Shown here piece by piece: positions 1-64,000 of a stretch of DNA of 64,000 nt (within the stretch, counting starts at the first letter, position 1; each line of letters opens with the position of its first letter). The stretch spans positions 4,650,001-4,714,000 of the forward strand of contig NC_019673.1 in assembly GCF_000328705.1 (NCBI RefSeq). The letters run 5' to 3'. Source of the DNA: Saccharothrix espanaensis DSM 44229. GTDB lineage: Bacteria > Actinomycetota > Actinomycetes > Mycobacteriales > Pseudonocardiaceae. The notes beneath the pieces are model-generated. The model had not been told where the DNA came from and searched no databases. It saw nothing but the letters and a program-made list of their open reading frames with translations. The translations under genes were made by a program, and so were the position numbers.

Positions 1-537
1 GGTGTGGAACCCCAGGTAGCGGAAGTACTCCGCTTCCGGGCCGAACACCAGGCCGCGCACGGTGGAGTGGATGCCGTCCGCGCCGACCAGCAGGTCCGCG
101 TCCAGCGCCGTCCCGTCGGACAGGCGCACGGACACGCCGTCGGCGCGGTTGTCGACGGCGGTGACGGCCGCGCCGAACCGCACCCGGACGCCCGGCGGCA
201 GCGCGGTGCGCAGGACGTGCTCGATGTCGGGGCGCATGATGCTGGTCATCCGCCCGTCCAGGGACCGGGCGAACCGCTCGAAGCTCAGGCCGACCCGACG
301 GCGGCCGTGCTCGTCGTGGTAGCCGGCCTCGATGAAGTGGTAGCCGAGTTCGTGGACGCGGGGCAGCAGGCCCATCCGCTCGGCGGTGTCGTAGCCCGGC
401 CCGAAGAAGTCGATCATGTAGCCCTCGGGGCGCGGGCCGGCGGCCTTCTCCACGACCTCGACGGTGTGGCCGAGCGCGCCGAGCCGGCCTGCCAGCGTGA
501 GGCCGGCGATGCCCGCGCCGCTGATCACGACCTTCAT
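1..537 (-). CDS. FAD-dependent monooxygenase, C-terminus beyond the window
   Basis: Only the N-terminal 179 residues are present; the gene runs off the left edge. It starts MKVVISGAGIAGL, a Rossmann dinucleotide-binding GxGxxG at residues 7-12, and has a GADGIHSTVR segment near residue 152, the DG motif of the PHBH/TetX-type class A flavoprotein monooxygenase family. Family members hydroxylate small aromatic or polyketide substrates with NAD(P)H and O2 in the cytoplasm; the substrate here cannot be read. The ATG at 537 overlaps the TGA of the upstream TetR gene (ATGA), so the two are co-transcribed and the monooxygenase is the likely target of that repressor. Confidence 0.9.
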   Translation of the reverse strand, partial: MKVVISGAGIAGLTLAGRLGALGHTVEVVEKAAGPRPEGYMIDFFGPGYDTAERMGLLPRVHELGYHFIEAGYHDEHGRRRVGLSFERFARSLDGRMTSIMRPDIEHVLRTALPPGVRVRFGAAVTAVDNRADGVSVRLSDGTALDADLLVGADGIHSTVRGLVFGPEAEYFRYLGFHT

Positions 538-1055
538 CGCAGCACCCGCCCGAGCACGGGGACGACCAGGTCGACGGTCAGGTCGGGGTCCAGGGCGCGG
601 TGCAGCAGGACGCCGTCGAGGGCGGCGGCGAGCACGGCGGCGGTGGCCCGCGGTGTCGGCACGTCGTGGGCGGCCAGCCAGTCGGCGACGGTGTGCCGGA
701 ACTCGGCCAGCACCTCGCCGACCGCCTGGCGCAGGTCGTCGTGGCGGGTGGCGGCCAGGTAGGTCTCGATGAACAGCTCCTGCCCGTCGACCTCGTCCAG
801 GGCGGTGAGGATCGCGGCGAGCGCCTCCTCGGGGGTGGCCGCGGTGGCGAGCAGGGTGGGCAGTCCGGCGAGCGCGGCGCGCAGCGCGCCGGTCGCGGCT
901 TCGACCAGGACGGCCCGCGTCGAGTCGAAGTGGTAGTGCACCACGCCGGACCCGACGCCGGCCCGGTCGGCCAGCACTCTGGTGCTGACCGCCCCCCAGC
1001 CCTTTTCCGCGATGAGTTCCGCGGCCGCGTCGAGCAGCCGTTGTCGGACGGTCAT
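534..1055 (-). CDS. TetR/AcrR family transcriptional regulator
   Basis: 173 residues. The N-terminus (MTVRQRLLDAAAELIAEKGW) followed by STRVLADRAGVGSGVVHYHF at about residues 24-43 is a typical TetR helix-turn-helix; the rest is a helical ligand-binding domain without recognisable specificity. The ATG at 1055 lies 18 bp from a perfect inverted repeat that is probably its own operator. It overlaps the flavin monooxygenase gene by four bases, so it probably autoregulates a two-gene detoxification or tailoring operon. The inducer is unknown. Confidence 0.93.
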   Translation of the reverse strand: MTVRQRLLDAAAELIAEKGWGAVSTRVLADRAGVGSGVVHYHFDSTRAVLVEAATGALRAALAGLPTLLATAATPEEALAAILTALDEVDGQELFIETYLAATRHDDLRQAVGEVLAEFRHTVADWLAAHDVPTPRATAAVLAAALDGVLLHRALDPDLTVDLVVPVLGRVLR

Positions 1056-1072
1056 CCGCTACCTCCGAACGT

Positions 1073-1109
1073 CGTTTTGGACGATCGTACTGGACGATCG
1101 TCCAAAACG
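1073..1109. promoter_or_regulatory. perfect 16-bp inverted repeat, TetR operator
   Basis: Arms CGTTTTGGACGATCGT (1073-1088) and ACGATCGTCCAAAACG (1094-1109) are exact reverse complements around a 5-bp centre. The block GGACGATCGT also occurs twice as a direct repeat. It lies immediately upstream of the TetR gene (start 1055) and just past the stop of the winged-helix gene (1113). Size and symmetry fit a TetR dimer or dimer-pair site controlling the TetR/monooxygenase operon. Confidence 0.85.
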
Positions 1110-1112
1110 GGT

Positions 1113-2165
1113 TCAGGCGGCGATCCGGACCTCGCCCCCGACGCCCGCGAACGCCAGCAGCCGCTCGCCCTCGGCCAGCACGTCGGCCCGCTGCGCGTCC
1201 GTCAACGGCCGGAAGACCTGCACGTCGAGGCCCTGCGCGAGCTTCCAGACTCCGTTGACGAACCCGTCCACGAGCAGGGTCGCCTTGCCGCCGATCACGA
1301 TCCCGCGCCGGTAGTCCTCGGTGGAGATGACCCGGGTCCGGTCGTCGTGGCCGAGCAGCACGTTGTCGAACTCGGGCAGGAACCGCACCGGGGCCGGGGT
1401 GTCCGGGTCGGGCAGCGGGCCCTCGGGCACGTCGTAGAGCTCGCGGCCCGTCTCGTCGGTGAGCACCCGCAGGCCCAGACCGGGCAGCACGTCTTTGAGC
1501 CGGGTCAGCCCCGACCACAGCTGCACGTCCTTCACCGTCGCCGGCCCGAACGCCGCGAGGTAGCGGCGGACGAACCCGGCCAGGTCCTCGTGCTCCCCGA
1601 CCGCGCCGAGCCACCGCGCCGCCTGCGCCCACACCGCCTGGCCCGACCGCCCCCACACCCCGCGCGGCGGCAGTTGGACCACCGGCAGCAGGTAGGTCAC
1701 GGCGTGACCGAGCGATTCGGCGTCCAGCTCCGGCCACCGCTCGGCGAGCGCCCGGCCCAGGTCGGGACGGGTGCGGGGCCGTTCGGCGAGCAGCCGCGCG
1801 CCTTCGCGCACGAGCTCGTCCGGGTCGAGCCCGGCCAGCACCGCGCGGAATGGCGAGGAGGTGAACCGGCGGCGCAGCATGGCCCGCAGCACGGGTTCGA
1901 CGCGGGCGTGGTCGGCGGCGGTGACCAGGTGGATGGTGGCCCGTTGCAGCGGGGCGCGCACCACCTTGCCGTCGGCCACGAGTTCGCCGAGCGAGTCGGG
2001 CGTGAAGTCCCGCAGGCGCGACCACAGGCCGTAGTACGGCGCGGGCGGCTCCTGGGCCTGCATCCCGACGAGGTGGTCCACGGCGTCGGGCACCGTCAGG
2101 TCGGAGCGCTCCAGCAGCAGCTGCCGGTGCAACAGGGCGCGGTTGAGGCCGCGCAGCGTGATCAC
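1113..2165 (-). CDS. winged helix DNA-binding domain-containing protein (HTH_42/AlkZ-like)
   Basis: 350 residues from a GTG at 2165 (MITLRGLNRALLHRQ), preceded by a GGGGGA ribosome-binding site. The N-terminal LNRALLHRQLLL, the HLVGMQAQEPPAPYYGLWSR segment near residue 35 and LVDGFVNGVWKL near the C-terminus match the actinobacterial family PF06224. That family includes AlkZ/YcaQ-type glycosylases that unhook interstrand crosslinks and many uncharacterised members. The AlkZ catalytic QxQ/QxE motif may correspond to the QAQ in GMQAQEP. Much longer in-frame upstream extensions exist but have no family similarity, so I reject them. Confidence 0.85.
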   Translation of the reverse strand: MITLRGLNRALLHRQLLLERSDLTVPDAVDHLVGMQAQEPPAPYYGLWSRLRDFTPDSLGELVADGKVVRAPLQRATIHLVTAADHARVEPVLRAMLRRRFTSSPFRAVLAGLDPDELVREGARLLAERPRTRPDLGRALAERWPELDAESLGHAVTYLLPVVQLPPRGVWGRSGQAVWAQAARWLGAVGEHEDLAGFVRRYLAAFGPATVKDVQLWSGLTRLKDVLPGLGLRVLTDETGRELYDVPEGPLPDPDTPAPVRFLPEFDNVLLGHDDRTRVISTEDYRRGIVIGGKATLLVDGFVNGVWKLAQGLDVQVFRPLTDAQRADVLAEGERLLAFAGVGGEVRIAA

Positions 2166-2580
2166 CGGGAGTCCCCCGGCCACGTGCGGACGTCTTGGGC
2201 GTGCAACGCGGGTGCCTCCATCACGGGCGAGTGGCCGCCGGTGGTCGTGCCCGGTCCGGCGGCGTGTCCCCGGGATCGTAGATCGGCCGGGTGCCGGGAT
2301 CGGCGTGGTCGCGGCAGTTGCCGGCGGGCGGTTCAGGGCCGGGTGTCGGTCGACCGGTCCGCGCGCGTCGCCGCGCGGTGTTCGCAGCGGCGGCGGCGGA
2401 TCCGCTTGCGCTGCTCGTCGCGACCCCGGCGCTGCTGGTCCCGAGGGGTTTTCGGTTCGGATGGGTGCATGCGACGACGGTGCCGGATGAGGGCGGGCGC
2501 GGGACATCCCGAAAACTCGGGGGTCCACGTTCGGGTGGAGTCGCGTGCGGACGACAGCCGGCCGGGCCACACTCGGGAAG
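2166..2580. other. intergenic region, no gene recognised
   Basis: About 415 bp between two divergently transcribed genes. Open frames exist on both strands because of high GC, but none has plausible protein composition. It presumably holds the promoters for the winged-helix gene (minus) and the LuxR-type gene (plus). I see no clear palindrome. Confidence 0.5.
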
Positions 2581-3535
2581 GTGACGTCGTGGGGGGAACG
2601 ACTGTCGTGCGACCTGAGGGACGGCGTTCGGCAACGGGTGGGTGCGGCCGAGCTGGGGCGGCTGGTGTCCGAGGCCGTCGCGCCGTGGGTGCCGCACGAC
2701 GGGCTGCGGCTGGCGGGCACGACCCCGTCGACCGGGCTGCGGACGGGTCCGTTCAGCTTCTGGCACGGGTGCCCGCCGGAGCTGGGGCGGGAGCTGCTGC
2801 TGGGCTACTACCGCGCCTGCCACGGCGGGGTGGTGGTCCCGTCCCGGGCCTCGGTGGCGGAGGCGGCCGGGGTGCTGGAGCTGCGGGTGCTGGTGCAGGA
2901 CCAGCGCGGGGTGTGGGGCCGCGCTGGGGTTGCTGCGCTTCGGCGGGCGGCCGTTCGACGGCGAGGACGCCCGGCGGGTGGGCGGGCTGGCGCGGGAGCT
3001 GTCCGCGGTGCTGCGGGCCTACGTGACCTCCGGTCCGCTGGTGCCCGAGGTCCCGGCGCTGCCGCCGGCGGTGCTGGTGCTCGGCGCGGACCACCGGGTG
3101 CGCTCGGCGACGGCGCCCGCGCGGGCCTGGCGGGAGCAGCTGCGGGCCGCGCGGGTGGCGGTGCCGTGGATCGGCGAGGCGTTCCTGGAAGGGCTGTCGC
3201 TGCTGGCCCGCCGGGGTGACCCGGTGGTGGTCGCCCCCGCTGTCGGGCACGGCCGGTGGGTGGCCTTCCACGGGCAGCGGCTGTCCCCCGAGGAGGTGGC
3301 GGTGGTGTTCGAGACGGCGTCCGGGCCGCGCCTGCTGCCGGCGTTCTGCGAGTGGTACGGGATCACGCCGCGCGAGCGGCAGGTGCTGGCCGACGTCTAC
3401 GACGGGGCCGCGCCCAAGAACATCGCGCGCCGCCGGGGCCTGTCCGTGCACACGGTCAACGACCACCTCAAGGCCGTGTTCCGCAAGACCGGCGCCGGCG
3501 GGCGCGACGAGCTGGTCACGGCGTTCGCCGGGTGA
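2581..3535 (+). pseudogene. LuxR-family regulator interrupted by a single-base frameshift
   Basis: The protein begins in one frame at a GTG (2581, MTSWGERLSCDLRDGVRQR) and reads well to about 2918 (ELRVLVQDQRGVWG). It then continues only in the next frame (ALGLLRFGGRPFDGEDARRV) to a TGA ending at 3535. Removing one C near 2917-2921 restores one protein of about 317 residues. The C-terminal half has a LuxR/GerE helix-turn-helix: ITPRERQVLADVYDGAAPKN followed by IARRRGLSVHTVNDHLKAVF. Actinobacterial relatives have the same layout with the conserved GxWGxLxLLR join exactly where the frames meet. Either a real inactivating mutation or an assembly error. Its last 20 bp overlap the convergent PLP-enzyme gene. 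Confidence 0.8.
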
Positions 3536-4850
3536 CCTCCCGGTCGTTGACCTCGCGGCGCAGCGCGATCGCGTCGGCGCGGACGCGGTCGGGTGCCTCG
3601 TGGTCGAGCAGGGCGCGGCGCAGCAGGGCCGCGATCGCCGGCTGGTCGGCGGGGGTGAAGCCGCGCCGGGTGATCTCCTGGGTGCCGATCCGCAGCCCGC
3701 GCAGCCCCTCGTCGGGGCGCTGCCAGGGCAGGCCGATGCCGCTGAGGTAGACGCCCGCCTCGCCGAGCAGCAGGCCGGCCCGCTCGCCGCCGCCGAGGTC
3801 CAGGGCGTCGACGGCGACGTGGTGCGAGCGGGTGAACTCGCCGTCGCGGCGCGCGACGGTGAACCCGTGGTCGTGCAGCGAGCGGGCCAGCACCTGGGCG
3901 TTGGCCAGGCACGCCGAGGCGTAGCCGCCGCCGCGTTCGGCCAGTTCGGCGGCGGTCACGGCGAGCGCGCCCAGCCGGCCGGCGTCGTAGTTGGCCAGCA
4001 GCCCCGGGTAGGCGACGGTGGAGACCCGCTCGGCCAGGTCCGGGTCGCGGGTGACGACGCAGCCGCCGGACGGGCCGCCGAAGGACTTGTAGGTGGAGAA
4101 GGTGAGCACGTGCGCGCCTTCGTGCAGCGGGCGCTGGAAGACCTTTCCCGCGACCAGGCCGGCCATGTGGGAGGCGTCGTAGAGCAGGATCGCGCCGACC
4201 TCGTCGCAGGCCGCGCGCACGGCGGCCACGTCGTGCGGGAACAGCATCATGCTCGCGCCGATGACGACGATCCGGGGCCGGTGCACGCGCAGGAAGCCGG
4301 GCAGCGCGGCGTGGTCGAGGTCGAGCCGGTCCGGGTCGTAGGGCAGGTCCACGACGGTCAGGCCGCGCACCGCCGGGACGCCCTGCGCGTGGTGGCTGGC
4401 GTGGCCGCCGGCGGCTTCGGGCAGCACGGCGATCTTGTCGCCGGGGCGGGCGAACGCGGTGTAGACGGCCAGGTTGGCCAGCGTCGCGCTCTGCAGCCGG
4501 ACCTCGGCGTAGGTGCCTTCCATCAGGTCGGCGACCAGCAGCGGGGCCAGGACTTCGAGGGTGTCCAGGTGTTCCAGCCCCACCTGGTACTTCTCGCCCG
4601 GCCAGCCCATGCTGGGCCGGCTGGACACGCTGGGCAGGTTCGCGGCGGCCGCGGCGGGGCTGAGCACGTTGGTGCCCGCGTAGAGCACGATGCCGTCGTC
4701 GTCGACCTGCGTGCCGTGCGCCCGCAGGGCGTTGCGGACGGTGTCGGTGACGCCGGCCGCGCTCAGGTCGGCGGACACGGCGGTTTCCACCTCGGCCAGG
4801 CGGTGTTGCGCGCGCGGCGAGGCCCACGGGGCGATCCTGCTGTTGGTCAC
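3516..4850 (-). CDS. SHMT-like fold-type I PLP-dependent enzyme
   Basis: 444 residues. DASHMAGLVAGKVFQRPL (compare D-[MA]-H-x-AGL of serine hydroxymethyltransferase) and STYKSFGGPSGG, with the probable PLP Schiff-base lysine near residue 253, place it in the GlyA superfamily. It deviates from the canonical TTHK-T-LRGPRGG signature, so it is probably a divergent paralogue (aldolase or hydroxymethyltransferase on a serine/threonine-like substrate) rather than the housekeeping enzyme. It is divergent from a PucR-type regulator 74 bp away, a pairing that suggests substrate-responsive control of an amino-acid catabolic step. The exact reaction is not determinable from sequence. Confidence 0.8.
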   Translation of the reverse strand: MTNSRIAPWASPRAQHRLAEVETAVSADLSAAGVTDTVRNALRAHGTQVDDDGIVLYAGTNVLSPAAAAANLPSVSSRPSMGWPGEKYQVGLEHLDTLEVLAPLLVADLMEGTYAEVRLQSATLANLAVYTAFARPGDKIAVLPEAAGGHASHHAQGVPAVRGLTVVDLPYDPDRLDLDHAALPGFLRVHRPRIVVIGASMMLFPHDVAAVRAACDEVGAILLYDASHMAGLVAGKVFQRPLHEGAHVLTFSTYKSFGGPSGGCVVTRDPDLAERVSTVAYPGLLANYDAGRLGALAVTAAELAERGGGYASACLANAQVLARSLHDHGFTVARRDGEFTRSHHVAVDALDLGGGERAGLLLGEAGVYLSGIGLPWQRPDEGLRGLRIGTQEITRRGFTPADQPAIAALLRRALLDHEAPDRVRADAIALRREVNDREVTRRTP

Positions 4851-4924
4851 GCGTCCGACGCTAGGGTCCGCCGGTGGCGGCCGGCGACCGCGCGAGGTCG
4901 TGACTGTTTCCTACAATTGTCGAA

Positions 4925-5767
4925 ATGCAGGAGTTGCTGGACGACTTGTCGCGGGTGCTGGGGCGCGGTGTCTCGGTGGACGACGTGTCCGGCCGGGTGG
5001 TGGCGCACAGCGCGCAGACCGACGAGGTCGACGCGGCGCGGGTGCGCGCGATCCTGACCCGGCGGGTGCCGCCGGAGGTGGCGGCGTGGCAGGAGCGGCA
5101 CGGCGCGTCGTCGTCGGCCGGACCGGTGCGGGTGCCCGCGAACGAGGAGCTGGGCTTCCAGGAGCGGGTCGGGTTCCCGTTGCGGCACAACGGGCTGCTC
5201 GTCGGCTACCTGTGGGTGCTGGGCGAGGTGGACCCGGCGGCCGTGGTGGGGCACCTGCCCGCGCTGGCCGCCGGGATCGGGGTGGGGGAGCGCGCGCCGA
5301 TCCGCGTGGTGGTGGCGTTGGAGCCGAGGTCGGTGCGCACCGTGCCGGCCGCCGAGCCGGTGCCGGAGCCGCCCGGCCCGGTCGGGGTGAGCGACCCGCA
5401 CCCGCCGGACCGCGCGGGCGAGGCCTACCAGCAGGCGCTGGCGGCGGCGGAGCTGTCGCGGCTGGACCCGGCGCTGCCCCGGGTGGCGCGCTGGGCGGAC
5501 CTGGGCGCGTACCGGCTGCTGTTGGGCGCGTCGCCGGACGGCGTGCTCGCGGGCCTGTCGGAGGTGCTGCTGACCACCTTGGAGTGCTACCTGGACTCGG
5601 GGTGCGACGCGCGGGCCACGGCGGACGCGCTGCACCTGCACCGCACCAGCCTGTACTACCGGCTGGGCCGGATCGAGGCGGTGACGGCGCGATCCTTGTC
5701 GGACGGCACGGCGCGGCTGGAGCTGCACCTGGCGCTCAAGCTGGTGCGGTTGGCGCGCCGCCCGTGA
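4925..5767 (+). CDS. PucR-type transcriptional regulator
   Basis: 280 residues from ATG 4925 (MQELLDDLSRVLGRGVSVDD). The N-terminal half resembles the sensory region of CdaR/PucR regulators. The C-terminal segment LLTTLECYLDSGCDARATAD followed by ALHLHRTSLYYRLGRIE (about residues 219-255) is the PucR C-terminal helix-turn-helix (HTH_30). It is divergent from the SHMT-like gene with a short 74-bp shared promoter containing TACAATTG, so it most likely regulates that gene and itself. A Pro-rich linker lies around residues 145-170. Confidence 0.88.
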   Translation: MQELLDDLSRVLGRGVSVDDVSGRVVAHSAQTDEVDAARVRAILTRRVPPEVAAWQERHGASSSAGPVRVPANEELGFQERVGFPLRHNGLLVGYLWVLGEVDPAAVVGHLPALAAGIGVGERAPIRVVVALEPRSVRTVPAAEPVPEPPGPVGVSDPHPPDRAGEAYQQALAAAELSRLDPALPRVARWADLGAYRLLLGASPDGVLAGLSEVLLTTLECYLDSGCDARATADALHLHRTSLYYRLGRIEAVTARSLSDGTARLELHLALKLVRLARRP

Positions 5768-5815
5768 GAGCGTCCTGTCCTGAAGTGGCGGGCCGTTTCG
5801 TGATAACCAGGAGTC

Positions 5816-6445
5816 ATGCTCCTGTGGATCAACGGCCCGTTCGGCGGTGGGAAGACCCAGACGGCGCACGAGTTGGCGCGGCGGCTGCCCGGCAGCCACG
5901 TCTGCGACCCGGAGGTGGTCGGGTTCGGCCTGCACAAGATGACGCCGCCGGCGCTGCGCGGCGACTTCCAGGACCTCCCGGCGTGGCGGCAGGGCGTGTT
6001 CGAGGTGCTCGACCTGGCGCTGTCCAAGCAGGACGGCACGGTGATCGCGCCGATGACGGTGATCGAGCCCGCGTACTTCGCGGAGATCGTGGGCCGGTTG
6101 CGCGACCGGGGCCACGACGTGCGGCACTTCGCGCTGCTGGCGTCCCGCGAGGTCGTGCTGGACCGGTTGCGGGAACGGGTGTTCGGGCACGTCACGCAGG
6201 TGCTGCTGGGCAAGGCCGCGCCGCTGCGCCGGGAGAGCTGGGCGGTGCGGGCGCTGGACAAGTGCCTGGACCGGTTGGCCGGGCCGGAGTTCGCCGAGCA
6301 CCTGTGGACCGACGACATCACCGTGGCGCAGGTCGCCGACCGGATCGCCGAGTCGGCCGGGCTGGCGCTGACCCCGTACACCGACGGCCCGCTGCGCGGC
6401 CGGGTGCGCCGCGCCTGGGTGGGCGTGCGACACATCCGGTTCTAG
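5816..6445 (+). CDS. TmrB-like P-loop NTPase
   Basis: 209 residues. MLLWINGPFGGGKTQTAHEL is a Walker A motif at the extreme N-terminus, characteristic of the TmrB family (ATP-binding tunicamycin-resistance protein of Bacillus) and related small AAA/kinase-like proteins. Downstream TVIAPMTVIEP and a helical C-terminus are also family-like. The start is preceded by AGGAG two bases before ATG. It probably confers tolerance to, or phosphorylates, a nucleoside-type compound; the substrate is an inference from the family only. It is convergent with the decayed hydrolase at 6477. Confidence 0.78.
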   Translation: MLLWINGPFGGGKTQTAHELARRLPGSHVCDPEVVGFGLHKMTPPALRGDFQDLPAWRQGVFEVLDLALSKQDGTVIAPMTVIEPAYFAEIVGRLRDRGHDVRHFALLASREVVLDRLRERVFGHVTQVLLGKAAPLRRESWAVRALDKCLDRLAGPEFAEHLWTDDITVAQVADRIAESAGLALTPYTDGPLRGRVRRAWVGVRHIRF

Positions 6446-6476
6446 CCGGTCGCGGGTCCGCCCCGCCCGGGGGTGA

Positions 6477-7255
6477 CTACAGGTGGCGGGCGAGGAAGTC
6501 CACGACGTGCCGGCGGACCAGCGGCAACGGATCGCCGGTGCCGACCGGCGCGGCGCAGTCCCCGGCGGTCATCAAGCCCGCGTCGCGCAGTTGCGGGGCG
6601 AGCGCGGCGTAGTCGGACAGGCCCCAGTGGGCGGCGTCGGCGAGCCAGACGAGCTCGGTGGTGTCGAGCCGGGCCAACGGCAGCCACGTCCGGTCCAGCC
6701 GCGCGTCCCGGAACCCGTCCGTGCCCAGCAGCAGCAACGGCCGGTCGAGCCCGTGCCGCGCGACCGGCAGCAGCTCACCGGTGCCGGCGGGGAGGTGGTC
6801 GAGGTAGCCCTCCAGGTCGACCCCGGCCCGGATCCGCCGGTCCCGGGCGTGTCGCCGCCGGCACCTGACGGTCCGGCGGCGCTGTCGCCCGCACGCGCCG
6901 GTCGGGCGGCGGCGTCGATGACGAAACCGGCGGCGCGGGCCGGTCCGGCGCACCCGGCCGTCCGGGTACACGATCTCGCTGGAGTCGCCGGGGTGGTCAA
7001 CGGTGACCACGACCCGGCCGCGGGTGGAGCGCCGGAGTGCGCGTAGTGCCGCACGGACGTCCAGTCGACGCCTGCAGTGGGCAGTTCCGGGTGCAGGTAC
7101 ACGGCGTCGAGCCGGACGAAGATCGCCGCCGCGCTGGCGGTCACGGCGAGTTCGCGCGGCTCCCCGTTCCACGGGTCGGCGCGCAGCGGGTCGAGCAGGG
7201 TCAGCGTGGCGACTCCGACCGGATGTGGTCCGGTGGGCGCGGGCAGTGCGTACAT
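6477..7255 (-). pseudogene. decayed alpha/beta hydrolase (PAF-acetylhydrolase-like)
   Basis: Starting at ATG 7255 the reading MYALPAPTGPHPVGVATL then LLDPLRADPWNGEPRELAV matches the N-terminus of the hydrolase at 10491-11714 (LPAPSGPYAVGTTSTHLVDR). The similarity then jumps between two frames: VVVTVDHPGDSSEIVYPDGR is in one, FVIDAAARPARAG in the other, and the C-terminal half returns to the first (DLEGYLDHLPAGTGELLPV through RHVVDFLARHL, ending 6477). The central region with the nucleophile elbow is missing or shortened. No single frame gives an intact protein, so at least two frameshifts and an internal deletion are implied. Confidence 0.75.
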
Positions 7256-7603
7256 GGTTTCCCCGCCGCCCACGGCAGCGCGATCAGCTCCGGTGCAGCA
7301 CCGCGATTCCCGCCGAAGCCGATGCGCCCCAGGTGGTCGGTGAAGACGCGGCGGGCGTCGGGCGGTCCAGGCCGAGCGGGACGGCGATGTCCTGTTAGGG
7401 CACCAAGTCGGCCACAGCCACCCACCGTCCACTCCGGACACGGGGTCGAGTGCACCCGGTGGACGTCGCGAGCAGGTCGGCGCGGCTGCTCCGCCGCTGG
7501 TTGACGGCGTGGCATAGGGCTTGGCGATGCAACACCGACCGACTCCGGATTTGGGCCGATACACTGCCCACTTTGATCAGTTTCTCTGACTATCGTCAAA
7601 GGA
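7256..7603. other. intergenic region with possible coding remnants
   Basis: About 350 bp between the decayed hydrolase and a MarR gene. On the minus strand a patch around 7260-7400 reads like protein in alternating frames (for example RRVFTDHLGRIGFGGNRG), but I cannot assign it. The last 60 bp are AT-richer (CACTTTGATCAGTTTCTCTG) and probably hold the MarR promoter. Confidence 0.4.
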
Positions 7604-7609
7604 GTGACG

Positions 7610-8041
7610 TTGGCGGACCCCAACATCGGCCTGCTGCTCTACATCCCCTACCGGGAACTGGAGAACCGGGTGTTCGCGGCCCTGGCGGAGGCCGGGTTCG
7701 ACGACATCACCACCGCCCAGGCGCGAATCTTCCAGCGGGTCGGCCCCCACGGCTCGCGGCTGACCGAACTGGCCGAGGCGGCCCAGGTCACCAAGCAGAC
7801 CGCGGGCTTCCTGGTCGACCAGCTCGAACGCGCCGGGTACGTCGAGCGCACCCCGGACCCGACCGACGCGCGCGCCCGGCTGGTGCGGATCGCGCAGCGC
7901 GGGCTGACCGCGATGCCGATCGCCGGCGCGGTGATCGCCGACGTCGAGGCCGAGTGGACCGCCCACCTGGGGCAGCGCCGGATGGCGGCGTTGCGCGACG
8001 CGCTGGCCAGGCTGCGCGAGGTCACCGACTCGTACCTGTAG
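7610..8041 (+). CDS. MarR-family transcriptional regulator
   Basis: 143 residues from the TTG at 7610. A GTG at 7604 is in frame, but the strong AAAGGAG ribosome-binding site occupies 7598-7604, which leaves no spacer for that GTG and an ideal five-base spacer for the TTG. The product has a winged helix with RLTELAEAAQVTKQTAGFLV (about residues 51-70) and an arginine-rich wing (VERTPDPTDARARLV). It is a dimeric DNA-binding protein. Neither flanking gene is an obvious target: the decayed hydrolase is divergent, so the original partner may have been lost. Confidence 0.85.
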   Translation: MADPNIGLLLYIPYRELENRVFAALAEAGFDDITTAQARIFQRVGPHGSRLTELAEAAQVTKQTAGFLVDQLERAGYVERTPDPTDARARLVRIAQRGLTAMPIAGAVIADVEAEWTAHLGQRRMAALRDALARLREVTDSYL

Positions 8042-8051
8042 CCCTGGTGGG

Positions 8052-9338
8052 TCAGGAGGACAGGAAGCGGTCCAGCACGCGCGCGCCGAAGCGGAGTCCT
8101 TCGACGGGCACCCGCTCGTCCACGCCGTGCGCCATCGCGCGGTAGTCGTAGCCCTCGGGCAGGGAGAGCGGCGCGAAGCCGTAGCAGTCGATGCCCAGGC
8201 GGGTGAACGCCTTGGCGTCGGTGCCGCCGCCCATGCAGTACGGCACGACGATCGCGTCCGGGTCCTCGCCGCGCAGCGCGTCGGCCATCGCGTCGAACCA
8301 CGGCGAGTCGATCGGGGCCTGCACGGGCGGCTGGTCCTCCAGGAACTCCCGGGTCACGTGCGGGCCGAGGACGGCGTCGAGCGAGGCCAGCAGCTCGTCC
8401 ACGGTGCCCGGCAGGGTCCGCACGTCGACTTCGGCGGTCGCGGTGCCGGGGATGACGTTGACCTTGTAGCCGGCGTTCAGCACGGTCGGCGTGGTGCTGT
8501 TGCGCACGGTCGACTCGGCCAGCGCCGCGGCCGGGCCGAGCCGGGCGAGCGTGCCGTCCACGTCGGCCAGGTCGACCTCGACGCCCAGCGCCTCCCCGGT
8601 GCGTTCCAGGAACGCCCGCACGGTGGCGGTCAGCCGCACCGGGTGGTCCAGCGCGGCGATCCGGCCGAGCGCGCCGACCAGGTGCACCACGGCGTTGTCG
8701 GTGTTGCGCCGCGAACCGTGGCCGGCCCGGCCGCGCGCGGTCAGGCGCAGGTGCGACGAGCCGCGTTCGGCGGTGCCGATCGGGTAGAGCCGCCGCTCGC
8801 CCACCCGGTGGGAGAAGCCGCCGGACTCGCTGATCGCGGCCGTGACGCCGGTGAAGTAGTCGCGCTGGTGCTCCACGAGCCAGTTCGCGCCGTAGTCGCC
8901 CTTGTCCTCCTCGTCGGCGACGAACGCCAGCACGATGTCGCGGCGGGGCCGGCGGCCCTCGCGGGACCAGCCGCCGATCACCGACAGGACCATGGCGACC
9001 ATGTCCTTCATGTCGACCGCGCCGCGCCCCCACAGGAAGCCGTCGCGCTCGACGCCCGCGAACGGCGGGACGCTCCACTCGGCCGGGTCGGCGGGCACCA
9101 CGTCGAGGTGGGCCTGCACGAGCAGCGCCGGCAGTCCCGGTTCGCTGCCGGGCACGCGGGCCAGCACGTTGGAGCGGCGGGGCGCGGGTTCCAGGACGCA
9201 CGCGGGCACGCCCAGGTCGTCCAGGTGGGTGGCGACGAACTCGGCGGCCTCGCGCTCGCCGGCCGCCGTGCCGCCGCCGTGGTTGGTCGTGTCGAACCGC
9301 AGCAGCGCCGCGCACAGGTCGACGACGTCCTCAGCCAT
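8052..9338 (-). CDS. M20-family metallopeptidase
   Basis: 428 residues. QAHLDVVPADP, GRGAVDMKDM, ADEEDKGDYGANW, ERGSSHLRLTARGRAGHGS and the C-terminal YCMGGGTDAKAF give the di-zinc ligands and the dimerisation domain of the ArgE/DapE/CPG2 (M20) family. Such cytoplasmic enzymes hydrolyse N-acyl amino acids or short peptides. The ATG at 9338 overlaps the end of the M55 peptidase gene by 8 bp, so both are translated from one message. Together they suggest peptide or D-amino-acid-peptide catabolism. An alternative is an acetylornithine deacetylase-like role, but no arginine genes are near. Confidence 0.88.
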   Translation of the reverse strand: MAEDVVDLCAALLRFDTTNHGGGTAAGEREAAEFVATHLDDLGVPACVLEPAPRRSNVLARVPGSEPGLPALLVQAHLDVVPADPAEWSVPPFAGVERDGFLWGRGAVDMKDMVAMVLSVIGGWSREGRRPRRDIVLAFVADEEDKGDYGANWLVEHQRDYFTGVTAAISESGGFSHRVGERRLYPIGTAERGSSHLRLTARGRAGHGSRRNTDNAVVHLVGALGRIAALDHPVRLTATVRAFLERTGEALGVEVDLADVDGTLARLGPAAALAESTVRNSTTPTVLNAGYKVNVIPGTATAEVDVRTLPGTVDELLASLDAVLGPHVTREFLEDQPPVQAPIDSPWFDAMADALRGEDPDAIVVPYCMGGGTDAKAFTRLGIDCYGFAPLSLPEGYDYRAMAHGVDERVPVEGLRFGARVLDRFLSS

Positions 9339-10158
9339 AGATGCCCTCCACCGCCGTCCCGGCGATCGCGGTGACGACCTTGAACGCCTGCATCGCCAGG
9401 GTCATGGACGCGGCGTCGAAACCGATCCGCCGCGGACTGACGAGCTCCACCGTAGGCACCACGGCGGCAGCCGCCGCGAGGTGGGTGGCATCGAACTCGA
9501 CCTCGACGCGGTGCGGCGCGACCGTGGTGTCGCCGCGCCCGGCGCGGGCGAGGGCGGACTCGGTCGCGGCGGTGATCAGTTCGGCGGTGACCTGCGGCGG
9601 CGCGCACACCGCGGCGTAGCGGCTCACGCAGTCCTTGACCGCGACCAGTTCGGCGGTCGGCGCGTAGTCGCGGGCGTCGTCGCAGGTGCGGTCGTCGCCG
9701 GTGACCAGCAGCACGGGCACGCCGTGCTCGCGGGCCAGCGCGGCGTTGAGCCGGCCCTCGCTCGCGGGCACGCCGTCGAGCCACACGCCGGTGACCGAGT
9801 TCTCCAGGTAGGTGTGGGCGAGCACGCCTTCCTGGCCCGCGCCCGCGTGGTAGCCGAGGAGCACCACGCCGTCCACGCCGGAGTCGACGCCCTGCATCAT
9901 CGACAGCGGCTTGTGGCGGCCGGTGAGCAGCCGGGCGCGGGTGTCCAGCTCTTCGAGCAGGACGTTGCGCTGGCTCGAGTGCGCCTCGTTGACCAGGACG
10001 TCCGTCGCGCCGCCGGCGAACGCCCCGGCGACGCAGGCGTTCACGTCACCGGTGAGCAGCCGCCGGAACCGCTGCCACGGCTCGGTGCCGGGCACGACGT
10101 CGGCGGTGCAGGTGACTCCCGTCGCCCCCTCCATGTCGGCGGAGATCAAGATCCTCAT
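9331..10158 (-). CDS. M55-family metallopeptidase (DppA-like D-aminopeptidase)
   Basis: 275 residues from ATG 10158. MRILISADMEGATGVT carries the metal-binding D-x-E at the N-terminus; NEAHSSQRN (about residue 60) and GYHAGAGQEGVLAHT (about 103-117) match the M55 signature of Bacillus DppA, a zinc D-aminopeptidase releasing D-alanine from peptides. An upstream ATG at 10185 would add nine residues not found in the family. It is the first gene of the M55-M20 operon, which may recycle cell-wall-derived D-Ala peptides. Confidence 0.88.
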   Translation of the reverse strand: MRILISADMEGATGVTCTADVVPGTEPWQRFRRLLTGDVNACVAGAFAGGATDVLVNEAHSSQRNVLLEELDTRARLLTGRHKPLSMMQGVDSGVDGVVLLGYHAGAGQEGVLAHTYLENSVTGVWLDGVPASEGRLNAALAREHGVPVLLVTGDDRTCDDARDYAPTAELVAVKDCVSRYAAVCAPPQVTAELITAATESALARAGRGDTTVAPHRVEVEFDATHLAAAAAVVPTVELVSPRRIGFDAASMTLAMQAFKVVTAIAGTAVEGIYG

Positions 10159-10490
10159 GGCGACACCGTACCGGCGGGAGGTCACCCGTTCGCACGTCCG
10201 GGCTTCGGTTCGTCAATCCTTGACCGGTCACGTGCGGGCCGTTCCGAGGCTCCGAGGTGTCGGCCGCCGACACGGCGTTGAGCTGCGGTTGCACCGGCCG
10301 CCCGGACGGGCCGGGGCGTCGGTGGTCGACGTCGTCGGAGTGCGTCACGGCGGCGGGCGGGGGTTCCTCCTCGGTGGGATCAGGGACGCGGTGGGCAGCG
10401 GTGTTCCTGGCGGGTGGGATCGGGTTGCCGGCGCGCTGGTCGGTCGGGGCGGTGTCCGGCGGTCTTTGGGGCGGATGACGTCCATCGTGG
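10159..10490. other. intergenic region, no gene recognised
   Basis: About 330 bp between two minus-strand genes. It should contain the promoter of the M55-M20 operon at its left end and the 3' end of the hydrolase transcript at its right end. No convincing protein, palindrome or repeat is seen. Confidence 0.5.
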
Positions 10491-11714
10491 TCACCGGACG
10501 AACCGGACGACGCGGTGGCGCGGTGACGGCGCGTCGAGCAGGTGGTGGTCCCGGCCGCGCAGGTGCAGGTCGAAGAACGCCCTGAGGTAGGTGCGGCGGG
10601 CGGCCAGGACCGAGGCCGGGTCGGCGGTGCCGAGGGCGGGCGCGAAGTGGTCGGTGGGCAGGTCGAGGCCGCGCACGACCTGGGGCAGCACGGTCTGCAA
10701 GTCGGTGAGCCAGGCGTGCCCGCCCTCGCGCACCTCCAGTTCCCGCCGCCACCCGCGCAGCCCGGTCCACTGCCGGTCCCACAGCGGGTCGCGGTCGACC
10801 GCGCCGGGCAGCACCGCCAGCACCGGCCCGTCCAGCCCGTCCTCCACGACGGTGGTGATCGGCGCGGTCCCGTCGGGGGTGGGCCAGCCGACGGCGGAGT
10901 CGCCGACCGCCGCCGCAGCCACCCTGGGGTCGTCGTGCGCCAGTTGCAGCGCGGCCAGGCCCGCGCCGGTGCCGCCGCCGACCACGCCCACCGGGCCGGT
11001 GCGCAGCGACCGGCGCAGCGGCTCGGGCAGGCCCGGCGCGGCGCCGAGGGCGTCGAGCGCGAACCGGGCGTCGGCGACCCGGCTCCGGTAGATGGTGCGG
11101 ACGTAGGCGAAGAAGGCGGGGCTGGTGACCTCCGCGCCGGGCGGCGGGAGGGCGGCGTCGTGCACGGGGACGAGCCGGTCGGGGAACCGGACCGGTGTCT
11201 CGTAGGTCGGGTCGGTCGCTACCACGACGTAGCCGTGACTGGCCAGGTCTTCCATCACGGTGCGCACCGCGCCCAGGCTGAACCAGTGGCCGAGGGTCAC
11301 CAGCACGACGGGGCCGGGCAGCGGGTGGGCGTCGAACCGGGAGTACGAGCGCGCGCCGGCCCAGTCGACCAGGCCGGGCGGTAAGTCGCCCATCAGGCCC
11401 TGCATCACGGTCTCGGCGTGCTCGACCCAGCCCGGGGTGAGCCACGGCGCGGGCGGGCCGCCGCCGCGCGCGGGATAGGTGACGGTGGCCATCAGCTCCC
11501 GGTAGGGCTGGTCGGTGACGTACGGGTCGGCCCGGCTGCGGTCGACCAGGTGCGTGCTGGTGGTGCCGACGGCGTACGGGCCGCTCGGCGCGGGCAGCCG
11601 CAGGCGGACGCGGTCGCGCGCGGAGGCGGTGGCGGGCGACAAGGCGGTCGCCGGCAGCAGGGCGGTGGTGGCGAGGGCCGCGAGCGCGGTGCGGCGGCTG
11701 AGGGTCGGTTCCAC
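10491..11714 (-). CDS. secreted alpha/beta-hydrolase-fold protein lacking the nucleophile serine
   Basis: 407 residues from GTG 11714, which follows a GAGGAGAG ribosome-binding site. The N-terminus EPTLSRRTALAALATTALLP has a twin-arginine followed by a hydrophobic stretch and Ala-rich cleavage region, consistent with Tat or Sec export. The body resembles the PAF-acetylhydrolase/lipase family (GPVVLVTLGHWFSLGAVRTV, GYVVVATDPTYETP). At the nucleophile elbow, where the family has G-H-S-x-G, this protein reads GVVGGGTGAG, with glycine for the catalytic serine. A His segment (EGGHAWLTD) remains. It may be a binding protein or non-enzymatic paralogue. The decayed gene at 6477-7255 is a relative. 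Confidence 0.75.
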   Translation of the reverse strand: MEPTLSRRTALAALATTALLPATALSPATASARDRVRLRLPAPSGPYAVGTTSTHLVDRSRADPYVTDQPYRELMATVTYPARGGGPPAPWLTPGWVEHAETVMQGLMGDLPPGLVDWAGARSYSRFDAHPLPGPVVLVTLGHWFSLGAVRTVMEDLASHGYVVVATDPTYETPVRFPDRLVPVHDAALPPPGAEVTSPAFFAYVRTIYRSRVADARFALDALGAAPGLPEPLRRSLRTGPVGVVGGGTGAGLAALQLAHDDPRVAAAAVGDSAVGWPTPDGTAPITTVVEDGLDGPVLAVLPGAVDRDPLWDRQWTGLRGWRRELEVREGGHAWLTDLQTVLPQVVRGLDLPTDHFAPALGTADPASVLAARRTYLRAFFDLHLRGRDHHLLDAPSPRHRVVRFVR

Positions 11715-11842
11715 GGGTCTCTCCTCGGTTCCGGGGTCGGATTGGTGATCGACACCGAGGATGCCCGTCACAACCTGTGAATGTACTGAGACACTGAGAG
11801 ACCGCTGAGGGGTGACCGGTGACGCTGAGGGATTTTCGCCTG

Positions 11843-12439
11843 TTAGGCCGAACAGCTCTCAGTGTTGATCCAAATGGCGGCCGCTGCCCGGCGGCTTGGC
11901 GACCGCTGGTGGCGGGCCCCGTGCGGAACGGGAGGACTACGGCAGGGGCTCTCCCACCGCTGTTCGCCGTCCTCGACGGTGTCGGTGAGCAGCAGGCCGA
12001 CCCGCCGGGCGACCGCGGCCGACGCGGCGTGGTCGGGGTGCACGTGGGCGGTGAACCGGGTGATGCCGGCGGCGCGCAGCGCGTCGACCACGAGCCCGGC
12101 CGCCTCCTGGGCGAAGCCGAGGCCCTGGTGGGCGGTGCCGACGACCCACGCGAGTTCGGCGGCGGGTCGTGCGGTGTCGACGGTGGCCTGGACGTACCCG
12201 ACGGCGTGGCCGGTGTCGCGGCGGCGCACCACCCAGTTGAGCCACCACTGGCCGCCGTCGGCGGATCGGCCCCGCACCTGTCGGGCGTAGGTCCGGCTCA
12301 GGTCGTCCACGGTCGGTGGCTCGCCGCCGGTGAACGTGTAGAGCTCCGGCGCGGCCAGCACGACCGCCATCTCCTCGGCGTGTCCGACGCGCAGCGGTTC
12401 GAGGAGGAGGCGGTCGCTGCTCACGGGTTCTGCGTGCAC
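11843..12439 (-). CDS. GNAT-family N-acetyltransferase (RimJ/RimL-like)
   Basis: 198 residues. RLLLEPLRVGHAEEMAVVLA at the start and WVVGTAHQGLGFAQEAAGLV (about residues 96-115, the acetyl-CoA V/I site) identify a GNAT acetyltransferase acting on an N-terminal amine or small molecule. The family normally ends near the DGEQRWE segment (about residue 164). The remaining 30 residues (RSPPVPHGARHQRSPSRRAA and on) look like read-through of non-coding sequence, so the original stop may have been lost. It starts 4 bp past the stop of the acyl-CoA dehydrogenase gene and probably ends that operon. Confidence 0.82.
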   Translation of the reverse strand: MHAEPVSSDRLLLEPLRVGHAEEMAVVLAAPELYTFTGGEPPTVDDLSRTYARQVRGRSADGGQWWLNWVVRRRDTGHAVGYVQATVDTARPAAELAWVVGTAHQGLGFAQEAAGLVVDALRAAGITRFTAHVHPDHAASAAVARRVGLLLTDTVEDGEQRWESPCRSPPVPHGARHQRSPSRRAAAAIWINTESCSA

Positions 12440-12442
12440 GCC

Positions 12443-13654
12443 TTACAGGTACTTCCTCAGCTCCCTCTTGGCCAGCGACATCCGGTGCACCTCGTCGGGC
12501 CCGTCGGCCAGTCGCAGCGTGCGGGCCTGCGCCCACAGGTCGGCCAGCGGGTAGTCCTGGCTGACGCCGCCCGCGCCGTGCGCCTGGATCGCCTTGTCCA
12601 GCACCCACTCGGCCATCAGCGGCGTGCCGATCTTGATGGCCTGGATCTCGGTGTGCGCGCCCTTGTTGCCCACGGTGTCCATCAGCCACGCGGTCTTGAG
12701 CACCAGCAGCCGGGCCTGTTCGACGCGGACGCGGGATTCGGCGATCCACTCCTGGACCACGCCCTGGTGGGCGAGGGGCTTGCCGAACGCGACCCGTGCG
12801 ACCGCGCGGCGGCACATCAGCTCCAAGGCGCGTTCGGCGATGCCGATCAGCCTCATGCAGTGGTGGATGCGGCCGGGCCCGAGTCGTGCCTGGGCGATCG
12901 CGAAACCCTCGCCCTCGCCGCCGATGAGGTTCTCGGCGGGCACCCGCACGTCCTCGAACACGATCTCGGCGTGGCCACCGTGCGCGGCGTCGGTGTAGCC
13001 GAACACGTGCATCCCGCGCTCGACGCGCACGCCCGGCGTGTCACGGGGAACGAGCATCATGGCCTGCTGACGGTGGCGTTCGGCGTCCGGGTCGGTCTTG
13101 CCCATGACGATGAACACGGCGCACTCGGGGTTCATCGCGCCGGAGGACCACCACTTGCGGCCGTTGATCACGTAGTGGTCGCCGTCGCGTTCGATCCGGG
13201 TGGCGATGGTGGTGGCGTCGGAGGAGGCGACGTCGGGTTCGGTCATGCAGAACGCCGAGCGGATCTCGCCGTCGAGCAGGGGCCGCAGCCACCGCCGCTT
13301 CTGCTCCTCGGTGCCGAACATGGCCAGCACCTCCATGTTGCCGGTGTCCGGCGCGGCGCAGTTGAGCGCCTCGGGGGCCAGGTGCGGGCTGCGGCCGGTG
13401 ATCTCGGCCAGCGGCGCGTACTGGAGGTTGGTCAAGCCGCCGCCGTGCTCGGGGTCGGGCAGGAACAGGTTCCACAGGCCCTGGCGGCGGGCCTCGGCCT
13501 TGAGGTCGGCCAGGACGGCGGGCCGGGCCCACGGGTCGGCGGCGTCGGCGAGCTGCGCGGCGGCCACGGGTTCGGCCGGGTGGACGAACTCGTCCATGAA
13601 GCGCAGCAGCCTGGCGCGCAGGTCCTCGGTGGTGGCGTCGTAGCCGAAGTCCAT
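12443..13654 (-). CDS. acyl-CoA dehydrogenase
   Basis: 403 residues. [20 protein letters not shown] (about residues 134-153) is the FAD/substrate signature 1 and [20 protein letters not shown] the start of the helical C-terminal domain; the end ([11 protein letters not shown]) is typical of the ACAD10/11-like bacterial clade. It oxidises an acyl-CoA to the enoyl-CoA with FAD, passing electrons to ETF. Its ATG overlaps the TGA of the phosphotransferase gene (ATGA). ACAD plus phosphotransferase plus HAD mirrors the domains fused in eukaryotic ACAD10, where phosphorylation of 4-hydroxyacyl-CoA precedes elimination. A 4-hydroxy acid degradation role is a reasonable inference. Confidence 0.92.
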
Positions 13655-14688
13655 CAGTTCTCCCCTGCGGTGGCGGCGAGCCCCTGCCGGACCAGGGGCA
13701 GGGTGAGTCGGCCGATCCGGTCGAATCCCGCCCCGACGGTCTTGCCGGTGGTGAAGCGGTAGTGGATGCCTTCGAGGATCACGGCGAGCTTGAAGTAGGC
13801 GAACGCGGTGTACCAGCCCAGTCCGGAGACGTCCGCGCCGCTGCGCCGGGCGTAGCGCTCGACCAGGTCGTCGGCGGAGGCGAAGCCGGGCAGCGCGGAC
13901 ACGGTGCCGGTGATCGGGTCGTCGGCCAGGCCGAGCCCGGTCCAGTAGACGCGCAGCAGGCCGAGGTCGGCCAGCGGGTCGCCGAGGGTGGCCATCTCCC
14001 AGTCGAGCACGGCGCTGATCGCCGGCGGGTCGTCGGTGACCAGGACGTTGTCCAGCCGGTAGTCGCCGTGCACGATCGCGGCCCGGCGGGTGTCGGGGAC
14101 GGTGGCGGCGAGCCGGTCGCGCAGGTCGTCGACGCCGGGCAGGTCGCGGCTGCGGGAGGACTCCAGCTGCTTGGCCCACCGGGCGACCTGGCGGCGCAGG
14201 AACCCGTCGGGACGGCCGAAGTCGCCCAGGCCGACCGCGTCCGGGTCGACGGCGTGCAGGTCGGCCAGCACGTCCACGAGCCGCGCGGACAGGGCGGCGG
14301 CCGTGTCGGGGGTCAGCCACGGGCACTGGTCGCGGTGTCGCAGCGCGACGCCGGGCACCTCCTGCATGAGGTAGAACGGCGCGCCGATCACGTCGGGGTC
14401 GGTGCACAGGTGCTCGGTCGCGGGCACCGGCACGGCGCTGCCGGCCAGCGCGGTGATGACGCGGTGCTCGCGGGCCATGTCGTGCGCGGTGGCCAGCACG
14501 TGGCCCAGCGGCGGGCGGCGCAGCACCCAGCGGGAGGTGCCGTCGGTGAGCCGGTAGGTGAGGTTGGAGCGGCCGCCGGGGATGAGTTCGGCGGTCAGCG
14601 GCGGGGTGCCGAGGTGGGCGGCGAGGCGGCCCAGGTCCAGGCCGGGCAGGCCGGTGCCGGGCTGGACGGGGTCGGTTCGGTCGGTCAT
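13654..14688 (-). CDS. ACAD10/11-type phosphotransferase family protein
   Basis: 344 residues from ATG 14688. [20 protein letters not shown] is the ATP-loop, [13 protein letters not shown] (about residue 215) the catalytic HxDxxxxN loop, and [20 protein letters not shown] the metal-binding DxD-type segment of the APH/ChoK kinase fold. In this operon context it corresponds to the kinase domain of ACAD10/ACAD11, which phosphorylates 4-hydroxyacyl-CoA substrates. Start and stop overlap its neighbours by ATGA on both sides, indicating tight translational coupling. Confidence 0.9.
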
Positions 14689-15332
14689 GCGGCGGCTCCC
14701 AGCAGGGCGGCGAGGACGGCGCGGGTGGACTCGGCGTCGGTGTGCCGGTGGGCGTGCAGGCCGACGGCGCGGGCCGCGTCGACGTTGGCGGGGGCGTCGT
14801 CGACGAACGCGCAGCGGTGCGCGGGCAGGCCGATGACCTCGAGGGTGTGGGCGAAGATCTTCGGGTCGGGTTTGCGCAGCCCGACGCGGCCGCTGATGAC
14901 CACGGTGTCGAACAGTTCCAGCAGGAGTTCCTCGGGGTAGCCCTCGCCCCAGCTGTTGGACAGCAGCACCGTGCGCAGGCCGCGGGCGCGCAGGTCGCGG
15001 ACGAGGTCGACCATCGCCGGGTCGGTCTGCGCCGCGCCGAACATGCGGCGCAGCAGGCCGTGGGCGGGGATCGCCGCGCCGCCGGGGGTGCGCAGCTCGG
15101 CGGCCAGCAGGCGTTCGAACTCGGCGACCGGCAGGTGGCCGGTCTCCAGCCGGGAAACCGGGTTGTCGGGGGCGGCGTCGCGGCCCATCCACGCGCGGAT
15201 GGTCGTGCCGTAGCGCTCGCGGTCGATGTCCTCGCGGTGCAGCCAGTCCTCGATGAAGGTGGGCACGGAGACGGTGAGCACGCCGCCCCAGTCCAGCACC
15301 ACCGCGTCGATCGGCCGTTCGGGGTCCGCCAC
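14685..15332 (-). CDS. HAD-superfamily hydrolase (ACAD10 N-domain-like)
   Basis: 215 residues from GTG 15332. [15 protein letters not shown] is HAD motif I with one aspartate (the second position is Trp-Gly, as in the ACAD10/epoxide-hydrolase N-domain branch), [11 protein letters not shown] is motif [11 protein letters not shown] motif III (Lys) and [14 protein letters not shown] motif IV. It would act as a phosphatase or phosphate-handling partner of the downstream kinase and dehydrogenase. First gene of the operon, 11 bp downstream of a 16-bp palindrome. Longer upstream in-frame starts run into the divergent gene and are rejected. Confidence 0.88.
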
Positions 15333-15342
15333 GTCGCGAGGG

Positions 15343-15358
15343 TACCGACCGGTCGGTA
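15343..15358. promoter_or_regulatory. 16-bp perfect palindrome, TetR-type operator
   Basis: TACCGACCGGTCGGTA is perfectly symmetric and lies 11 bp upstream of the HAD start codon. ACCGACCGGTCGGT-type sequences are a common operator form for actinobacterial TetR repressors of fatty-acid and acyl-CoA operons. No TetR gene is adjacent to this operon, so the regulator is probably encoded elsewhere. Confidence 0.8.
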
Positions 15359-15392
15359 TGGAGGCAACCCGCACTGGTCCGGAAAAGTCGCA

Positions 15393-15417
15393 GAACGTGA
15401 ATGACTCATTCATGTTC
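15393..15417. promoter_or_regulatory. near-perfect 25-bp inverted repeat upstream of NmrA-like gene
   Basis: TGAATGA (15398-15404) and TCATTCA (15406-15412) are exact inverted arms around one base; the flanks GAACG and TGTTC extend the symmetry with one mismatch. It sits about 52 bp upstream of the NmrA-like start, in the shared region with the HAD operon, and is distinct from the 15343 palindrome. HxlR- or MarR-type regulators often bind such sites before NmrA/NADP-binding genes. Confidence 0.7.
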
Positions 15418-15468
15418 GGAAATGCGAATGGGGCGTTCGCGTTCGACTGGTATGGTTTTGTTGCATTC

Positions 15469-16299
15469 ATGGGTCCAATTTTGGTCACGGGTGCGACGGG
15501 CACCGTGGGTGGCAGTGTGGTGCGGCAGTTGTCGGCGGCGGGGGTCGAGGTGCGGGCGCTGACCCGTGACCCGTCCAGGGCGGTGCTGCCGGCGGGGGTC
15601 GAGGTGGTGGCGGGGTCGTTCGCGGAGCCGTCGTCGCTGCTCCCGGCGTTACGCGGGGTGTCGCGGGTGCACCTGGTGTCGACCGACGGCGACGGTCCGG
15701 AGATCATGGACGTGCTGGTGCGGGCGGGCGTGGAGCGGGTGACCCACCTGGGGCACGACGACCCGTCGCGGTCGGACGACGATCCGTTCGAGTCGTGGCA
15801 CCGGCGGTACCGGAAAGCGGTCGAGGCGTCCGGGTTGGCGTGGACGCACCTGTTCCCCGGCGAGTTCATGGCGAACACCCGGGAATGGATCGGGTCGGTG
15901 CGGGCGGAGAGCGTCGTGCGCGCGCCGTTCGGCGACTGGGCGACCGCGCTGGTACACGAGGACGACATCGCGGCGATCGTGGTGAAGGCGCTGCTGGAGG
16001 ACGGCCACGCGGGGCGGACCTACCGGCCGACCGGGCCGGAGCCGGTGGTGCGGCGGGACGCGGCGCGGCTGATCGGCGAGGCGGTGGGCCGGCCGGTGCG
16101 GTTCGAGGAGCTCACCCCGGACCAGGCGCGCGAGCACTGGCGCGGGGTCTACCCGCCGGAGGTCGTGGAGTGGTTCCTGGAGCTGGGCGGGCAGTCCGAC
16201 GGCATGGGCTGGGTGTCGCCGGACGTGCCGCAGGTACTGGGCCGGCCGGGGCGGACCTACGCGCGGTGGACCCGTGACCACGCCGCCGAGTTCGCCTAG
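15469..16299 (+). CDS. NmrA-like NAD(P)-binding protein
   Basis: 276 residues from ATG 15469. MGPILVTGATGTVGGSVVRQ is the glycine-rich GxxGxxG of an atypical SDR of the NmrA/QOR2 type. No YxxxK catalytic pair is evident, as usual in this branch; HLFPGEFMAN and LVHEDDIAAIV are shared with NmrA-like redox sensors and quinone reductases. It is probably an NADP(H)-binding reductase or sensor. It is transcribed divergently from the acyl-CoA dehydrogenase operon and has its own palindrome in the promoter. Confidence 0.87.
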   Translation: MGPILVTGATGTVGGSVVRQLSAAGVEVRALTRDPSRAVLPAGVEVVAGSFAEPSSLLPALRGVSRVHLVSTDGDGPEIMDVLVRAGVERVTHLGHDDPSRSDDDPFESWHRRYRKAVEASGLAWTHLFPGEFMANTREWIGSVRAESVVRAPFGDWATALVHEDDIAAIVVKALLEDGHAGRTYRPTGPEPVVRRDAARLIGEAVGRPVRFEELTPDQAREHWRGVYPPEVVEWFLELGGQSDGMGWVSPDVPQVLGRPGRTYARWTRDHAAEFA

Positions 16300-16863
16300 C
16301 CGCCGGTCCGCCCCGGCTGCTCGCGGCCGGCCGGGGCGGGGCGGGGCGGGCGGGGCGGGGCGGGCGTTGCGCAGCCGGATCCCGCTGAATCGCAGGCCGC
16401 GGCCGGCGACCTCGTCCCAGAACGGCCACAGGTTGGTCCGCACCCGCAGTTCGATGCCGGCCCGCTCGTGCAGGTCGAACAGGTCGCCGACCCGCTCGGC
16501 CGGGCCCAGCGGGCGGACCGGGCGGGTGGCGACCACGGCGCTGTCGCCGAAGGGCCGGAACGCGGCGGCGTCGAACCGGTAGGCGTAGAGGGTGACGGTG
16601 CGGATGCGGGTCAGCCAGCCGTACTCGACGGCGTGCACCCGCTCCGCGCCCAGCCACGCCCGGTCCTGCTCCGGGGTGTCGAGGCCGGCCCAGGCCATGA
16701 CGCGCGGGCAGTCGCGCGGGAACCAGTAGGCGGGCGCGAGGTCGTGGTCGACCGCCCACACGTACGCCTCGGGCTGGCGGGCGGTCGCGGCGACGTGCGG
16801 CACGAACCGGGTGATCGTGGGGTCTTCGGAGAAGTGCAGCACTTCGCCGGGAACGGGGCGCAT
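16296..16863 (-). CDS. DUF6886-like protein, 3' end disturbed
   Basis: ATG at 16863: MRPVPGEVLHFSEDPTITRF, then the HDLAPAYWFPRDCPRVMAWA and HAVEYGWLTRIRTV segments typical of the actinobacterial DUF6886 family (about 160-170 residues, function unknown). The recognisable protein ends around RFSGIRLRNARP (about 16370). From there the same frame stays open to 15649, deep inside the opposite-strand NmrA gene. A stop (TAG, 16296-16298) exists one frame away, just past a slippage-prone GGGGC repeat. The true end was therefore probably shifted by repeat expansion or contraction; the 16296 boundary is my estimate. Confidence 0.6.
16332..16366. repeat. GGGGC/GGGC microsatellite
   Basis: A short tract of alternating CGGGG and CGGG units near the 3' end of the DUF6886-like gene. 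Such tracts slip during replication and may explain the missing in-frame stop. Confidence 0.7.
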
Positions 16864-16950
16864 GGTCGGCCAGTGTCGCCGAACCCGCGGCGCGCGGTCG
16901 ACCGGAAATCCGGTGGCGCGCGGTCCGGGCGGCGCGGTGGGATCGGGTGC

Positions 16951-18060
16951 GTGCCCGGATCGCTGCTGGTGAACTTCGTGTACTGCCATCCCGTCGGTCA
17001 CGTGGTGGAGGCGTTGCACCTGTGCCACGGCCACCACCGCGCCGATCCGGGCCTGCGGATCGGCTTGGTGCTCAACGCGGCGACCCCGGTGGAGTTGGCG
17101 CGGCTGTGCCCGTTCGTGGCGCAGGCGCACGCGGTCGAGGTCGACGTGGGCGACGGGTCGGCGGACTTCTCCGGGCAGCTCGCCGCGATCGCCCGCGACT
17201 GGGACCAGGTGGTGGAGGACGAGCGCGCCGACTCGCAGCGGGAGGTGTTCCCCGGCCTGGCCGCCTACTACCGGCAGTCCCGCCGGCACTTCCGGCCCGC
17301 CGGCGCGCGGTTCCCGTACGCGGCGGGCGAGGCGTTCCGGCTGCCGATCGCCCGCGACAGCGCAGACGGCGACAGCGCAGACGGCGATCGGGCGGACGGC
17401 GACGGGGTGCGGATCGCGGTGCTGCCGGGCGGTAGCGGACCGCGTCGGCAGTACCCGTCGGTGCGGTCGTGGCGGCTGGTGCTCGACGCGCTGGCCGACC
17501 GGTTCCCCGGCGCTGAGTTCGTGCTCGTCGGCAAGCTGCGCGCGGACGGGCGGACCAGCACGTCGTTCGGCCGCGCGGAGTTCGCCGAGCTGTTGGGCGC
17601 GGTGCGCTCGGTGGACGCGGTGGACCTGCCGCTGGTCGACCAGCTCGCCCGGGTCGCCTCGTCGGACGTGCTGGTCTCGCCGCACTCCGGGTTCGCGATG
17701 GCCGCCTTGGCGGTGGGCACGCCGTGGCTGGCCATCTCGGGCAACCGGTGGCCGGAGTACTACTTCCCGGGCACCCCGTTCTACAGCGTGCTGCCCGACC
17801 TGGCCCGGTTCCCCGCGTTCGGCCGGTTCGCCGAGGAGCCCGAGCCGGTGCACGACGACGGGCCCCGGTCGCCGAGCATGTCCTTCGCGCGGATCGCCGC
17901 GGACCTGCCGGAGATCGTCGAGGGTGCGGCGCGGCTCGTGGAGCGGCGCTGGGACTTCGACACGGCGCTGGCCGACCACGTGCGCCGGGCGGTCGCGCTG
18001 GGGCTGGGGGACACGATGTGGTCGGTGGACGACGTGCACCGCCGGCACCTGCCACAGTAG
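16951..18060 (+). CDS. glycosyltransferase-9-like protein
   Basis: 369 residues from GTG 16951 (MPGSLLVNFVYCHPVGHVVE). The C-terminal half (RIAVLPGGSGPRRQYPSVRS, then FPGAEFVLVGKL, DLPLVDQLARVASSDVLVSP and HSGFAMAALAVGTP) matches the sugar-nucleotide-binding domain of ADP-heptose-type GT9 glycosyltransferases. Actinomycetes lack LPS, so a secondary-metabolite or surface-glycan role is likelier. A 15-bp tandem repeat encodes a DSADG-type linker (residues about 136-150) between the two domains. The product is soluble, without membrane segments. Confidence 0.75.
   Translation: MPGSLLVNFVYCHPVGHVVEALHLCHGHHRADPGLRIGLVLNAATPVELARLCPFVAQAHAVEVDVGDGSADFSGQLAAIARDWDQVVEDERADSQREVFPGLAAYYRQSRRHFRPAGARFPYAAGEAFRLPIARDSADGDSADGDRADGDGVRIAVLPGGSGPRRQYPSVRSWRLVLDALADRFPGAEFVLVGKLRADGRTSTSFGRAEFAELLGAVRSVDAVDLPLVDQLARVASSDVLVSPHSGFAMAALAVGTPWLAISGNRWPEYYFPGTPFYSVLPDLARFPAFGRFAEEPEPVHDDGPRSPSMSFARIAADLPEIVEGAARLVERRWDFDTALADHVRRAVALGLGDTMWSVDDVHRRHLPQ
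17356..17400 (+). repeat. 15-bp tandem repeat, three units, in coding sequence
   Basis: GACAGCGCAGACGGC at 17356-17370 and again at 17371-17385, then the diverged GATCGGGCGGACGGC to 17400. The unit is a multiple of three and extends an acidic inter-domain linker (DSADG DSADG DRADG) of the GT9-like protein without changing frame. Confidence 0.9.
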
Positions 18061-18064
18061 GCCG

Positions 18065-18568
18065 GTGATCGGGGACTACGAGACCGTGCGCGAGGCGGTC
18101 GACGGCGAGGGCGACGTGCTGGCGGCGCTGGAGCTGCTGCGGCGGTTGAAGGCGGAGCTGACCGGGTGGGAGCCCCGGCTGATCGAGGCGGCCCGCGCGG
18201 GGGGCACGAGCTGGGCGCGGCTGGCCCCGGCGCTGGGGGTGGCCAGCCGGCAGGCGGCCGAGCGCCGCTACCTGCGGCTGCGCCAGGACCTGGGCGACAC
18301 CGCCGAGGGCCGGGTGCGGGCCGAGCGGGACCGGCGGGCCGGTGAGCGGGCGGTGGCCGCGTGGGCGCGGGAGCACGCCGGGGAGCTGCGGGACCTGGGC
18401 GGCCGGGTGGCGGTGGTGGACGTGCGGGTGCGGGAGGCGTTGGCGGCGCAGGACGTCGTGGCGCTGCTGGGCCCGCTGTCGGCGGCGGCGGACCGGGTCG
18501 GCGACCCGGCGCTGGTCGAGGAGATCCGGGCGCTCGCGGCGCGGGCGGAGCGGGCCCGCGCGCGGTGA
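18065..18568 (+). CDS. HSP18-type transcriptional regulator
   Basis: 167 residues from GTG 18065, 4 bp after the GT9-like gene, so probably co-transcribed. Segments LAALELLRRLKAELTGWEPR and GTSWARLAPALGVASRQAAE (a helix-turn-helix with a conserved tryptophan) are characteristic of the actinobacterial proteins annotated as HSP18 transcriptional regulators. The C-terminus is a long charged helix. It likely controls a small heat-shock gene elsewhere; none is present here. Confidence 0.75.
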   Translation: MIGDYETVREAVDGEGDVLAALELLRRLKAELTGWEPRLIEAARAGGTSWARLAPALGVASRQAAERRYLRLRQDLGDTAEGRVRAERDRRAGERAVAAWAREHAGELRDLGGRVAVVDVRVREALAAQDVVALLGPLSAAADRVGDPALVEEIRALAARAERARAR

Positions 18569-18740
18569 CCTCCGGGAGCCTCGCGCGCCGAGGGTAGCGG
18601 CTGCCGGGGTGGGCGCGGATCAACCGATCGGTGGGCGGCGGGGTCGACCTTCTCCCGACCCGATCCGGTCCTTTCGCTGATTCTGCGGCACCCCGCGCGC
18701 TGCCAAGGTGGACGGGACCGGACCATCGACAGGGGGAGTG

Positions 18741-20333
18741 ATGGGTTTTCCCAAGCGTGCCATGGCTTTAGTCGCGGTGGCGTCGGCTGTCGCCCTGCTG
18801 GGCGCCGGGGCGACGGCCGCCTCGCCCCGGCGCGACGGCGACTGGGCCACGTGGCAGAAGGACGCGGCCGGGTCGCGGCACAACGCGGCGGAGTGGCGGA
18901 TCACGCCGCACAACGTCAAGAACCTCAAGCTCAAGTGGGCGTTCGCCTACCAGAAGTCCGAGTCGCCGGTGCGCAGCCAGCCGGCGATCGTCGACGGGGT
19001 CGCCTACTTCGGCGGCCCGGACGGCAAGTTCTACGCCCGTGACGCCAGGACCGGCGCGCAGCGCTGGACCACCGACCTGTCCGGCATCGCGCCCGGCCCG
19101 CGGGCCGCGGTCCCGTGGGACGGGCCCGCGGTGGCCGACGGCCGGGTCTACTTCGGCGACGTGCGCGGCTACCTGTACTCGCTGGACCAGCGGACCGGCC
19201 GGGTGGTGTGGGCCAAGCAGGTCGACGCGCACCCGGCGGCGACGGTGACCAGCTCGCCGATCGTGCACGACGGCAAGGTCTACGTCGGCACGTCCAGCGG
19301 CGAGAACGCCGACCCGGACCCCGACCACAGCCGCGCCTACCCATGCTGCACGTTCCGCGGCCACGTCGACGCGCTCGACGCCCGCACCGGCGAACTGGTG
19401 TGGCGGCACTACACGGTGCCCGAGCCGAAGCCGGTGGGCACGTGGCCCTCGGGCGCGACCCGCTACGAGCCCTCCGGCGCGGGCGTGTGGTCCTCGCCGA
19501 CCATCGACCCGCGCACCGGCACCCTGTACGTGGGCACCGGGCAGAACTACACGGGCAGCGCGGGCGACTTCGACACGCTGCTGGCGCTCGACGTCCGGTC
19601 GGGCGCGGTGAAGTGGCGCAACCAGGTGACCAAGGCCGACACGTGGCGGGGTCTGTGCAACGACCCCTCGCCGCAGGGCTGGTGCCCGGGTCTGGCGGAC
19701 GGGTCGGCGCTGGACTACGACATCGGCGCGACGCCGAACCTGTTCACCGTCAACGGCCGCACGCTGGTCGGCGTCGGCCAGAAGGTCGGGGTCTACCACG
19801 TGTTCGACGCCACCACCGGCGAGGTCGTGTGGCGGCGGCAGCTGGGCGTGCCGCTGCCCAGCGGCGGCATCTCGGGCATCCAGTGGGGCACCAGCTTCGA
19901 CGGCCGGCGGCTCTACATCGCGACCTACTTCGCCGGTCCGGGCACGCTGTTCGCGGTGGACCCGGGCACCGGCGCGGTGCTGTGGGAGACCCCGCACCCG
20001 GCGGACGGCTGCACCACCGGCGGCGCGGCGGACCACCCCGACGTGTGCACCCTGGCGCACGGCCCGGCGGTCTCGTCCAGCCCCGGCGTGGTCTACGAGG
20101 GCAGCAACGACGGCAAGCTGCGCGCCTACTCGGCGCACACCGGCCGGGTGCTGTGGACCTTCGACACGGTCCGCGACTTCGCCACCGTCAACGGGCTGCC
20201 CGGCCGGGGCGGGGCGATCTCCGGCGGCGGCGGGGGCGCGGTGATCTCGCACGGGATGGTGTACGTGCAGGCCGGGTACTGGCCCACCTACCCCAACCCG
20301 GGCGGCAGCGTGCTGCTCGCCTTCGGTCTCTGA
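18741..20333 (+). CDS. secreted PQQ-dependent polyvinyl-alcohol-dehydrogenase-like beta-propeller protein
   Basis: 530 residues from ATG 18741, preceded by AGGGGGAG. Residues 1-27 (MGFPKRAMALVAVASAVALL then GAGATAA) form a signal peptide. The rest is a PQQ-enzyme repeat propeller (blades such as GVAYFGGPDGKFYARDARTG and GRVYFGDVRGYLYSLDQRTG). The adjacent-cysteine CCTFRG at about residues 202-207 matches the vicinal-disulfide motif of PQQ-dependent alcohol dehydrogenases, specifically ECCTFRGSV of polyvinyl-alcohol dehydrogenase. It presumably oxidises secondary alcohols outside the cell. No haem CxxCH site is seen, so the electron acceptor must be separate. It is followed by a perfect hairpin terminator. 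Confidence 0.82.
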   Translation: MGFPKRAMALVAVASAVALLGAGATAASPRRDGDWATWQKDAAGSRHNAAEWRITPHNVKNLKLKWAFAYQKSESPVRSQPAIVDGVAYFGGPDGKFYARDARTGAQRWTTDLSGIAPGPRAAVPWDGPAVADGRVYFGDVRGYLYSLDQRTGRVVWAKQVDAHPAATVTSSPIVHDGKVYVGTSSGENADPDPDHSRAYPCCTFRGHVDALDARTGELVWRHYTVPEPKPVGTWPSGATRYEPSGAGVWSSPTIDPRTGTLYVGTGQNYTGSAGDFDTLLALDVRSGAVKWRNQVTKADTWRGLCNDPSPQGWCPGLADGSALDYDIGATPNLFTVNGRTLVGVGQKVGVYHVFDATTGEVVWRRQLGVPLPSGGISGIQWGTSFDGRRLYIATYFAGPGTLFAVDPGTGAVLWETPHPADGCTTGGAADHPDVCTLAHGPAVSSSPGVVYEGSNDGKLRAYSAHTGRVLWTFDTVRDFATVNGLPGRGGAISGGGGGAVISHGMVYVQAGYWPTYPNPGGSVLLAFGL

Positions 20334-20337
20334 CCGG

Positions 20338-20369
20338 CCGGTGGCCCGCGTCCGGACGCGGGCCACCGG
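20338..20369. terminator. 32-bp perfect palindrome, bidirectional terminator
   Basis: Arms CCGGTGGCCCGCGTCC and GGACGCGGGCCACCGG are exact complements with no intervening loop. It lies 4 bp past the stop of the PQQ protein and before the convergent LD-carboxypeptidase stop, an actinomycete GC-type terminator without a U-run. Confidence 0.85.
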
Positions 20370-20392
20370 TCACACCACCGGGGTCACGCCCT

Positions 20393-20431
20393 GGAGTCAC
20401 TCACCGGAGTCACTCACCGGAATCACTCACT
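20393..20431. repeat. 13-bp tandem repeat, three units, spanning a stop codon
   Basis: GGAGTCACTCACC at 20393-20405 and 20406-20418, then GGAATCACTCACT to 20431. The middle unit contains the stop codon (20410-20412) of the minus-strand LD-carboxypeptidase. Since 13 is not a multiple of three, copy-number change here would alter the protein's C-terminus. Confidence 0.9.
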
Positions 20432-21279
20432 GGGGTGACCACGCCGGCGTCGGCGTCGAGGTCCATGGGCACGCCCAGCGGCACGGTGTGCTGCCCGGCG
20501 CAGTGCCCGAACCGGACCGAGCCGAGCACCGGCACGCCGAGCCCGCCCAGCCGGTCCCACAGCACTGCGTCGACGGCCTCGACCGGGCGGCACCCGGTCC
20601 ACGAGCCGAGCACGATCCCGGCGACCTGGTCGAACCAGCCGCCGCGCAGCAGGTCGGTGAGCAGCCGGTCGAGCCGGTAGGGCTCCTCGCCGACGTCCTC
20701 CAGCCACGCGATCGCCCCGTCCGGCGGCGGCGCGCCCAGCAGGCTCACCGTGCCGCCGACCGCGATCCCCCGCGCCCGCCCGCCGACCACGGTCGTCCCG
20801 CGCAGGACGGCGGGTTCGCCGAACAGGGCGCGGCGCAGCAGGTCGCGGGCGGTCGGGTCGTGCACGAACGCGGCGGTGGCCGGCATCGGCCCGAACCAGG
20901 TCGGCACGCCGGCCCGCCACAGCGGCTCGTGCAGCACGGTGATGTCGCTGGACCCGAGGAACACCTTCGGGGTGCGGGCGGCGGCCGCCCAGTCGATCCG
21001 GTCCACGATCCGCCGGCTGCCGTACCCGCCGCGCGCGCACAGCACCGCGGCCACGTCCGGGTCGTGCCACGCATCGCTCAGGTCGGCCGCCCGGTCGGCG
21101 TCGGTGCCGGCCAGGTGCGGCAGGTCCGGGTGGACGTCGAGGGCGTGCGGCGCGACCCGCACGTCCAGGCCCCAGGTGGTCAGCCACGCGACCCCGGCGT
21201 GCAGCAGCCCGGCCGGCACGGGGCCGGCCGGGCTGACCACGGTCACGCGGTCGCCCGCCCGCAGCGGGCGCGGTGTCAC
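20410..21279 (-). CDS. LD-carboxypeptidase (peptidase S66)
   Basis: 289 residues from GTG 21279. RVTVVSPAGPVPAGLL at the start, CARGGYGSRRIVDRIDW (about residues 81-97), VFLGSSDITVLHEPLW (Ser nucleophile in GSSD), and the C-terminal EEPYRLDRLLTDLLRGG with VRFGHCAGQHTVPLG (His) match the S66 Ser-His-Glu triad. It removes the terminal D-Ala from murein tetrapeptides during cell-wall recycling, or cleaves microcin-like peptides. GTGA overlap with the upstream S9 peptidase gene indicates coupling. Its 3' end lies within a 13-bp tandem repeat. Confidence 0.92.
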   Translation of the reverse strand: MTPRPLRAGDRVTVVSPAGPVPAGLLHAGVAWLTTWGLDVRVAPHALDVHPDLPHLAGTDADRAADLSDAWHDPDVAAVLCARGGYGSRRIVDRIDWAAAARTPKVFLGSSDITVLHEPLWRAGVPTWFGPMPATAAFVHDPTARDLLRRALFGEPAVLRGTTVVGGRARGIAVGGTVSLLGAPPPDGAIAWLEDVGEEPYRLDRLLTDLLRGGWFDQVAGIVLGSWTGCRPVEAVDAVLWDRLGGLGVPVLGSVRFGHCAGQHTVPLGVPMDLDADAGVVTPVSDSGE

Positions 21280-23192
21280 GTGCGCAGCTCCAGCACGGGC
21301 ACCCCGGCGGGCACGAACCCGAACACCTGCCCGTAGAAGGACAGCTCGGCCTCCAGCGCGGCCACGATCGACTCGGCCTTGCGGAACCCGTGCTGCTCGC
21401 CCTCGAAGGTCAGGTAGGCGTGCGGGATGCCGGTGCCGTCCAGCGCGGCGACGAACCGGTCGGCCTGCTCGGGCGGGCAGATCTCGTCCTCCAGGCCCTG
21501 CAGCAGCAGCACCGGCCCGTTGAGCCGGTCGACCCGGTTGGACGGGGACCGCTCGGCGTACCGGTCGGCGGTCTCCGGCCACGCCCCGACCAGGCCCTCG
21601 ACGTAGCGGGACTCGAAGTCGTGGGTCTCGCCGCCGTCACCGGTCCAGCCGCGCAGGTCCAGGATCGGGAACGCCACCATCCCGCACCGGTAGGTCTTGA
21701 CGCTGGTCATCGACGCCGCCGAGGTCCACCCGCCGGCGCTGCCGCCCCGGATGCCCAGGCGCGCGCCGTCGGCGGTGCCCTCGTCGGCCAGGGCCTGCGC
21801 GACCGCGGCGCAGTCGTTGACGTCGACCACGCCCCACTGCTCGCGCAGCCGCTCGCGGAAGGCCCGGCCGTAGCCGGTGGAGCCGCCGTAGTTGACCGAC
21901 ACGACACCGATGCCGCGGCTGGTGAAGTACGCGATGTCGACGTCCAGCGCGGCCACCGACCGGCCGGTCGGGCCGCCGTGGACGTGCACGACGTAGGGCG
22001 GGCGCTCGTCGTCGGGGCCGGCGAACCCCGGGTTGGTCGGCGGGTAGACGTAGGCCGGGACGTCCTGCCCCTCGGGCCCGGTGAACACGCGCTCCCGCGG
22101 CACCGGCAGGTAGTCGGCGGGCGGCAGCGACGCGGGGTGCTCGGTGAGCCGGGTCAGCTCGCCGGTGGACAGGTCGAGGGTGACCACGGTGGCCTCCTCG
22201 CGCGGACCGGCCGCGCCGGACACCACGACCCCGCCGTGCACGGCCAGGTGCGCCTGCCACACCGGCAGGTCGACCTCGACGTCGGTGACGGTGCCGCTGC
22301 GCTCGTCGAGCACGGCCAGCGCGCCGGAGCGCAGCACCAGGTAGCGGCCCTGGTCGAGGGCCGCGAACCAGCGGTTGCCCAACCGCCACATCGGGCCGCC
22401 GAGCTCCTCCGGGCAGGGCGCGAGGTTCTTCTTCGCCCCGTCCAGCGAGATCCGGAACAGGTTCCACCAGCCGTCGGGGTCGGTCAGCGCGAGCAGCTCG
22501 CGGCCTTCCCACTCGACCTGGCAGACGGCTTCGCGCGGCCCGCCGGCGAGCACCCGGTGGGTGTCGGAACCGACCTCGGCGACGCACAGCTCGGTGCCGT
22601 CCCACGGCATGTCCGGGTGGTTCCAGCCGATCCACGCCACGTGCGTGCCGTCCGGGGACAGCCGGGGGCCGGTCATGAAGTGGTGGCTGGCGGCGAGCAC
22701 GCGCGGCGCGGACCCGTCCACGGGCAGCGCGACCAGGTCGCGGCGCACGTCGGTGCGGGCGTCGCCGGTGACGGTCTCGCGCACGCACCACACCTCGCCG
22801 GCGGGCCCGGCGGTCAGGTCGGCGTAGCGGATGCCGTGCCGGCGGTCGGGTTCGGGGCTGATCGGCACCGGGTCGGGGTCGTCCGGGTCGAACAGGTAGA
22901 CGCGCTGGTCGTCCCAGTTGGTGAACGCGACGCGCTCCCCGTCCGGTGTGTCCAGCACCACCCACGGCCGGCCGCCGTACTCGTGCACGCGGTTGCGCAC
23001 GTTCCACGGCGGGGGCAGCAAGTCCTGTCCGTCGCGCACCAGCGCGACCCGGCCGTCCTGCGCGGGGCGTCCCTCGGCCCACCAGACCCGACCCCGGTGC
23101 AGGTCGACCCAGTGCAGGCCGCCACCGGCGGCGGCCGCGTCGGCCGCCCCGATGGGCGATGTCCATGTTCCGTACGGTGCGATCTTCACCAC
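21276..23192 (-). CDS. S9-family prolyl oligopeptidase-like peptidase
   Basis: About 638 residues; start at GTG 23192 or the adjacent GTG 23189 (MKIAPYGTWTSPI). The N-terminal two-thirds is a beta-propeller (LSPDGTHVAWIGWNHPDMPW). The C-terminal alpha/beta-hydrolase domain carries the nucleophile in LGIRGGSAGGW (about residue 485), the acid in LEDEICPPEQ and the histidine in EGEQHGF. Cytoplasmic, no signal peptide. It cleaves oligopeptides, often as an acylaminoacyl-peptidase. Coupled to the S66 LD-carboxypeptidase, it makes a two-gene peptide/muropeptide degradation unit. Confidence 0.9.
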   Translation of the reverse strand: MVKIAPYGTWTSPIGAADAAAAGGGLHWVDLHRGRVWWAEGRPAQDGRVALVRDGQDLLPPPWNVRNRVHEYGGRPWVVLDTPDGERVAFTNWDDQRVYLFDPDDPDPVPISPEPDRRHGIRYADLTAGPAGEVWCVRETVTGDARTDVRRDLVALPVDGSAPRVLAASHHFMTGPRLSPDGTHVAWIGWNHPDMPWDGTELCVAEVGSDTHRVLAGGPREAVCQVEWEGRELLALTDPDGWWNLFRISLDGAKKNLAPCPEELGGPMWRLGNRWFAALDQGRYLVLRSGALAVLDERSGTVTDVEVDLPVWQAHLAVHGGVVVSGAAGPREEATVVTLDLSTGELTRLTEHPASLPPADYLPVPRERVFTGPEGQDVPAYVYPPTNPGFAGPDDERPPYVVHVHGGPTGRSVAALDVDIAYFTSRGIGVVSVNYGGSTGYGRAFRERLREQWGVVDVNDCAAVAQALADEGTADGARLGIRGGSAGGWTSAASMTSVKTYRCGMVAFPILDLRGWTGDGGETHDFESRYVEGLVGAWPETADRYAERSPSNRVDRLNGPVLLLQGLEDEICPPEQADRFVAALDGTGIPHAYLTFEGEQHGFRKAESIVAALEAELSFYGQVFGFVPAGVPVLELRT

Positions 23193-23322
23193 GGACGCGA
23201 CCCTAGTACCCGCCCCGGCGGCCCGGTCAGCGCCGATCGGCTCCGGGCGGTTCTCCACAGATGACGCAATGCCGGGGGGAGGGCTGCCGATCTTGTCCGC
23301 GTGGCCTAGGGTCGTTGGTGTC

Positions 23323-23889
23323 ATGGCACGGGTCATCCACGTATTCCGCCAGCCCGACCGGTTCGTCGCCGGCACCGTCGGGCAACCTGGCGAGCGCACG
23401 TTCTACCTCCAGGCCTCCGAGGAGGCCCGGCTGGTCAGCGTGGCGCTGGAGAAGCAACAGGTCGCCGTCCTCGCCGAGCGCATCGGCTCGCTGCTGGAGG
23501 AGGTGCACCGGCGGTTCGGCGCGGAGGTCCCCGAGGCGGTACCCGACGACCTCCGGGACACCGAACCCCTCACGCCGCCGGTCGAGGAGGAGTTCAAGGT
23601 CGGCACGATGGGGCTGGGCTGGGACGCGGAGTCCCGGGCGGTCGTCATCGAGCTGCTCGCGATCACCGAGGAGGAGGTCGACGAGGCCGTGGTCCTCGAC
23701 GACACCGAGGAGGGCCCGGACGCGGTGCGGGTGTTCCTGTCGCCGGTGGAGGCGCGGGCGTTCGCCGAACGCGCCGACCGGGTGGTGCGCGCGGGCCGCA
23801 AGCCGTGCCCGCTGTGCTCGGAGCCGCTGGACCCCGAGGGTCACGTCTGCCCCAGGCAGAACGGCTACCGGCGCGCGGACGAGGGCTGA
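23323..23889 (+). CDS. DUF3090 family protein
   Basis: 188 residues from ATG 23323 (MARVIHVFRQPDRFVAGTVG). The family is confined to Actinobacteria; its conserved VFRQPDRFVAGTVGxPGxRTFYLQ start and the C-terminal zinc-knuckle CPLCSEPLDPEGHVCPRQNG are both present. Function unknown. It is usually found with an SCO1664-family gene, as here (7 bp downstream), and often with a histidine phosphatase and mshC, which are not next to it in this window. Confidence 0.93.
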   Translation: MARVIHVFRQPDRFVAGTVGQPGERTFYLQASEEARLVSVALEKQQVAVLAERIGSLLEEVHRRFGAEVPEAVPDDLRDTEPLTPPVEEEFKVGTMGLGWDAESRAVVIELLAITEEEVDEAVVLDDTEEGPDAVRVFLSPVEARAFAERADRVVRAGRKPCPLCSEPLDPEGHVCPRQNGYRRADEG

Positions 23890-23896
23890 CCGCGGC

Positions 23897-24691
23897 GTGC
23901 GGCCCGGTGACGAGGGCGCCCTGGAGCTGGTGCGGCACGGCCGGATCGAGGTCCGGGGCCGGCTGGTGGACGCGTCCAACGCGACGCTGCTGGGCACGAT
24001 CGTCCTGGACGGCGTGACGGCGCAGTGCGTCTACAAGCCGGTGCGCGGCGAGCGCCCGCTGTGGGACTTCCCCGACGGCACGCTCGCCGGCCGCGAGGTG
24101 GCCACCTACCTGGTGTCGGAGGCGGCCGGGTTCGGCCTGGTGCCGCCGACGGTGCTGCGGCCGGGCCCGTTCGGCCCCGGCATGGTGCAGCTGTGGGTGG
24201 AGACCCGCGAGGACGACGACCTGGTGGACATCGTCCCGGTGGACCAGGTGCTGCCGGGGTGGCGTTCGGTGCTGCGCGCGCACGACCGGTTCGGCGACCC
24301 GGCGGTGCTGGTGCACGCCGACCACCCCCGGGTGCGGCTGATGGCGGCGTTCGACGTGGCGGTGAACAACGCCGACCGCAAGGGCGGCCACGTGCTGCAC
24401 GCGACCGACGGCGCGGTCTACGGCGTGGACCACGGGATCTGCCTGCACTCCGACGACAAGCTGCGCACGGTGCTGTGGGGCTGGCTGGGCGAGGCGCTGC
24501 CCGCCGACGCGGCGGAGGCGCTGCGCCGGTTGCGGTCGTGCCTGGACGGCCCGCTGGGCGAGGAGCTGCACGAGCACCTGACCCGCGCGGAGGTGCGCGC
24601 GCTGGCCGAGCGGGTGGACAAGCTGCTGGCGGCCGGGGTGTACCCGGAACCGTCGAACGAGTGGCCGTCAATACCGTGGCCGGCGTTCTGA
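23897..24691 (+). CDS. SCO1664 family protein (PI3/4-kinase-like fold)
   Basis: 264 residues from GTG 23897, 7 bp after DUF3090. CVYKPVRGERPLWDFPDGTL then AGREVATYLVSE resembles the ATP-lysine region of PI3/4-kinase-like or SelO-like folds. FDVAVNNADRKGGHVLHATD and GVDHGICLHSDDKLRTVLWG supply N-D and D-H catalytic-loop residues. The family is actinobacterial and conserved beside DUF3090. A kinase or nucleotide-transfer activity is plausible but not demonstrated. Ends at 24691. Confidence 0.9.
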   Translation: MRPGDEGALELVRHGRIEVRGRLVDASNATLLGTIVLDGVTAQCVYKPVRGERPLWDFPDGTLAGREVATYLVSEAAGFGLVPPTVLRPGPFGPGMVQLWVETREDDDLVDIVPVDQVLPGWRSVLRAHDRFGDPAVLVHADHPRVRLMAAFDVAVNNADRKGGHVLHATDGAVYGVDHGICLHSDDKLRTVLWGWLGEALPADAAEALRRLRSCLDGPLGEELHEHLTRAEVRALAERVDKLLAAGVYPEPSNEWPSIPWPAF

Positions 24692-24710
24692 CGGTGGTCT
24701 AATCGGGCGG

Positions 24711-25187
24711 GTGAGCAGTGTTCGACTCCGCGAGGTGACCGAGTCCGACGTGCTGGAGTTCTTCGAGCACCAGCGCGACCCCGAGGCCAACCGCATGGCG
24801 GCCTTCGGCGCGGCCGACCCGACCGACCGGGCGGCGTTCCTGGTGCGGTGGGCGCGGATCCTGGCCGACGACGCGGTGCTGACCCGCACGATCGAGTTCG
24901 ACGGCCGGGTGGTCGGGCACGTGGCGCGGTTCCGCCAGTTCGGCGAGCCCGAGGTGACGTACTGGATCGACCGCGCCTACTGGGGGCTGGGGCTGGCCAC
25001 GGCGGCGTTGACCGAGTACCTGGCGCTGGACCCGGTGCGCCCGCTGTACGCGCGGGCCGCGGTGGACAACCTGGGGTCGTTGCGGGTGCTGGACAAGTGC
25101 GGGTTCGTCGCGGTCGGCGAGGACGTGGGGTTCGCCGAGGGGCGCGGCGAGGACGTCGAGGAGTTCATCCTCCGCCTCGACGCCTGA
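24711..25187 (+). CDS. GNAT-family N-acetyltransferase
   Basis: 158 residues from GTG 24711. VRLREVTESDVLEFFEHQRD, VTYWIDRAYWGLGLATAALT (about residues 84-103, acetyl-CoA site) and NLGSLRVLDKCGF (about 120-132) give the complete GNAT core. It lies 20 bp downstream of the SCO1664 gene and is probably co-transcribed. The substrate is unknown, likely a small molecule or protein N-terminus. Confidence 0.9.
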   Translation: MSSVRLREVTESDVLEFFEHQRDPEANRMAAFGAADPTDRAAFLVRWARILADDAVLTRTIEFDGRVVGHVARFRQFGEPEVTYWIDRAYWGLGLATAALTEYLALDPVRPLYARAAVDNLGSLRVLDKCGFVAVGEDVGFAEGRGEDVEEFILRLDA

Positions 25188-25249
25188 CCGGGCTCGACGC
25201 CTTGCCGGACCGGTGGCGCTCCGGTTCCCCCGCCTCGTAGGTTGGGATC

Positions 25250-26029
25250 ATGACCTCGACGGTGCGGGCCCGGCTGGTGAAGCGGTTCGGGCCGGGTGTG
25301 CGGCCGTGGCTGGACGGGCTGCCGGACCTGGTGGCGACGCTGTGCGCGCGGTGGGCGCTGACGCCGGAGCGGGAGCTGACCGGCAACACCTCGCACACCC
25401 TGCTGTGCCGGCGCGGCGGCACACCGGTGGTGCTCAAGCTGACCCCGGAGCCGGAGATCGCGGCCCAGGAGGCGGCGGCGCTGCGCGCGTGGGAGCCGGT
25501 CCCGGAGGTGGTGGCGCTGCTGGAGCACGACGTGGCCGCCGGCGCGCTGCTGCTGGAGGGCCTGGAGCCGGGCACGCCCGCCGCCTGCGGGCCCGCCTAC
25601 CTCGACGTGCTGACCGCCCTGCACGTCCCGGCCCCGGCCGGGTTCATCCCGCTGACCGAACGGCTGGACTTCATGTACGCGCACGCGGCGCGTGGCAGGC
25701 CGGGCGACTACTCGGCCGCGCACGCCGCGGCCAGGGCGCTGGCGCTGGACCCGGTGCCGGCCGTGCTGCTGCACGGCGACCTGCACTTGCGCAACGTGCT
25801 CGACGCGGGCGCGCGCGGCCTGGTCGCGATCGACCCGCGGCCGTGCGTCGGCGACGCGGCGTTCGACGCGGCCGACTTCGTGTTCGCCGCCCCGGACTGG
25901 GAGACCGGCCTGGCGGCGCTGGACGGCGTGGTGGACGTGGCGCGGGCCGAGGCGTGGTGCCACGCGCTGAAGGTGTTCCTGCCCGCCTTCGCCCCGGACG
26001 GCGCGCCTGCGGGTCATCCGACCGGGTGA
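25250..26029 (+). CDS. aminoglycoside-phosphotransferase-fold kinase (streptomycin 6-kinase-like)
   Basis: 259 residues. NTSHTLLCRRGGTPVVLKLT is the ATP-binding strand-lysine region, VLLHGDLHLRNVLDAG (about residue 176) the HGDxxxxN catalytic loop, and AIDPRPCVGDAAFDAADFVF the metal-binding DP segment, closest to the APH(6)/hydroxyurea-phosphotransferase branch. Acts in the cytoplasm. Whether it modifies a drug or an endogenous metabolite is open; no aminoglycoside biosynthetic genes are nearby. Confidence 0.85.
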   Translation: MTSTVRARLVKRFGPGVRPWLDGLPDLVATLCARWALTPERELTGNTSHTLLCRRGGTPVVLKLTPEPEIAAQEAAALRAWEPVPEVVALLEHDVAAGALLLEGLEPGTPAACGPAYLDVLTALHVPAPAGFIPLTERLDFMYAHAARGRPGDYSAAHAAARALALDPVPAVLLHGDLHLRNVLDAGARGLVAIDPRPCVGDAAFDAADFVFAAPDWETGLAALDGVVDVARAEAWCHALKVFLPAFAPDGAPAGHPTG

Positions 26030-26048
26030 GCGGCTAGCGTCGCGGGTC

Positions 26049-26867
26049 GTGCGATCACAGGACTACGGGCGGGACGTGCTGGCGGGGCCGAAGAAGCGGA
26101 AGGTGCCCTCGGTCGCGGCCGAACCCGGGCTGGTCGTGGAGGACCCGGCGTCGGGGTTCTGCGGCGAGGTGGTGCGCTTCGAGTACGGCAAGGTCGTGCT
26201 GGAGGACCGGCACGGCCGGGAGCGGCTGTTCCCGCTGCTGCCCGCCGGGTTCCTGCTCGACGGCAAGCCGGTGACCCTGGTGAAGCCGGTCGCCGCGCCC
26301 GCCCCGACCCGGGCGGTGTCGGCGTCGGGCTCGGTCAGGGTCGAGGGGCTGCGCGCGCGGACGGCGAAGGACAGCCGGATCTGGGTCGAGGGCGTGCACG
26401 ACGCCGAGCTGGTGGAACGGGTGTGGGGCCACGACCTGCGGGTCGAGGGTGTCGTGGTGGAGCCGCTGGACGGCGTGGACGTGCTGGCCGACCGGGTCGC
26501 GGTGTTCGGCACCGGCCCGCGCCGCCGGCTGGGCGTGCTGGTGGACCACCTGGTCGAGGGTTCCAAGGAGTCGCGGCTGGTGGCCCGGGTCCGCGACCCG
26601 CACGTCATGGTCACCGGCCACCCGTACGTGGACATCTGGCAGGCGGTGAAGCCGTCCTCGGTCGGGATCGCCGCGTGGCCGGTGGTGCCGCGCGGCACGC
26701 CGTGGAAGGAAGGCGTGTGCGCGGCGCTGGGCTGGGGCGAGAGCTGGGAGGGCTGGCGGCGGGTGCTGGCCGCCGTGCACGGGTTCCGCGACCTGGAGAC
26801 GCCGCTGATCGGCGCGGTGGAGCGGCTGATCGACTTCGTCACCGAGCCGGACCTCGACCGTTCGTGA
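26049..26867 (+). CDS. DUF3097 family protein
   Basis: 272 residues. The start MRSQDYGRDVLAGPKKRKVP and later VWGHDLRVEGVVVEPLDGVD, LGVLVDHLVEGSKESRLVAR and VTGHPYVDIWQAVKP are hallmarks of the actinobacterial DUF3097 family. The LVDHLVxGSKE and HPYVDIWQAV blocks recall TOPRIM-like acidic motifs, but no function is established. Cytoplasmic. It starts 20 bp after the kinase gene. Confidence 0.92.
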   Translation: MRSQDYGRDVLAGPKKRKVPSVAAEPGLVVEDPASGFCGEVVRFEYGKVVLEDRHGRERLFPLLPAGFLLDGKPVTLVKPVAAPAPTRAVSASGSVRVEGLRARTAKDSRIWVEGVHDAELVERVWGHDLRVEGVVVEPLDGVDVLADRVAVFGTGPRRRLGVLVDHLVEGSKESRLVARVRDPHVMVTGHPYVDIWQAVKPSSVGIAAWPVVPRGTPWKEGVCAALGWGESWEGWRRVLAAVHGFRDLETPLIGAVERLIDFVTEPDLDRS

Positions 26868-26901
26868 CCTTCCCGGGCGCGCGGGGTGCGAGGATGGTCG
26901 C

Positions 26902-27327
26902 GTGGCCGCGTTGATCTGGTTGGTGCTCGGGGTGCTGCTGGTGGCCGCCGAGATCCTGTCCGGCGACTTCGTGCTGGTCATGCTCGGCGTCGCGGCGCTG
27001 GGCGCGGCCGGGGTGTCGGCGCTGGGCGTGGGCGAGGTGCTGGCCGCGGTGGCGTTCGGGGTGGCCGCGCTGGGTCTGATCGCGGGCGCGCGGCCGGCGC
27101 TCAAGCGCAGGCTGACCGCCGGGCACGAGCTGACCTCGGGTGTGCAGGCGCTGGTGGGCGGCCCCGCGATCGTGGTGTCCACTGTGGACGCGCACGGCGG
27201 TAGGGTGCGCATCGGCGGCGAGGTGTGGTCGGCGCGGTCGCTGGACCACACGGTCCTCGAACCGGGCGCCGAAGTCACTGTTGTCGAGATCTCGGGCGCG
27301 ACCGCCGTGGTGATGTCCGGGTCCTGA
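26902..27327 (+). CDS. NfeD family membrane protein
   Basis: 141 residues from GTG 26902. Two or three hydrophobic segments occupy residues 1-70 (LIWLVLGVLLVAAEILSG, VLAAVAFGVAALGLIAGA). They are followed by an OB-fold C-terminal domain starting near ALVGGPAIVVSTVDAHGGRV. NfeD proteins pair with stomatin/SPFH proteins, and the next gene encodes exactly such a protein 24 bp downstream. The pair probably organises a membrane microdomain. Confidence 0.92.
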   Translation: MAALIWLVLGVLLVAAEILSGDFVLVMLGVAALGAAGVSALGVGEVLAAVAFGVAALGLIAGARPALKRRLTAGHELTSGVQALVGGPAIVVSTVDAHGGRVRIGGEVWSARSLDHTVLEPGAEVTVVEISGATAVVMSGS

Positions 27328-27350
27328 AGTGGGAAGGGACGGAACTTGAG

Positions 27351-28604
27351 TTGACCACCACGTTGATCGTCGTCGCGGTCCTGGTGCTGTTCGTGCTGAT
27401 CGTCACGGTGAAGTCGGTGCTGGTGATCCCGCAGGCCACCGCCGCGGTGATCGAGCGGCTGGGCCGCTACCGCACGACCGCCGCGCCCGGCCTGAACATC
27501 CTGGTCCCGTTCTTCGACCGGGTGCGGGCCCGGATCGACCTGCGCGAGCAGGTGGTGTCGTTCCCGCCGCAGCCGGTGATCACCCAGGACAACCTGACGG
27601 TGTCCATCGACACGGTCGTGTACTTCCAGGTGACCGACCCGCGCGCGGCGGTGTACGAGATCTCCAACTACATCGTCGGTGTGGAGCAGTTGGCGACCAC
27701 GACGCTGCGCAACCTGGTCGGCGGGATGAGCCTGGAGGAGACGCTGACCTCCCGCGACCAGATCAACAACCAGCTGCGCGGGGTGTTGGACGAGGCGACC
27801 GGGCGCTGGGGCATCCGGGTGGCGCGGGTGGAGCTCAAGGCGATCGACCCGCCGCCGTCGATCCAGGACTCGATGGAGAAGCAGATGCGCGCCGACCGGG
27901 AGAAGCGCGCGATGATCCTGACCGCGGAGGGCCAGCGGGAGTCGGCGATCAAGTCCGCGGAGGGCCAGAAGCAGGCCGCGATCCTCTCGGCGGAGGGCGC
28001 GAAGCAGGCGGCGATCCTGTCCGCCGAGGCGGAGCGGCAGTCCCGGATCCTCAAGGCGCAGGGTGAGCGGGCGGCCCGCTACCTGCAGGCGCAGGGCCAG
28101 GCGAAGGCGATCGAGAAGGTGTTCGCGGCGATCAAGGCGGGCAAGCCGACGCCGGAGGTGCTGGCCTACCAGTACCTGCAGACGCTGCCGCAGATGGCGC
28201 AGGGCGACGCGAACAAGGTGTGGCTGGTGCCGTCGGACTACGGCAAGGCGCTGGAGGGTTTCGCGCGGATGCTGGGCAAGCCCGGCGACGACGGCGTGTT
28301 CCGCTACGAGCCGCCCGCCTACGAGCCGCCGACCACCTCGCCGGAGGAGGACGACCCGGCGGTGGCGGACTGGTTCGACACCGCGCCGGACCCGGCGGTG
28401 GCCGAGGCGGTGCGCGCGGCGGAGGCGGTGGCGCGGCAGGAGGTGCCCAGCCCGCTGGGCACCCACCGGCCGGCGCCGGTGGAGCCGGGCGCGGAGCGGG
28501 CCGGGCTGCCGGGCGTGTCCGGGGTGCCGGGCATCGCGGGCGGGCAGCCGGAGGCGTCGGGCGGGTCGGGTGGGTTGGAGCCGCCGCGGTCGCCGCACGA
28601 GTAG
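27351..28604 (+). CDS. SPFH/Band 7 (slipin/stomatin-like) protein
   Basis: 417 residues from a TTG at 27351; AAGGGA lies about 11 bases upstream and no better start precedes the transmembrane anchor (TTTLIVVAVLVLFVLIVTVK). The Band 7 domain runs from about residue 25 to 200 (VIERLGRYRTTAAPGLNILV, NQLRGVLDEATGRWGIRVAR). It is followed by an Ala/Glu-rich coiled-coil with repeats (AEGQRESAIKSAEGQKQAAI), and a Pro-rich tail of about 130 residues. It oligomerises at the membrane with NfeD. The gene ends before a rho-independent terminator. Confidence 0.92.
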   Translation: MTTTLIVVAVLVLFVLIVTVKSVLVIPQATAAVIERLGRYRTTAAPGLNILVPFFDRVRARIDLREQVVSFPPQPVITQDNLTVSIDTVVYFQVTDPRAAVYEISNYIVGVEQLATTTLRNLVGGMSLEETLTSRDQINNQLRGVLDEATGRWGIRVARVELKAIDPPPSIQDSMEKQMRADREKRAMILTAEGQRESAIKSAEGQKQAAILSAEGAKQAAILSAEAERQSRILKAQGERAARYLQAQGQAKAIEKVFAAIKAGKPTPEVLAYQYLQTLPQMAQGDANKVWLVPSDYGKALEGFARMLGKPGDDGVFRYEPPAYEPPTTSPEEDDPAVADWFDTAPDPAVAEAVRAAEAVARQEVPSPLGTHRPAPVEPGAERAGLPGVSGVPGIAGGQPEASGGSGGLEPPRSPHE

Positions 28605-28627
28605 CTCTCCGCGTTCTTCGGTGTTCG

Positions 28628-28665
28628 GGGGCGGTCGGCCGGGTTCGGGCCGATCGCCCCTTTTT
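28628..28665 (+). terminator. rho-independent terminator after the SPFH gene
   Basis: Stem GGGGCGGTCGGCC (28628-28640) pairs with GGCCGATCGCCCC (28648-28660) with one G-U wobble and a seven-base loop, followed by TTTTT (28661-28665). One of the few U-tailed terminators in the window. Confidence 0.88.
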
Positions 28666-28716
28666 GTGCAGCGATGCCGATCACGGCGGGGCACCGGGGT
28701 GGAGCATCGCTGCACA
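28665..28716. promoter_or_regulatory. 13-bp inverted repeat with 26-bp spacer
   Basis: TGTGCAGCGATGC (28665-28677) and GCATCGCTGCACA (28704-28716) are exact inverted arms. They lie between the SPFH terminator and the next start codon (28724), so the structure could be an operator or a transcript hairpin that would sit close to the ribosome-binding region. Confidence 0.65.
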
Positions 28717-28723
28717 GGGGTCG

Positions 28724-29650
28724 GTGCGGTTGGATGTGCCGGTGCCCCCGTTACCCGATCGAGTGAATTTCTGGTTGGACCGGCCCGATCTTCCGTGGGC
28801 GCGGCGCTGGGACGGGCTGACGGCGGTCGTGGCGGACCTGTCGACGCTGGTGCGCACGGGCCCGGGGTCGCGGCGGGTCGTCGAACAGGTGGTGGAGCTG
28901 CTGGTGGCAGGCACGGCCCGGCACCGGGCGCACCGGGCGGCGCTGTGCGAGCTGGTGGACCGGGTGCTGGACCTGCACGCGGTGGCGTGCGGCGTCGACC
29001 CGCCGTCGCCGGCGGAACTGGCCGACTGGCTGCTGCACGTGCAGACCGGGTTCACCGAGCCGCCGGAGGTGCGGCTGGCCCCGTACGCGGCGGCGCTGGG
29101 GCCGACCGGCCTGGCCCGGTACCGGGCGGAGGCGGTGGCGCGGTTCTCGACGCTGCCGGTGATCGGGTTCGGCCGGACCGGCCGCTACGACCGGGAGCGG
29201 TGGGCGCTGCTGCGGGTGGTGGAGGAGCTGGCCGAGCACGTCGGCGACGTGGACCTGCAGGTGCTGGTGCTGGCCCGGGACCTGTCGTCGGGCTGGCACT
29301 ACCTGCAGGTGGCGACCGTGCTGCGGGAAGCCGGGCGCACCGAGGACGCGCTGGAGTGGGTGGGGCGCGGCCTGCGGGCGACCGGCGGTCGGGGCGCGGC
29401 GGGCCGGCTGGTGGACCTGGCGGTGGACGAGTGCCTGCGGCTGGGGTGGCGGGAGCGGGCGGTGCGGTGGCGGCGGCGGGCGTTCCTGGCGTGGCCGTCG
29501 GTGGAGACCTTCGACCGGCTGCGCGCCCTGGTGTCGGGTTCGGGCGGGTGGGCCGCGCTGCGTGCGGACGTGCTGGCCCAAGCGCGCCGCGACGGCGACC
29601 CGGCCGTGGTGGACGAGCTGCTGGCCCGGCTGTCCGAGCACGACCTCTGA
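28724..29650 (+). CDS. uncharacterised helical-repeat protein
   Basis: About 308 residues; start uncertain among GTG 28724, TTG 28730 and GTG 28736. The product is alpha-helical throughout. LVLARDLSSGWHYLQVATVL then REAGRTEDALEWVGRGL (about residues 183-220) resembles the TPR-like C-terminal half of DUF6880 proteins and of actinobacterial SWIM-finger proteins. No SWIM cysteines or histidines precede it, so it is a stand-alone version or N-terminally shortened. No function is assigned. Confidence 0.65.
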   Translation: MRLDVPVPPLPDRVNFWLDRPDLPWARRWDGLTAVVADLSTLVRTGPGSRRVVEQVVELLVAGTARHRAHRAALCELVDRVLDLHAVACGVDPPSPAELADWLLHVQTGFTEPPEVRLAPYAAALGPTGLARYRAEAVARFSTLPVIGFGRTGRYDRERWALLRVVEELAEHVGDVDLQVLVLARDLSSGWHYLQVATVLREAGRTEDALEWVGRGLRATGGRGAAGRLVDLAVDECLRLGWRERAVRWRRRAFLAWPSVETFDRLRALVSGSGGWAALRADVLAQARRDGDPAVVDELLARLSEHDL

Positions 29651-29688
29651 CCGGTCCGGAACTCACGGACGGTCCGGCGTTGTCGGGG

Positions 29689-31065
29689 TCAGTCGGTGTA
29701 GTCGGGTGGGCGGCGGTCGGTCCACGGGCGGGCGCGTTCGAGCTGGGCGGCGGCGGCCAGCACGGTGTTCTCGTCGTGGGCGGGCCCGACGAGCTGCACG
29801 GCCAGCGGCAGGCCGGTGCGGGTGTGCCCGGCGGGGACGGCGGCGGCCGGGTTGCCCGCGATGTTCCACAGCGGCAGGAAGGTGGTCATCCGGGCGGCGG
29901 CGAGCAGGGCGGGCACGGTGCCGCGCTGCCGCCACTCGCCGATGCGCAGCGGCGGCCGGGTGAGCACGGGGGTGAGCAGCAGGTCGTGGTCGGCGAAGAC
30001 CCGGTTGGCGTGGGCGGTGAGCCCGGCGGCCTGGGCGTGGGCGGCGCGCACGGCGGCGGCGGGCAGGGCTCGGCCGAGCGCGACGACCTGGCGGGTGCGC
30101 CGGTCGAGCCGCTCGGGGTGGTCCAGGGCGGCCCCGCTGGTGGCGGCGCTGTGCAGGTAGCGGGCGGCGAACCCGGTGGAGCCGGCGAGGTCGTGCATCT
30201 CCGGGTCGAGCCGGGTGACGTCGTGGCCCAGGTCGGTGAGCAGGCCCGCGGTGTCCAGGACGGCGTCGCGGACCTCGCCCGCGACCGGGATGCCGGGCCC
30301 CCAGGGGCGCAGCGACACCACGACCCGCAGCCGGCGCGGGTCGGCGGCGACGGCGGCGGTGTGGCCGTGGCCGGGGGCCAGCACGTCGAGCAGCAGGGCC
30401 GCGTCGCGGACGTGCCGGGTGATCGGCCCGGCGGCGACCAGCCCGCCCCACACCGGCCGGTCCAGCGGCACGTGGTCGCGGTGCGGTTTGAGCCCGAACA
30501 GGCCCGTGCACGCCGAGGGGATGCGCACCGAGCCGGCGCCGTCGGTGCCGATCGCGGCCCCGACCAGCCCGGCGGCCACGGCGGCGGCCGACCCGCCGCT
30601 GGACCCGCCCGGCGAGTGCCCGGCCGACCACGGGTTGCGGGTCGCGCCGGCCCAGCTGCTCTCGGTGTGCGGCCACAGCCCGAGTTCGGGCATCCGGGTG
30701 CGGCCGACGACCACGGCCCCGGCGGCGCGCAGCCGGACGACGATCGTGCAGTCGGCGGCGGCGACCTGGTCGACGGCGGCGGTGCCGGTGGTGGTGGGCA
30801 GCCCGGCGATCGCGAGGTCCTCCTTGACCGCGACGGGCACGCCGAGCAGCGGGGCGTGCTCGCCCGCGGCGCGCCGGGCGTCGGCCCGCCGCGCGGCGTC
30901 GAGGGCCTGCTCGGCGAACACGACCCGGAACGCGTTGAGCTCCCGGTCGTGGCGGTCGATGCGGCGCAGGCACTCGGCGACCAGGTCGCGGGAGTCCAGT
31001 TCGCCGGCGCGCAGCAGCTCGGCCTGTCGGGCGGCGCCCGCGAAGCACGCGTCGGTCAGGTCCAT
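29689..31065 (-). CDS. amidase (amidase-signature family)
   Basis: 458 residues. LGVPVAVKEDLAIAGLPTTT supplies the catalytic lysine, and WSAGHSPGGSSGGSAAAVAA (about residues 145-165) the cis-Ser and nucleophile Ser of the Ser-cisSer-Lys triad; SVRIPSACTGLFGLKPHRD is also conserved. It hydrolyses amides or aryl-amides in the cytoplasm. Without gatC/gatB neighbours it is a catabolic amidase rather than GatA. Single gene, convergent with the helical-repeat gene. Confidence 0.92.
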   Translation of the reverse strand: MDLTDACFAGAARQAELLRAGELDSRDLVAECLRRIDRHDRELNAFRVVFAEQALDAARRADARRAAGEHAPLLGVPVAVKEDLAIAGLPTTTGTAAVDQVAAADCTIVVRLRAAGAVVVGRTRMPELGLWPHTESSWAGATRNPWSAGHSPGGSSGGSAAAVAAGLVGAAIGTDGAGSVRIPSACTGLFGLKPHRDHVPLDRPVWGGLVAAGPITRHVRDAALLLDVLAPGHGHTAAVAADPRRLRVVVSLRPWGPGIPVAGEVRDAVLDTAGLLTDLGHDVTRLDPEMHDLAGSTGFAARYLHSAATSGAALDHPERLDRRTRQVVALGRALPAAAVRAAHAQAAGLTAHANRVFADHDLLLTPVLTRPPLRIGEWRQRGTVPALLAAARMTTFLPLWNIAGNPAAAVPAGHTRTGLPLAVQLVGPAHDENTVLAAAAQLERARPWTDRRPPDYTD

Positions 31066-31089
31066 GGCCGCACCCTAGGGCAGGACCGC

Positions 31090-31476
31090 TCAGGCCGGCC
31101 GGTGACGCGCGCTGTGCCTGGCGCGCAGCCGTGCCACCAGCAACGCCACGAGCAGCAGCGGCCACGGGAACGGCAGCGGCGAGGCGATCCAGGCGACGAG
31201 CAGCAGCACTGCGAGGACGGCGGGCAGCGGCGGGCGGTGTCCGGACCGGCCGCGCCGGGACGCGGGCTGCGGCGCGGCCGGTGGGGCGTGGTCGGCGGGC
31301 AGGTCGAGGGTGAGGGGCGCGAGGTCGGCGCGGTGGACGGCGGCGTAGGCGGTGGCGATGCGCTCGTCGGCTTCGGCGAGGGTGAGCCGGCCTTCGCCGA
31401 CGGCCTCGCGCAGCCGGGCGACGACGTGCTCGCGTTCGGGGTCGGAGGCCCGCACGGCGGTATCGGGAGTGCTCAT
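31090..31476 (-). CDS. DUF1707 SHOCT-like domain membrane protein
   Basis: 128 residues. The N-terminus RASDPEREHVVARLREAVGE then GRLTLAEADERIATAYAAVH is the DUF1707 domain (about residues 10-52), a short actinobacterial domain at the start of many membrane proteins. A basic linker and a C-terminal hydrophobic stretch (LPAVLAVLLLVAWIASPLPF) form the membrane anchor. The role is unknown. Confidence 0.9.
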   Translation of the reverse strand: MSTPDTAVRASDPEREHVVARLREAVGEGRLTLAEADERIATAYAAVHRADLAPLTLDLPADHAPPAAPQPASRRGRSGHRPPLPAVLAVLLLVAWIASPLPFPWPLLLVALLVARLRARHSARHRPA

Positions 31477-31565
31477 GCCACCCGATACTCCGCGCGGGAG
31501 CGGCGCGCGGCGTCCGTTCCGAAGCGGTGACGCGGACTACGTAGGCCGACGTACGCGGCCAGGGC

Positions 31566-32450
31566 ATGATCGGTGTCATGCCGACGTGGGTCATGTGGCT
31601 GGCGGTCGCGCTGGTGGTCGCCGCCGTGGTGGTGCGGCACCACCGGCGGTCGCAGGCCGACACTCTGCTGGACGAGCACGCCCGTCGCCGCACCGGGGGC
31701 GGGCCGACGCCGGTGTCGGTGTGGCGGGAGGCCAACCGGCGGTTCCGGGCGGGCGAGCGGGAGGGGCTGCTGCTGCTCGCCGAGATCGGCCGCACGCTGC
31801 CGCGTCGCCGCCAGGACGTGGTGGACACGTGGCTGGCGGCGTTGCGCGGCGGGGTGAGCCGGGGGCTGGACTCGCCGTGGCGCACGGCGGTGCAGCGGGA
31901 GCTGGTGGCGCACCTGCGGCCGGGCGACGACTACTGGCCGGGGATGGACGTGCACGCGGCGGGCGCGATCCTGGTGGACTTCGACCTGTCGGGCTGCCGG
32001 GTGGGCGCGGTGGACTTCACCGGGGCGGTGTTCGTCGGCGACGCCCGGTTCGCGGCGATGACGGTGACCGGCGAGGCGAGGTTCGACGGGGCCCGGTTCC
32101 TGCGGCACGCGGTGTTCACCGACGCGCTGTTCGCCCGCTCGGCGTCGTTGGCGCTGGTGGTGTTCACCGGGAACCTGGCGTTCGCCGGGGTGCAGGTGGC
32201 GCGCGAGGCGCGGCTGCGGGCCTCGAAGATCTCCGGTCGCGCGGACCTGCGGCGGGCGGAGTTCGGCGGGTCGGCGGATTTCGCGGAGGTGTTCTTCGGC
32301 GGCCGGGCGCTGTTCGGCGAGGTGGTGTTCCACCAGGACGCGGTGTTCTCGCGGTCGTGGTTCCGGGGCTGGACGGACGTGAACTCGGCGCTGATCGGCG
32401 AGGCGGCCGAGTTCGGCGGCGTCCGCTTCGGCCACCGCGTGCTGCACTGA
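31566..32450 (+). CDS. pentapeptide-repeat-like membrane-anchored protein
   Basis: 294 residues (or 290 from ATG 31578). An N-terminal transmembrane segment (MWLAVALVVAAVVV) is followed by about 100 helical residues. From about residue 135 the protein has pentapeptide-like repeats with Phe every five residues (AVDFTGAVFVGDARFAAMTV, RRAEFGGSADFAEVFFGG), consistent with a right-handed beta-helix (Pentapeptide_3). Such domains bind partners or mimic DNA, but the anchor argues for a membrane role. Its stop codon lies in a 13-bp tandem repeat. Confidence 0.75.
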   Translation: MIGVMPTWVMWLAVALVVAAVVVRHHRRSQADTLLDEHARRRTGGGPTPVSVWREANRRFRAGEREGLLLLAEIGRTLPRRRQDVVDTWLAALRGGVSRGLDSPWRTAVQRELVAHLRPGDDYWPGMDVHAAGAILVDFDLSGCRVGAVDFTGAVFVGDARFAAMTVTGEARFDGARFLRHAVFTDALFARSASLALVVFTGNLAFAGVQVAREARLRASKISGRADLRRAEFGGSADFAEVFFGGRALFGEVVFHQDAVFSRSWFRGWTDVNSALIGEAAEFGGVRFGHRVLH

Positions 32451-32485
32451 GGACGTGCGCTGAGGACGTGCGCTGAGGGCGTGCG
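32447..32485. repeat. 13-bp tandem repeat, three units, starting at a stop codon
   Basis: CTGAGGACGTGCG at 32447-32459 and 32460-32472, then CTGAGGGCGTGCG at 32473-32485. The first TGA (32448-32450) is the stop of the pentapeptide-repeat gene, and each repeat unit carries a TGA, spread over different frames because the unit is 13 bp. Confidence 0.9.
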
Positions 32486-32537
32486 CCGCGGTGAGGTCGT
32501 GGACGGCTCCGAAGTCGACCGCCGGGTCCTTCCGGGG

Positions 32538-33173
32538 TCAGCCGGCCTGGGCCCGGCCGTCGGGGCGTCCGGCGCGGGCGACGGCGGGCACGGCGGCCTT
32601 GAACAGGCCCAGGCCCAGCGCGTACGGGTCGTCCAGGCCGGTGGCGCGCAGCGCTTCGCCGGGTAGGGCGAGCAGCGATACCGCGACGCCCAGGAAGTAG
32701 GCGTCGAGCAGCCCGGCGTCGCGGGCCGAGGACGGCAGCCCGGCGGCCCGGTGCAGGTCAGCGCCCGCTTCGGCGTTGGCGACCACCATGCGTCCCAGCG
32801 CTTCGCGCACTCCGGGCCGGCGCACCGCCTCCAGGTAGAGCTCGACCATGGCGAGCAGCTGGGTGGGGTCGTCGGCGACCGCGCGGCGCAGCAGGGCCGG
32901 GTAGAGCTCGGCGACCTCGGCCGGCGAGATGTCCTCGGGGGTGGTGGCCGCGAGCCGGGCGACGGCCTCGGCGTGCAGGTCGGTCATCCGCCCGGCCGCG
33001 GCGCGCAGCAGGGACTCGCGGGTGGGGAAGTAGTTCTTGGTGGTGCCCTGCGGGACGCCCGCCGCCCGGTCCACCGCGCGGTGCGTGAGCCCTCGACCGC
33101 CCTCGGCGGCCAGGACCGAGATCACGGTGTCGCACAGCAGTTCACGGCGGGTCGTCGCGCGGCGGGTCGTCAC
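32538..33173 (-). CDS. TetR/AcrR family transcriptional regulator
   Basis: 211 residues from GTG 33173. RRELLCDTVISVLAAEGGRG and THRAVDRAAGVPQGTTKNYF (about residues 30-49) form the TetR helix-turn-helix; the C-terminus is Ala-rich and ligand-binding. The GTG overlaps the TGA of the small zinc-ribbon gene upstream (GTGA), so they are one operon. No obvious target besides its own operon. Confidence 0.92.
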   Translation of the reverse strand: MTTRRATTRRELLCDTVISVLAAEGGRGLTHRAVDRAAGVPQGTTKNYFPTRESLLRAAAGRMTDLHAEAVARLAATTPEDISPAEVAELYPALLRRAVADDPTQLLAMVELYLEAVRRPGVREALGRMVVANAEAGADLHRAAGLPSSARDAGLLDAYFLGVAVSLLALPGEALRATGLDDPYALGLGLFKAAVPAVARAGRPDGRAQAG

Positions 33174-33346
33174 GGGGACGGGACCTTAGCCGATCTTGGC
33201 CGGCCGGCCGTCGCCACCACCCGTCCCGCGTCCAGCACCAGCCACACCCCGCACACGCAGCGCACATAGGCGACGCGGCCGTGGGTGGAGGCGGGGTAGG
33301 CGGGTTCGGAGGCGGGCCAGCCGCAGGAGGGGCATCTGGTGGTCAC
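33170..33346 (-). CDS. small zinc-ribbon protein (58 aa)
   Basis: GTG at 33346 gives MTTRCPSCGWPASEPAYPAS and, later, VAYVRCVCGVWLVLDAGRVV, ending TGA at 33170-33172. CPSCG and CVCG form a CxxC/CxC zinc ribbon. The C-terminal half (Y-x-RC-x-CG-x-WLV) matches small actinobacterial proteins often found as orphan short genes. It overlaps the TetR start by GTGA, which supports translation. Only 26 bp separate it from the divergent CGNR gene. Function unknown; possibly a nucleic-acid or protein-binding adaptor. Confidence 0.8.
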   Translation of the reverse strand: MTTRCPSCGWPASEPAYPASTHGRVAYVRCVCGVWLVLDAGRVVATAGRPRSAKVPSP

Positions 33347-33372
33347 ACCGGTCAGCGTGGTGTCATGGTTCA

Positions 33373-33888
33373 GTGCATTTCAACCCTTACGGCGGGACGG
33401 CGGCGCAACTGGCCGCGGCGCTGGTCAACGTCGCCCCCGACAGCACGGCGGACGACCTGGTGGCGATGCTGCGCGAGCAGCGCTACAAGCCGGTCGGGAC
33501 GCTCGACGCGTTCCAGGCCCGGCAGTTGACGGCGTGGGCGCGCCGGCTGGAGCCGGTGTTCGCGGGCACCGTCGACCGGGTCGCCCACCTCAACGCGCTG
33601 CTGGCCGAGACCGCCGCCCGCCCCTACATCTCCACCCACGACGACCGTCCGCCGCACCTGCACTTCGCGCCGGAGACCGAGACGACGCTGGTCCGGGTGC
33701 GGGCGTTCACCGCGGCGGGCCTGGCGCACGTGGTGTGCGAGGAGCCCGACCGGCTGGGCCGCTGCGGACGCGAGGGCTGCGGGACCGTCTACGTCGACAC
33801 CTCCCGCAACGGCCGCCGCCGGTACTGCACCACGCGCTGCGCCAACCGGATGCAGGTGGCGCGCCACCGGGAGCGGCGCGCGTCGTGA
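33373..33888 (+). CDS. CGNR zinc-finger protein
   Basis: 171 residues from GTG 33373 (MHFNPYGGTAAQLAAALVNV). The C-terminus CGREGCGTVYVDTSRNGRRR then YCTTRCANRMQVARHRER is the CGNR zinc finger (Cys4, with CANR in place of CGNR). The N-terminal part is the ABATE domain typical of these putative stress-induced transcriptional regulators. It is divergent from the zinc-ribbon/TetR operon through a very short 26-bp promoter region, so transcription of both is likely linked. Confidence 0.9.
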   Translation: MHFNPYGGTAAQLAAALVNVAPDSTADDLVAMLREQRYKPVGTLDAFQARQLTAWARRLEPVFAGTVDRVAHLNALLAETAARPYISTHDDRPPHLHFAPETETTLVRVRAFTAAGLAHVVCEEPDRLGRCGREGCGTVYVDTSRNGRRRYCTTRCANRMQVARHRERRAS

Positions 33889-33928
33889 GCCGTGAAGTCG
33901 GGAATCGGGTGGTGGGGAGTCGGGGCGG

Positions 33929-34231
33929 TCAGGAGTCGGGGTGGCTCGTGACGCCGAGCTCGGCGGCGATCTCGGCGAGCCGCGCGGTCAGGCCGCGGGC
34001 CAGGTTCGCGCGGTAGCCGATGAACAGCCGGTTCGCCAGGGGGACGGCCCACCGGCCGCGGGTGGCGACGTTGTGGACCCGGTGCACGACCCGGGTCCCG
34101 CGCGGGTGCGGCTCGGTGACGAACTCGCCCCGGTACCACCAGCCGCCCTGCACGGGTTCGGGCAGGTAGGGGGCGATCCGGTCGGCGGTGGTCGCGATGA
34201 CGCCGGCGACCTCGAACAGGGGTCTGCTCAC
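33929..34231 (-). CDS. SRPBCC/polyketide-cyclase-like short protein
   Basis: 100 residues from GTG 34231. FEVAGVIATTADRIAPYLPE, WWYRGEFVTEPHPRGTRVVH and the C-terminal helix LARGLTARLAEIAAELG resemble a START/SRPBCC lipid- or ligand-binding fold of reduced size. The GTG overlaps the PadR stop (GTGA), so it is the second gene of a PadR-controlled operon. Ligand unknown. Confidence 0.75.
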   Translation of the reverse strand: MSRPLFEVAGVIATTADRIAPYLPEPVQGGWWYRGEFVTEPHPRGTRVVHRVHNVATRGRWAVPLANRLFIGYRANLARGLTARLAEIAAELGVTSHPDS

Positions 34232-34893
34232 CGCTGGTCCTCCTCGTGGGTGCGCGCGGCCGGGGCCGCGGGGGTGTCGCGGAGGTCGCCGGTGGCGTCG
34301 CCGCGGTGCAGGTCGTGCCAGAACTCGTGGCCGCCGAGGGTCCCGGCGCGGGCGGAGTCGGCGAACCAGCGGGTCCAGTCGCGTTCGGCGCGCAGCATCG
34401 CCTGGCGGTGGTCGAGCTCGATCCAGGCCAGCTGGGGCAGGCCCATCGCGGCGAGGTCGGCCTTGACGGTGTCGAGCGCGGTGACCTGGTCGTCCAGGGT
34501 GGCGGCGCGGCGTTCGCACAGCGCGATGGCCTCGTCGGGCGGGAGCAGGCCGATCAGCGCGACACCGGCCTCGAACCGGGGGTACTCCTTGACCGGCACG
34601 GCGATCAGGTCGCGCAGCCAGTCGTGCAGTTCGGCGCGGCCGGTGTCGGTGAGCCGGTAGACGGTGCGCTCCGGCCGGTTGCCCTCCCGGGTGGCGGCGC
34701 CGGCCTCGAGGAAACCGTGCGCGCGCAGGCTGTCGACCACCGTGTACAGCGACCCGTAGGTGAGTTTGACGCTGCCTTCCTGGTGGCGTTCGCGCAGGGT
34801 GGACGCCATCTCGTAGGGGTGCATGTCGCGTTCGCGCAGCAGCCCCAGCACGGCCAGGGCCAGCGGATTCGTCCGTCGGTAGGGCTTGGGCAT
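34228..34893 (-). CDS. PadR family transcriptional regulator
   Basis: 221 residues from ATG 34893. LALAVLGLLRERDMHPYEMA then VKLTYGSLYTVVDSLRAHGF is the PadR winged helix (about residues 11-62); the C-terminal domain (Vir_C-like coiled coil) covers residues 95-190. An inverted repeat overlaps its promoter and the divergent hydrolase promoter, so it probably represses its own operon and the hydrolase/SDR pair. Confidence 0.92.
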   Translation of the reverse strand: MPKPYRRTNPLALAVLGLLRERDMHPYEMASTLRERHQEGSVKLTYGSLYTVVDSLRAHGFLEAGAATREGNRPERTVYRLTDTGRAELHDWLRDLIAVPVKEYPRFEAGVALIGLLPPDEAIALCERRAATLDDQVTALDTVKADLAAMGLPQLAWIELDHRQAMLRAERDWTRWFADSARAGTLGGHEFWHDLHRGDATGDLRDTPAAPAARTHEEDQR

Positions 34894-34896
34894 CGT

Positions 34897-34930
34897 TATA
34901 CTCGCTTCCGTATATCCGGTTACGAGTATA
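34897..34930. promoter_or_regulatory. PadR operator between divergent genes
   Basis: TATACTCG (34897-34904) and CGAGTATA (34923-34930) are exact inverted arms around an 18-bp centre with GTATAT. The AT-rich repeat begins 4 bp upstream of the PadR start codon and ends 25 bp before the divergent hydrolase start at 34956. Confidence 0.8.
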
Positions 34931-34955
34931 GCGCCCGGGACGTAGGTTCTCCGGT

Positions 34956-35654
34956 ATGACGATCACAGGGACCGCCGCCGGTGTGCCGTACGTAGCGCTG
35001 CCACCACGCACCGGCGGACGACTGGTACTGGTGTGGCACCTGATCGGCGAGCCCGCCACCCCGCAGGACATGGCGAAGGCGCTGCCGCTGACCGGGGTGG
35101 ACGCCTGGCGCGTCTACCTGCCGCTGCCCGCGCCCCCGCAGACCGGCGACGCCGTCACCGACTTCTACGCCCCCCTGGTCACCACCGCCGTCGACCAGGT
35201 CGCGCCGGTCGTGGCCGCCCTGCGCGCCGAACTCGGCTGCGACGACGGCCCGGTCGACCTGGTCGGCGGCTCCGCCGGCGGCCACATCGCCCTGCTCACC
35301 GCCCTCGACGCCGTCGTGCCGGTGCGGCGCGTGGCGGCGCTCAACCCGGCCGTGAGCGCGCAGGCCGTTGTCCAGGCCTCGATCGACGCCGGCCTCCTGG
35401 CCTCCTACGACTGGACACCCGCCGCCACCGAGGCCGCACGGCCGCTGGACGTGCTCGCCCGCGCGGACCAGTTGCGCGCCCCGCTGCTCGTGGTCCGTGG
35501 CGAACACGAGTACCCCGCGTTCCGGCCCGTTCAGGACCGCCTGCACGCCGCCGTGCCCGGGTCGAAGCTGGTCGACGTCCCGGACCTCCCGCACATGCTC
35601 GTGACGCAGCTGGACGTCGTGGAACGAGAGGTCGTGACGTGGCTCAACGCTTGA
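34956..35654 (+). CDS. alpha/beta hydrolase
   Basis: 232 residues. DLVGGSAGGHIALL (nucleophile Ser in GGSAGG, about residue 108) and DVPDLPHMLV (His) with LLVVRGEHEYPAF (acid region) outline an intact catalytic triad. Cytoplasmic, small, no signal peptide. It overlaps the following SDR gene by 16 bp. Controlled by the divergent PadR regulator. Probably an esterase or lactonase in a small detoxification unit. Confidence 0.87.
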   Translation: MTITGTAAGVPYVALPPRTGGRLVLVWHLIGEPATPQDMAKALPLTGVDAWRVYLPLPAPPQTGDAVTDFYAPLVTTAVDQVAPVVAALRAELGCDDGPVDLVGGSAGGHIALLTALDAVVPVRRVAALNPAVSAQAVVQASIDAGLLASYDWTPAATEAARPLDVLARADQLRAPLLVVRGEHEYPAFRPVQDRLHAAVPGSKLVDVPDLPHMLVTQLDVVEREVVTWLNA

Positions 35655-36355
35655 CCGTGGTGACCGGCGGCAGCCGGGGGATCGGCGCGGCCACCGTGCG
35701 CCGACTGGCCGCTGCCGGCCACCGGGTGGTGATCGGCTACCGCGCGGCGACCGACGAGGCCGAGGCACTGGCCGCCGAGGTGGGCGGCCTGGCCGTGCGG
35801 GCCGAGGTGTCCTCGCCGGCCGACGTCGACGCGCTGTTCGACGCGGCGGCCGCACTCGGGCAGGTGACCGGCGTGGTGGTCAACGCCGGCATCACCAGCC
35901 CGGTCGGCACCCTGGCCGAGACCGAGATCTCCGACCTGCGCCGGGTCGTGGACGTCAACGTGCTCGGCGCGCTGCTGTGCGCGCGCCGCGCCGCCCGTGA
36001 CCTGGTGGCGGGCGGCGCGATCGTGTCCGTCTCGTCCGCCGCGGCGACCCTGGGCAGCCCGGGGGAGTACGTGCACTACGCGGCGAGCAAGGCCGCCGTG
36101 GACGCGCTGACCGTCGGCCTGGCCAAGGAACTGGGCCCACGCGGGATCCGCGTCAACGCCGTCGCCGCCGGCACCGTGCACACCGCGATCCACGAACTGT
36201 CCGGCGTCCCCGACCGGCCGCAACGCGTCGCGTCCGCCATCCCACTGGGCCGGGCCGGACAACCCGACGAGATCGCCGCCGCGATCGCCTGGCTGCTCGG
36301 CGACGACGCCTCCTTCACCACCGGCGCGATCCTCCGCGTCGCCGGCGGCCTGTAG
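35639..36355 (+). CDS. SDR-family oxidoreductase
   Basis: 238 residues from GTG 35639, inside the 3' end of the hydrolase gene. LTVVTGGSRGIGAATVRRLA is the TGxxxGIG cofactor site, VVNAGITSP the NAG motif, and YVHYAASKAAVDAL (about residue 150) the YxxxK active site. It is a classical NADP(H)-dependent dehydrogenase/reductase of the FabG type acting on a carbonyl or alcohol. Co-translated with the hydrolase. Confidence 0.92.
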   Translation: MAQRLTVVTGGSRGIGAATVRRLAAAGHRVVIGYRAATDEAEALAAEVGGLAVRAEVSSPADVDALFDAAAALGQVTGVVVNAGITSPVGTLAETEISDLRRVVDVNVLGALLCARRAARDLVAGGAIVSVSSAAATLGSPGEYVHYAASKAAVDALTVGLAKELGPRGIRVNAVAAGTVHTAIHELSGVPDRPQRVASAIPLGRAGQPDEIAAAIAWLLGDDASFTTGAILRVAGGL

Positions 36356-36446
36356 GCGGCAGCGCCGGTGACGCTTGAACGGAACAGGGGAGTGGTCGGC
36401 CACCGTCCTTTCCCGCACGGAGCGTGATGCCCTTGAACGTCGTCGG

Positions 36447-37241
36447 TCAGGACGTGGTGGACGCCGCGGGCAGGCGGGGCGCGGTCAGCACGCGGGGACC
36501 GTCGTCGGTGACCGCCACCGAGTGCTCGACGTGCGCCGCCCGGCTGCCGTCCGAGGTGAGCAGCGACCACCCGTCCTCGGCCTCGTAGTACGGGTCGCGG
36601 CCGCCGGAGTGGAACATCGGCTCGATCGCGATCGCCATCCCGGCCCGCAGCGTCAGCCCGCGACCCGGCCGGCCCTCGTTCGGCACGCCCGGCGACTCGT
36701 GCATGGCCCGCCCGATGCCGTGACCGCCGAAGTCCGAGGGCATCCCGTACCCGGCGGCCCGCCCGATCCGGCCGACCGCCGCCGACACGTCACCCAGCTT
36801 CGCGCCCGGCACCGCCGCGGCGATCCCGGCGGCCAGCGCGCGCTCGGTGGTCTCGATCAGCGCCAGGTCCGCCGGGGCGGCGGTGCCGACCACGAAGCTG
36901 ATCGCCGAGTCGCCGTGCCACCCGTCGAGGTGCGCGCCGCAGTCGATGCTGACCAGGTCGCCGTCGCGCAGCCGGTAGCCGGTGGGGATGCCGTGCACGA
37001 TCACGTCGTTGACCGACGCGCAGATGTAGCCCGGGAACGGCGTGGTCGCGAACGACGGCTGGTAGCCCAGGAACGACGAGCCCGCGCCCGCGCCGCGGAT
37101 GACGTCGGCGGCCACCTCGTCCAGTTCCAGCAGCGACACCCCGATCCGGGCGTGGTCGCGGACGGCGGCCAGCGCGTCGGCGACGACCAGGCCGGCCGCG
37201 CGCATCGCGTCCAGCTCCGCGGGGGTTTTGAGCTCGATCAC
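36447..37241 (-). CDS. map: methionine aminopeptidase, type I
   Basis: 264 residues from GTG 37241 with GTAGGGAG upstream. VSIDCGAHLDGWHGDSAISF gives the two metal aspartates, GGHGIGRAMHE the catalytic/metal histidine, AIAIEPMF and the C-terminal VEHSVAV the glutamates of the di-metal site. It removes the initiator methionine from nascent proteins. Actinomycetes usually have more than one Map; this copy is outside the ribosomal-protein cluster and divergent from a small XRE regulator with a shared palindrome, suggesting it is a regulated accessory Map. Confidence 0.93.
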   Translation of the reverse strand: MIELKTPAELDAMRAAGLVVADALAAVRDHARIGVSLLELDEVAADVIRGAGAGSSFLGYQPSFATTPFPGYICASVNDVIVHGIPTGYRLRDGDLVSIDCGAHLDGWHGDSAISFVVGTAAPADLALIETTERALAAGIAAAVPGAKLGDVSAAVGRIGRAAGYGMPSDFGGHGIGRAMHESPGVPNEGRPGRGLTLRAGMAIAIEPMFHSGGRDPYYEAEDGWSLLTSDGSRAAHVEHSVAVTDDGPRVLTAPRLPAASTTS

Positions 37242-37257
37242 CAGAGTGCTCCCTACC

Positions 37258-37285
37258 GTGATAGTTATACCGGTATTACTATCAC
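37258..37285. promoter_or_regulatory. 28-bp near-perfect palindrome between map and the XRE gene
   Basis: GTGATAGT (37258-37265) and ACTATCAC (37278-37285) flank the symmetric core ATACCGGTAT; only two positions (37266 and 37277) break symmetry over 28 bp. It lies 3 bp before the XRE start and 17 bp before the map start, so a bound regulator would block both. Confidence 0.85.
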
Positions 37286-37288
37286 AAC

Positions 37289-37552
37289 ATGGTGCGCCAA
37301 CCACTCACCCCGTCCGACCACGCCCGCGGCGAACGACTCGGCGAAGCCCTCCGCCAGGCCCGCGGCGACCGCAGCATGGTCCAGGTCGCCACCGCCGCCG
37401 GCATCTCCGTGGAAACCCTCCGCAAGATCGAACGCGGCCGGATCCCCACCCCCGCCTTCTTCACCGTCGCCGCCCTCGCCGACGCCGTCGGACTCTCCCT
37501 CGACGCCCTGTGCCGCAACCTCGACGAACCCCGCCAGGCCGGCGCGGCCTGA
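37289..37552 (+). CDS. XRE-family helix-turn-helix regulator
   Basis: 87 residues. LGEALRQARGDRSMVQVATA then AGISVETLRKIERGRIPTPA is a Cro/CI-type helix-turn-helix, filling most of the protein. The methyltransferase gene starts 3 bp after its stop. It is preceded directly by the 28-bp palindrome, so it likely autoregulates and controls the divergent map gene. Confidence 0.9.
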   Translation: MVRQPLTPSDHARGERLGEALRQARGDRSMVQVATAAGISVETLRKIERGRIPTPAFFTVAALADAVGLSLDALCRNLDEPRQAGAA

Positions 37553-37554
37553 CC

Positions 37555-38169
37555 GTGCGGGACTTCGTCCACCACCACACCACACCCCGACCCGTCCCGC
37601 TCGCGCCCGAGATCCTCCTGCACACCGCCACCGACATCACCGCCCTCTGGGAGAGCACCGGCCGCCCCGAACCACCCTTCTGGGCCTTCCCCTGGGCAGG
37701 CGGCCAAGCACTGGCCCGCCACCTCCTCGACCACCCCGGCACCACCGCCGGCAAACACGTCCTCGACCTCGCCGCCGGCTCCGGACTCGTCGCCCTCGCC
37801 GCCGCCCGCACCGGCGCGACCACCGTCACCGCCAACGACATCGACCCGCTCGCCGGCACCGCCATCGCCCTCAACGCCGAGGCCAACCACCTCACCGTCG
37901 ACATCGTCATCGCCGACCTGCTCGACACCGACCCCGCGCACGACGTCGTCCTCGCCGGAGACGTCTTCTACGACCGCGACATGGCCGCCCGCGTCCTGCC
38001 CTACCTGCTGCGCGCCCACCGCGCGGGCGCCACCGTCCTGGTCGGCGACCCCCAGCGCGCCCACCGCCCCCGCGACGGCTTCCACCAGGTCGGCACCTAC
38101 CACGTGCCCGTCCCGCACGACCTCGAAGGCACCGACCACCGCACCACCCTCGTCTGGCGACCCCACTAG
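37555..38169 (+). CDS. class I SAM-dependent methyltransferase (ETFB/ribosomal-protein methyltransferase-like)
   Basis: 204 residues from GTG 37555. VLDLAAGSGLVALAAARTGA is SAM motif I (about residues 69-88), VTANDIDPLAGTAI the ribose-binding acidic loop and VVLAGDVFYDRDMA motif IV, like the METTL20/nicotinamide-N-methyltransferase-like branch with a DxxY-type catalytic loop. It probably methylates a protein lysine or small molecule. Second gene behind the XRE regulator, 3 bp spacing. Confidence 0.87.
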   Translation: MRDFVHHHTTPRPVPLAPEILLHTATDITALWESTGRPEPPFWAFPWAGGQALARHLLDHPGTTAGKHVLDLAAGSGLVALAAARTGATTVTANDIDPLAGTAIALNAEANHLTVDIVIADLLDTDPAHDVVLAGDVFYDRDMAARVLPYLLRAHRAGATVLVGDPQRAHRPRDGFHQVGTYHVPVPHDLEGTDHRTTLVWRPH

Positions 38170-38258
38170 ACGTAGAGGCCCGGACGTCGGTGACGCCGGT
38201 GTGTGTCGGCCGGACGAAGACAGGGGAGGCCCGCCCGGGGCGAACCTCCCCACCACGC

Positions 38259-39233
38259 CTACCGGCGCGCGAACTTGTCCGTCGCCGCCAGGATCGCCTC
38301 CATCATCCCGCCGTCCTGCACGCTGTGCGCCGCGCCGTGCACCACCACCAGCTCCGCGTCCGGCCACGCCCGGTCCAGCTCCCACGCCGTGTGCAACGGC
38401 CCCTGCATGTCCAACCGGCCGTGCACCAACACCGCCGGAATACCGTGCAACCGGCCGATGTCCCGCAACACCTGACCGTCCTCCAACCACGCGAAGTGGC
38501 GGAAGTAGTGCGCCGTGATCCGCGCGAACGCGTGCCGCCACCGCGGATCCGACTCCCGCGGCGCCGGCGTGTGGTCCGGGTCCATCGACACGATCGACCC
38601 CTCCCACGCACACCAGTCGTCGGCCGCCTTCTGCCGCACCGCCGGATCAGCGTCGTTCAACAACGCGTCGTACGCCGCCACCAGGTCCACCGACCCCTCC
38701 GGCGCACCCCGCCGGAACCGGTCGTACTCCTCCGGGAAGAACCGCCCCAACCCGCCGTAGAGCCACTCGAGCTCCGAGTACCGGCCCGACGTGATCGCCA
38801 CCATCACGATCTCCGTCACCCGCTCCGGGAACGACTCCGCGTAGTGCAACCCCAACGTGCACCCCCACGAACCCCCGAACACCATCCACCGCTCGACACC
38901 CAGGTGCTCCCGCAACAACTCGATGTCGCGCACCAGGTGCGCCGTCGTGTTCACCGACAGATCCGTACCGTGGTCCGCCGCGTGCGGCAGACTCCGCCCC
39001 GAACCCCGCTGGTCGAACAACACGATCCGGTACAGCGACGGGTCGAACCTCCGCCGCATGACGGGGGAGCAGCCCGTGCCCGGCCCGCCGTGCAGACCCA
39101 CCACCGGCTTGCCCTCCGGGTTCCCGCACACCTCCCAGTACACGAGGTTGCCGTCACCCACATCGAGCATCCCGTGCTCGTACGGCTCAATCTCCGGATA
39201 CACCCTCGACACCATCCCCACGTCGCGCGGCAA
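38259..39233 (-). CDS. pip: proline iminopeptidase
   Basis: 324 residues. GLHGGPGTGCSPVMRRRFDP (oxyanion HGGPG and the family-specific PG-x-GC), FDQRGSGRSLPHA, the nucleophile in MVFGGSWGCTLGLHYAESFP (about residue 120) and DMQGP plus GAAHSVQ for Asp and His define peptidase S33 prolyl aminopeptidase. It releases N-terminal proline from peptides in the cytoplasm. It is divergent from a MarR gene with a 12-bp palindrome between them. Confidence 0.94.
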   Translation of the reverse strand: MPRDVGMVSRVYPEIEPYEHGMLDVGDGNLVYWEVCGNPEGKPVVGLHGGPGTGCSPVMRRRFDPSLYRIVLFDQRGSGRSLPHAADHGTDLSVNTTAHLVRDIELLREHLGVERWMVFGGSWGCTLGLHYAESFPERVTEIVMVAITSGRYSELEWLYGGLGRFFPEEYDRFRRGAPEGSVDLVAAYDALLNDADPAVRQKAADDWCAWEGSIVSMDPDHTPAPRESDPRWRHAFARITAHYFRHFAWLEDGQVLRDIGRLHGIPAVLVHGRLDMQGPLHTAWELDRAWPDAELVVVHGAAHSVQDGGMMEAILAATDKFARR

Positions 39234-39238
39234 ATTAC

Positions 39239-39250
39239 AACAGCGCTGTT
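39239..39250. promoter_or_regulatory. 12-bp palindrome, MarR operator
   Basis: AACAGCGCTGTT is perfectly symmetric and lies inside the 28-bp gap between pip (start 39233) and the MarR gene (start 39262), flanked by AT-rich TTAC and ACATTA. It is positioned to control both divergent promoters. Confidence 0.78.
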
Positions 39251-39261
39251 ACATTAGGGGA

Positions 39262-39744
39262 GTGGCAGACAACCCCACCACCGACTTCCTCGGCACCCGC
39301 CTCCGACACCTGCTCGAACAACTCGACGGCGACGTCGCCCGCACCTACACCGACCTCGGCCTGCCCGGCTTCCGCCCCCGCTACACCCCGATCATCCGCC
39401 TGGTCGACACCCAAGGCCCCCAATCACTCCGCCAACTCGCCACCACCATCGGCGTCACCCACTCCGCCGTCAGCCAGACCGCCAACCAGATGCGCCGCGA
39501 CGGCTACGTCGAACTCCGCACCGGCACCGACGCCCGCCACCGCATCGTCCACCTCACCGACCACACCCGAACCCTGCTCCCCACCCTCTACGCCGAGTGG
39601 GACGCCACCAACGCCGCCACCCGCCAACTCGACGCCGAACTCCCACACCCCCTCAGCGACCTCGTCGAACGCACGCTCCAAGCCCTCGCCGACAAATCCA
39701 TGCACCACCGCATCCGAGACCACCTCCCACCTCACACCCCGTAA
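39262..39744 (+). CDS. MarR-family transcriptional regulator
   Basis: 160 residues from GTG 39262. SLRQLATTIGVTHSAVSQTA (about residues 54-73) is the recognition helix region, and RTGTDARHRIVHLTD the wing. Probably represses itself and pip through the 39239 palindrome. Its GTG follows an AGGGGAG word that is also one of the dif-pointing polar motifs. The 3' end overlaps the convergent WYL regulator by 13 bp. Confidence 0.9.
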   Translation: MADNPTTDFLGTRLRHLLEQLDGDVARTYTDLGLPGFRPRYTPIIRLVDTQGPQSLRQLATTIGVTHSAVSQTANQMRRDGYVELRTGTDARHRIVHLTDHTRTLLPTLYAEWDATNAATRQLDAELPHPLSDLVERTLQALADKSMHHRIRDHLPPHTP

Positions 39745-40694
39745 CGCGCCACCAACTCCGCACCCAACCGCGCCAACTCCACCCGCACCCCCTCCGACTC
39801 CACCACCTCCACCACCGCACCCCACCCCGCCAAGTGCTGCGCGATCATCAACGGCGACGGAGCCCACACCCGCACCCGAGCCCGACCCCCGCCCTCCTCC
39901 ACCACCTCGCAATGCCGCCCGAACTGGCTGCGCAACACCGACACCAACCGCGCCGGCACCACCACCACGGCCACCGACGCCGTCTGCCGCCCCTCCACCT
40001 CCGCCACCACACCACCCCACGCCGCCGACAACTCGAACCCCGCCGGACGCACCGCCTCCTCCTCGGTCACCACCACCTCCACCACCCGATCCACCCGGAA
40101 CGTCCGCCGACCCGCCTCCGTACCCGCGACCAGGTACCAAACGCCCCCCTTCTCCACCAACCCCAACGGATCCACCACCCGCACCGACGCCTCACCCGAC
40201 CGCTTCGCGTACGACAACCGCACCCGACGCCGCCGCACCACAGCCCCCTGCAACACCCCCACCACCCCCGACTCCCCAATAGCCGACTCCCCAGCAGCCG
40301 ACTCCTGCGCGCCCCACCGCGCCGGATCCAGCACCACCGCCTCCGCCGCGGCCTGCGCATCCGCCCGGAACGTCTCCGGCAACGCCCGCACCAACTTCCG
40401 CAACGCCGCCTTCGCCGCACCCGACACCGCCGCCGCCGGCCCCACCAACAAGAACAACGCCTGCGCCTCCGCCGCCGACAACCCCGACAGATCCGTCCGC
40501 GCCCGCCCCACCAACCGCCAACCACCACCACGCCCCGCCTGTGGGTACACCGGGATCCCCGCCGCCGACAACGCCTCCAGATCCCGACGCGCCGTCGCCA
40601 CCGACACCTCCAACTCGGCCGCCAGCTCCGCCGCCGTCACCCGACCCCGCGCCTGCATCAGCAACAACACCGCCACCAGACGATCCGCACGCAT
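39732..40694 (-). CDS. YafY-type WYL-domain transcriptional regulator
   Basis: 320 residues from ATG 40694 (MRADRLVAVLLLMQARGRVT). A DeoR-like helix-turn-helix (ELAAELEVSVATARRDLEAL, residues 24-43) is followed by the WYL domain around residues 140-230 (GGVWYLVAGTEAGRRTFRVD) and a WCX C-terminal extension. Divergent from the VOC gene, whose promoter it most likely controls; this YafY/VOC pairing is common in actinomycetes. An imperfect in-frame repeat around residues 135-143 (AAGES/AIGES) is present. Confidence 0.9.
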   Translation of the reverse strand: MRADRLVAVLLLMQARGRVTAAELAAELEVSVATARRDLEALSAAGIPVYPQAGRGGGWRLVGRARTDLSGLSAAEAQALFLLVGPAAAVSGAAKAALRKLVRALPETFRADAQAAAEAVVLDPARWGAQESAAGESAIGESGVVGVLQGAVVRRRRVRLSYAKRSGEASVRVVDPLGLVEKGGVWYLVAGTEAGRRTFRVDRVVEVVVTEEEAVRPAGFELSAAWGGVVAEVEGRQTASVAVVVVPARLVSVLRSQFGRHCEVVEEGGGRARVRVWAPSPLMIAQHLAGWGAVVEVVESEGVRVELARLGAELVARYGV

Positions 40695-40714
40695 GAACCA
40701 CAGTCTCCCCGGAA

Positions 40715-40737
40715 AAGTGCTCAGGAGATGCGCACTT
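40715..40737. promoter_or_regulatory. inverted repeat upstream of the YafY-type and VOC genes
   Basis: AAGTGC (40715-40720) and GCACTT (40732-40737) are exact 6-bp arms with an 11-bp spacer, 21 bp upstream of the regulator start in the divergent promoter region shared with the VOC gene. Confidence 0.6.
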
Positions 40738-40810
40738 AACCCACCAGGCTGGTCCACGACAGACACCACCGGACCAGCCACGAGGTCCGCCGGACCAGGG
40801 GAGACCCACC

Positions 40811-41242
40811 ATGTTGCGAGGCTTCACCACCGTCAGCTACTACGCCGACGACCTCGACGCCGCCGAAGCCTGGTACACCCGCTTCCTCGGCACCGAGCCC
40901 TACTACCGCGTCCCCGGCGGCTACCTCGAATTCCGCATCGGCGACTACCAGCACGAACTCGGCATCATCCACAGCGCCTACGCCACCCAGGACGTCGAGG
41001 GCGGCCCCGCCGGGCAGATCATCTTCTGGGCCGTCGACGACCTCGACGCCACGCTCGACCGACTCCAGGCACTCGGCGCGACCCTCCACGCCGCACCACG
41101 CGACCACGGCGGCAGCGGCTACATCACCGCCAGCGTCATCGACCCGTTCGGCAACATCCTCGGCGTCATGGCCAACCCGCACTACCAAGCCATCCTCGCC
41201 AACATCAAAGCGGGCACCCACTTCGCCGAATCGAACACCTGA
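40811..41242 (+). CDS. VOC-family (glyoxalase-like) protein
   Basis: 143 residues. FTTVSYYADDLDAAEAWYTR at the start, an ELGIIHSAY segment in the first half, and SVIDPFGNILGVMANPHY at the C-terminus are the paired beta-alpha-beta-beta-beta modules of the vicinal-oxygen-chelate fold. It may be a dioxygenase, isomerase or resistance protein. Divergent from a YafY-type regulator. Last gene before the dif region. Confidence 0.9.
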   Translation: MLRGFTTVSYYADDLDAAEAWYTRFLGTEPYYRVPGGYLEFRIGDYQHELGIIHSAYATQDVEGGPAGQIIFWAVDDLDATLDRLQALGATLHAAPRDHGGSGYITASVIDPFGNILGVMANPHYQAILANIKAGTHFAESNT

Positions 41243-41469
41243 TCGAACAGCGCGGGGGATCCGGCGAACCGCACAACATCACCGAACATCGCCATCAGCG
41301 CGCCCACACGACTCGGCACACCGGCCGTGACGAAGAACGACGCGGGGAGCAACAGCGCGACACGGCGGCACGCGCGGGCGGCGGGCGTTGGCCGTCGAGC
41401 GTTCGGACCGGAGGCGCAGGAACCCAGGGGGACGGCCGGCGGACCGCTCTCGGACCTCCCGAACGTTCT

Positions 41470-41497
41470 ACTTAACATAATGTCGATTATCGGCGTT
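41470..41497 (-). other. dif: chromosome dimer resolution site dif
   Basis: Read on the minus strand: XerC-type arm AACGCCGATAA, 6-bp centre TCGACA, XerD-type arm TTATGTTAAGT. The XerD arm matches 10 of 11 bases of the E. coli dif arm TTATGTTAAAT, and the CGCCGATAAT...ACATTATGT...AAGT pattern agrees with the dif consensus I recall for Actinobacteria. It is in a non-coding region, polar GGGGAG words converge on it, and a XerC/D-type recombinase gene lies about 420 bp away. XerC/XerD act here with FtsK to resolve chromosome dimers, so this marks the replication terminus of a circular chromosome. Confidence 0.9.
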
Positions 41498-41524
41498 ACG
41501 GCAGGAGCCGCTGACCGGGCCCAG

Positions 41525-41544
41525 GAAACGTCACGTGACGTTTC
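41525..41544. repeat. 20-bp perfect palindrome near dif
   Basis: GAAACGTCACGTGACGTTTC is perfectly symmetric and lies 27 bp from the dif site. No promoter or gene start is adjacent, so it is more likely a binding site for a terminus-associated protein than a classical operator. Function unknown. Confidence 0.6.
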
Positions 41545-41821
41545 TACGGTGGTGTGGCCGGATGGCGGGACAACGCCGTCCCGACGCCCTGGCAGCCGAT
41601 GATCATGCCTGCGGGCTCCCGGGGCTTGACGTGACGCGTTGTCGAGTCGCCGGCAGCCGCCGAGCCGTCACCAGCGGCACGGGCGTGCGTGACGACGAAC
41701 GAAGCACGGACATGTCCGGGCGGGCGTCCGGCGAAGTGTCGAGAGCGGTCAGGTCCCCCGGTGAGCCGACTGCGGGCCGAGAGCCGCCTCCAAGCCCCCG
41801 TGGACCCTTCCGGACGGGTGT

Positions 41822-41849
41822 GTGATGGATAATCGGCATTATCCATCAC
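41822..41849. other. 28-bp symmetric dif-like site upstream of the recombinase
   Basis: Arms GTGATGGATAA and TTATCCATCAC around TCGGCA show the same 11-6-11 layout as dif and share the inner ATAA/TTAT half-sites and a one-mismatch centre (TCGGCA against TCGACA), but the outer arms are perfectly symmetric and unlike dif. It ends 64 bp before the recombinase start codon. It could be a recombination site for that enzyme, an operator bound by it, or both. Confidence 0.65.
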
Positions 41850-41913
41850 TTGTTGAATATCGGGCGGCGGGATCATCACGGGGGACGGACGGCCGCGCCG
41901 GATTGTCGGTGCT

Positions 41914-42915
41914 GTGCGGTATGAAGATCCAATGCGCGTTCTCGCCGCTCAGGAGTCGTTCTTCCTCGCCCGCCGCCCCCGGAAGGACTCCCCCCACACC
42001 ACGGCCGCCTACCGGCGCGACCTGGCGGGGATCACGACGCTGCTCGCCGAGGTGTGCTCCACTCCCCCTGACGGGCTGGAGATCGCCCACCTGACGGCCG
42101 GGAACCTGCGGGCGGCGTTCGGGGTGTTCGCCGACACGCACGCCAAGAGCTCGGTGTTGCGCGCCTGGTCGACGTGGAACCAGTTCCTGACGTTCTGCGT
42201 GGCGGAGGACCTGGTGCCGGGCAACCCGATGGGCGCGGTGGCGCGGCCGAAGACCCCTCCCCTGGTCCCGAAGCCGTTGCGTGGCGAGGACACGCCGGAG
42301 CGGTTGTTGACGGCGGCGGCGGAGGGTGCGCGGCAGGGACGTGACCCGTGGCCGGAGCGTGATGTGCTGGTGCTGGCGTTGGGGCTCGTGGCGGGGTTGC
42401 GGTCGGCGGAGATGCGGACGTTGACGCTGGCGTCGGTGGTGGGTCGGCCGGGTGAGCGGCGGTTGCACGTGGCGGGCAAGGGGAACCGGGACCGGTCGGT
42501 GCCGATCGAGCCGGCGATGGACCGGATCATCGAGCAGTACCTGGGGTCGTGCCGGTCGCGGTTCCCGCAGGGGCGGTTCGACCGGGGTTCGGCGTTGTTG
42601 CGGGACCGGCACGGGGAGCCGATCGGGCGGGGTGGGTTGGAGTACCTGGTGCGGTCGTGCTTCCGGTGGGCGGGGTTGCACGACCGGGTGCCGTCGGGGG
42701 CGAACCTGCACGCGTTGCGGCACACGTTCGCGACGCGGTTGGCGGAGGACGGGGCGTCGGCGTCGGAGATCATGGCGTTGTTGGGTCATGCGTCGTTGGC
42801 GACGTCGCAGAACTACATCGAGGCGACGGCGCGGGAGCGTCGGGCGGCGGCTGCGGGGAATCGGACGTACGTGTCGTTGTCGCGGTTGCCGGGTCAGGCC
42901 GTGGAGTCGGAGTAG
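41914..42915 (+). CDS. XerC/D-type tyrosine recombinase
   Basis: 333 residues from GTG 41914 (or ATG 41932). The N-terminal SAM-like core-binding domain covers about residues 5-110 (TTAAYRRDLAGITTLLAEVC). The catalytic domain has Arg in GLVAGLRSAEMRTL (about 162), Lys in HVAGKGNRDRSVPI (about 189), HxxR in NLHALRHTFATRLAEDG (about 266-269), His in ALLGHASLATSQ (about 291) and the nucleophile Tyr in NYIEATARERR (about 300). All catalytic residues are present. Sited next to dif and downstream of a dif-like site, it may be a terminus-specific Xer paralogue; an integrase from a lost element is the alternative. Confidence 0.9.
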   Translation: MRYEDPMRVLAAQESFFLARRPRKDSPHTTAAYRRDLAGITTLLAEVCSTPPDGLEIAHLTAGNLRAAFGVFADTHAKSSVLRAWSTWNQFLTFCVAEDLVPGNPMGAVARPKTPPLVPKPLRGEDTPERLLTAAAEGARQGRDPWPERDVLVLALGLVAGLRSAEMRTLTLASVVGRPGERRLHVAGKGNRDRSVPIEPAMDRIIEQYLGSCRSRFPQGRFDRGSALLRDRHGEPIGRGGLEYLVRSCFRWAGLHDRVPSGANLHALRHTFATRLAEDGASASEIMALLGHASLATSQNYIEATARERRAAAAGNRTYVSLSRLPGQAVESE

Positions 42916-42991
42916 GGCTGCTCCCCTGGTGTCTGTGGGCTGTCCGGGTGACTTGGGTGTGTCTGGGTTCGCACGGGTGTACGCAGGTCGT

Positions 42992-43786
42992 ATGAGGGCG
43001 GTGTGGCGTGGTGCGGTGGCGTTCGGGTTGGTGACGTTCCCGGTGCGGTTGTTCTCGGCTACGGGTTCGCACGGGTTGCGGTTCCACCAGGTGCATCGGG
43101 CTGATGGTGGGCGGGTTCGGCATCGGCGGGTGTGTTCGGTGTGCGCGGAGGAGGTGCCGTTGGCGGAGGTGGTGAAGGGTTTCGAGTTGCCGGATGGGCG
43201 GTTGGCGTTGTTCGAGGCCGCTGATTTCGCGGGGTTGTCGGTGGGGTCGGGTCGGGTGATCGAGGTGGTGCAGTTCGCGCGGGCGGACGAGGTGGATCCG
43301 ATTTTTCTGCACCGGTCGTTCTACGTGGAGCCGGAGCGGTCGGCGGTGGGGTCGTACTGCTTGTTGCGGGATGTGTTGGAGCGGTCTTTTCGGGTGGCGG
43401 TGGTGAAGGTGGTGATCCGGCGGCGGGAGGCGGTGGCGGTGGTGCGGCCGCGGGGTCGGGTGTTGGTGTTGCAGACGTTGTTGTGGCCGGATGAGGTGCG
43501 GGAGCCGGATTTCGGTGTGGTTGACGTGGCGGTGGAGTCGCGGTTGCCGGAGGTGCGGGTGGCGGCGTCGTTGGTGGAGTCGATGACGGCGGCGTTGGAT
43601 TTGTCGGTGTTCTCGGACGGGTATCGGGATGCGGTGGCGGGGTTGGTGGCGGAGCGGGCGGCGGGTGCGGTGATCCCGGTGTCGCGGGCTCCGGAGGAGA
43701 CGGGTGGTGGGGAGCTGTTGGGGGTGTTGCGGCGGAGTCTGGAGCGGGTGCGGTCGGGGCGTGGGGGGCGGGATCGGGTGGAGTAG
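42992..43786 (+). CDS. ku: Ku protein (non-homologous end joining), short paralogue
   Basis: 264 residues from ATG 42992. MRAVWRGAVAFGLVTFPVRL, LRFHQVHRADGGRVRHRRVC and VCAEEVPLAEVVKGFELPDG are the conserved start of bacterial Ku; VLVLQTLLWPDEVREPDFG lies in the bridge region. Homodimeric ring that holds DNA ends and recruits LigD. It lacks the Lys-rich tail found in the next Ku, ending instead in an Arg/Gly-rich SGRGGRDR stretch. First of the NHEJ genes, 118 bp upstream of the second Ku. Confidence 0.94.
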   Translation: MRAVWRGAVAFGLVTFPVRLFSATGSHGLRFHQVHRADGGRVRHRRVCSVCAEEVPLAEVVKGFELPDGRLALFEAADFAGLSVGSGRVIEVVQFARADEVDPIFLHRSFYVEPERSAVGSYCLLRDVLERSFRVAVVKVVIRRREAVAVVRPRGRVLVLQTLLWPDEVREPDFGVVDVAVESRLPEVRVAASLVESMTAALDLSVFSDGYRDAVAGLVAERAAGAVIPVSRAPEETGGGELLGVLRRSLERVRSGRGGRDRVE

Positions 43787-43905
43787 TGGTGGGGCTGTCC
43801 GGGGGTGTGGGGCGGGGGTTCGGGTGGTGGCGGCTCGTGCCTGGGGTTGGTCCGTTCGGGTGACGTGCTAGTGCGGAATTCCTCGTGGGCGGGTACGCAC
43901 GTGGG

Positions 43906-44802
43906 ATGAGGTCCGTGTGGCGCGGGGCGATCTCCTTCGGGCTGGTCACGATCGGTGTCCGGTTGTACACGGCCACGGAGGAGCACGACTTCCGGTTTCA
44001 CCAGGTGCACCGGGAGGACGGTGGGCGGATCCGCTACAAGCGGGTGTGCCAGGTGTGTGGCGAGGAAGTGGCGTTCGCGGACATCGCCAAGGGTTATGAG
44101 TTGGATGACGGCCGGTTGGTCGTGATGGAGAACGAGGATTTCGAGAAGTTGCCGGTCAACACCGATCATGCGATCGACGTGTTGGAGTTCGTGCCGGTGG
44201 AGGAGATCGATCCGATCTATTTCCAGAAGTGCTATTACTTGGAGCCGGACAAGGCGGCGGCGCGGCCGTATGTGTTGTTGCGGACGGCGTTGGAGCAGTC
44301 GGGTCAGTTGGCGGTGGTGAAGATCACGATTCGTCAGCGGGAGACGTTGGCGATGTTGCGGGCCCGTGAGGATCTGCTGGTGATGCACACGATGTTGTGG
44401 CCGGATGAGGTGCGGAAGCCGGAGTTCGATTTCCTGGACGGCGATGTCGAGGTGCGGCCGCAGGAGTTGCGGATGGCGTCGTCGTTGGTGGAGAGCATGG
44501 CGGGGTCGTTCGACCCGGGTGATTTTTCGGATGATTACACGGTGGCGTTGCAGAAGATGATCGAGGCGAAGGCGGAGGGTGCGGAGCTGCCGGAGCGGCC
44601 GGAGTCGGAGGACTCGGGTGAGGTGATCGACTTGATGACGGCGTTGGAGCGCAGTGTGGAGCAGGCGCGGTCGGCGCGGGGTGAGTCGGGCGGCAAGTCG
44701 GGGAAGGCGTCGCCGCGCAAGTCGTCGCGGTCGTCGTCGTCGCGGTCGTCGGGTGGGAAGTCGGAGAAGGCGGCGCCGAAGAAGAAGGCGAAGCCCGCGT
44801 AG
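43906..44802 (+). CDS. ku: Ku protein with basic C-terminal tail
   Basis: 298 residues from ATG 43906 (MRSVWRGAISFGLVTIGVRL). The core (FRFHQVHREDGGRIRYKRVC, VHTMLWPDEVRKPEF-like bridge) is canonical Ku. After about residue 255 the protein becomes a Ser/Lys/Arg-rich extension (GKASPRKSSRSSSSRSSGGK, ending KKKAKPA), like the extended tails of mycobacterial and Streptomyces Ku that aid DNA binding and threading. Two tandem Ku genes suggest a heterodimer or division of labour. 11 bp before the LigD ligase gene. Confidence 0.95.
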   Translation: MRSVWRGAISFGLVTIGVRLYTATEEHDFRFHQVHREDGGRIRYKRVCQVCGEEVAFADIAKGYELDDGRLVVMENEDFEKLPVNTDHAIDVLEFVPVEEIDPIYFQKCYYLEPDKAAARPYVLLRTALEQSGQLAVVKITIRQRETLAMLRAREDLLVMHTMLWPDEVRKPEFDFLDGDVEVRPQELRMASSLVESMAGSFDPGDFSDDYTVALQKMIEAKAEGAELPERPESEDSGEVIDLMTALERSVEQARSARGESGGKSGKASPRKSSRSSSSRSSGGKSEKAAPKKKAKPA

Positions 44803-44813
44803 GGGCGCGCGGG

Positions 44814-46292
44814 ATGTCCGGGGACCTGTCGGAGTACCGGAGCAAGCGGGTTGTGGGGCGGACGCCGGAGCCGTTGCCGGCGGTGGAGGCGCTGCTCCCC
44901 CGTGGTTCTGATGACACGTTCGTGATCCAGGAGCACCACGCGTCGAGCCTGCACTGGGATGTGCGGTTGGAGCGGGGTGGGGTGTTGGTGTCGTGGGCGG
45001 TGCCGAAGGGGTTGCCGGCGGAGCCGGGGACGATCCGGTTGGCGGTGCGCACGGAGGACCACCCGGTGGAGTACGCGTCGTTCGAGGGGGTGATCCCGAA
45101 GGGCGAGTACGGGGCGGGGCGGATGTTCGTGTGGGACCGGGGTCGGTACGAGACGGTGAAGTGGAGTGACCGCGAGGTCGACGTGGTGTTGCACGGGTCG
45201 CGGATCGAGGGTGAGTTCGTGTTCTTCCGGCGGGGGTCGTCGGGGGGCGGGGGTTCGGGCCGGGACTGGATGGTGCGGCGGCGGCACGAGGCGGTGCGGC
45301 CGGACTGGGTGGCGTTGCCGGAGTGGGTGGAGCCGATGTTGGCGACGGCGGCGTCGGGGTTGCCGGCGCGGCCGGAGGAGTTCGCGTTCGAGTTCAAGTG
45401 GGACGGGGTGCGGGCGGTCGCGCGGGTGGAGGGTGGCCGGTTGCGGTTGGTGTCGCGGTCGGGTGTGGACATCACGGCGGTGTACCCGGAGTTGCAGGGG
45501 TTGGGTGGGGCGTTGGGGTCGACGCAGGTGTTGTTGGACGGTGAGGTGGTGGCGTTCGCGGGTGGGCGGCCGAGTTTCGGGGCGTTGCAGCAGCGGTTGC
45601 AGGCGAGCGCGGCGCAGGCGCGGCGGTTGGCGGCGCGGGTGCCGGTGACGTTCCTGGTGTTCGACGTGCTGCACCTGGACGGGGCGTCGACGGTGGGGTT
45701 GCCGTACGCGCGGCGGCGGGAGTTGTTGGAGGGGTTGGGGTTGGTGGGGCCGCACTGGCTGGTGCCGCGGGCTTTTCCGGGTGCGGGGGCGGAGGTGTTG
45801 GCGGCGAGTCGGGAGCAGGGCCTGGAGGGGGTGGTGGCCAAGCGGCTGGATTCGCGTTATGTGCCGGGTGTGCGGTCGGCGTGGTGGTTGAAGATCACGG
45901 ACGTGGCGGCGCAGGAGGTGGTGATCGGCGGGTGGCGGCCGGGTGGGGGCAGGCGGGCGGGGTTGGTGGGGTCGTTGTTGTTGGGGGTGCCGGACGGGGC
46001 GGGTCTGGTGTTCGTGGGGTCGGTGGGGACGGGGTTCGGCGAGGCGGAGTTGCCGGGGTTGACCGAGCGGTTGCGGGGGTTGGAGGTGTCGCGGTCGCCG
46101 TTCTCGTCGGAGGTGCCGCGGGAGCGGGCGCGGGGTGCGCGGTGGGTGCGTCCGGTGTTGGTGGGTGAGGTGGTGCACCGGCAGTGGACGGCGGAGGGGC
46201 GGATGCGGTTTCCGACGTGGCGGGGGTTGCGGCCGGATCGGGTGCCGGAGGAGGTGCGGCGGGGTGGCGGGGACGGTGGTGCGGGTCGGTGA
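44814..46292 (+). CDS. ligD: LigD-type 3'-phosphoesterase plus ATP-dependent DNA ligase
   Basis: 492 residues. Residues about 1-150 form the PE domain: FVIQEHHASSLHWDVRLERG (HxxxLHxDxRLE), VPKGLPAEPGTIRLAVRTED and GVIPKGEYGAGRM. Residues about 170-480 are the ligase: EPMLATA, EFKWDGVRAVARVEG with the adenylated lysine near residue 195, DGEVVAF and EGVVAKRLDSRYVPGVRSAWWLKI. It trims 3' ends and seals breaks in NHEJ. The polymerase domain, which in mycobacteria is fused to the N-terminus, is the separate next gene. Ends overlap by 14 bp. Confidence 0.94.
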   Translation: MSGDLSEYRSKRVVGRTPEPLPAVEALLPRGSDDTFVIQEHHASSLHWDVRLERGGVLVSWAVPKGLPAEPGTIRLAVRTEDHPVEYASFEGVIPKGEYGAGRMFVWDRGRYETVKWSDREVDVVLHGSRIEGEFVFFRRGSSGGGGSGRDWMVRRRHEAVRPDWVALPEWVEPMLATAASGLPARPEEFAFEFKWDGVRAVARVEGGRLRLVSRSGVDITAVYPELQGLGGALGSTQVLLDGEVVAFAGGRPSFGALQQRLQASAAQARRLAARVPVTFLVFDVLHLDGASTVGLPYARRRELLEGLGLVGPHWLVPRAFPGAGAEVLAASREQGLEGVVAKRLDSRYVPGVRSAWWLKITDVAAQEVVIGGWRPGGGRRAGLVGSLLLGVPDGAGLVFVGSVGTGFGEAELPGLTERLRGLEVSRSPFSSEVPRERARGARWVRPVLVGEVVHRQWTAEGRMRFPTWRGLRPDRVPEEVRRGGGDGGAGR

Positions 46293-47163
46293 GCGGCGGG
46301 TGCGGCTGACGAACCTGGACAAGGTGCTGTACCCGGAGGTGGGGTTCTCCAAGGCGGAGGTGGTGGACTACTACACGCGGATCGCGCCGGTGCTGCTCCC
46401 CCACCTGGCGGGTCGGCCGTTGACGGTGCGGCGGTTCCCGGACGGGGTGGCCGGGGAGTCGTTCTTCGAGAAGAACGCGCCGTCGCACGCGCCGGGGTGG
46501 GTGCGGACGGTGCGGATCGGGACGCCGGGGTCGTCGCGTGGTGCGGAGTACGCGGATTTCGTGGTGGTGGAGGAGTTGGCGACGCTGGTGTGGTTGGCGA
46601 ACCTGGCGGCGTTGGAGTTGCACGTGCCGCAGTGGGTGGTGGGTGCGCGTGGGGCTCGGCACTCCCCCGATCTGCTGGTGTTCGACTTGGATCCGGGTGC
46701 GCCGGCGACGGTGGTGGAGTGCTGCCGGGTGGCGGAGCGGTTGCGGGTGGTGTTGGTGGGTGACGGGTTGTCGCCGGTGGTGAAGACGTCGGGGTCGAAG
46801 GGGTTGCAGGTGTACGCGCCGGTGCGGGTGTCCTCTCCGGGGCGGACTTCGGAGTACGCGAAGGCGGTGGCGCGGCGGTTGGCGGCGGAGTCGCCGGAGG
46901 GTGTGGTGTGGTCGATGGTGCGGGCGGCGCGGAAGGGGAAGGTGTTGATCGACTGGTCGCAGAACAACCCGGCGAAGACGACGGTGGCCCCGTACTCGTT
47001 GCGGGCGCGTCCGGTGCCGTCGGTGTCGACTCCGGTGACGTGGGACGAGGTGGCGGGGTGTCGGTCGCCGGAGGAGTTGGTGTTCGTGGCGGACGAGGTG
47101 CGGGCTCGGGTGGCGCGTGGGGGCGACTTGTTCGTGGTGGGTGATGCGGTGGGGTTGCCGTGA
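46279..47163 (+). CDS. ligD: LigD polymerase (primase-like) domain protein
   Basis: 294 residues from GTG 46279 (GTG 46276 is the alternative); GGGGA gives a five-base spacer to 46279. RLTNLDKVLYPEVGFSKAEV and VVDYYTRIAPVLLPHL start the AEP-type NHEJ polymerase. LLVFDLDPGAPA carries the catalytic DxD, VVKTSGSKGLQVYAP (SGxKGxH-like, with Gln for the usual His) the nucleotide-binding segment, and VLIDWSQNNPAKTTVAPYS the C-terminal motif. It fills gaps with ribonucleotides during end joining. The His-to-Gln change in the KGLQ motif is worth checking. Confidence 0.93.
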   Translation: MRVGERRVRLTNLDKVLYPEVGFSKAEVVDYYTRIAPVLLPHLAGRPLTVRRFPDGVAGESFFEKNAPSHAPGWVRTVRIGTPGSSRGAEYADFVVVEELATLVWLANLAALELHVPQWVVGARGARHSPDLLVFDLDPGAPATVVECCRVAERLRVVLVGDGLSPVVKTSGSKGLQVYAPVRVSSPGRTSEYAKAVARRLAAESPEGVVWSMVRAARKGKVLIDWSQNNPAKTTVAPYSLRARPVPSVSTPVTWDEVAGCRSPEELVFVADEVRARVARGGDLFVVGDAVGLP

Positions 47164-47306
47164 CGGGCCGGGTGGTGTTGGTGGGGTACGACTCGGCGTG
47201 GCCGGGGTTGTTCGAGCGGGAGGCGGCGCGGGTGCGGGGCGAGCGGGGTCTTCTCCGCTGTCTCGGGGGTGCCGCTCGACGAGGTGGGCGCGGTTTCGGG
47301 GCGTGA
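47160..47306 (+). pseudogene. GrpB-family N-terminal fragment
   Basis: From GTG 47160, overlapping the LigD polymerase stop (GTGA), the reading MTGRVVLVGYDSAWPGLFER then EAARVRGERG matches the first 30 residues of GrpB/UPF0157 nucleotidyltransferase-fold proteins. After that the similarity is lost and a TGA follows at 47304-47306. The catalytic HVGST region of GrpB is absent. A truncated remnant, probably left by a deletion that brought the AfsR-like gene next to the NHEJ operon. Confidence 0.6.
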
Positions 47307-47400
47307 TCGCCGCTTGGGCGGGCTGTGGGTTCGTGATCGTGTTGTGTCGCGGGTCGATTCCGCGTCGGTGGGATGTGTGGGTGGGGAACAATCCTGGCGC

Positions 47401-50400
47401 GTGAGGTTTGGTGTGCTGGGTCCGATGGTGGTGCGGCGTGCCGATGGGACCGAGGTCCCGGTCGGTGGGCCGCGGTTGCGGGCGTTGTTGGCGGTGTTGG
47501 TGATCGACGCCGGGCGGGTCGTGGGGGTGGATCGGCTGGTCGACGCCCTGTACGGGCAGGCGCCGCCGGTGGGGGTGGGCAACGCGGTGCAGTCGCAGGT
47601 GTCGCGGTTGCGGTCGTTGCTCGACGTGGAGGTGGAGCGCTCCCCCGCCGGGTATCGGCTGGTGGTGGATCCGGGTGAGGTGGACGCGCTGCGGTTCGAG
47701 GAGTTGGTGGCGCGCGGGTCGGCGGGTGAGGCGTTGGCGTTGTGGCGCGGCCCGGCTTTGCGGGACGTGGGTGATGCCCCGTTCGCGCCGGTCGCCGCGG
47801 CGCGGTGGGAGGAGTTGCGGCTGCGGGCGGTGGAGGAGCACGACGTCGCGTCGGTGGCGTTGTTGCGGGAGTTGGTGGACGGGTTCCCGCTGCGGGAGCG
47901 GCTGGTGGCCCGGTTGGTGCGGGCGTTGCACCGGGAGGGCCGGCAGGCCGAGGCGTTGGCGCTGGTGGAGCGGACGCGGCGGGTGTTGGCCGAGGAGTTG
48001 GGTGCCGACCCCTCCCCCGAGCTGGCCGCCGCGCACCTGGAGGTGGTGCGGGGTGAGCGGTCGCCGGCGCGGCACGTGCTGCCCTCCCAGCTGACCAGTT
48101 TCGTGGGGCGGGCGCGGGAGGTGCGGCTGGTCGGCGAGGCGTTGGCGGCGGGCCGGCTGGTGACGTTGTCGGGGCCTGGCGGGGCGGGCAAGACGCGGCT
48201 GGCGGTGGAGGTGGCGTCGGCGGATCCGGGTGATGTGTTCTTCGTGGACCTGGCTCCGCTGGGGGTGGGTGGGGACGTGCCGCGGGCGGTGGAGGCGGCG
48301 TTGGGGTTGCGCGAGGACGGGGTGCGGGCGGGGTCGTCGCCGGTGGACCGGTTGGTGGCGGCGTTGGCGGAGCGGTCGGTGCTGGTGGTGTTGGACAACT
48401 GCGAGCACGTGGTGGCCGACGCGGCGGCGCTGGTGGGCCGGTTGTTGTCGGCGTGCCCGGGGTTGCGGGTGTTGGCGACGAGCCGGGAGGCGCTGGGGAT
48501 CACCGGCGAGTCGGTGCGGCCGGTGCCGCCGCTGCCGGTGGACGACGCGGGGTCGGCGGGGGTGCGGTTGTTCGCCGATCGGGCGGCGGCGGTGAACCCG
48601 TCGTTCGTGCTGGACCCGGTGACCGGGCCGTTGGTGGTGGAGATCTGCCGGGCGTTGGAGGGGATGCCGCTGGCGATCGAGCTGGCGGCGGCGCGGGTGC
48701 GGTCGTTGCCGGTGGCGGAGGTGGCGGCCCGGTTGGGTGACCGGTTCCGGTTGTTGTCGCGCGGGTCGCGGGCGGCGGCGGCGCGGCACCGGACGTTGCA
48801 CGCGGTCGTGGAGTGGAGCTGGGAGCTGCTCGACGCGGACGAGCAGGCGTTGGCGCGGCGGATGACGGTGTTCTCCGGCGGGGTGACGGTGGACGCGGCG
48901 GCCGCGGTGTGCGGGGTGCCCGACGCCGACGAGCTGCTGCCGTCGCTGGTGGACAAGTCGCTGGTGGAGGTGTCGGGGCGGCGGTTTCGGATGTTGGACA
49001 CGATCCGCGAGTTCTGCGCGCTGCGGCTGGTGGAGGCCGGTGAGCGGGACGGGGTGCTGCGGGCGCACGCGCGGTGGCTGCTGGGGTTGGCGGTGGAGGC
49101 GTCGCCGCACCTGTTGCGCGCCGAGCAGCTGGGGTGGTTGGCGCGGCTGGCGGAGGAGCACGAGAACTTCAAGGCGGCGGTGCGGTGGGCGGCGGGGGCC
49201 GACCACGCGCTGGCGTTGCGGTTGACCGCGGAGCTGGGCTGGTACTTCTGGGTGCGGGGGTTGCGCACCGAGGGGTCGGCGCTGGCGGGTGAGGTGGTGG
49301 CGGCGGTCGGCGCGACCGCTCCCCCGGGGTTGGCCGAGGAGTACCTGCTGTGCGCGTTGGCGGCGTCGTCGACCGGGACGCGCGAGCAGGACTTGCCGGG
49401 TGCGCCGTCGCCGAGGCAGGAGGTGGCGGAGGGCCTGTTCGAGGGGCCGCCGACGCGGCCGTTCCTGACGATGCTGTGGGGCATGTCCTACGGGGTGCCG
49501 GACGTGGACACGCCGTCGTTGGACGCGCGGCGGGGCAACCTGATCGGCCCGGACCCGTGGTCGGCGGCGTTGGCGCAGGTGGGGTTGGCGATGCAGTACC
49601 TGTACGCGGGGCGGCCGGAGGCGGCGCGGCGGGAGCACCTGCGGTCGCTGGCGGGGTTCCGGGCGTTGGGCGAGCGGTGGGGCATGTCGATGGTGCTGGC
49701 GCAGCTCGCGGAGGTGACGCGGGCGGCCGGGGACGGGGACGAGGCGGTCGGCTACCTGGACGAGGCGTTGGAGCTGTCGGGGGCGTTCGGGTCGACCGCG
49801 CACACCGCGAGCCTGTTGGTGCAGCGGGCGGAGTGGGCGTGCCACCGGGGCGAGTTCGACGCGGCGTGGCCGGACCTGGAGCGGGCGGCGGGGTTGGCCC
49901 GGTCGCAGGGCGCGGTGGAGACGTTGGCGCAGGTCCGGTTGGGGATGGCGGAGGTGTGCCGGTACCGGGGGGACCTGGTCGGGGCGCGGGCGTGGTGCGA
50001 GGAGGCGCTGCGGGTGTGCCCGTCGGGGTGGTTCGGGCCCGAGGAGGTGCGGGCGATGATCGCGGTGGCGGTGGGGCGGGTGGCGTTGGCCGAGGGTGAT
50101 CCGGTGGGGGCGCGGGCGGCGTTGGACCGGGCGGTGGAGTCGGGGGCGGAGTGGGGCAACCCGGTGATCGTGGCGCGGGCGGCGGACGGGCGGGCGGCGT
50201 TGGCGTTGGCCGAGGGCGACCTGGAGTGCGCGGCGCTGCTGGTCGGGGCGGCGGCCGGGTTGCGGGGCGCGGTCGCGGTGCTGGACCCGGACGCGGCGCG
50301 GACGCGGCGGGCGGTGCGGGCCGCGCTGGGTGACGCGGTGTTCGAGGCGGTGTCGGGGCGCGGGGCGCGGCTGGGCCGGGACGGGGTGCTGTCAGCGCTT

Positions 50401-50409
50401 CGTGCGTGA
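47401..50409 (+). CDS. AfsR/SARP-family regulator with NB-ARC and TPR domains
   Basis: 1002 residues from GTG 47401. Residues 1-90 are an OmpR-type DNA-binding domain (MRFGVLGPMVVRRADGTEVP). The BTAD domain covers about 95-220 and ends with HREGRQAEALALVERTRRVL. The NB-ARC ATPase has its P-loop in LVTLSGPGGAGKTRLAVEVA (about 253-272) and a Walker B LVVLDNCEHVV. The C-terminal 450 residues are TPR-like repeats. Such proteins are ATP-dependent activators of secondary metabolism or transport. It lies 32 bp upstream of a drug exporter gene and may activate it. Confidence 0.93.
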   Translation: MRFGVLGPMVVRRADGTEVPVGGPRLRALLAVLVIDAGRVVGVDRLVDALYGQAPPVGVGNAVQSQVSRLRSLLDVEVERSPAGYRLVVDPGEVDALRFEELVARGSAGEALALWRGPALRDVGDAPFAPVAAARWEELRLRAVEEHDVASVALLRELVDGFPLRERLVARLVRALHREGRQAEALALVERTRRVLAEELGADPSPELAAAHLEVVRGERSPARHVLPSQLTSFVGRAREVRLVGEALAAGRLVTLSGPGGAGKTRLAVEVASADPGDVFFVDLAPLGVGGDVPRAVEAALGLREDGVRAGSSPVDRLVAALAERSVLVVLDNCEHVVADAAALVGRLLSACPGLRVLATSREALGITGESVRPVPPLPVDDAGSAGVRLFADRAAAVNPSFVLDPVTGPLVVEICRALEGMPLAIELAAARVRSLPVAEVAARLGDRFRLLSRGSRAAAARHRTLHAVVEWSWELLDADEQALARRMTVFSGGVTVDAAAAVCGVPDADELLPSLVDKSLVEVSGRRFRMLDTIREFCALRLVEAGERDGVLRAHARWLLGLAVEASPHLLRAEQLGWLARLAEEHENFKAAVRWAAGADHALALRLTAELGWYFWVRGLRTEGSALAGEVVAAVGATAPPGLAEEYLLCALAASSTGTREQDLPGAPSPRQEVAEGLFEGPPTRPFLTMLWGMSYGVPDVDTPSLDARRGNLIGPDPWSAALAQVGLAMQYLYAGRPEAARREHLRSLAGFRALGERWGMSMVLAQLAEVTRAAGDGDEAVGYLDEALELSGAFGSTAHTASLLVQRAEWACHRGEFDAAWPDLERAAGLARSQGAVETLAQVRLGMAEVCRYRGDLVGARAWCEEALRVCPSGWFGPEEVRAMIAVAVGRVALAEGDPVGARAALDRAVESGAEWGNPVIVARAADGRAALALAEGDLECAALLVGAAAGLRGAVAVLDPDAARTRRAVRAALGDAVFEAVSGRGARLGRDGVLSALRA

Positions 50410-50440
50410 GCGGTGCGCGGCCGCGGGCAGGCTGCGGCGC

Positions 50441-51967
50441 ATGACGAGCGAGACCCGCAAGTGGGGCACCTTGGTGTTGGGGTGTCTGGCGATGCTGTTG
50501 TTGGCGGTCGACCTGACCGTGCTGCACCTGGCGGTGCCGGCGCTGGTGGCCGATCTGGGGCCGTCGGCCACGCAGGTGCTGTGGATCGCCGACGCCTACG
50601 GGTTCGCGCTGGCCGGGCTGCTGGTGACGATGGGCAACCTGGGCGACCGGTGGGGCCGCAAGCGGCTGCTGCTGGTGGGGGCGGCCGGGTTCGGGGTGGC
50701 GTCGGTGTGCACGGCGTACGCGCCGACGCCGGAGTTGTTGATCGTGGCGCGGGCGCTGCTGGGGGTGGCGGGCGCGACGATCATGCCGTCGACGCTGTCG
50801 ATCATCCGCAACGTGTTCACCGACGCGCGGGAGCGCACGACCGCGGTGGGGATCTGGAGCGGGGTGGGCGCGGCCGGGTTCGCGGTGGGGCCGATCGTGG
50901 GCGGGCTGCTGCTGGACCGGTTCTGGTGGGGGTCGGTGTTCCTGGTCAACGTGCCGGTGGTGGCGTTGATCGTCGGGTTGGGCGTGGTGCTGCTGCCGGA
51001 GTCGCGCAACCCGAGTCCGGGCCGGTTGGACCTGTTGTCGGTGGTGCTGTCGGTGGTGGGCGTGGTGGCGGTGGTGTACGCGGTGAAGGAGGCGGCGCAC
51101 GACGGGTTCGGCGTTGGGGTGGTGGTCGCGGCCGTGGTGGGGGTGGCGGCGGTGGTGGTGTTCGGGCGGCGGCAGACGCGGCTGGAGGAGCCGTTGATCG
51201 ACGTGCGGCTGTTCGCGGTGCGGGCGTTCTCGGCGTCGATCGGGGCGACGCTGGTGGCGATGTTCGCGAGCTTGTCGCTGTCGCTGGTGTTGGCGCAGTA
51301 CCTGCAACTGGTGTTGGGGTGGACGCCGTTGCAGGCCGGGCTGGGCGGGTTGCCGGGCGGGGTGTGCGGCGCGGTCGGCGGCGGGCTGGCCGGGGTGCTG
51401 GTGACGCGGTGGGGCCGGGCGGCGGTGGTGGCGTGCGGGCTGGGGTTGACCGCGGTCGGGTTCGGGCTGTTCGCGGCGGTGCTGTCGGTCGACGCGACGT
51501 TCTGGGCGATGCTGCCCGCGATGGTCGTCTACGGGACCGGGGTGGGGTTCGCGTTCGCGGTCACCAACGACACGGTGCTGGCGTCGGTGCCCCGGGAGCG
51601 GGCCGGCGCGGCGGCGTCGATCGCCGAGACGGCGACCGAGATGGGCGGGGCGTTGGGGATCGCGGTGCTGGGCAGCGTGCTGGGCGCGGTGTACCGGGGT
51701 GACCTGGTGCTGCCGGCGGGGGTGCCGGCCGAGGCGGGCGAGTCGCTGGCGGCCACGCTGCACGCGGCGGCGGGCCTGCCGGGCGAGGTCGCGGGGCCGC
51801 TGGCGGCGGCGGCGCGGGCGGCGTTCGTGGACGGCGCGGCGACGAGCATGTGGGTGTGCGCGGGCGTGTTGGTGGTGTTGGCGGTGGTCGCGGGCCGGGT
51901 GCTGCGCCCGGTGCCGAAGGTGATCGACGACCCGGGTGTCGGGGACCCCCGCCCGGTGGCGTCTTGA
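50441..51967 (+). CDS. DHA2-type MFS drug exporter
   Basis: 508 residues with about 14 hydrophobic segments. LAVDLTVLHLAVPALVADLG holds the DHA2 motif D-like segment in TM1, GNLGDRWGRKRLLLVGAAGF is MFS motif A, and RALLGVAGATIMPSTLSIIR then VGAAGFAVGPIVGGLLLDRF is motif C of antiporters. QacA/EmrB-like: exports cationic or lipophilic drugs by proton antiport. Sits behind the AfsR-like regulator; ends before a strong hairpin. Confidence 0.93.
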   Translation: MTSETRKWGTLVLGCLAMLLLAVDLTVLHLAVPALVADLGPSATQVLWIADAYGFALAGLLVTMGNLGDRWGRKRLLLVGAAGFGVASVCTAYAPTPELLIVARALLGVAGATIMPSTLSIIRNVFTDARERTTAVGIWSGVGAAGFAVGPIVGGLLLDRFWWGSVFLVNVPVVALIVGLGVVLLPESRNPSPGRLDLLSVVLSVVGVVAVVYAVKEAAHDGFGVGVVVAAVVGVAAVVVFGRRQTRLEEPLIDVRLFAVRAFSASIGATLVAMFASLSLSLVLAQYLQLVLGWTPLQAGLGGLPGGVCGAVGGGLAGVLVTRWGRAAVVACGLGLTAVGFGLFAAVLSVDATFWAMLPAMVVYGTGVGFAFAVTNDTVLASVPRERAGAAASIAETATEMGGALGIAVLGSVLGAVYRGDLVLPAGVPAEAGESLAATLHAAAGLPGEVAGPLAAAARAAFVDGAATSMWVCAGVLVVLAVVAGRVLRPVPKVIDDPGVGDPRPVAS

Positions 51968-51984
51968 GAACGTGACCGGCCGGC

Positions 51985-52021
51985 CGGGTGCGGGGCGTTC
52001 GAGGGGCGCGCCCCGCACCCG
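51985..52021. terminator. hairpin terminator between convergent genes
   Basis: CGGGTGCGGGGCG (51985-51997) pairs exactly with CGCCCCGCACCCG (52009-52021) around an 11-base loop. Located between the MFS stop (51967) and the convergent hydrolase stop (52027). Confidence 0.82.
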
Positions 52022-52026
52022 CCGGG

Positions 52027-52869
52027 TCAGCGGGACAGGAAGGCGGCGATCGTGTCGACCAGGCAGCGCGGGTCGTCCAGCCACGGGAAGTGGCCCGCGT
52101 CGGGCACCTCGGCGTAGGCCGCGCCCGGGATCAGCGCCGCGAGCTGCCTGACCAGGTGCGGCGGCGACAGCGGGTCGGCGCCGCCCGCGAGGGCGAGGGT
52201 CGGCACGCGCAGCGCGGCCAGGGCGGCGCGGGTCCGGTCGGGGTCGAACGCGCCCGGCGCGCGGTAGCCGGCCTGGGCGTCGGGGTTGCGTTCGCTCTCC
52301 TCGGCTTCGGCGTGCGCGTGGGCCGCCTCGTCCCAGCGGCCGTAGAACAGCGGCGCGGCGGCCAGCCGGTTCTCGCGGGTGTCCTCGCCGCCGCTCCACG
52401 CCAGCAGCGCGCGCACCGCGTCGGCCTGCCACGGCTGGTGGGCGACGGTCGCGGCGTGGTCGGCCCAGTCCTGTTCGGTGGCGGCCAGGCCGACGGCGGA
52501 CAGCGCCGGGGTGAGCAGGATCAGGCTCGAGGGCCGGTCGGGGTGCTGTTCGGCGTAGGCGATCGCGATCCCCGCCCCGGCGGAGTGGCCGAGCAGGTCG
52601 ACCCGGTCCAGGCCGAGGTGGGCGCGCAGCGCCTCGACGTCGGCGGCCAGCCGGTCGCGCCGGTAGGACGCCGGGTCGGCCGGGGCCGCGGAGTCGCCGG
52701 TACCGCGGTTGTCCAGCAGCACCAGCTGCCGGTGCGCGCCCAGACCTCCGAGGTCGCCGAGGTAGCGGGAGGCGCGGCCCGGCCCGCCCGGCACGCACAG
52801 CAGCGGGTCGCCGGAGCCGGTCAGGTGGTAGGCCGATTCGGTACCGTCGTGGGTCGTGAAGCGGGGCAC
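52027..52869 (-). CDS. alpha/beta hydrolase (prolyl aminopeptidase-like)
   Basis: 280 residues from GTG 52869. LCVPGGPGRASRYLGDLGGL (GGPG oxyanion motif), VLLDNRGTGDSAAPADP, nucleophile in DLLGHSAGAGIAIAYAEQHP (about residue 99), Asp in LALAGGADPLSPPHLV and His in VPDAGHFPWLD give a full triad. Related to S33 peptidases and esterases. Stand-alone gene divergent from the PPOX-F420 gene 27 bp away. Confidence 0.9.
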   Translation of the reverse strand: MPRFTTHDGTESAYHLTGSGDPLLCVPGGPGRASRYLGDLGGLGAHRQLVLLDNRGTGDSAAPADPASYRRDRLAADVEALRAHLGLDRVDLLGHSAGAGIAIAYAEQHPDRPSSLILLTPALSAVGLAATEQDWADHAATVAHQPWQADAVRALLAWSGGEDTRENRLAAAPLFYGRWDEAAHAHAEAEESERNPDAQAGYRAPGAFDPDRTRAALAALRVPTLALAGGADPLSPPHLVRQLAALIPGAAYAEVPDAGHFPWLDDPRCLVDTIAAFLSR

Positions 52870-52896
52870 GGCCCCATCCTCTCCTAGGCTGGTCCG

Positions 52897-53418
52897 ATGC
52901 CGAGGATCGCCACCGCGCGCACACCGGACCGCGACGGGCTGCTGGAGTTCCTGCGCCCCCGCCACCGCGCCCTGCTGGTCACCACCCGCCGGGACGGGCG
53001 GCCCCAGGTCTCGCCGGTGACGTGCGGGGTCGACGCGGCGGGCCGGATCGTGGTGGCCAGCTACCCGGCGCGCGCCAAGGCCCGCAACGCCCGCCGTGAC
53101 GAGCGGGTCGTGCTGTGCGTGCTCTCCGACGACTGGGACGGCCCGCACGTACAGGTCGACGGCCGTGCGGAGGTGCTGGGCCTGCCCGAGGCGGTCGAGC
53201 CGCTGGTGGACTACTACCGGGCGGTCGCCGGCGAGCACCCCGACTGGGACGACTACCGGGCGGCGATGCAGCGCCAGGGCAAGGTCCTGATCCGGGTCGA
53301 GATCGACCGGTGGGGCCCGATCGCCACCGGCGGCTTCCCTACCCCGAACCCCGGCACCCCGGACGGTGTGCCGTCGGACCCGAAACCCGGCGACGACGAC
53401 CCCGACCGGGCCGGTTAG
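52897..53418 (+). CDS. PPOX-class F420-dependent oxidoreductase
   Basis: 173 residues. LRPRHRALLVTTRRDGRPQV followed by SPVTCGVDAAGRIVVAS is the split beta-barrel flavin/F420-binding fold; KARNARRDERVVLCVLSDDW and YYRAVAGEHPDWDDYRAAM are typical of the actinobacterial PPOX-F420 group (Rv1155-like). It reduces small molecules with F420H2 or binds the cofactor. The C-terminal 25 residues are Pro/Asp-rich. The stop overlaps the convergent VOC gene by 4 bp. Confidence 0.9.
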   Translation: MPRIATARTPDRDGLLEFLRPRHRALLVTTRRDGRPQVSPVTCGVDAAGRIVVASYPARAKARNARRDERVVLCVLSDDWDGPHVQVDGRAEVLGLPEAVEPLVDYYRAVAGEHPDWDDYRAAMQRQGKVLIRVEIDRWGPIATGGFPTPNPGTPDGVPSDPKPGDDDPDRAG

Positions 53419-54122
53419 GGCGTGTGCCAGGCGCCGCCCCAGCCGGCCGGGTCCTGCAGGACGGCGAACCGGGCGCCCGACGGGTCCTCCAGCACCGCCA
53501 CCCGGCCGGTGGGCCGCTCGCCCGGCGGCACGACCACCCGGCCCCCGGTCTCGGCCGCCACCGCCGCGGTCTTGTCCGTGTCGGGCACCGCGAAGAAGCA
53601 CGTCCAACGCTGGTCGCCCTCGCCCGCCAGCCGGCCCGCGACCGCCCGCTGCTCCGCGGCCGTGTCGTAGACGGTGTACGGCTCGTCCGGGGTGCGGCAG
53701 CGCCAGCCCAGCTCCCCGGTCCAGTAGTCGTCGTCGGCCCCGAAGGGCGTGTCCGAGGACGTGCCGGAGGGCGTGTCCGAGGAGACGACAGGGGACGTGG
53801 CGGAGAACTCCGCCCAGCACGGCTCCCCCGCGCGCGGCGGCGGCGCCCACGGCCCGTGCAGCACCCGCCCCCGGTCGACCGCCGCGCCGTCGCGCAGCCC
53901 GCGCGGGTCCGGCCCGGCGAACACCACCCGGAAGCCGTCGCCGCCCGGCAGCACCCGCACGGCCAGCCGGTCGCCCACCCAGCCGGAGAACACCCCGCCC
54001 GGCTCGGCGATGACGACCCAGCCGAGCAGGTGGGCGTAGAAGTCGGCGACCGGCTCGGGGTCGGCGGTGGTCAGCTCGACGCGGCGCACACCGCGCACGG
54101 GGCTGCTGGAAGGACCGGTCAC
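53415..54122 (-). CDS. VOC-family protein, two modules
   Basis: 235 residues from GTG 54122. VRRVELTTADPEPVADFYAH starts one VOC module and a second follows about residue 130 (GELGWRCRTPDEPYTVYDTA), ending VAVLEDPSGARFAVLQDPAG. Between them lies a Ser/Thr/Asp linker with a short repeat (SSDTPSG/SSDTPFG). It resembles CFP30B/glyoxalase-like proteins of actinomycetes. Function unassigned. Confidence 0.85.
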   Translation of the reverse strand: MTGPSSSPVRGVRRVELTTADPEPVADFYAHLLGWVVIAEPGGVFSGWVGDRLAVRVLPGGDGFRVVFAGPDPRGLRDGAAVDRGRVLHGPWAPPPRAGEPCWAEFSATSPVVSSDTPSGTSSDTPFGADDDYWTGELGWRCRTPDEPYTVYDTAAEQRAVAGRLAGEGDQRWTCFFAVPDTDKTAAVAAETGGRVVVPPGERPTGRVAVLEDPSGARFAVLQDPAGWGGAWHTP

Positions 54123-54173
54123 GGGATTCCCCTCGGCGGCGGGATCGGGGCGCGGCTGATCACGGCGGGGTGA

Positions 54174-56204
54174 TCAGGAACGCGCCCTATCCTCCGCACC
54201 CGCCGACGGTGTCGACAATGCTCCGTTCGGCGTCACCGGCGCGGCCGAAAGGATCTGCGCCAGCGGCACCGGGCGGCCCAGGTGGAACCCCTGCCCCACC
54301 CGCACCCCCAGCCCGATCAGCGTGGCGACCTGCGCGGGCCGCTCCACCCACTCCGCCACCGCCGAGAGCCCCAGGCCGCGCGCGATCTCCACGATCCCGG
54401 CCACCAGCACCGCGTCCGTCGACCGCTCGTCGATCCCGCGCACGAACTCGCCGTCGATCTTGATCCCGGTGATCGGCAGGTGCTTGAGGTGCACGAACGA
54501 GCCGAACCCGGAACCGAAGTCGTCCAGCGTGATCCGGCAGCCGAACCCGCGCAGCTGCACGGCCAACGCGCGCGCCGCGTCCAGGTTCGTCACCGCCGCG
54601 GTCTCGGTGATCTCCAGCCCCAACCGGCCCGGCGCCACCCCCGCGGTGGCGAGCCGGTCCAGCACGAACCCGCCGAAGTCCTCGTCCTCCAACGTCCGAC
54701 CCGACACGTTCACGTTGAACCGCAGGTCCAGGTCGGGGTGCCGGACCAGCGTGTCGATCGCCGTCGACAGCACCCACCGGTCGATGTCGAGCACCAGGTT
54801 CGACCGCTCCGCCTCCGGCAGGAACTCCGCCGGCCCCAACCGCGGCTCCTGCCCGTCCTCCAGGCGCAGCAACAGCTCGTGGCCCAACGTCCGACCGGTC
54901 GACAGCTGCACCATCGGCATCGCGTGCAACGCCAACCCGCCGCCGTCCAACGCCGCCCGCAGCCGGTCCATCACCGACACCCGCTTCGCGGTGTCCGCGT
55001 AGTGCCCCGGCTCGTACACCGTCACCCGGTTGCGGCCCGCCGCCTTCGACGCGTACAGCGCCAGATCGGCGTTGGCCAGCACCAGCTCCCACGTGTCGCC
55101 CGACCCGTACTCCGCCACCCCCGTCGACACCGTCACGTGCGCCGACGCCGCCACCAGCGGCAGCGACGCCACCGCGTCGCGCAGCCCGTCCGCCACCACC
55201 GCGGCCTCCGCCGCCGAACACCCCGGCAGCACCACCGCGAACTCGTCACCGCCCAGCCGGCCGATCGTCTGCGGCGGCGACAACCGCGACCGCAACGCCC
55301 CCGCCAACGTCTTCATCAACCGGTCGCCCACCGCGTGCCCACGCAGGTCGTTGACGTCCTTGAAGTTGTCCAGGTCCAGCAGCAGCAACGCCCCCGACCC
55401 GCCCGCGCCCAACCGGCGCTCCAGCTCACGGGTCACCGCGCGCCGGTTCGCCAACCCCGTCAACGGGTCCTGCTCGGCCAACGCCCGCAGCTCGTCGTGC
55501 ACGCGGCGCGCACCGGTGATGTCGTGCGCCGTGCCCAACGCCCGCACCGGCGTCCCGTCCCCGTCCAGCACGAACTCGCCGAAGCACTCGAACCAGCGCT
55601 CCGGGCGCCGGCCGGCCACCACCACCCGGTGGGTGTAGGAGAAGCCCGCGCCCGAGCGCATCGCCTCCTCCAACGCCGCCCGCACCGTCGCGAGGTCCTC
55701 CGGGTGCACCAGCGAGGCGTAGGAGCCGAAGTCCATCCTCGTGCCCGGCGGCAGCCCGAACATCTCCAGCAGCGTGTCCGACCACACCACGCAGTCCTCG
55801 GCGATGTGCCACTCCCACGTGCCCATCCGGCCCGACACCTGGGCCCGGCGCAACGCGTCCGCCTCGTGCGTGGCCTCCAGCTCTCGGTCCCGCCACGCCG
55901 TCACGTCGGCCACCCGGTAGAGCAGCCCACCGTCGCGCTCCAACGGCTGGCAGGTCACCTCCAGCCACCGGTGGTCCTCCCGCACCGCGCCCGCCGCCAA
56001 CAGCGCCAGCCCCGACCGGGGCCGCTCGGGCACCCCGGGCAGCAACGCGGGCAGCGACCGGCCGGCCACCCGGTCCACCGCGACACCCAGGATCCGCGCC
56101 AACGCCGGGTTCACCCAGCGCAGCACACCCTCGCCGTCGGTCACACCGAAACCCACATCGGCCCGGTCGAGCACCTCCCGGTGCAACGCGCCGTCGCCGT
56201 CCAC
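54174..56204 (-). CDS. PAS-GGDEF-EAL cyclic-di-GMP protein
   Basis: 676 residues from GTG 56204, which follows an AGGAGGGG site. Two PAS domains occupy about residues 10-240 (ADVGFGVTDGEGVLRWVNPA, MGTWEWHIAEDCVVWSD). The GGDEF domain (DPLTGLANRRAVTRELERRL; IGRLGGDEFAVVLPG, about residue 317) has an intact active-site loop. The EAL domain begins with GHELLLRLEDG (ELL for EAL), keeps NVNVSG, ITETAAV, LDDFGSGFGSF, IKIDGEFV and GQGFHLGRP, and has AEWVE where AEGVE is usual. It is likely a diguanylate cyclase with a possibly weak phosphodiesterase. No membrane segments; upstream longer frames lack similarity. Confidence 0.92.
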   Translation of the reverse strand: MDGDGALHREVLDRADVGFGVTDGEGVLRWVNPALARILGVAVDRVAGRSLPALLPGVPERPRSGLALLAAGAVREDHRWLEVTCQPLERDGGLLYRVADVTAWRDRELEATHEADALRRAQVSGRMGTWEWHIAEDCVVWSDTLLEMFGLPPGTRMDFGSYASLVHPEDLATVRAALEEAMRSGAGFSYTHRVVVAGRRPERWFECFGEFVLDGDGTPVRALGTAHDITGARRVHDELRALAEQDPLTGLANRRAVTRELERRLGAGGSGALLLLDLDNFKDVNDLRGHAVGDRLMKTLAGALRSRLSPPQTIGRLGGDEFAVVLPGCSAAEAAVVADGLRDAVASLPLVAASAHVTVSTGVAEYGSGDTWELVLANADLALYASKAAGRNRVTVYEPGHYADTAKRVSVMDRLRAALDGGGLALHAMPMVQLSTGRTLGHELLLRLEDGQEPRLGPAEFLPEAERSNLVLDIDRWVLSTAIDTLVRHPDLDLRFNVNVSGRTLEDEDFGGFVLDRLATAGVAPGRLGLEITETAAVTNLDAARALAVQLRGFGCRITLDDFGSGFGSFVHLKHLPITGIKIDGEFVRGIDERSTDAVLVAGIVEIARGLGLSAVAEWVERPAQVATLIGLGVRVGQGFHLGRPVPLAQILSAAPVTPNGALSTPSAGAEDRARS

Positions 56205-56316
56205 GACCCCTCCTCGCCACCCCGCCGGCAATGATGGTCGAGTCCGCGCACCACGGGCAAGCCGACGCCCGCACACCCGCCGCGCGGACCACCGCCGACC
56301 CGGCCGCACACCGACC

Positions 56317-56673
56317 TCAGCGCAGCCGCTCCAGACCACGCGCGTTGTCCACCAGCTCCTGCGCCAACCGCCCCAGCTCCGCCGCGTCCGCACCGTCCGA
56401 CGCCGCCGTGGCCACGTCCTCCGCCGCGCACCGCAACTGGAACAACCGGTCCTGCAGGTCCGCCAGCTCCGCCGCCGACAACACCACCGCGTCCTCGGGC
56501 AGCCCACCCCGCTGCACCGCCGCACGCCGCTCGTAGGCCCGCTGCCGGCACGGCTGCGCGCAGTACCGGCGGGGCCGCCCGATCCGCCCGCTGTCGGGCA
56601 GCCGACGGCCGCACCAGGCGCAGTGCCTGGCCTCCTCCCGACGCGACCCGACGATCTCGGTCACCAGCTCCAT
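56317..56673 (-). CDS. small zinc-finger protein
   Basis: 118 residues from ATG 56673. HCAWCGRRLPDSGRIGRPRR then YCAQPCRQRAYERR (residues about 17-50) is a Cys4 zinc finger of a type common in actinomycete plasmid/phage-like and regulatory proteins. The rest is helical (LSAAELADLQDRLFQLRCAA). Probably a DNA- or RNA-binding regulator of unknown target. Divergent from the GDPD gene. Confidence 0.8.
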   Translation of the reverse strand: MELVTEIVGSRREEARHCAWCGRRLPDSGRIGRPRRYCAQPCRQRAYERRAAVQRGGLPEDAVVLSAAELADLQDRLFQLRCAAEDVATAASDGADAAELGRLAQELVDNARGLERLR

Positions 56674-56740
56674 GGCGCGCGACGGTATCCCGCTACCCAC
56701 CGGTCACCCCCACGCCACGCCGCCAAGGCAGACTCCACCC

Positions 56741-57517
56741 GTGACCGCGAACCACCCGTACCTGTCCGGACCGCACCCGAGGCCCTACGCCCACCGCGGC
56801 TGGCACCTCGACGACCTGGACGGCATGGAGAACTCGCTCGCGGCGTTCCGGCGCGCCACCACCGAGGGGTACCGCTACCTGGAGACCGACGTGCACGCCA
56901 CCGCCGACGGTGTCGTCGTCGTGCACCACGACGACACCCTCGACCGCACCACCGACGGCGTCGGCCCCGTCGCCGGCCAACCGTGGTCCGCCGTCTCCCG
57001 CGCCAAGGTCGGCGGCCGCGAACCGGTCACCCGGCTCGCCGACCTGCTCGAAGAACTCCCCGACGCGCTGCTCAACATCGACGTCAAGGCCGACCACGCC
57101 GTCGGGCCCGTCATCGACCTGCTGCGCGCCACCGACACCCTGCACCGGGTGTGCCTGGCCTCGTTCTCCGACGCCCGCCTGGCCCGCCTGCGCCGGCTGG
57201 CCGGACCCGACCTGCTCACCTCCATGGGACCCCGCTCGGCGGGCTCGCTGTGGGCCACCGGCCGGGTGCCCGCGCTGCGCCTGCCGGTCACCGGCCGCAT
57301 CGCCCAGGTGCCCGCCACCCAAGGCCGCCTCACCGTCGTCGACGAGCGGTTCGTGCGCGCCGCCCACCGCCGCGGCCTGGAGGTCCACGTGTGGACCATC
57401 GACACCGCCGAGCAGATGACCGCCCTGCTCGACATCGGCGTCGACGGCCTGGTGAGCGACCGCCCCGACGTCCTGCGTGACGTGCTCAAGGCGCGCGGGG
57501 CATGGGCCGGCGACTGA
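56741..57517 (+). CDS. glycerophosphodiester phosphodiesterase
   Basis: 258 residues from GTG 56741. YAHRGWHLDDLDGMENSLAA carries the catalytic HRG and the E-N metal ligand; YLETDVHATADGVVVVHHDD supplies ExD and the second catalytic His; DIKA-like LLNIDVKAD follows. TIM-barrel GDPD family: hydrolyses deacylated phospholipids to sn-glycerol-3-phosphate and an alcohol. No signal peptide, so cytoplasmic. Followed 61 bp later by an MFS gene. Confidence 0.93.
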   Translation: MTANHPYLSGPHPRPYAHRGWHLDDLDGMENSLAAFRRATTEGYRYLETDVHATADGVVVVHHDDTLDRTTDGVGPVAGQPWSAVSRAKVGGREPVTRLADLLEELPDALLNIDVKADHAVGPVIDLLRATDTLHRVCLASFSDARLARLRRLAGPDLLTSMGPRSAGSLWATGRVPALRLPVTGRIAQVPATQGRLTVVDERFVRAAHRRGLEVHVWTIDTAEQMTALLDIGVDGLVSDRPDVLRDVLKARGAWAGD

Positions 57518-57578
57518 TTGGCAACAGCTTGGCGGTGATCACCACGGCGGTGTGGGCGGGGAAGTACAGTCCCCGCCC

Positions 57579-58976
57579 ATGAGCGTGGCCGACAGCCCTG
57601 CACCCGCGATCGACCGCAAGCGGGAACAACGCGGATGGATCTGGTACGACTGGGCCAACCAGGTCTTCCCCACATCCGTGATCACCGTCTTCCTCTCCGG
57701 CTACCTCACCGCCGTCGCCAAGGAAGCCGCCCGCGAGGACGTCGCCCGCAACGGGCCCGACGCCTGCGCCACCAGCTCGCTGCAACAGTGCGACATCTCG
57801 GTGTTCGGCGGGTACGTGCCCGCCGGGTCGCTGTGGGGCTACCTGCTGTCCATCGCCACCGTCGTGCAGGTCCTCGTCCTGCCCATCATGGGCGCCATCG
57901 CCGACCGCACCCAGAACAAGCGCCGGATGCTCGCCTGGACCGCGTTCCTCGGCGCGGCCGCCACCGCCTCGCTCGCCTTCGTCGGCGGCACCAACTGGCA
58001 GCTGGGCATCGCGCTGTTCATCCTCGCCAACATGAGCTACGGCTCGTCGGTCGTCGTCTACTACGCGTTCCTGCCCGAGATCGCCACCCCCGACGAGCGC
58101 GACGCCGTCTCCTCGCGCGGCTGGGCGTTCGGCTACCTCGGCGGCGGGCTCGCCCTGGCCGTCCAGCTCGGCCTGTTCATCGGCCACGACGCCATCGGCA
58201 TCGGCGAAGGCGTCGCCGTGCGCATCGGGTTCGTCATGTCCGGCCTGTGGTGGGCCGCCTTCACCCTCATCCCGCTGGCCCACCTCAAGCGCCACCGGGA
58301 GCCCCACGGCGGCGAGTCCGGCGCGTCGGTGATCACCGCCGGGTTCCGCGAACTGCGCCAGACCCTGCGCCAGGCCAAGACCTTCCCGCTCACCCTCGCC
58401 TTCCTGGGCACCTACCTGATCTACACCGACGGCATCGCCACCGTCGCCAACGTCTCCGCCCAGTACGGCCGCGACGAGCTCAAGCTCGACGAGACCGTGC
58501 TCATCGCCACCATCCTGATCGTCCAGTTCGTCGCCTTCGCCGGAGCCGTCATCCACGGCCGGATGGCCCGCCGGTGGGGCGCCAAGCGCACCATCATGAT
58601 CAGCCTCGTGGTGTGGATCGGCGTCATCGGCGCGGCCTACTTCGTCCAGGCCGGCCAGCAGGTCCAGTTCTACCTGCTCGCCGTCGGCATCGGCATCGTC
58701 CTGGGCGGCACCAACGCGCTGTCCCGCTCGCTGTTCTCCCAGATGATCCCGCCCGGCCGGGAAGCCCAGTACTTCTCCCTCTACGAGGTCGGCGAGCGCT
58801 CCACCTCGTGGCTGGGCCCGCTGGTGTTCGCCGGCGTCGGCCAGGCCACCGGCTCCTTCCGGCTCGCGATCATCTCGCTGGTCGTCTTCTTCGTCGTCGG
58901 TTTCGTGCTGCTGATCTTCGTCCCGGTCCGCAAGGCGATCGTCGCCTCCGGCAACCCGGTCCCGGCCAAGGTGTGA
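57579..58976 (+). CDS. UMF1-type (ATG22-like) MFS transporter
   Basis: 465 residues with about 12 hydrophobic segments. RGWIWYDWANQVFPTSVITV at the N-terminus is the diagnostic WxxYDWANxxF motif of the UMF1/ATG22 MFS branch; GAIADRTQNKRRMLAWTAFL is MFS motif A and YAFLPEIATPDERDAVSSRG then WAFGYLGGGLAL is also family-typical. Likely exports amino acids or related metabolites; the substrate is unknown. Ends at a strong hairpin. Confidence 0.92.
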   Translation: MSVADSPAPAIDRKREQRGWIWYDWANQVFPTSVITVFLSGYLTAVAKEAAREDVARNGPDACATSSLQQCDISVFGGYVPAGSLWGYLLSIATVVQVLVLPIMGAIADRTQNKRRMLAWTAFLGAAATASLAFVGGTNWQLGIALFILANMSYGSSVVVYYAFLPEIATPDERDAVSSRGWAFGYLGGGLALAVQLGLFIGHDAIGIGEGVAVRIGFVMSGLWWAAFTLIPLAHLKRHREPHGGESGASVITAGFRELRQTLRQAKTFPLTLAFLGTYLIYTDGIATVANVSAQYGRDELKLDETVLIATILIVQFVAFAGAVIHGRMARRWGAKRTIMISLVVWIGVIGAAYFVQAGQQVQFYLLAVGIGIVLGGTNALSRSLFSQMIPPGREAQYFSLYEVGERSTSWLGPLVFAGVGQATGSFRLAIISLVVFFVVGFVLLIFVPVRKAIVASGNPVPAKV

Positions 58977-58977
58977 A

Positions 58978-59005
58978 CCGGTGGGCTGCCCCGGCAGCCC
59001 ACCGG
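58978..59005. terminator. hairpin terminator between convergent genes
   Basis: CCGGTGGGCTGCC (58978-58990) pairs exactly with GGCAGCCCACCGG (58993-59005) around a two-base turn, immediately after the MFS stop and 8 bp from the convergent membrane-protein stop. Confidence 0.85.
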
Positions 59006-59012
59006 CTCCGGC

Positions 59013-59711
59013 TCACGCCGACGACGTCTCCTCGGGCACGGCCACCCACGGCCGGAACACGACCACCACAGCCGTGGTGGTCAGCCACACGGCCGCCCAC
59101 GTCACCAGCGACAACGGCACGACGAAGGCGGTCGCCGCGCCCACCAGCACACCCGCGACCGCGGCACCCACCCACCTCGCCTGTGGTACCCGAGGCGCCT
59201 CGGAGTGCAGGCCCAGCCACACCGCGGCGGCCGTCACCCACATCGGCAGCACCGTCGCCGCCGCCCACCAGGCCACCCCGGGGTCGGTCAGCGGCAGGGT
59301 CGCCACCACGAGCACCACCAGCACCAGCCACCGCGCCCAGCCCAGCCGCCCGGTCACCACCGCCGCGAACACCGCGACCAGCAGCGCGTCGTACCAGAGC
59401 ACCGGGACATCCCCGGAGCGCGACGTCGACACCGCCGACTGCGCCGAGAGCACCAGGTGCCCGACCAGCCCGGCCAGCGCCACCAGCCGCGTCACGTCCC
59501 CCGCCCGGCTGCGCGGCCGGAACCGGACCCGCACCGCCAGCCCCGCCGTCGCGACCGCCTCGCCCCACCCGGGCCAGCCGTGCTCCCGGTCCAGCCCGTC
59601 GTCCCGGTCGGTCAGGAACAGCCCGACCATCTCCTCCTCCCGCTCCGCCCGGTACCAGCGGGGCAGCACCCGCAGCAGCGCCCGGTACCGGCGTTCCAGG
59701 TTCGACCTCAC
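59013..59711 (-). CDS. membrane protein coupled to PadR
   Basis: 232 residues from GTG 59711. The N-terminus VRSNLERRYRALLRVLPRWY and REEEMVGLFLTDRDDGLD resembles the cytoplasmic segment of actinobacterial proteins encoded after PadR regulators. Five or so hydrophobic segments follow (ALLVAVFAAVVTGRLGW, WLVLVVLVVATLPLTDP, VGAAVAGVLVGAATAFVVPL). The GTG overlaps the PadR stop (GTGA). Function unknown. Confidence 0.8.
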   Translation of the reverse strand: MRSNLERRYRALLRVLPRWYRAEREEEMVGLFLTDRDDGLDREHGWPGWGEAVATAGLAVRVRFRPRSRAGDVTRLVALAGLVGHLVLSAQSAVSTSRSGDVPVLWYDALLVAVFAAVVTGRLGWARWLVLVVLVVATLPLTDPGVAWWAAATVLPMWVTAAAVWLGLHSEAPRVPQARWVGAAVAGVLVGAATAFVVPLSLVTWAAVWLTTTAVVVVFRPWVAVPEETSSA

Positions 59712-60022
59712 CGCGCCTCCCTCGCCCGCAGCACCGACGACGCGGCCCGCACGTTCGCCGACAGCCGCGCCACCTCGGCCGACAGAACCCGCACCCCGGC
59801 GTCGGTCAACCGGTAGTAGCGGCGCAGCCGGCCCTGGTGGACCTCTTCCCGGTCCCGCACCGCCCACCCGTCGGCGACCATCCGGTCCAGCACGCCGTAG
59901 AGCGTGCCGACCCGCAGCACCACCCGGCCCTCGGACAGGACTTCCACCGACCGCACGATCGCGTACCCGTGCAACGGCTCCTCGGCCAACGCCGTGAGCA
60001 CCAAGAACGCCTGCTCTGACAT
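59708..60022 (-). CDS. PadR family transcriptional regulator, short (PadR-s1)
   Basis: 104 residues from ATG 60022 (an in-frame GTG at 60031 is the alternative). MSEQAFLVLTALAEEPLHGY and VLRVGTLYGVLDRMVADGWA form the winged helix; RRYYRLTDAGVRVL is the wing. It lacks the long C-terminal domain, typical of subfamily-2 PadR proteins. Probably autoregulates through the AT-rich repeats just upstream and controls the coupled membrane-protein gene. Confidence 0.92.
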   Translation of the reverse strand: MSEQAFLVLTALAEEPLHGYAIVRSVEVLSEGRVVLRVGTLYGVLDRMVADGWAVRDREEVHQGRLRRYYRLTDAGVRVLSAEVARLSANVRAASSVLRAREAR

Positions 60023-60039
60023 ACCCCTCACACCGCAGG

Positions 60040-60061
60040 TTATATCGCAAAGCGTTATATC
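60040..60061. promoter_or_regulatory. AT-rich repeats upstream of PadR
   Basis: TTATATC occurs twice as direct repeats (60040-60046 and 60055-60061) with ATATCGC and GCGTTAT between them forming an imperfect inverted repeat around AAA. AT-rich in a GC-rich region and 18 bp upstream of the PadR start; probable PadR-binding promoter. Confidence 0.65.
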
Positions 60062-60706
60062 TCGTCCAGACGTGGTCGGTGTCGTGGCTTGGTTGTAGTC
60101 GTAACGAGGCTTGTGTTTCGGGCGACAGTTCCTGGAGGTTTATTCTTGGTTGTTACTGAAACAATAGAGCGTAGTAGCAACACGCAGGCCGGTGATCCCG
60201 GCTTCGCCGCGGACCGAGGTTCCGCGTTGATGCCCCTACCGACGTCGTCCGACGGCCTGGCTCGACGCGGAGGCAGTGGCGGCGGCCCTGAGCGAGCCGG
60301 TGGCCGTGGTCGACTCCCCCGTCCTGGACCGCTGCGTGCGATTCCTGGGGCAGCCCCTGCCGACCGGCACGTACGCGGCCGCCGAGGTGGTGGCCTCGTC
60401 GTCGATCGACCGGGTCGACCCGGTCGGCGTGCCGCTGTCCCCCGACGACCCGGTGGAGACGCTGCGCTTCCTACGTCCGCCGCGCGCCTGGACCGGGTCG
60501 ACACCGCCCGCGAGCACTGCCAGGCCCTCGACCACTACCGTTCGCTGCCTCCAGCGCTGCGGCAAGACCAGCACTTCCACGGCAGCGGTGTAGGGACCGT
60601 CCTCCGATTGGGTCTCAGGGTTGTCCCACTGGAACTCGATCACCCGTTCGACCGACTTGCGTCCTTACGTCACCTGGCCACACCACGCCGACTAAGGTGG
60701 CCCGCC
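60062..60706. other. non-coding region with an unassigned coding remnant
   Basis: About 645 bp. The first 120 bp are AT-richer and may hold a promoter (GGAGGTTTATTCTTGG, TTGTTACTGAAACAA). From about 60243 the plus strand reads like protein (AWLDAEAVAAALSEPVAVVD, LDRCVRFLGQPLPTG) up to about 60490, then the frame loses protein character, and another frame reads ARLDRVDTAREHCQALDHYR. I do not recognise the family; it looks like a broken gene. The last 60 bp precede thymidine kinase. Confidence 0.4.
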
Positions 60707-61423
60707 GTGGAGCCGACGAACCCCCGCACCGACCCGACCGACGCCCTGTCCTCCGTGCCCGCGGCCGGGGCACGACGCGGCGTCGCCCCCACCGGCCGGC
60801 TGCGCTTCTTCTTCGGCCCGATGGACTGCGGCAAGTCCACCCTCGCCCTCCAGATCGACCACAACCAGGCCCGCCAGGGCCGCAGCGGCCTCCTGCTGGT
60901 CCGCCACGACCGGTCCGGCACCCCCACCATCTCCAGCCGGATGGGCCTGGCCCGCAACGCCGTCGAGGTCCACGAGGACATGGACCTGTGCGCGCTGGTC
61001 CGGGAGCACTGGGCGGCCGGCACCCGGGTCGACTACGTCATCGTCGACGAGGCCCAGTTCCTGTCCCCCGGCCAGGTCGACCAGCTCGCCGAACTCGCCG
61101 ACGACGCCCAGCTCGACGTCTACTGCTTCGGCCTGGCCACCGACTTCCGCAGCGCCATGTTCCCCGGCTCCCGCCGGCTGTTCGAACTCGCCGACGAGCT
61201 CAGCGCCATCCAGGTCGAGGTGCTGTGCTGGTGCGGCCACCCCGGCCGGTTCAACGCCCGCGTCCACGACGGCGACCTCGTCCGCGCCGGCGACACCGTC
61301 CTGGTCGCCGACACCGCCCAGACCGCCGCCGAGGTCCGCTACCAGGTCCTGTGCCGGCGGCACTACCGCACCGGCGAACTCGGCCCCAGCCCCGTCGACA
61401 ACCGCCAGCTCAGCCTCACCTGA
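60707..61423 (+). CDS. tdk: thymidine kinase (type II)
   Basis: 238 residues from GTG 60707. GRLRFFFGPMDCGKSTLALQ is the P-loop (about residues 28-47), DYVIVDEAQFLSPGQV the Walker B/catalytic glutamate, DFRSAMFPGSRRLFELADEL the lasso region, and CWCGHPGRFNARVHDGD with a later CRRHY the structural zinc site. Salvage enzyme phosphorylating thymidine to dTMP. The N-terminal 25 residues are less conserved, so a later start is possible. Followed by a near-perfect terminator. Confidence 0.94.
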   Translation: MEPTNPRTDPTDALSSVPAAGARRGVAPTGRLRFFFGPMDCGKSTLALQIDHNQARQGRSGLLLVRHDRSGTPTISSRMGLARNAVEVHEDMDLCALVREHWAAGTRVDYVIVDEAQFLSPGQVDQLAELADDAQLDVYCFGLATDFRSAMFPGSRRLFELADELSAIQVEVLCWCGHPGRFNARVHDGDLVRAGDTVLVADTAQTAAEVRYQVLCRRHYRTGELGPSPVDNRQLSLT

Positions 61424-61424
61424 C

Positions 61425-61460
61425 CCCGGTGCGGGCTGTCGACCGACAGCCCGCACCGGG
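61425..61460. terminator. 16-bp-stem hairpin terminator
   Basis: CCCGGTGCGGGCTGTC (61425-61440) and GACAGCCCGCACCGGG (61445-61460) are perfect complements with a GACC loop. It lies directly after the tdk stop and 6 bp before the convergent SGNH hydrolase stop. Confidence 0.9.
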
Positions 61461-61466
61461 CGCGGA

Positions 61467-62543
61467 TCACCCGCCGATCGCCGCGCGCACCGCCACCTCG
61501 ACCCGGATCGCGGTGTCGGCGTGGCTCTGGCGGTTGGGGTGCACGATCGTCGCGCGCGTGCCCTCGGGGCAGGACAGCTCGAACGTCAGCGGCGGGGCAG
61601 CCAACTCCAGCGACGCGGGCCAGTAGTCCTCGGCCGCGCCGCACACCCCCTCCACCCACTTCGCGCCGACCGGCGCGCACACGTCGTGCCCCTCGCTCGA
61701 CGTCGCCGTGTCGACGAACACGTACCCGTGGTCGACCAGGTCGGTGACGTCCTCGATGATCGAGTTCAGCTCCGCGAGCACCGAGTGCAACCACTCGATG
61801 TCGCCCTTGGTCATCGACAACGCCGTGTCGTTCACCGTCGCCGAGAACTGGGTGGCGTCCGCCCGGTCGCAGCCGGCCGCGTCCTGCGGGAACACCACCG
61901 GGTAGCCGACCGTGACGACCTTCGCGTCCGGCGCCTTCCCGTGCACCGCCTCCAGCAGGTCCACGTACTCCCGGAACACCCGCTGGAAGATCTCCCGGAC
62001 CGGCTCCGGCGCGAAGATCGGGTGGCCGTTCTCGTAGGCGTCCCGGCACGGGGTCGCGTCGTCGGGCTGGTCGGTGCCCAGCAGCAGGCAGGCCGCCACC
62101 ATCGACGCCACCGGCAGGCTGTTCCCGCCGACCCCGATCGTGATCACGTCGGTGCCCGCGTCGACCCGGTCGAGCTGGGCGGCCACCGCCGGCCAGCCGT
62201 CGGCCGGTGGCCGCACCGGGCTGACCGGCTGCTGGCGGGCGCTGTGCACGTCCTCGATCGTCGCGGCGCCGCAGCTCACGTCGGTCAGCCGCACCTCCCG
62301 CGCGCCCGCCGCGAGCCGCCGGGACACCACATCGGGGTAGGAGTCCGCGGTCCGGTCGCAGCCGTCCCGCCCGGCACCGCCCAACGGCGGCGTCGGCGTG
62401 CCGACGAACACGCCCGCCGTGTACGAATCGCCCAGCGCCACCCACCGCACCGGCTCCGGCGCGGCCCCCGCCGCGAACGGGCCCACCACCACCAACACCG
62501 ACACCAGCACGCCCAGCGAGCCCAGCCTGGAACGTCGAGACAC
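61467..62543 (-). CDS. secreted SGNH/GDSL hydrolase
   Basis: 358 residues from GTG 62543; GGAGGT gives a five-base spacer to it (two to GTG 62546). MSRRSRLGSLGVLVSVLVVV and an Ala-rich end (about residues 1-28) form a signal peptide. VALGDSYTAGVFVG is block I (Ser), ITIGVGGNSLPVASM block III (GGN-S instead of GGN-D) and VHPNRQSHADTAIRV block V with the catalytic His. Several Cys pairs suggest disulfides. Streptomyces-lipase-like extracellular esterase. Confidence 0.9.
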   Translation of the reverse strand: MSRRSRLGSLGVLVSVLVVVGPFAAGAAPEPVRWVALGDSYTAGVFVGTPTPPLGGAGRDGCDRTADSYPDVVSRRLAAGAREVRLTDVSCGAATIEDVHSARQQPVSPVRPPADGWPAVAAQLDRVDAGTDVITIGVGGNSLPVASMVAACLLLGTDQPDDATPCRDAYENGHPIFAPEPVREIFQRVFREYVDLLEAVHGKAPDAKVVTVGYPVVFPQDAAGCDRADATQFSATVNDTALSMTKGDIEWLHSVLAELNSIIEDVTDLVDHGYVFVDTATSSEGHDVCAPVGAKWVEGVCGAAEDYWPASLELAAPPLTFELSCPEGTRATIVHPNRQSHADTAIRVEVAVRAAIGG

Positions 62544-63244
62544 CACGGACCTCCGATCACCTCGGCCGACAACGCCGGGCCGGAGACGTGCACCGGCCCG
62601 CCCCCATGCAACGGGCCGGCACGGCGACGCGAGGGCCGGCACCCGCGACTCCACCCGGACGTGTCCGCACCGCCCCGACGCCGGGTACCGGCCCGGACGA
62701 GAACGCCACGCCGTGCGCAGCGATCGGGAAGACCTCCGGGCACCGAACCGCGCCGGGGACGGGCCACGCCCCCGACGCGTCACCGCTCGGACTCACCTCA
62801 TCGACGCGTGGCACGCCTCCACCGCGGTCGGCGGCTCCACCGCCGCCACCGCCAACTCGTCCGCACACGCCGGGAAGTCGCCGCCCTCACCGATCCGGCC
62901 CGGGGTCGTCCCGTCGACCACGGCCAAGGCACGCACGCCCGTCATCCCAACGACCTCCTCCACGGGACACCCGTCGTTCCGCGGATGTCCACAACAGACT
63001 CGGCAGGACGCGGCACCCCCACACCACCCCCGCCCGGCCATCACCGGACCGCGCACGCCGACCACACGCCCGGGGCACGGCGCCCGCCCCCGCCGATCAC
63101 CGAGCGGATCGCCGTCACCCCGGCGTGCGGTGCGGAAGCCCGAAGCGGCACTCGGCCGGGGCGGGCGCCGGCGACGTCCAACCGCCGTGCACCCCACCGG
63201 ACTCGCCCGGCACCGCGCCGGCACGACCCGCCACACTGTCCGGC
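62544..63244. other. 700-bp intergenic region, at most one small gene
   Basis: Lies between the divergent SGNH and NUDIX genes. The left part presumably carries the SGNH promoter. The only feature with a good ribosome-binding site is a 50-codon minus-strand frame (62793-62945). The remainder shows no protein-like reading, repeat or hairpin that I can support. Confidence 0.45.
62793..62945 (-). CDS. possible 50-residue protein
   Basis: ATG at 62945 has GGAGG eight bases upstream and reads MTGVRALAVVDGTTPGRIGE then GGDFPACADELAVAAVEPPT to a TGA. No family is recognised and it has no neighbours in operon. Acidic, with two Cys. Support is the ribosome-binding site and ordinary composition only; it could be chance. 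Confidence 0.3.
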   Translation of the reverse strand: MTGVRALAVVDGTTPGRIGEGGDFPACADELAVAAVEPPTAVEACHASMR

Positions 63245-63712
63245 GTGACTGGGAAGATCAGCGCCGGGATCCTGCTGCACCGCCGCACCCCCGACGGCGT
63301 CGAAGTGCTCATCGGCCACATGGGCGGCCCGTTCTGGGCGCGCAAGGACGCCGGGGCCTGGTCGGTGCCCAAGGGCGAGCCGGAGGGCGACGAGCCGCTG
63401 GAGGCCACCGCCCGCCGCGAGTTCGCCGAGGAACTGGGCCTGCCGGTCCCCCACGGCGACCTGGTGCCCCTGGGCGAGGTCCGGCAGTCCGGCGGCAAGA
63501 CCGTGCACGTGTGGGCGCTGGAGGGCGACCTGGACCCCGCCCTGGTCGTCCCGGGCACCTTCGAGCTGGAGTGGCCCAGGGGCTCCGGCTCGGTCCGCGA
63601 GTACCCCGAGGTCGACCGGGTCGCCTGGGTGCCTCTGGCCGAAGCGGGTCCGAAGCTCGTCACGGCCCAGCGCGTGTTCCTGGAGCGGCTCGCCGACCAG
63701 CTCGGAAGCTGA
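63245..63712 (+). CDS. NUDIX hydrolase
   Basis: 155 residues from GTG 63245. KISAGILLHRRTPDGVEVLI starts the fold; the NUDIX box is GEPEGDEPLEATARREFAEE followed by LG (about residues 43-64), with the REFAEE metal ligands intact. VGR-type N-terminal WARKDAGAWSVPKGE is typical of the actinobacterial Ap4A/nucleoside-diphosphate group. Hydrolyses a nucleoside diphosphate derivative; single gene. Confidence 0.93.
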   Translation: MTGKISAGILLHRRTPDGVEVLIGHMGGPFWARKDAGAWSVPKGEPEGDEPLEATARREFAEELGLPVPHGDLVPLGEVRQSGGKTVHVWALEGDLDPALVVPGTFELEWPRGSGSVREYPEVDRVAWVPLAEAGPKLVTAQRVFLERLADQLGS

Positions 63713-64000
63713 TCTTTAAGTCCACACTGAAATCATTGGTGGAATAAAAGAGGCGGGCCAACGTTTGGGTGCGGACCGGACGGGTGACCCCGGGAGATGG
63801 TCGCCACGCTGCACGATCGTGCGGGTACGCAGCGTGTCGACTGTGCTGAAGGCCACCGAACTAACTTTCCGTAACCACAAGGATGACAGCCGTCACTACC
63901 GCCGAGTTAAACCCGCTGCAACATCGCCCTACGTGTTCGGTCTAAGCTGTCGCAGCCGCACACTTTCTGCCGGTACTGCTCCATCCGTGTGATGAAGTAG
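63713..64000. other. non-coding right end of the window
   Basis: About 290 bp, noticeably less GC-rich than the rest (CTTTAAG, GGTGGAATAAAAGAGG, AACTAACTTTCCGTAACC). One 75-codon frame is open but lacks protein-like composition. It probably contains promoter sequence for a gene beyond the window. Confidence 0.4.

Follow-up and report, generated by a model that had tools for sequence, protein, structure and literature searches.

The KOPS of Escherichia coli, which we take to be the word GGGNAGGG, have counterparts in the SRS of Bacillus subtilis and the KOPS of Lactococcus, where the same type of device serves FtsK/SpoIIIE-family pumps with other words, and KOPS words vary between clades. Closer to the motif described here are the AIMS (architecture imparting sequences) octamers of Corynebacterium, behind which reportedly stands the AIMS paper of Hendrickson and Lawrence from 2006. 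In the relevant excerpts of the reports (PMC2830990, PMC3164646, PMC3022926, PMC3219685, and PMC3350403), these octamers, G(A/T/C)GGGGGA and (T/C)GGGGGAG, together favor the leading strand by 856:61 in C. aurimucosum and were used to find dif; as far as those excerpts go, this was done in Corynebacterium alone, with neither a control for codons or composition nor A at position 1. An experimentally defined KOPS for the actinobacterial phylum was not found in the literature searched, which included excerpts of PMC13277299 and PMC11898615.

We analyzed a stretch of 64,000 nucleotides (here called the window) from the chromosome of Saccharothrix espanaensis DSM 44229. The consensus found here, RGGGGAG, is a heptamer, in contrast to the octamers of Corynebacterium, and shares with them the GGGGGAG core and the leading-strand bias. 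Since this core has been published, the kind of motif is already known; what is new beyond the Corynebacterium AIMS is a survey across many actinobacteria, together with the finding that position 1 takes a purine. The octamers themselves were polar in our 2.06-Mb sample of the genome, at 232:58 for G(A/T/C)GGGGGA and 270:23 for (T/C)GGGGGAG (toward:away from dif, as in all ratios below).

The dif site consists of two 11-bp arms, which we take to be those of XerD and XerC after the dif of E. coli, and a 6-bp center between them. Its 23-base core occurs at a single site in the whole genome when up to three mismatches are allowed, and 24 of its 28 bases are identical to those of the dif of Frankia alni as given in PMC3025954. 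Of 298 genomes in the order, 181 carry the core with at most one mismatch; relatives were picked by one dif pattern, which the other 117 lack. The genome has 9,360,653 bp with dif at 4,691,472, and because dnaA starts at base 34 of the record, the two halves of the record are the two chromosome arms. The features of the window are as follows.

5284..5290, + strand, GGGGGAG, toward dif
13660..13666, - strand, AGGGGAG, away from dif, the sole exception in the window
18732..18738, + strand, GGGGGAG, toward dif
23275..23281, + strand, GGGGGAG, toward dif
36000..52000, no strand, origin-like (inverted) skew zone, + strand rich in C and A left of dif and in G and T right of it
36061..36067, + strand, GGGGGAG, toward dif
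36386..36392, + strand, AGGGGAG, toward dif
38222..38228, + strand, AGGGGAG, toward dif
39063..39069, + strand, GGGGGAG, toward dif
39256..39262, + strand, AGGGGAG, toward dif, directly 5' of a possible start codon
40797..40803, + strand, AGGGGAG, toward dif, directly 5' of ATG
41470..41497, + strand, dif, 28 bp
41988..41994, - strand, GGGGGAG, toward dif
42062..42068, - strand, GGGGGAG, toward dif
42257..42263, - strand, AGGGGAG, toward dif
42921..42927, - strand, AGGGGAG, toward dif
44895..44901, - strand, GGGGGAG, toward dif
46396..46402, - strand, GGGGGAG, toward dif
46662..46668, - strand, GGGGGAG, toward dif
47640..47646, - strand, GGGGGAG, toward dif
48012..48018, - strand, GGGGGAG, toward dif
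49319..49325, - strand, GGGGGAG, toward dif
53823..53829, - strand, GGGGGAG, toward dif
60314..60320, - strand, GGGGGAG, toward dif

Our recount agreed exactly with the original prediction that 21 of the 22 RGGGGAG copies point toward dif (9 left of it and 12 right), with one wrong-way copy at 13660, and that 16 lie within about 8 kb of the site; the positions given there were also right, except that the last copy begins at 60314 and not at 60313. Orientation and clustering depart from chance in the window and the total number does not, 22 copies comparing with 31.0 (standard deviation, 4.9) in dinucleotide shuffles. For GGGGGAG, 10 copies lie within 8 kb of dif versus 2.9 expected from the density at 8 to 450 kb (Poisson p 0.001, for a region picked post hoc after inspection).

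The predicted switch of orientation at dif was borne out on the scale of the genome. Among the first 100 of 117 copies of TGGGGGAGC, 63 are on the + strand and 4 on the - strand left of dif, and 0 and 33, respectively, right of it, so that 96 point toward dif and 4 away; nearest dif, the last + copy is at 4,655,283 and the first - copy on the right at 4,696,395. Furthermore, we examined 2.06 of the 9.36 Mb base by base for 7-mers and for GGGGGAG, which was oriented 324:45 and ranked first of 5,262 words both by z and by ratio. With the arms pooled, its bias was just 14:7 near the origin (4 to 4.7 Mb from dif; 6:5 for the right arm), 34:11 at 3 to 4 Mb, 43:0 at 100 to 200 kb, and 10:0 within 8 kb. 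The enrichment that had been expected toward dif was likewise seen in 102 segments, where density correlated with distance to dif at a Spearman coefficient of -0.43 (p 7e-6) for copies pointing toward it and +0.26 (p 0.007) for those pointing away. Thus, the word is more abundant on the leading strands, gains in abundance and strand bias toward the terminus, as AIMS do, and is directed to dif on both arms with a switch at dif, as KOPS are. A second apparently polar word, GGGGAAGAC (80:6), was rejected as mostly a CRISPR-like repeat, with 69 copies at a 61-base period in locus L055; this locus was left out of the single-substitution counts, in their own-genome part only.

G-rich words of this kind could in principle follow the direction of genes, as ribosome-binding or other transcript-level signals. 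The copies at 40797 and 39256 would suit such a role, both being directly 5' of a possible start codon, and the one at 40797 could have a second role as a ribosome-binding site. However, GGGGGAG was oriented alike in genes of both directions, 129:11 in those pointing toward dif and 107:15 in those pointing away, as well as 88:19 in uncalled DNA, and polarity therefore goes with the replichore and not with gene direction. Besides, the 8 of the 16 near-dif RGGGGAG copies that fall inside called genes, all of them outward genes, are all on the template strand, the remaining 8 lying in DNA with no called gene (genes were called by our own heuristic, GC by codon position, and not by a gene finder). 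An origin in transcript signals is already contradicted by the gene-direction counts and is exceedingly improbable.

Strand composition or codon usage might also produce the bias, since a G-rich leading strand would favor any G-rich word. Indeed, the GC skew of the + strand of the left arm is mostly positive outside the dif zone, and many other G-rich words are slightly biased. Nevertheless, the mirror word GAGGGGG, identical in composition, was oriented 96:72 overall versus 324:45 for GGGGGAG in the same sample, even if it is lopsided in places itself (13:1 at 100 to 200 kb), and most single substitutions in the motif abolished most of the bias. Permutation of codons within genes gave an expected 310:216 for GGGGGAG, and comparison with the 324:45 seen indicates that the wrong-way copies are those removed. 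For AGGGGAG in the window, 6:1 was seen versus 6.2:0.8 after permutation, a control that is uninformative because most copies are in DNA without a called gene.

Near dif, base composition alone should reverse the orientation of the motif. With an order-2 Markov model built from the 10 kb on each side, 0.4 copies of GGGGGAG were expected toward dif and 5.3 away, versus 10 and 0 seen; for AGGGGAG, the expectation was 0.3 and 1.6, versus 6 and 0 seen. In 12 Pseudonocardiaceae, the local-composition null gave 9:48 for the motif near dif and 88:8 was seen, with the mirror word running in the opposite direction (5:64); the bias thus persisted under the composition control that had been proposed. The suggestion that the motif displaces the normal codons was sustained for proline and serine, where CCC lay under the motif in 9 of 57 cases versus 1 of 200 for CCG, and TCC in 4 of 26 versus 0 of 167 for TCG; for leucine, the figure was only 1 of 59 for CTC, versus 1 of 267 for CTG and 0 of 197 for TTG (all counts in outward called genes within about 10 kb of dif). 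Mutation bias does not explain the orientation of GGGGGAG, as judged by the codon permutation and the local Markov null. A by-product of composition, already contradicted by the mirror word, the permutation, the local null, and the substitutions, is very improbable.

RGGGGAG thus sits on the ori-to-dif strand in each arm, is denser and more strictly oriented nearing dif, and is kept despite codon choice and local composition; it also recurs around dif sites in much of the phylum. In the 120 actinobacterial loci among the dif matches listed, GGGGGAG was oriented 473:6 and AGGGGAG 208:8, compared with 127:98 for C and 47:30 for T at position 1; the motif takes A as well as G there, and C and T hardly. 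Copies of RGGGGAG toward dif outnumbered those away in 118 of these 120 loci. The count was 17:1 in four loci of Acidimicrobiia, and the same word was found in Micrococcales and Mycobacteriales; locus L134, whose record is labeled Bacillus, was counted with Geodermatophilaceae. When TGGGGGAGT was counted over whole chromosomes, with the arms delimited by dif and dnaA, Arthrobacter sp. C2 had 57 of 58 copies toward dif, M. aurum had 61 of 63, and Prescottella defluvii had 25 of the 29 listed from 47 in all. The six exceptions in the latter two were all within 350 kb of dnaA. Related genomes thus agreed with the prediction in the main; the weak cases were two genomes of one genus (g5), with GGGGGAG at 5:3 and 1:3 within 20 kb and AGGGGAG at 8:0 in each. 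In genome G177, GGGGGAG was at 12:5.

Like the KOPS of E. coli, RGGGGAG is short, G-rich, and nonpalindromic, runs from ori to dif on both arms, and is enriched near dif. The E. coli sequence itself does not apply here: GGGNAGGG was weakly polar, at 197:143 in our own sample and 148:76 in the 120 loci among the dif matches listed, and among its four forms clear polarity was confined to the one with GGGGAG, GGGGAGGG (84:11), the forms without GGGGAG being hardly polar. FtsK specificity must therefore differ, and since KOPS words vary between clades, the failure of GGGNAGGG does not exclude RGGGGAG from the KOPS. The recognition helix of FtsK reads GFAKAGR here versus GYNRAAR in chains 2ve8 and 2j5p, which are presumably the Pseudomonas and E. 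coli proteins. The host has an FtsK gamma domain in addition to dif: PF09397 gave one match in the genome (84.2 bits), homologous to the solved FtsK chains 2ve8/2ve9, and all 60 of the 60 genomes examined across the phylum, among them this one, had a match above the cut-off.

We infer that the FtsK gamma domain reads RGGGGAG, which is very probably the actinobacterial FtsK-orienting polar sequence (KOPS). FtsK, the septal DNA pump, would bind the word through this domain, and its hexamer would therefore be loaded facing dif, driving trapped terminus DNA through the septum up to dif, where the Xer recombinases would separate dimers. Wrong-way copies would load the pump backwards and be purged by selection, most strongly near dif. 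The KOPS-like orienting code of the original prediction is thus supported, given that a switch at dif was present and that composition did not account for the bias. A selected polar signal with another reader, whether it acts in recombination as Chi does or is an AIMS that serves some other protein of segregation or repair, is an unlikely alternative; Chi-type words likewise lie on the leading strand, but here abundance and strictness grow nearing dif, the orientation switches at dif, and one word is common to Acidimicrobiia, Micrococcales, and Mycobacteriales. Such words are also set in contrast to Chi in PMC5993296. As a KOPS, RGGGGAG should show strong FtsK gamma binding that CGGGGAG, GAGGGGG, and GGGTAGGG do not. 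It offers a precise candidate KOPS for the phylum to which mycobacteria, corynebacteria, and the antibiotic-producing actinomycetes belong, and makes the terminus locatable from sequence.

In 12 of 12 Pseudonocardiaceae, the origin-like skew was seen within about 10 kb of dif, G and T being enriched on the strand that leads outward. In Pseudonocardiaceae, Nocardia, and Frankia, fourfold sites on this strand are G/T-rich for 10 kb or so on each side of dif whatever the gene direction, with a switch at or near dif. Tentatively, this may be the mutational mark of copying that proceeds outward, a reading that we regard as possible rather than probable. If so, DNA synthesis or another strand-exposing process would regularly begin at dif and proceed outward, following fork fusion or Xer action in unmutated cells, and RGGGGAG must be maintained by strong selection against the skew. 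Should outward synthesis be the cause, post-termination re-replication, treated for E. coli and mainly for mutants in the excerpts of PMC4999828, would be readable from the genomes of ordinary strains. No reversed skew at dif was found in the open-licence literature searched, including those excerpts. Gene direction was rejected as the source, the skew near dif being unrelated to it, and so was a dif-adjacent recombinase gene, as genomes without such a gene near dif are skewed too. By reasoning only, the usual 5'-to-3' resection at double-strand breaks should give the opposite skew. There was no sign in 20 genomes, skewed and not, that the fork-fusion guards, RecG and exonuclease VII, had been lost: RecG gave a strong match in all 20 (13 over the curated cut-off, the rest split or below), and XseA was over the cut-off in 20 of 20.

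The RGGGGAG words (GGGGGAG and AGGGGAG) reported by eye in the window were confirmed on the strands claimed, with 22 copies found and one coordinate off by one. The features considered here are as follows (window coordinates).

41470 to 41497, dif; core unique in the genome
41822 to 41849, 28-bp dif-like palindrome GTGATGGATAATCGGCATTATCCATCAC, between dif and the Xer-like recombinase gene
41932 to 42915, plus strand, Xer-like tyrosine recombinase gene (PF00589), adjoining dif
42992 to 47163, plus strand, nonhomologous end-joining genes (two Ku, LigD ligase, and LigD primase-polymerase), beside dif
36000 to 52000, inverted GC and AT skew resembling that of an origin, reaching about 10 kb to either side of dif

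The genome of Saccharothrix espanaensis is a single contig of 9,360,653 bp, the size given in a passage of PMC3469384 for the circular chromosome of strain DSM 44229; the window occupies positions 4,650,001 to 4,714,000, and dnaA lies at base 34. We sampled 2.064 Mb of it (864 kb contiguous around dif plus sixty 20-kb stretches over the remainder) and counted copies read 5' to 3' toward dif versus away from it (toward:away). With the arms pooled, toward exceeded away for GGGGGAG in every distance bin with any copy, including 10:0 within 8 kb, 43:0 at 100 to 200 kb, and 14:7 at 4 to 4.7 Mb from dif (6:5 there in the right arm alone). An all-word screen of the sample ranked GGGGGAG first among 7-mers, with the highest z (14.5) and the highest ratio (324:45). 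The reversed word GAGGGGG gave 96:72 in the whole sample, yet 13:1 in the 100- to 200-kb bin. Furthermore, the genome-wide switch of orientation at dif implied by the original prediction was observed for the 9-mer TGGGGGAGC: among the first 100 listed of its 117 copies, 96 pointed toward dif and 4 away, and the orientation flipped between positions 4,655,283 and 4,696,395.

The polarity of GGGGGAG in this sample was found in genes directed toward dif (129:11), in genes directed away from it (107:15), and in uncalled DNA (88:19). When synonymous codons were permuted within genes (60 rounds), the expected counts were 310 (SD, 11.5):216 (SD, 15) for GGGGGAG, 64:40 for AGGGGAG, and 208:179 for GAGGGGG, versus observed counts of 324:45, 72:15, and 96:72, respectively. 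Thus, G-runs as such are avoided, and GGGGGAG is exempt solely when it faces the permitted way. When the window was taken by itself, GGGGGAG was observed at 15:0 versus an expected 12:13, and AGGGGAG at 6:1 versus 6.2:0.8; the control says nothing about AGGGGAG here, since the majority of its copies fall outside the genes called. The bias also survived control for local composition with an order-2 Markov model (2.5-kb blocks, ±10 kb of dif) in 12 Pseudonocardiaceae, i.e., this genome and 11 relatives placed in its family: GGGGGAG was observed at 88:8 (expected, 9.2:47.7) and AGGGGAG at 46:1 (expected, 5.3:19.9), and the mirror words GAGGGGG and GAGGGGA at 5:64 (expected, 10.5:56.1) and 16:20 (expected, 8.8:26.6).

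Within 20 kb on either side of dif in 15 relatives, we counted 149:13 for GGGGGAG, 66:6 for AGGGGAG, and 23:88 for GAGGGGG; in five of these relatives, GGGGGAG was 36:7 at 800 kb from dif. Its polarity was weak in the relatives' genomes G177 (12:5), G154 (5:3), and G169 (1:3). Both G154 and G169 belong to genus g5 of the same family; near dif (loci L250 to L253), GGGGGAG was hardly polar in them and AGGGGAG was 8:0 in each, and a shift of the preferred word is possible in this genus.

A dif scan across the phylum yielded at least 120 loci, each no longer than 8 kb. Among the 120 listed, to which the following counts refer, GGGGGAG was 473:6 and AGGGGAG was 208:8; CGGGGAG (127:98), TGGGGAG (47:30), GAGGGGG (76:46), and GGGNAGGG (148:76) were also counted. 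At least one GGGGGAG pointed toward dif in 116 loci, and RGGGGAG was more frequent toward dif in 118, the exceptions being 1:1 and 0:0; examples by group are Arthrobacter-like (121:3 in 24 loci), Nocardia (63:0 in 13), Geodermatophilaceae (72:1 in 11), and Acidimicrobiia (17:1 in 4). A substitution scan indicated that A or G is tolerated at position 1 and that most other single changes abolish most of the bias. Clear bias remained for changes of the last base (GGGGGAC, 121:21; GGGGGAT, 69:20; GGGGGAA, 40:15), for GGGGAAG at position 5 (91:42), and for GGGAGAG (144:23), whose copies belong mainly to GGGGAGAG (102:1). On whole chromosomes, with arms delimited by dif and dnaA, TGGGGGAGT pointed toward dif in 57 of 58 copies in Arthrobacter sp. 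C2 and 61 of 63 in Mycobacterium aurum, where its switch brackets dif, and in 25 of the 29 copies listed (47 in all) in Prescottella defluvii, none of those listed lying beyond dif. All six wrong-way copies in M. aurum and P. defluvii lie less than 350 kb from dnaA.

The KOPS-like (FtsK-orienting polar sequence) interpretation is supported by the genome-wide test, the controls, and the relatives. Very probably, RGGGGAG is the KOPS of actinobacteria, and it belongs, with good support, to a known kind. As for a candidate reader, this genome encodes one FtsK gamma domain, related to solved FtsK chains, and a match above the cutoff was present in all 60 genomes sampled from the phylum. The recognition helix reads G-Y/F-x-R/K-A-A/G-R in the 23 of 31 loci matched by the pattern, x being A, S, or T, whereas two solved FtsK chains have N; this sequence would fit a clade-specific word. 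Passages of Corynebacterium genome papers (PMC2830990, PMC3164646, PMC3022926, PMC3219685, and PMC3350403) describe (T/C)GGGGGAG and G(A/T/C)GGGGGA as architecture imparting sequences (AIMS), in one case as actinobacterial AIMS. Neither the kind nor the greater part of the word is therefore new; our additions are the heptamer form, a purine as its first base, the controls, and the phylum-wide reach.

What a specialist would not expect is the inverted skew around dif. The plus strand is C/A rich to the left of dif and G/T rich to its right, opposite to the pattern of a terminus, and this was present in all 12 Pseudonocardiaceae. GC skew was negative 3 to 5 kb left of dif in 12 of 12 and positive 1 to 4 kb right of it in 11 of 12, and the inversion faded out by 10 to 11 kb; the turning point fell within 125 bp of the dif center in 5 genomes and within 1.1 kb in 11. 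At fourfold sites less than 5 kb from dif, the outward strand had G at 0.60 to 0.64, C at 0.23 to 0.26, T at 0.09 to 0.11, and A at 0.03 to 0.04. This composition was alike for both gene directions, and the skew is not tied to transcription; in Lentzea, the T/A component fails in inward genes. The skew is also unconnected with the dif-adjacent recombinase gene and, within the limits of the tests, with a lack of RecG or XseA. The inverted skew was also seen at Nocardia and Frankia loci, weakly at most in Rhodococcus, and mixed in Nocardiopsis; it was absent from Arthrobacter-like, Microbacteriaceae, Geodermatophilaceae, Kribbella, Jiangella, and Mycobacterium loci and from the two f4 genomes. 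The reading we favor, tentatively and with the balance of probability against it, is that the skew originates from outward synthesis starting at dif.

The top NCBIfam matches of the Xer-like recombinase are XerC and XerD, each far below its cutoff. A near-palindrome between dif and the gene occurs at all 15 Pseudonocardiaceae loci with a recombinase of at least 71% identity (pairing at 8 to 12 of the 12 arm bases), and the pattern was not found at four Nocardiopsis homologues (53 to 58%) and one 29% match. The palindrome may serve a third Xer-like enzyme as its target or operator. Ku and the two parts of LigD also lie beside dif in G248, a genome of the same genus, and at three Lentzea loci, there with apparently one Ku gene.

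Elsewhere in this genome, recG (positions 7928301 to 7931250, minus strand) reads as a single 953-residue open frame in which some 230 extra residues are inserted at the GSGK/T nucleotide-binding motif; the insert ends in HN before T and looks like an intein. Positions 2034001 to 2054000 hold two CRISPR-like arrays, at about 60 to 1709 and 12310 to 14879 of that stretch, which have the repeat part GGGGAAGAC in common (69 copies, mostly with a 61-base period).
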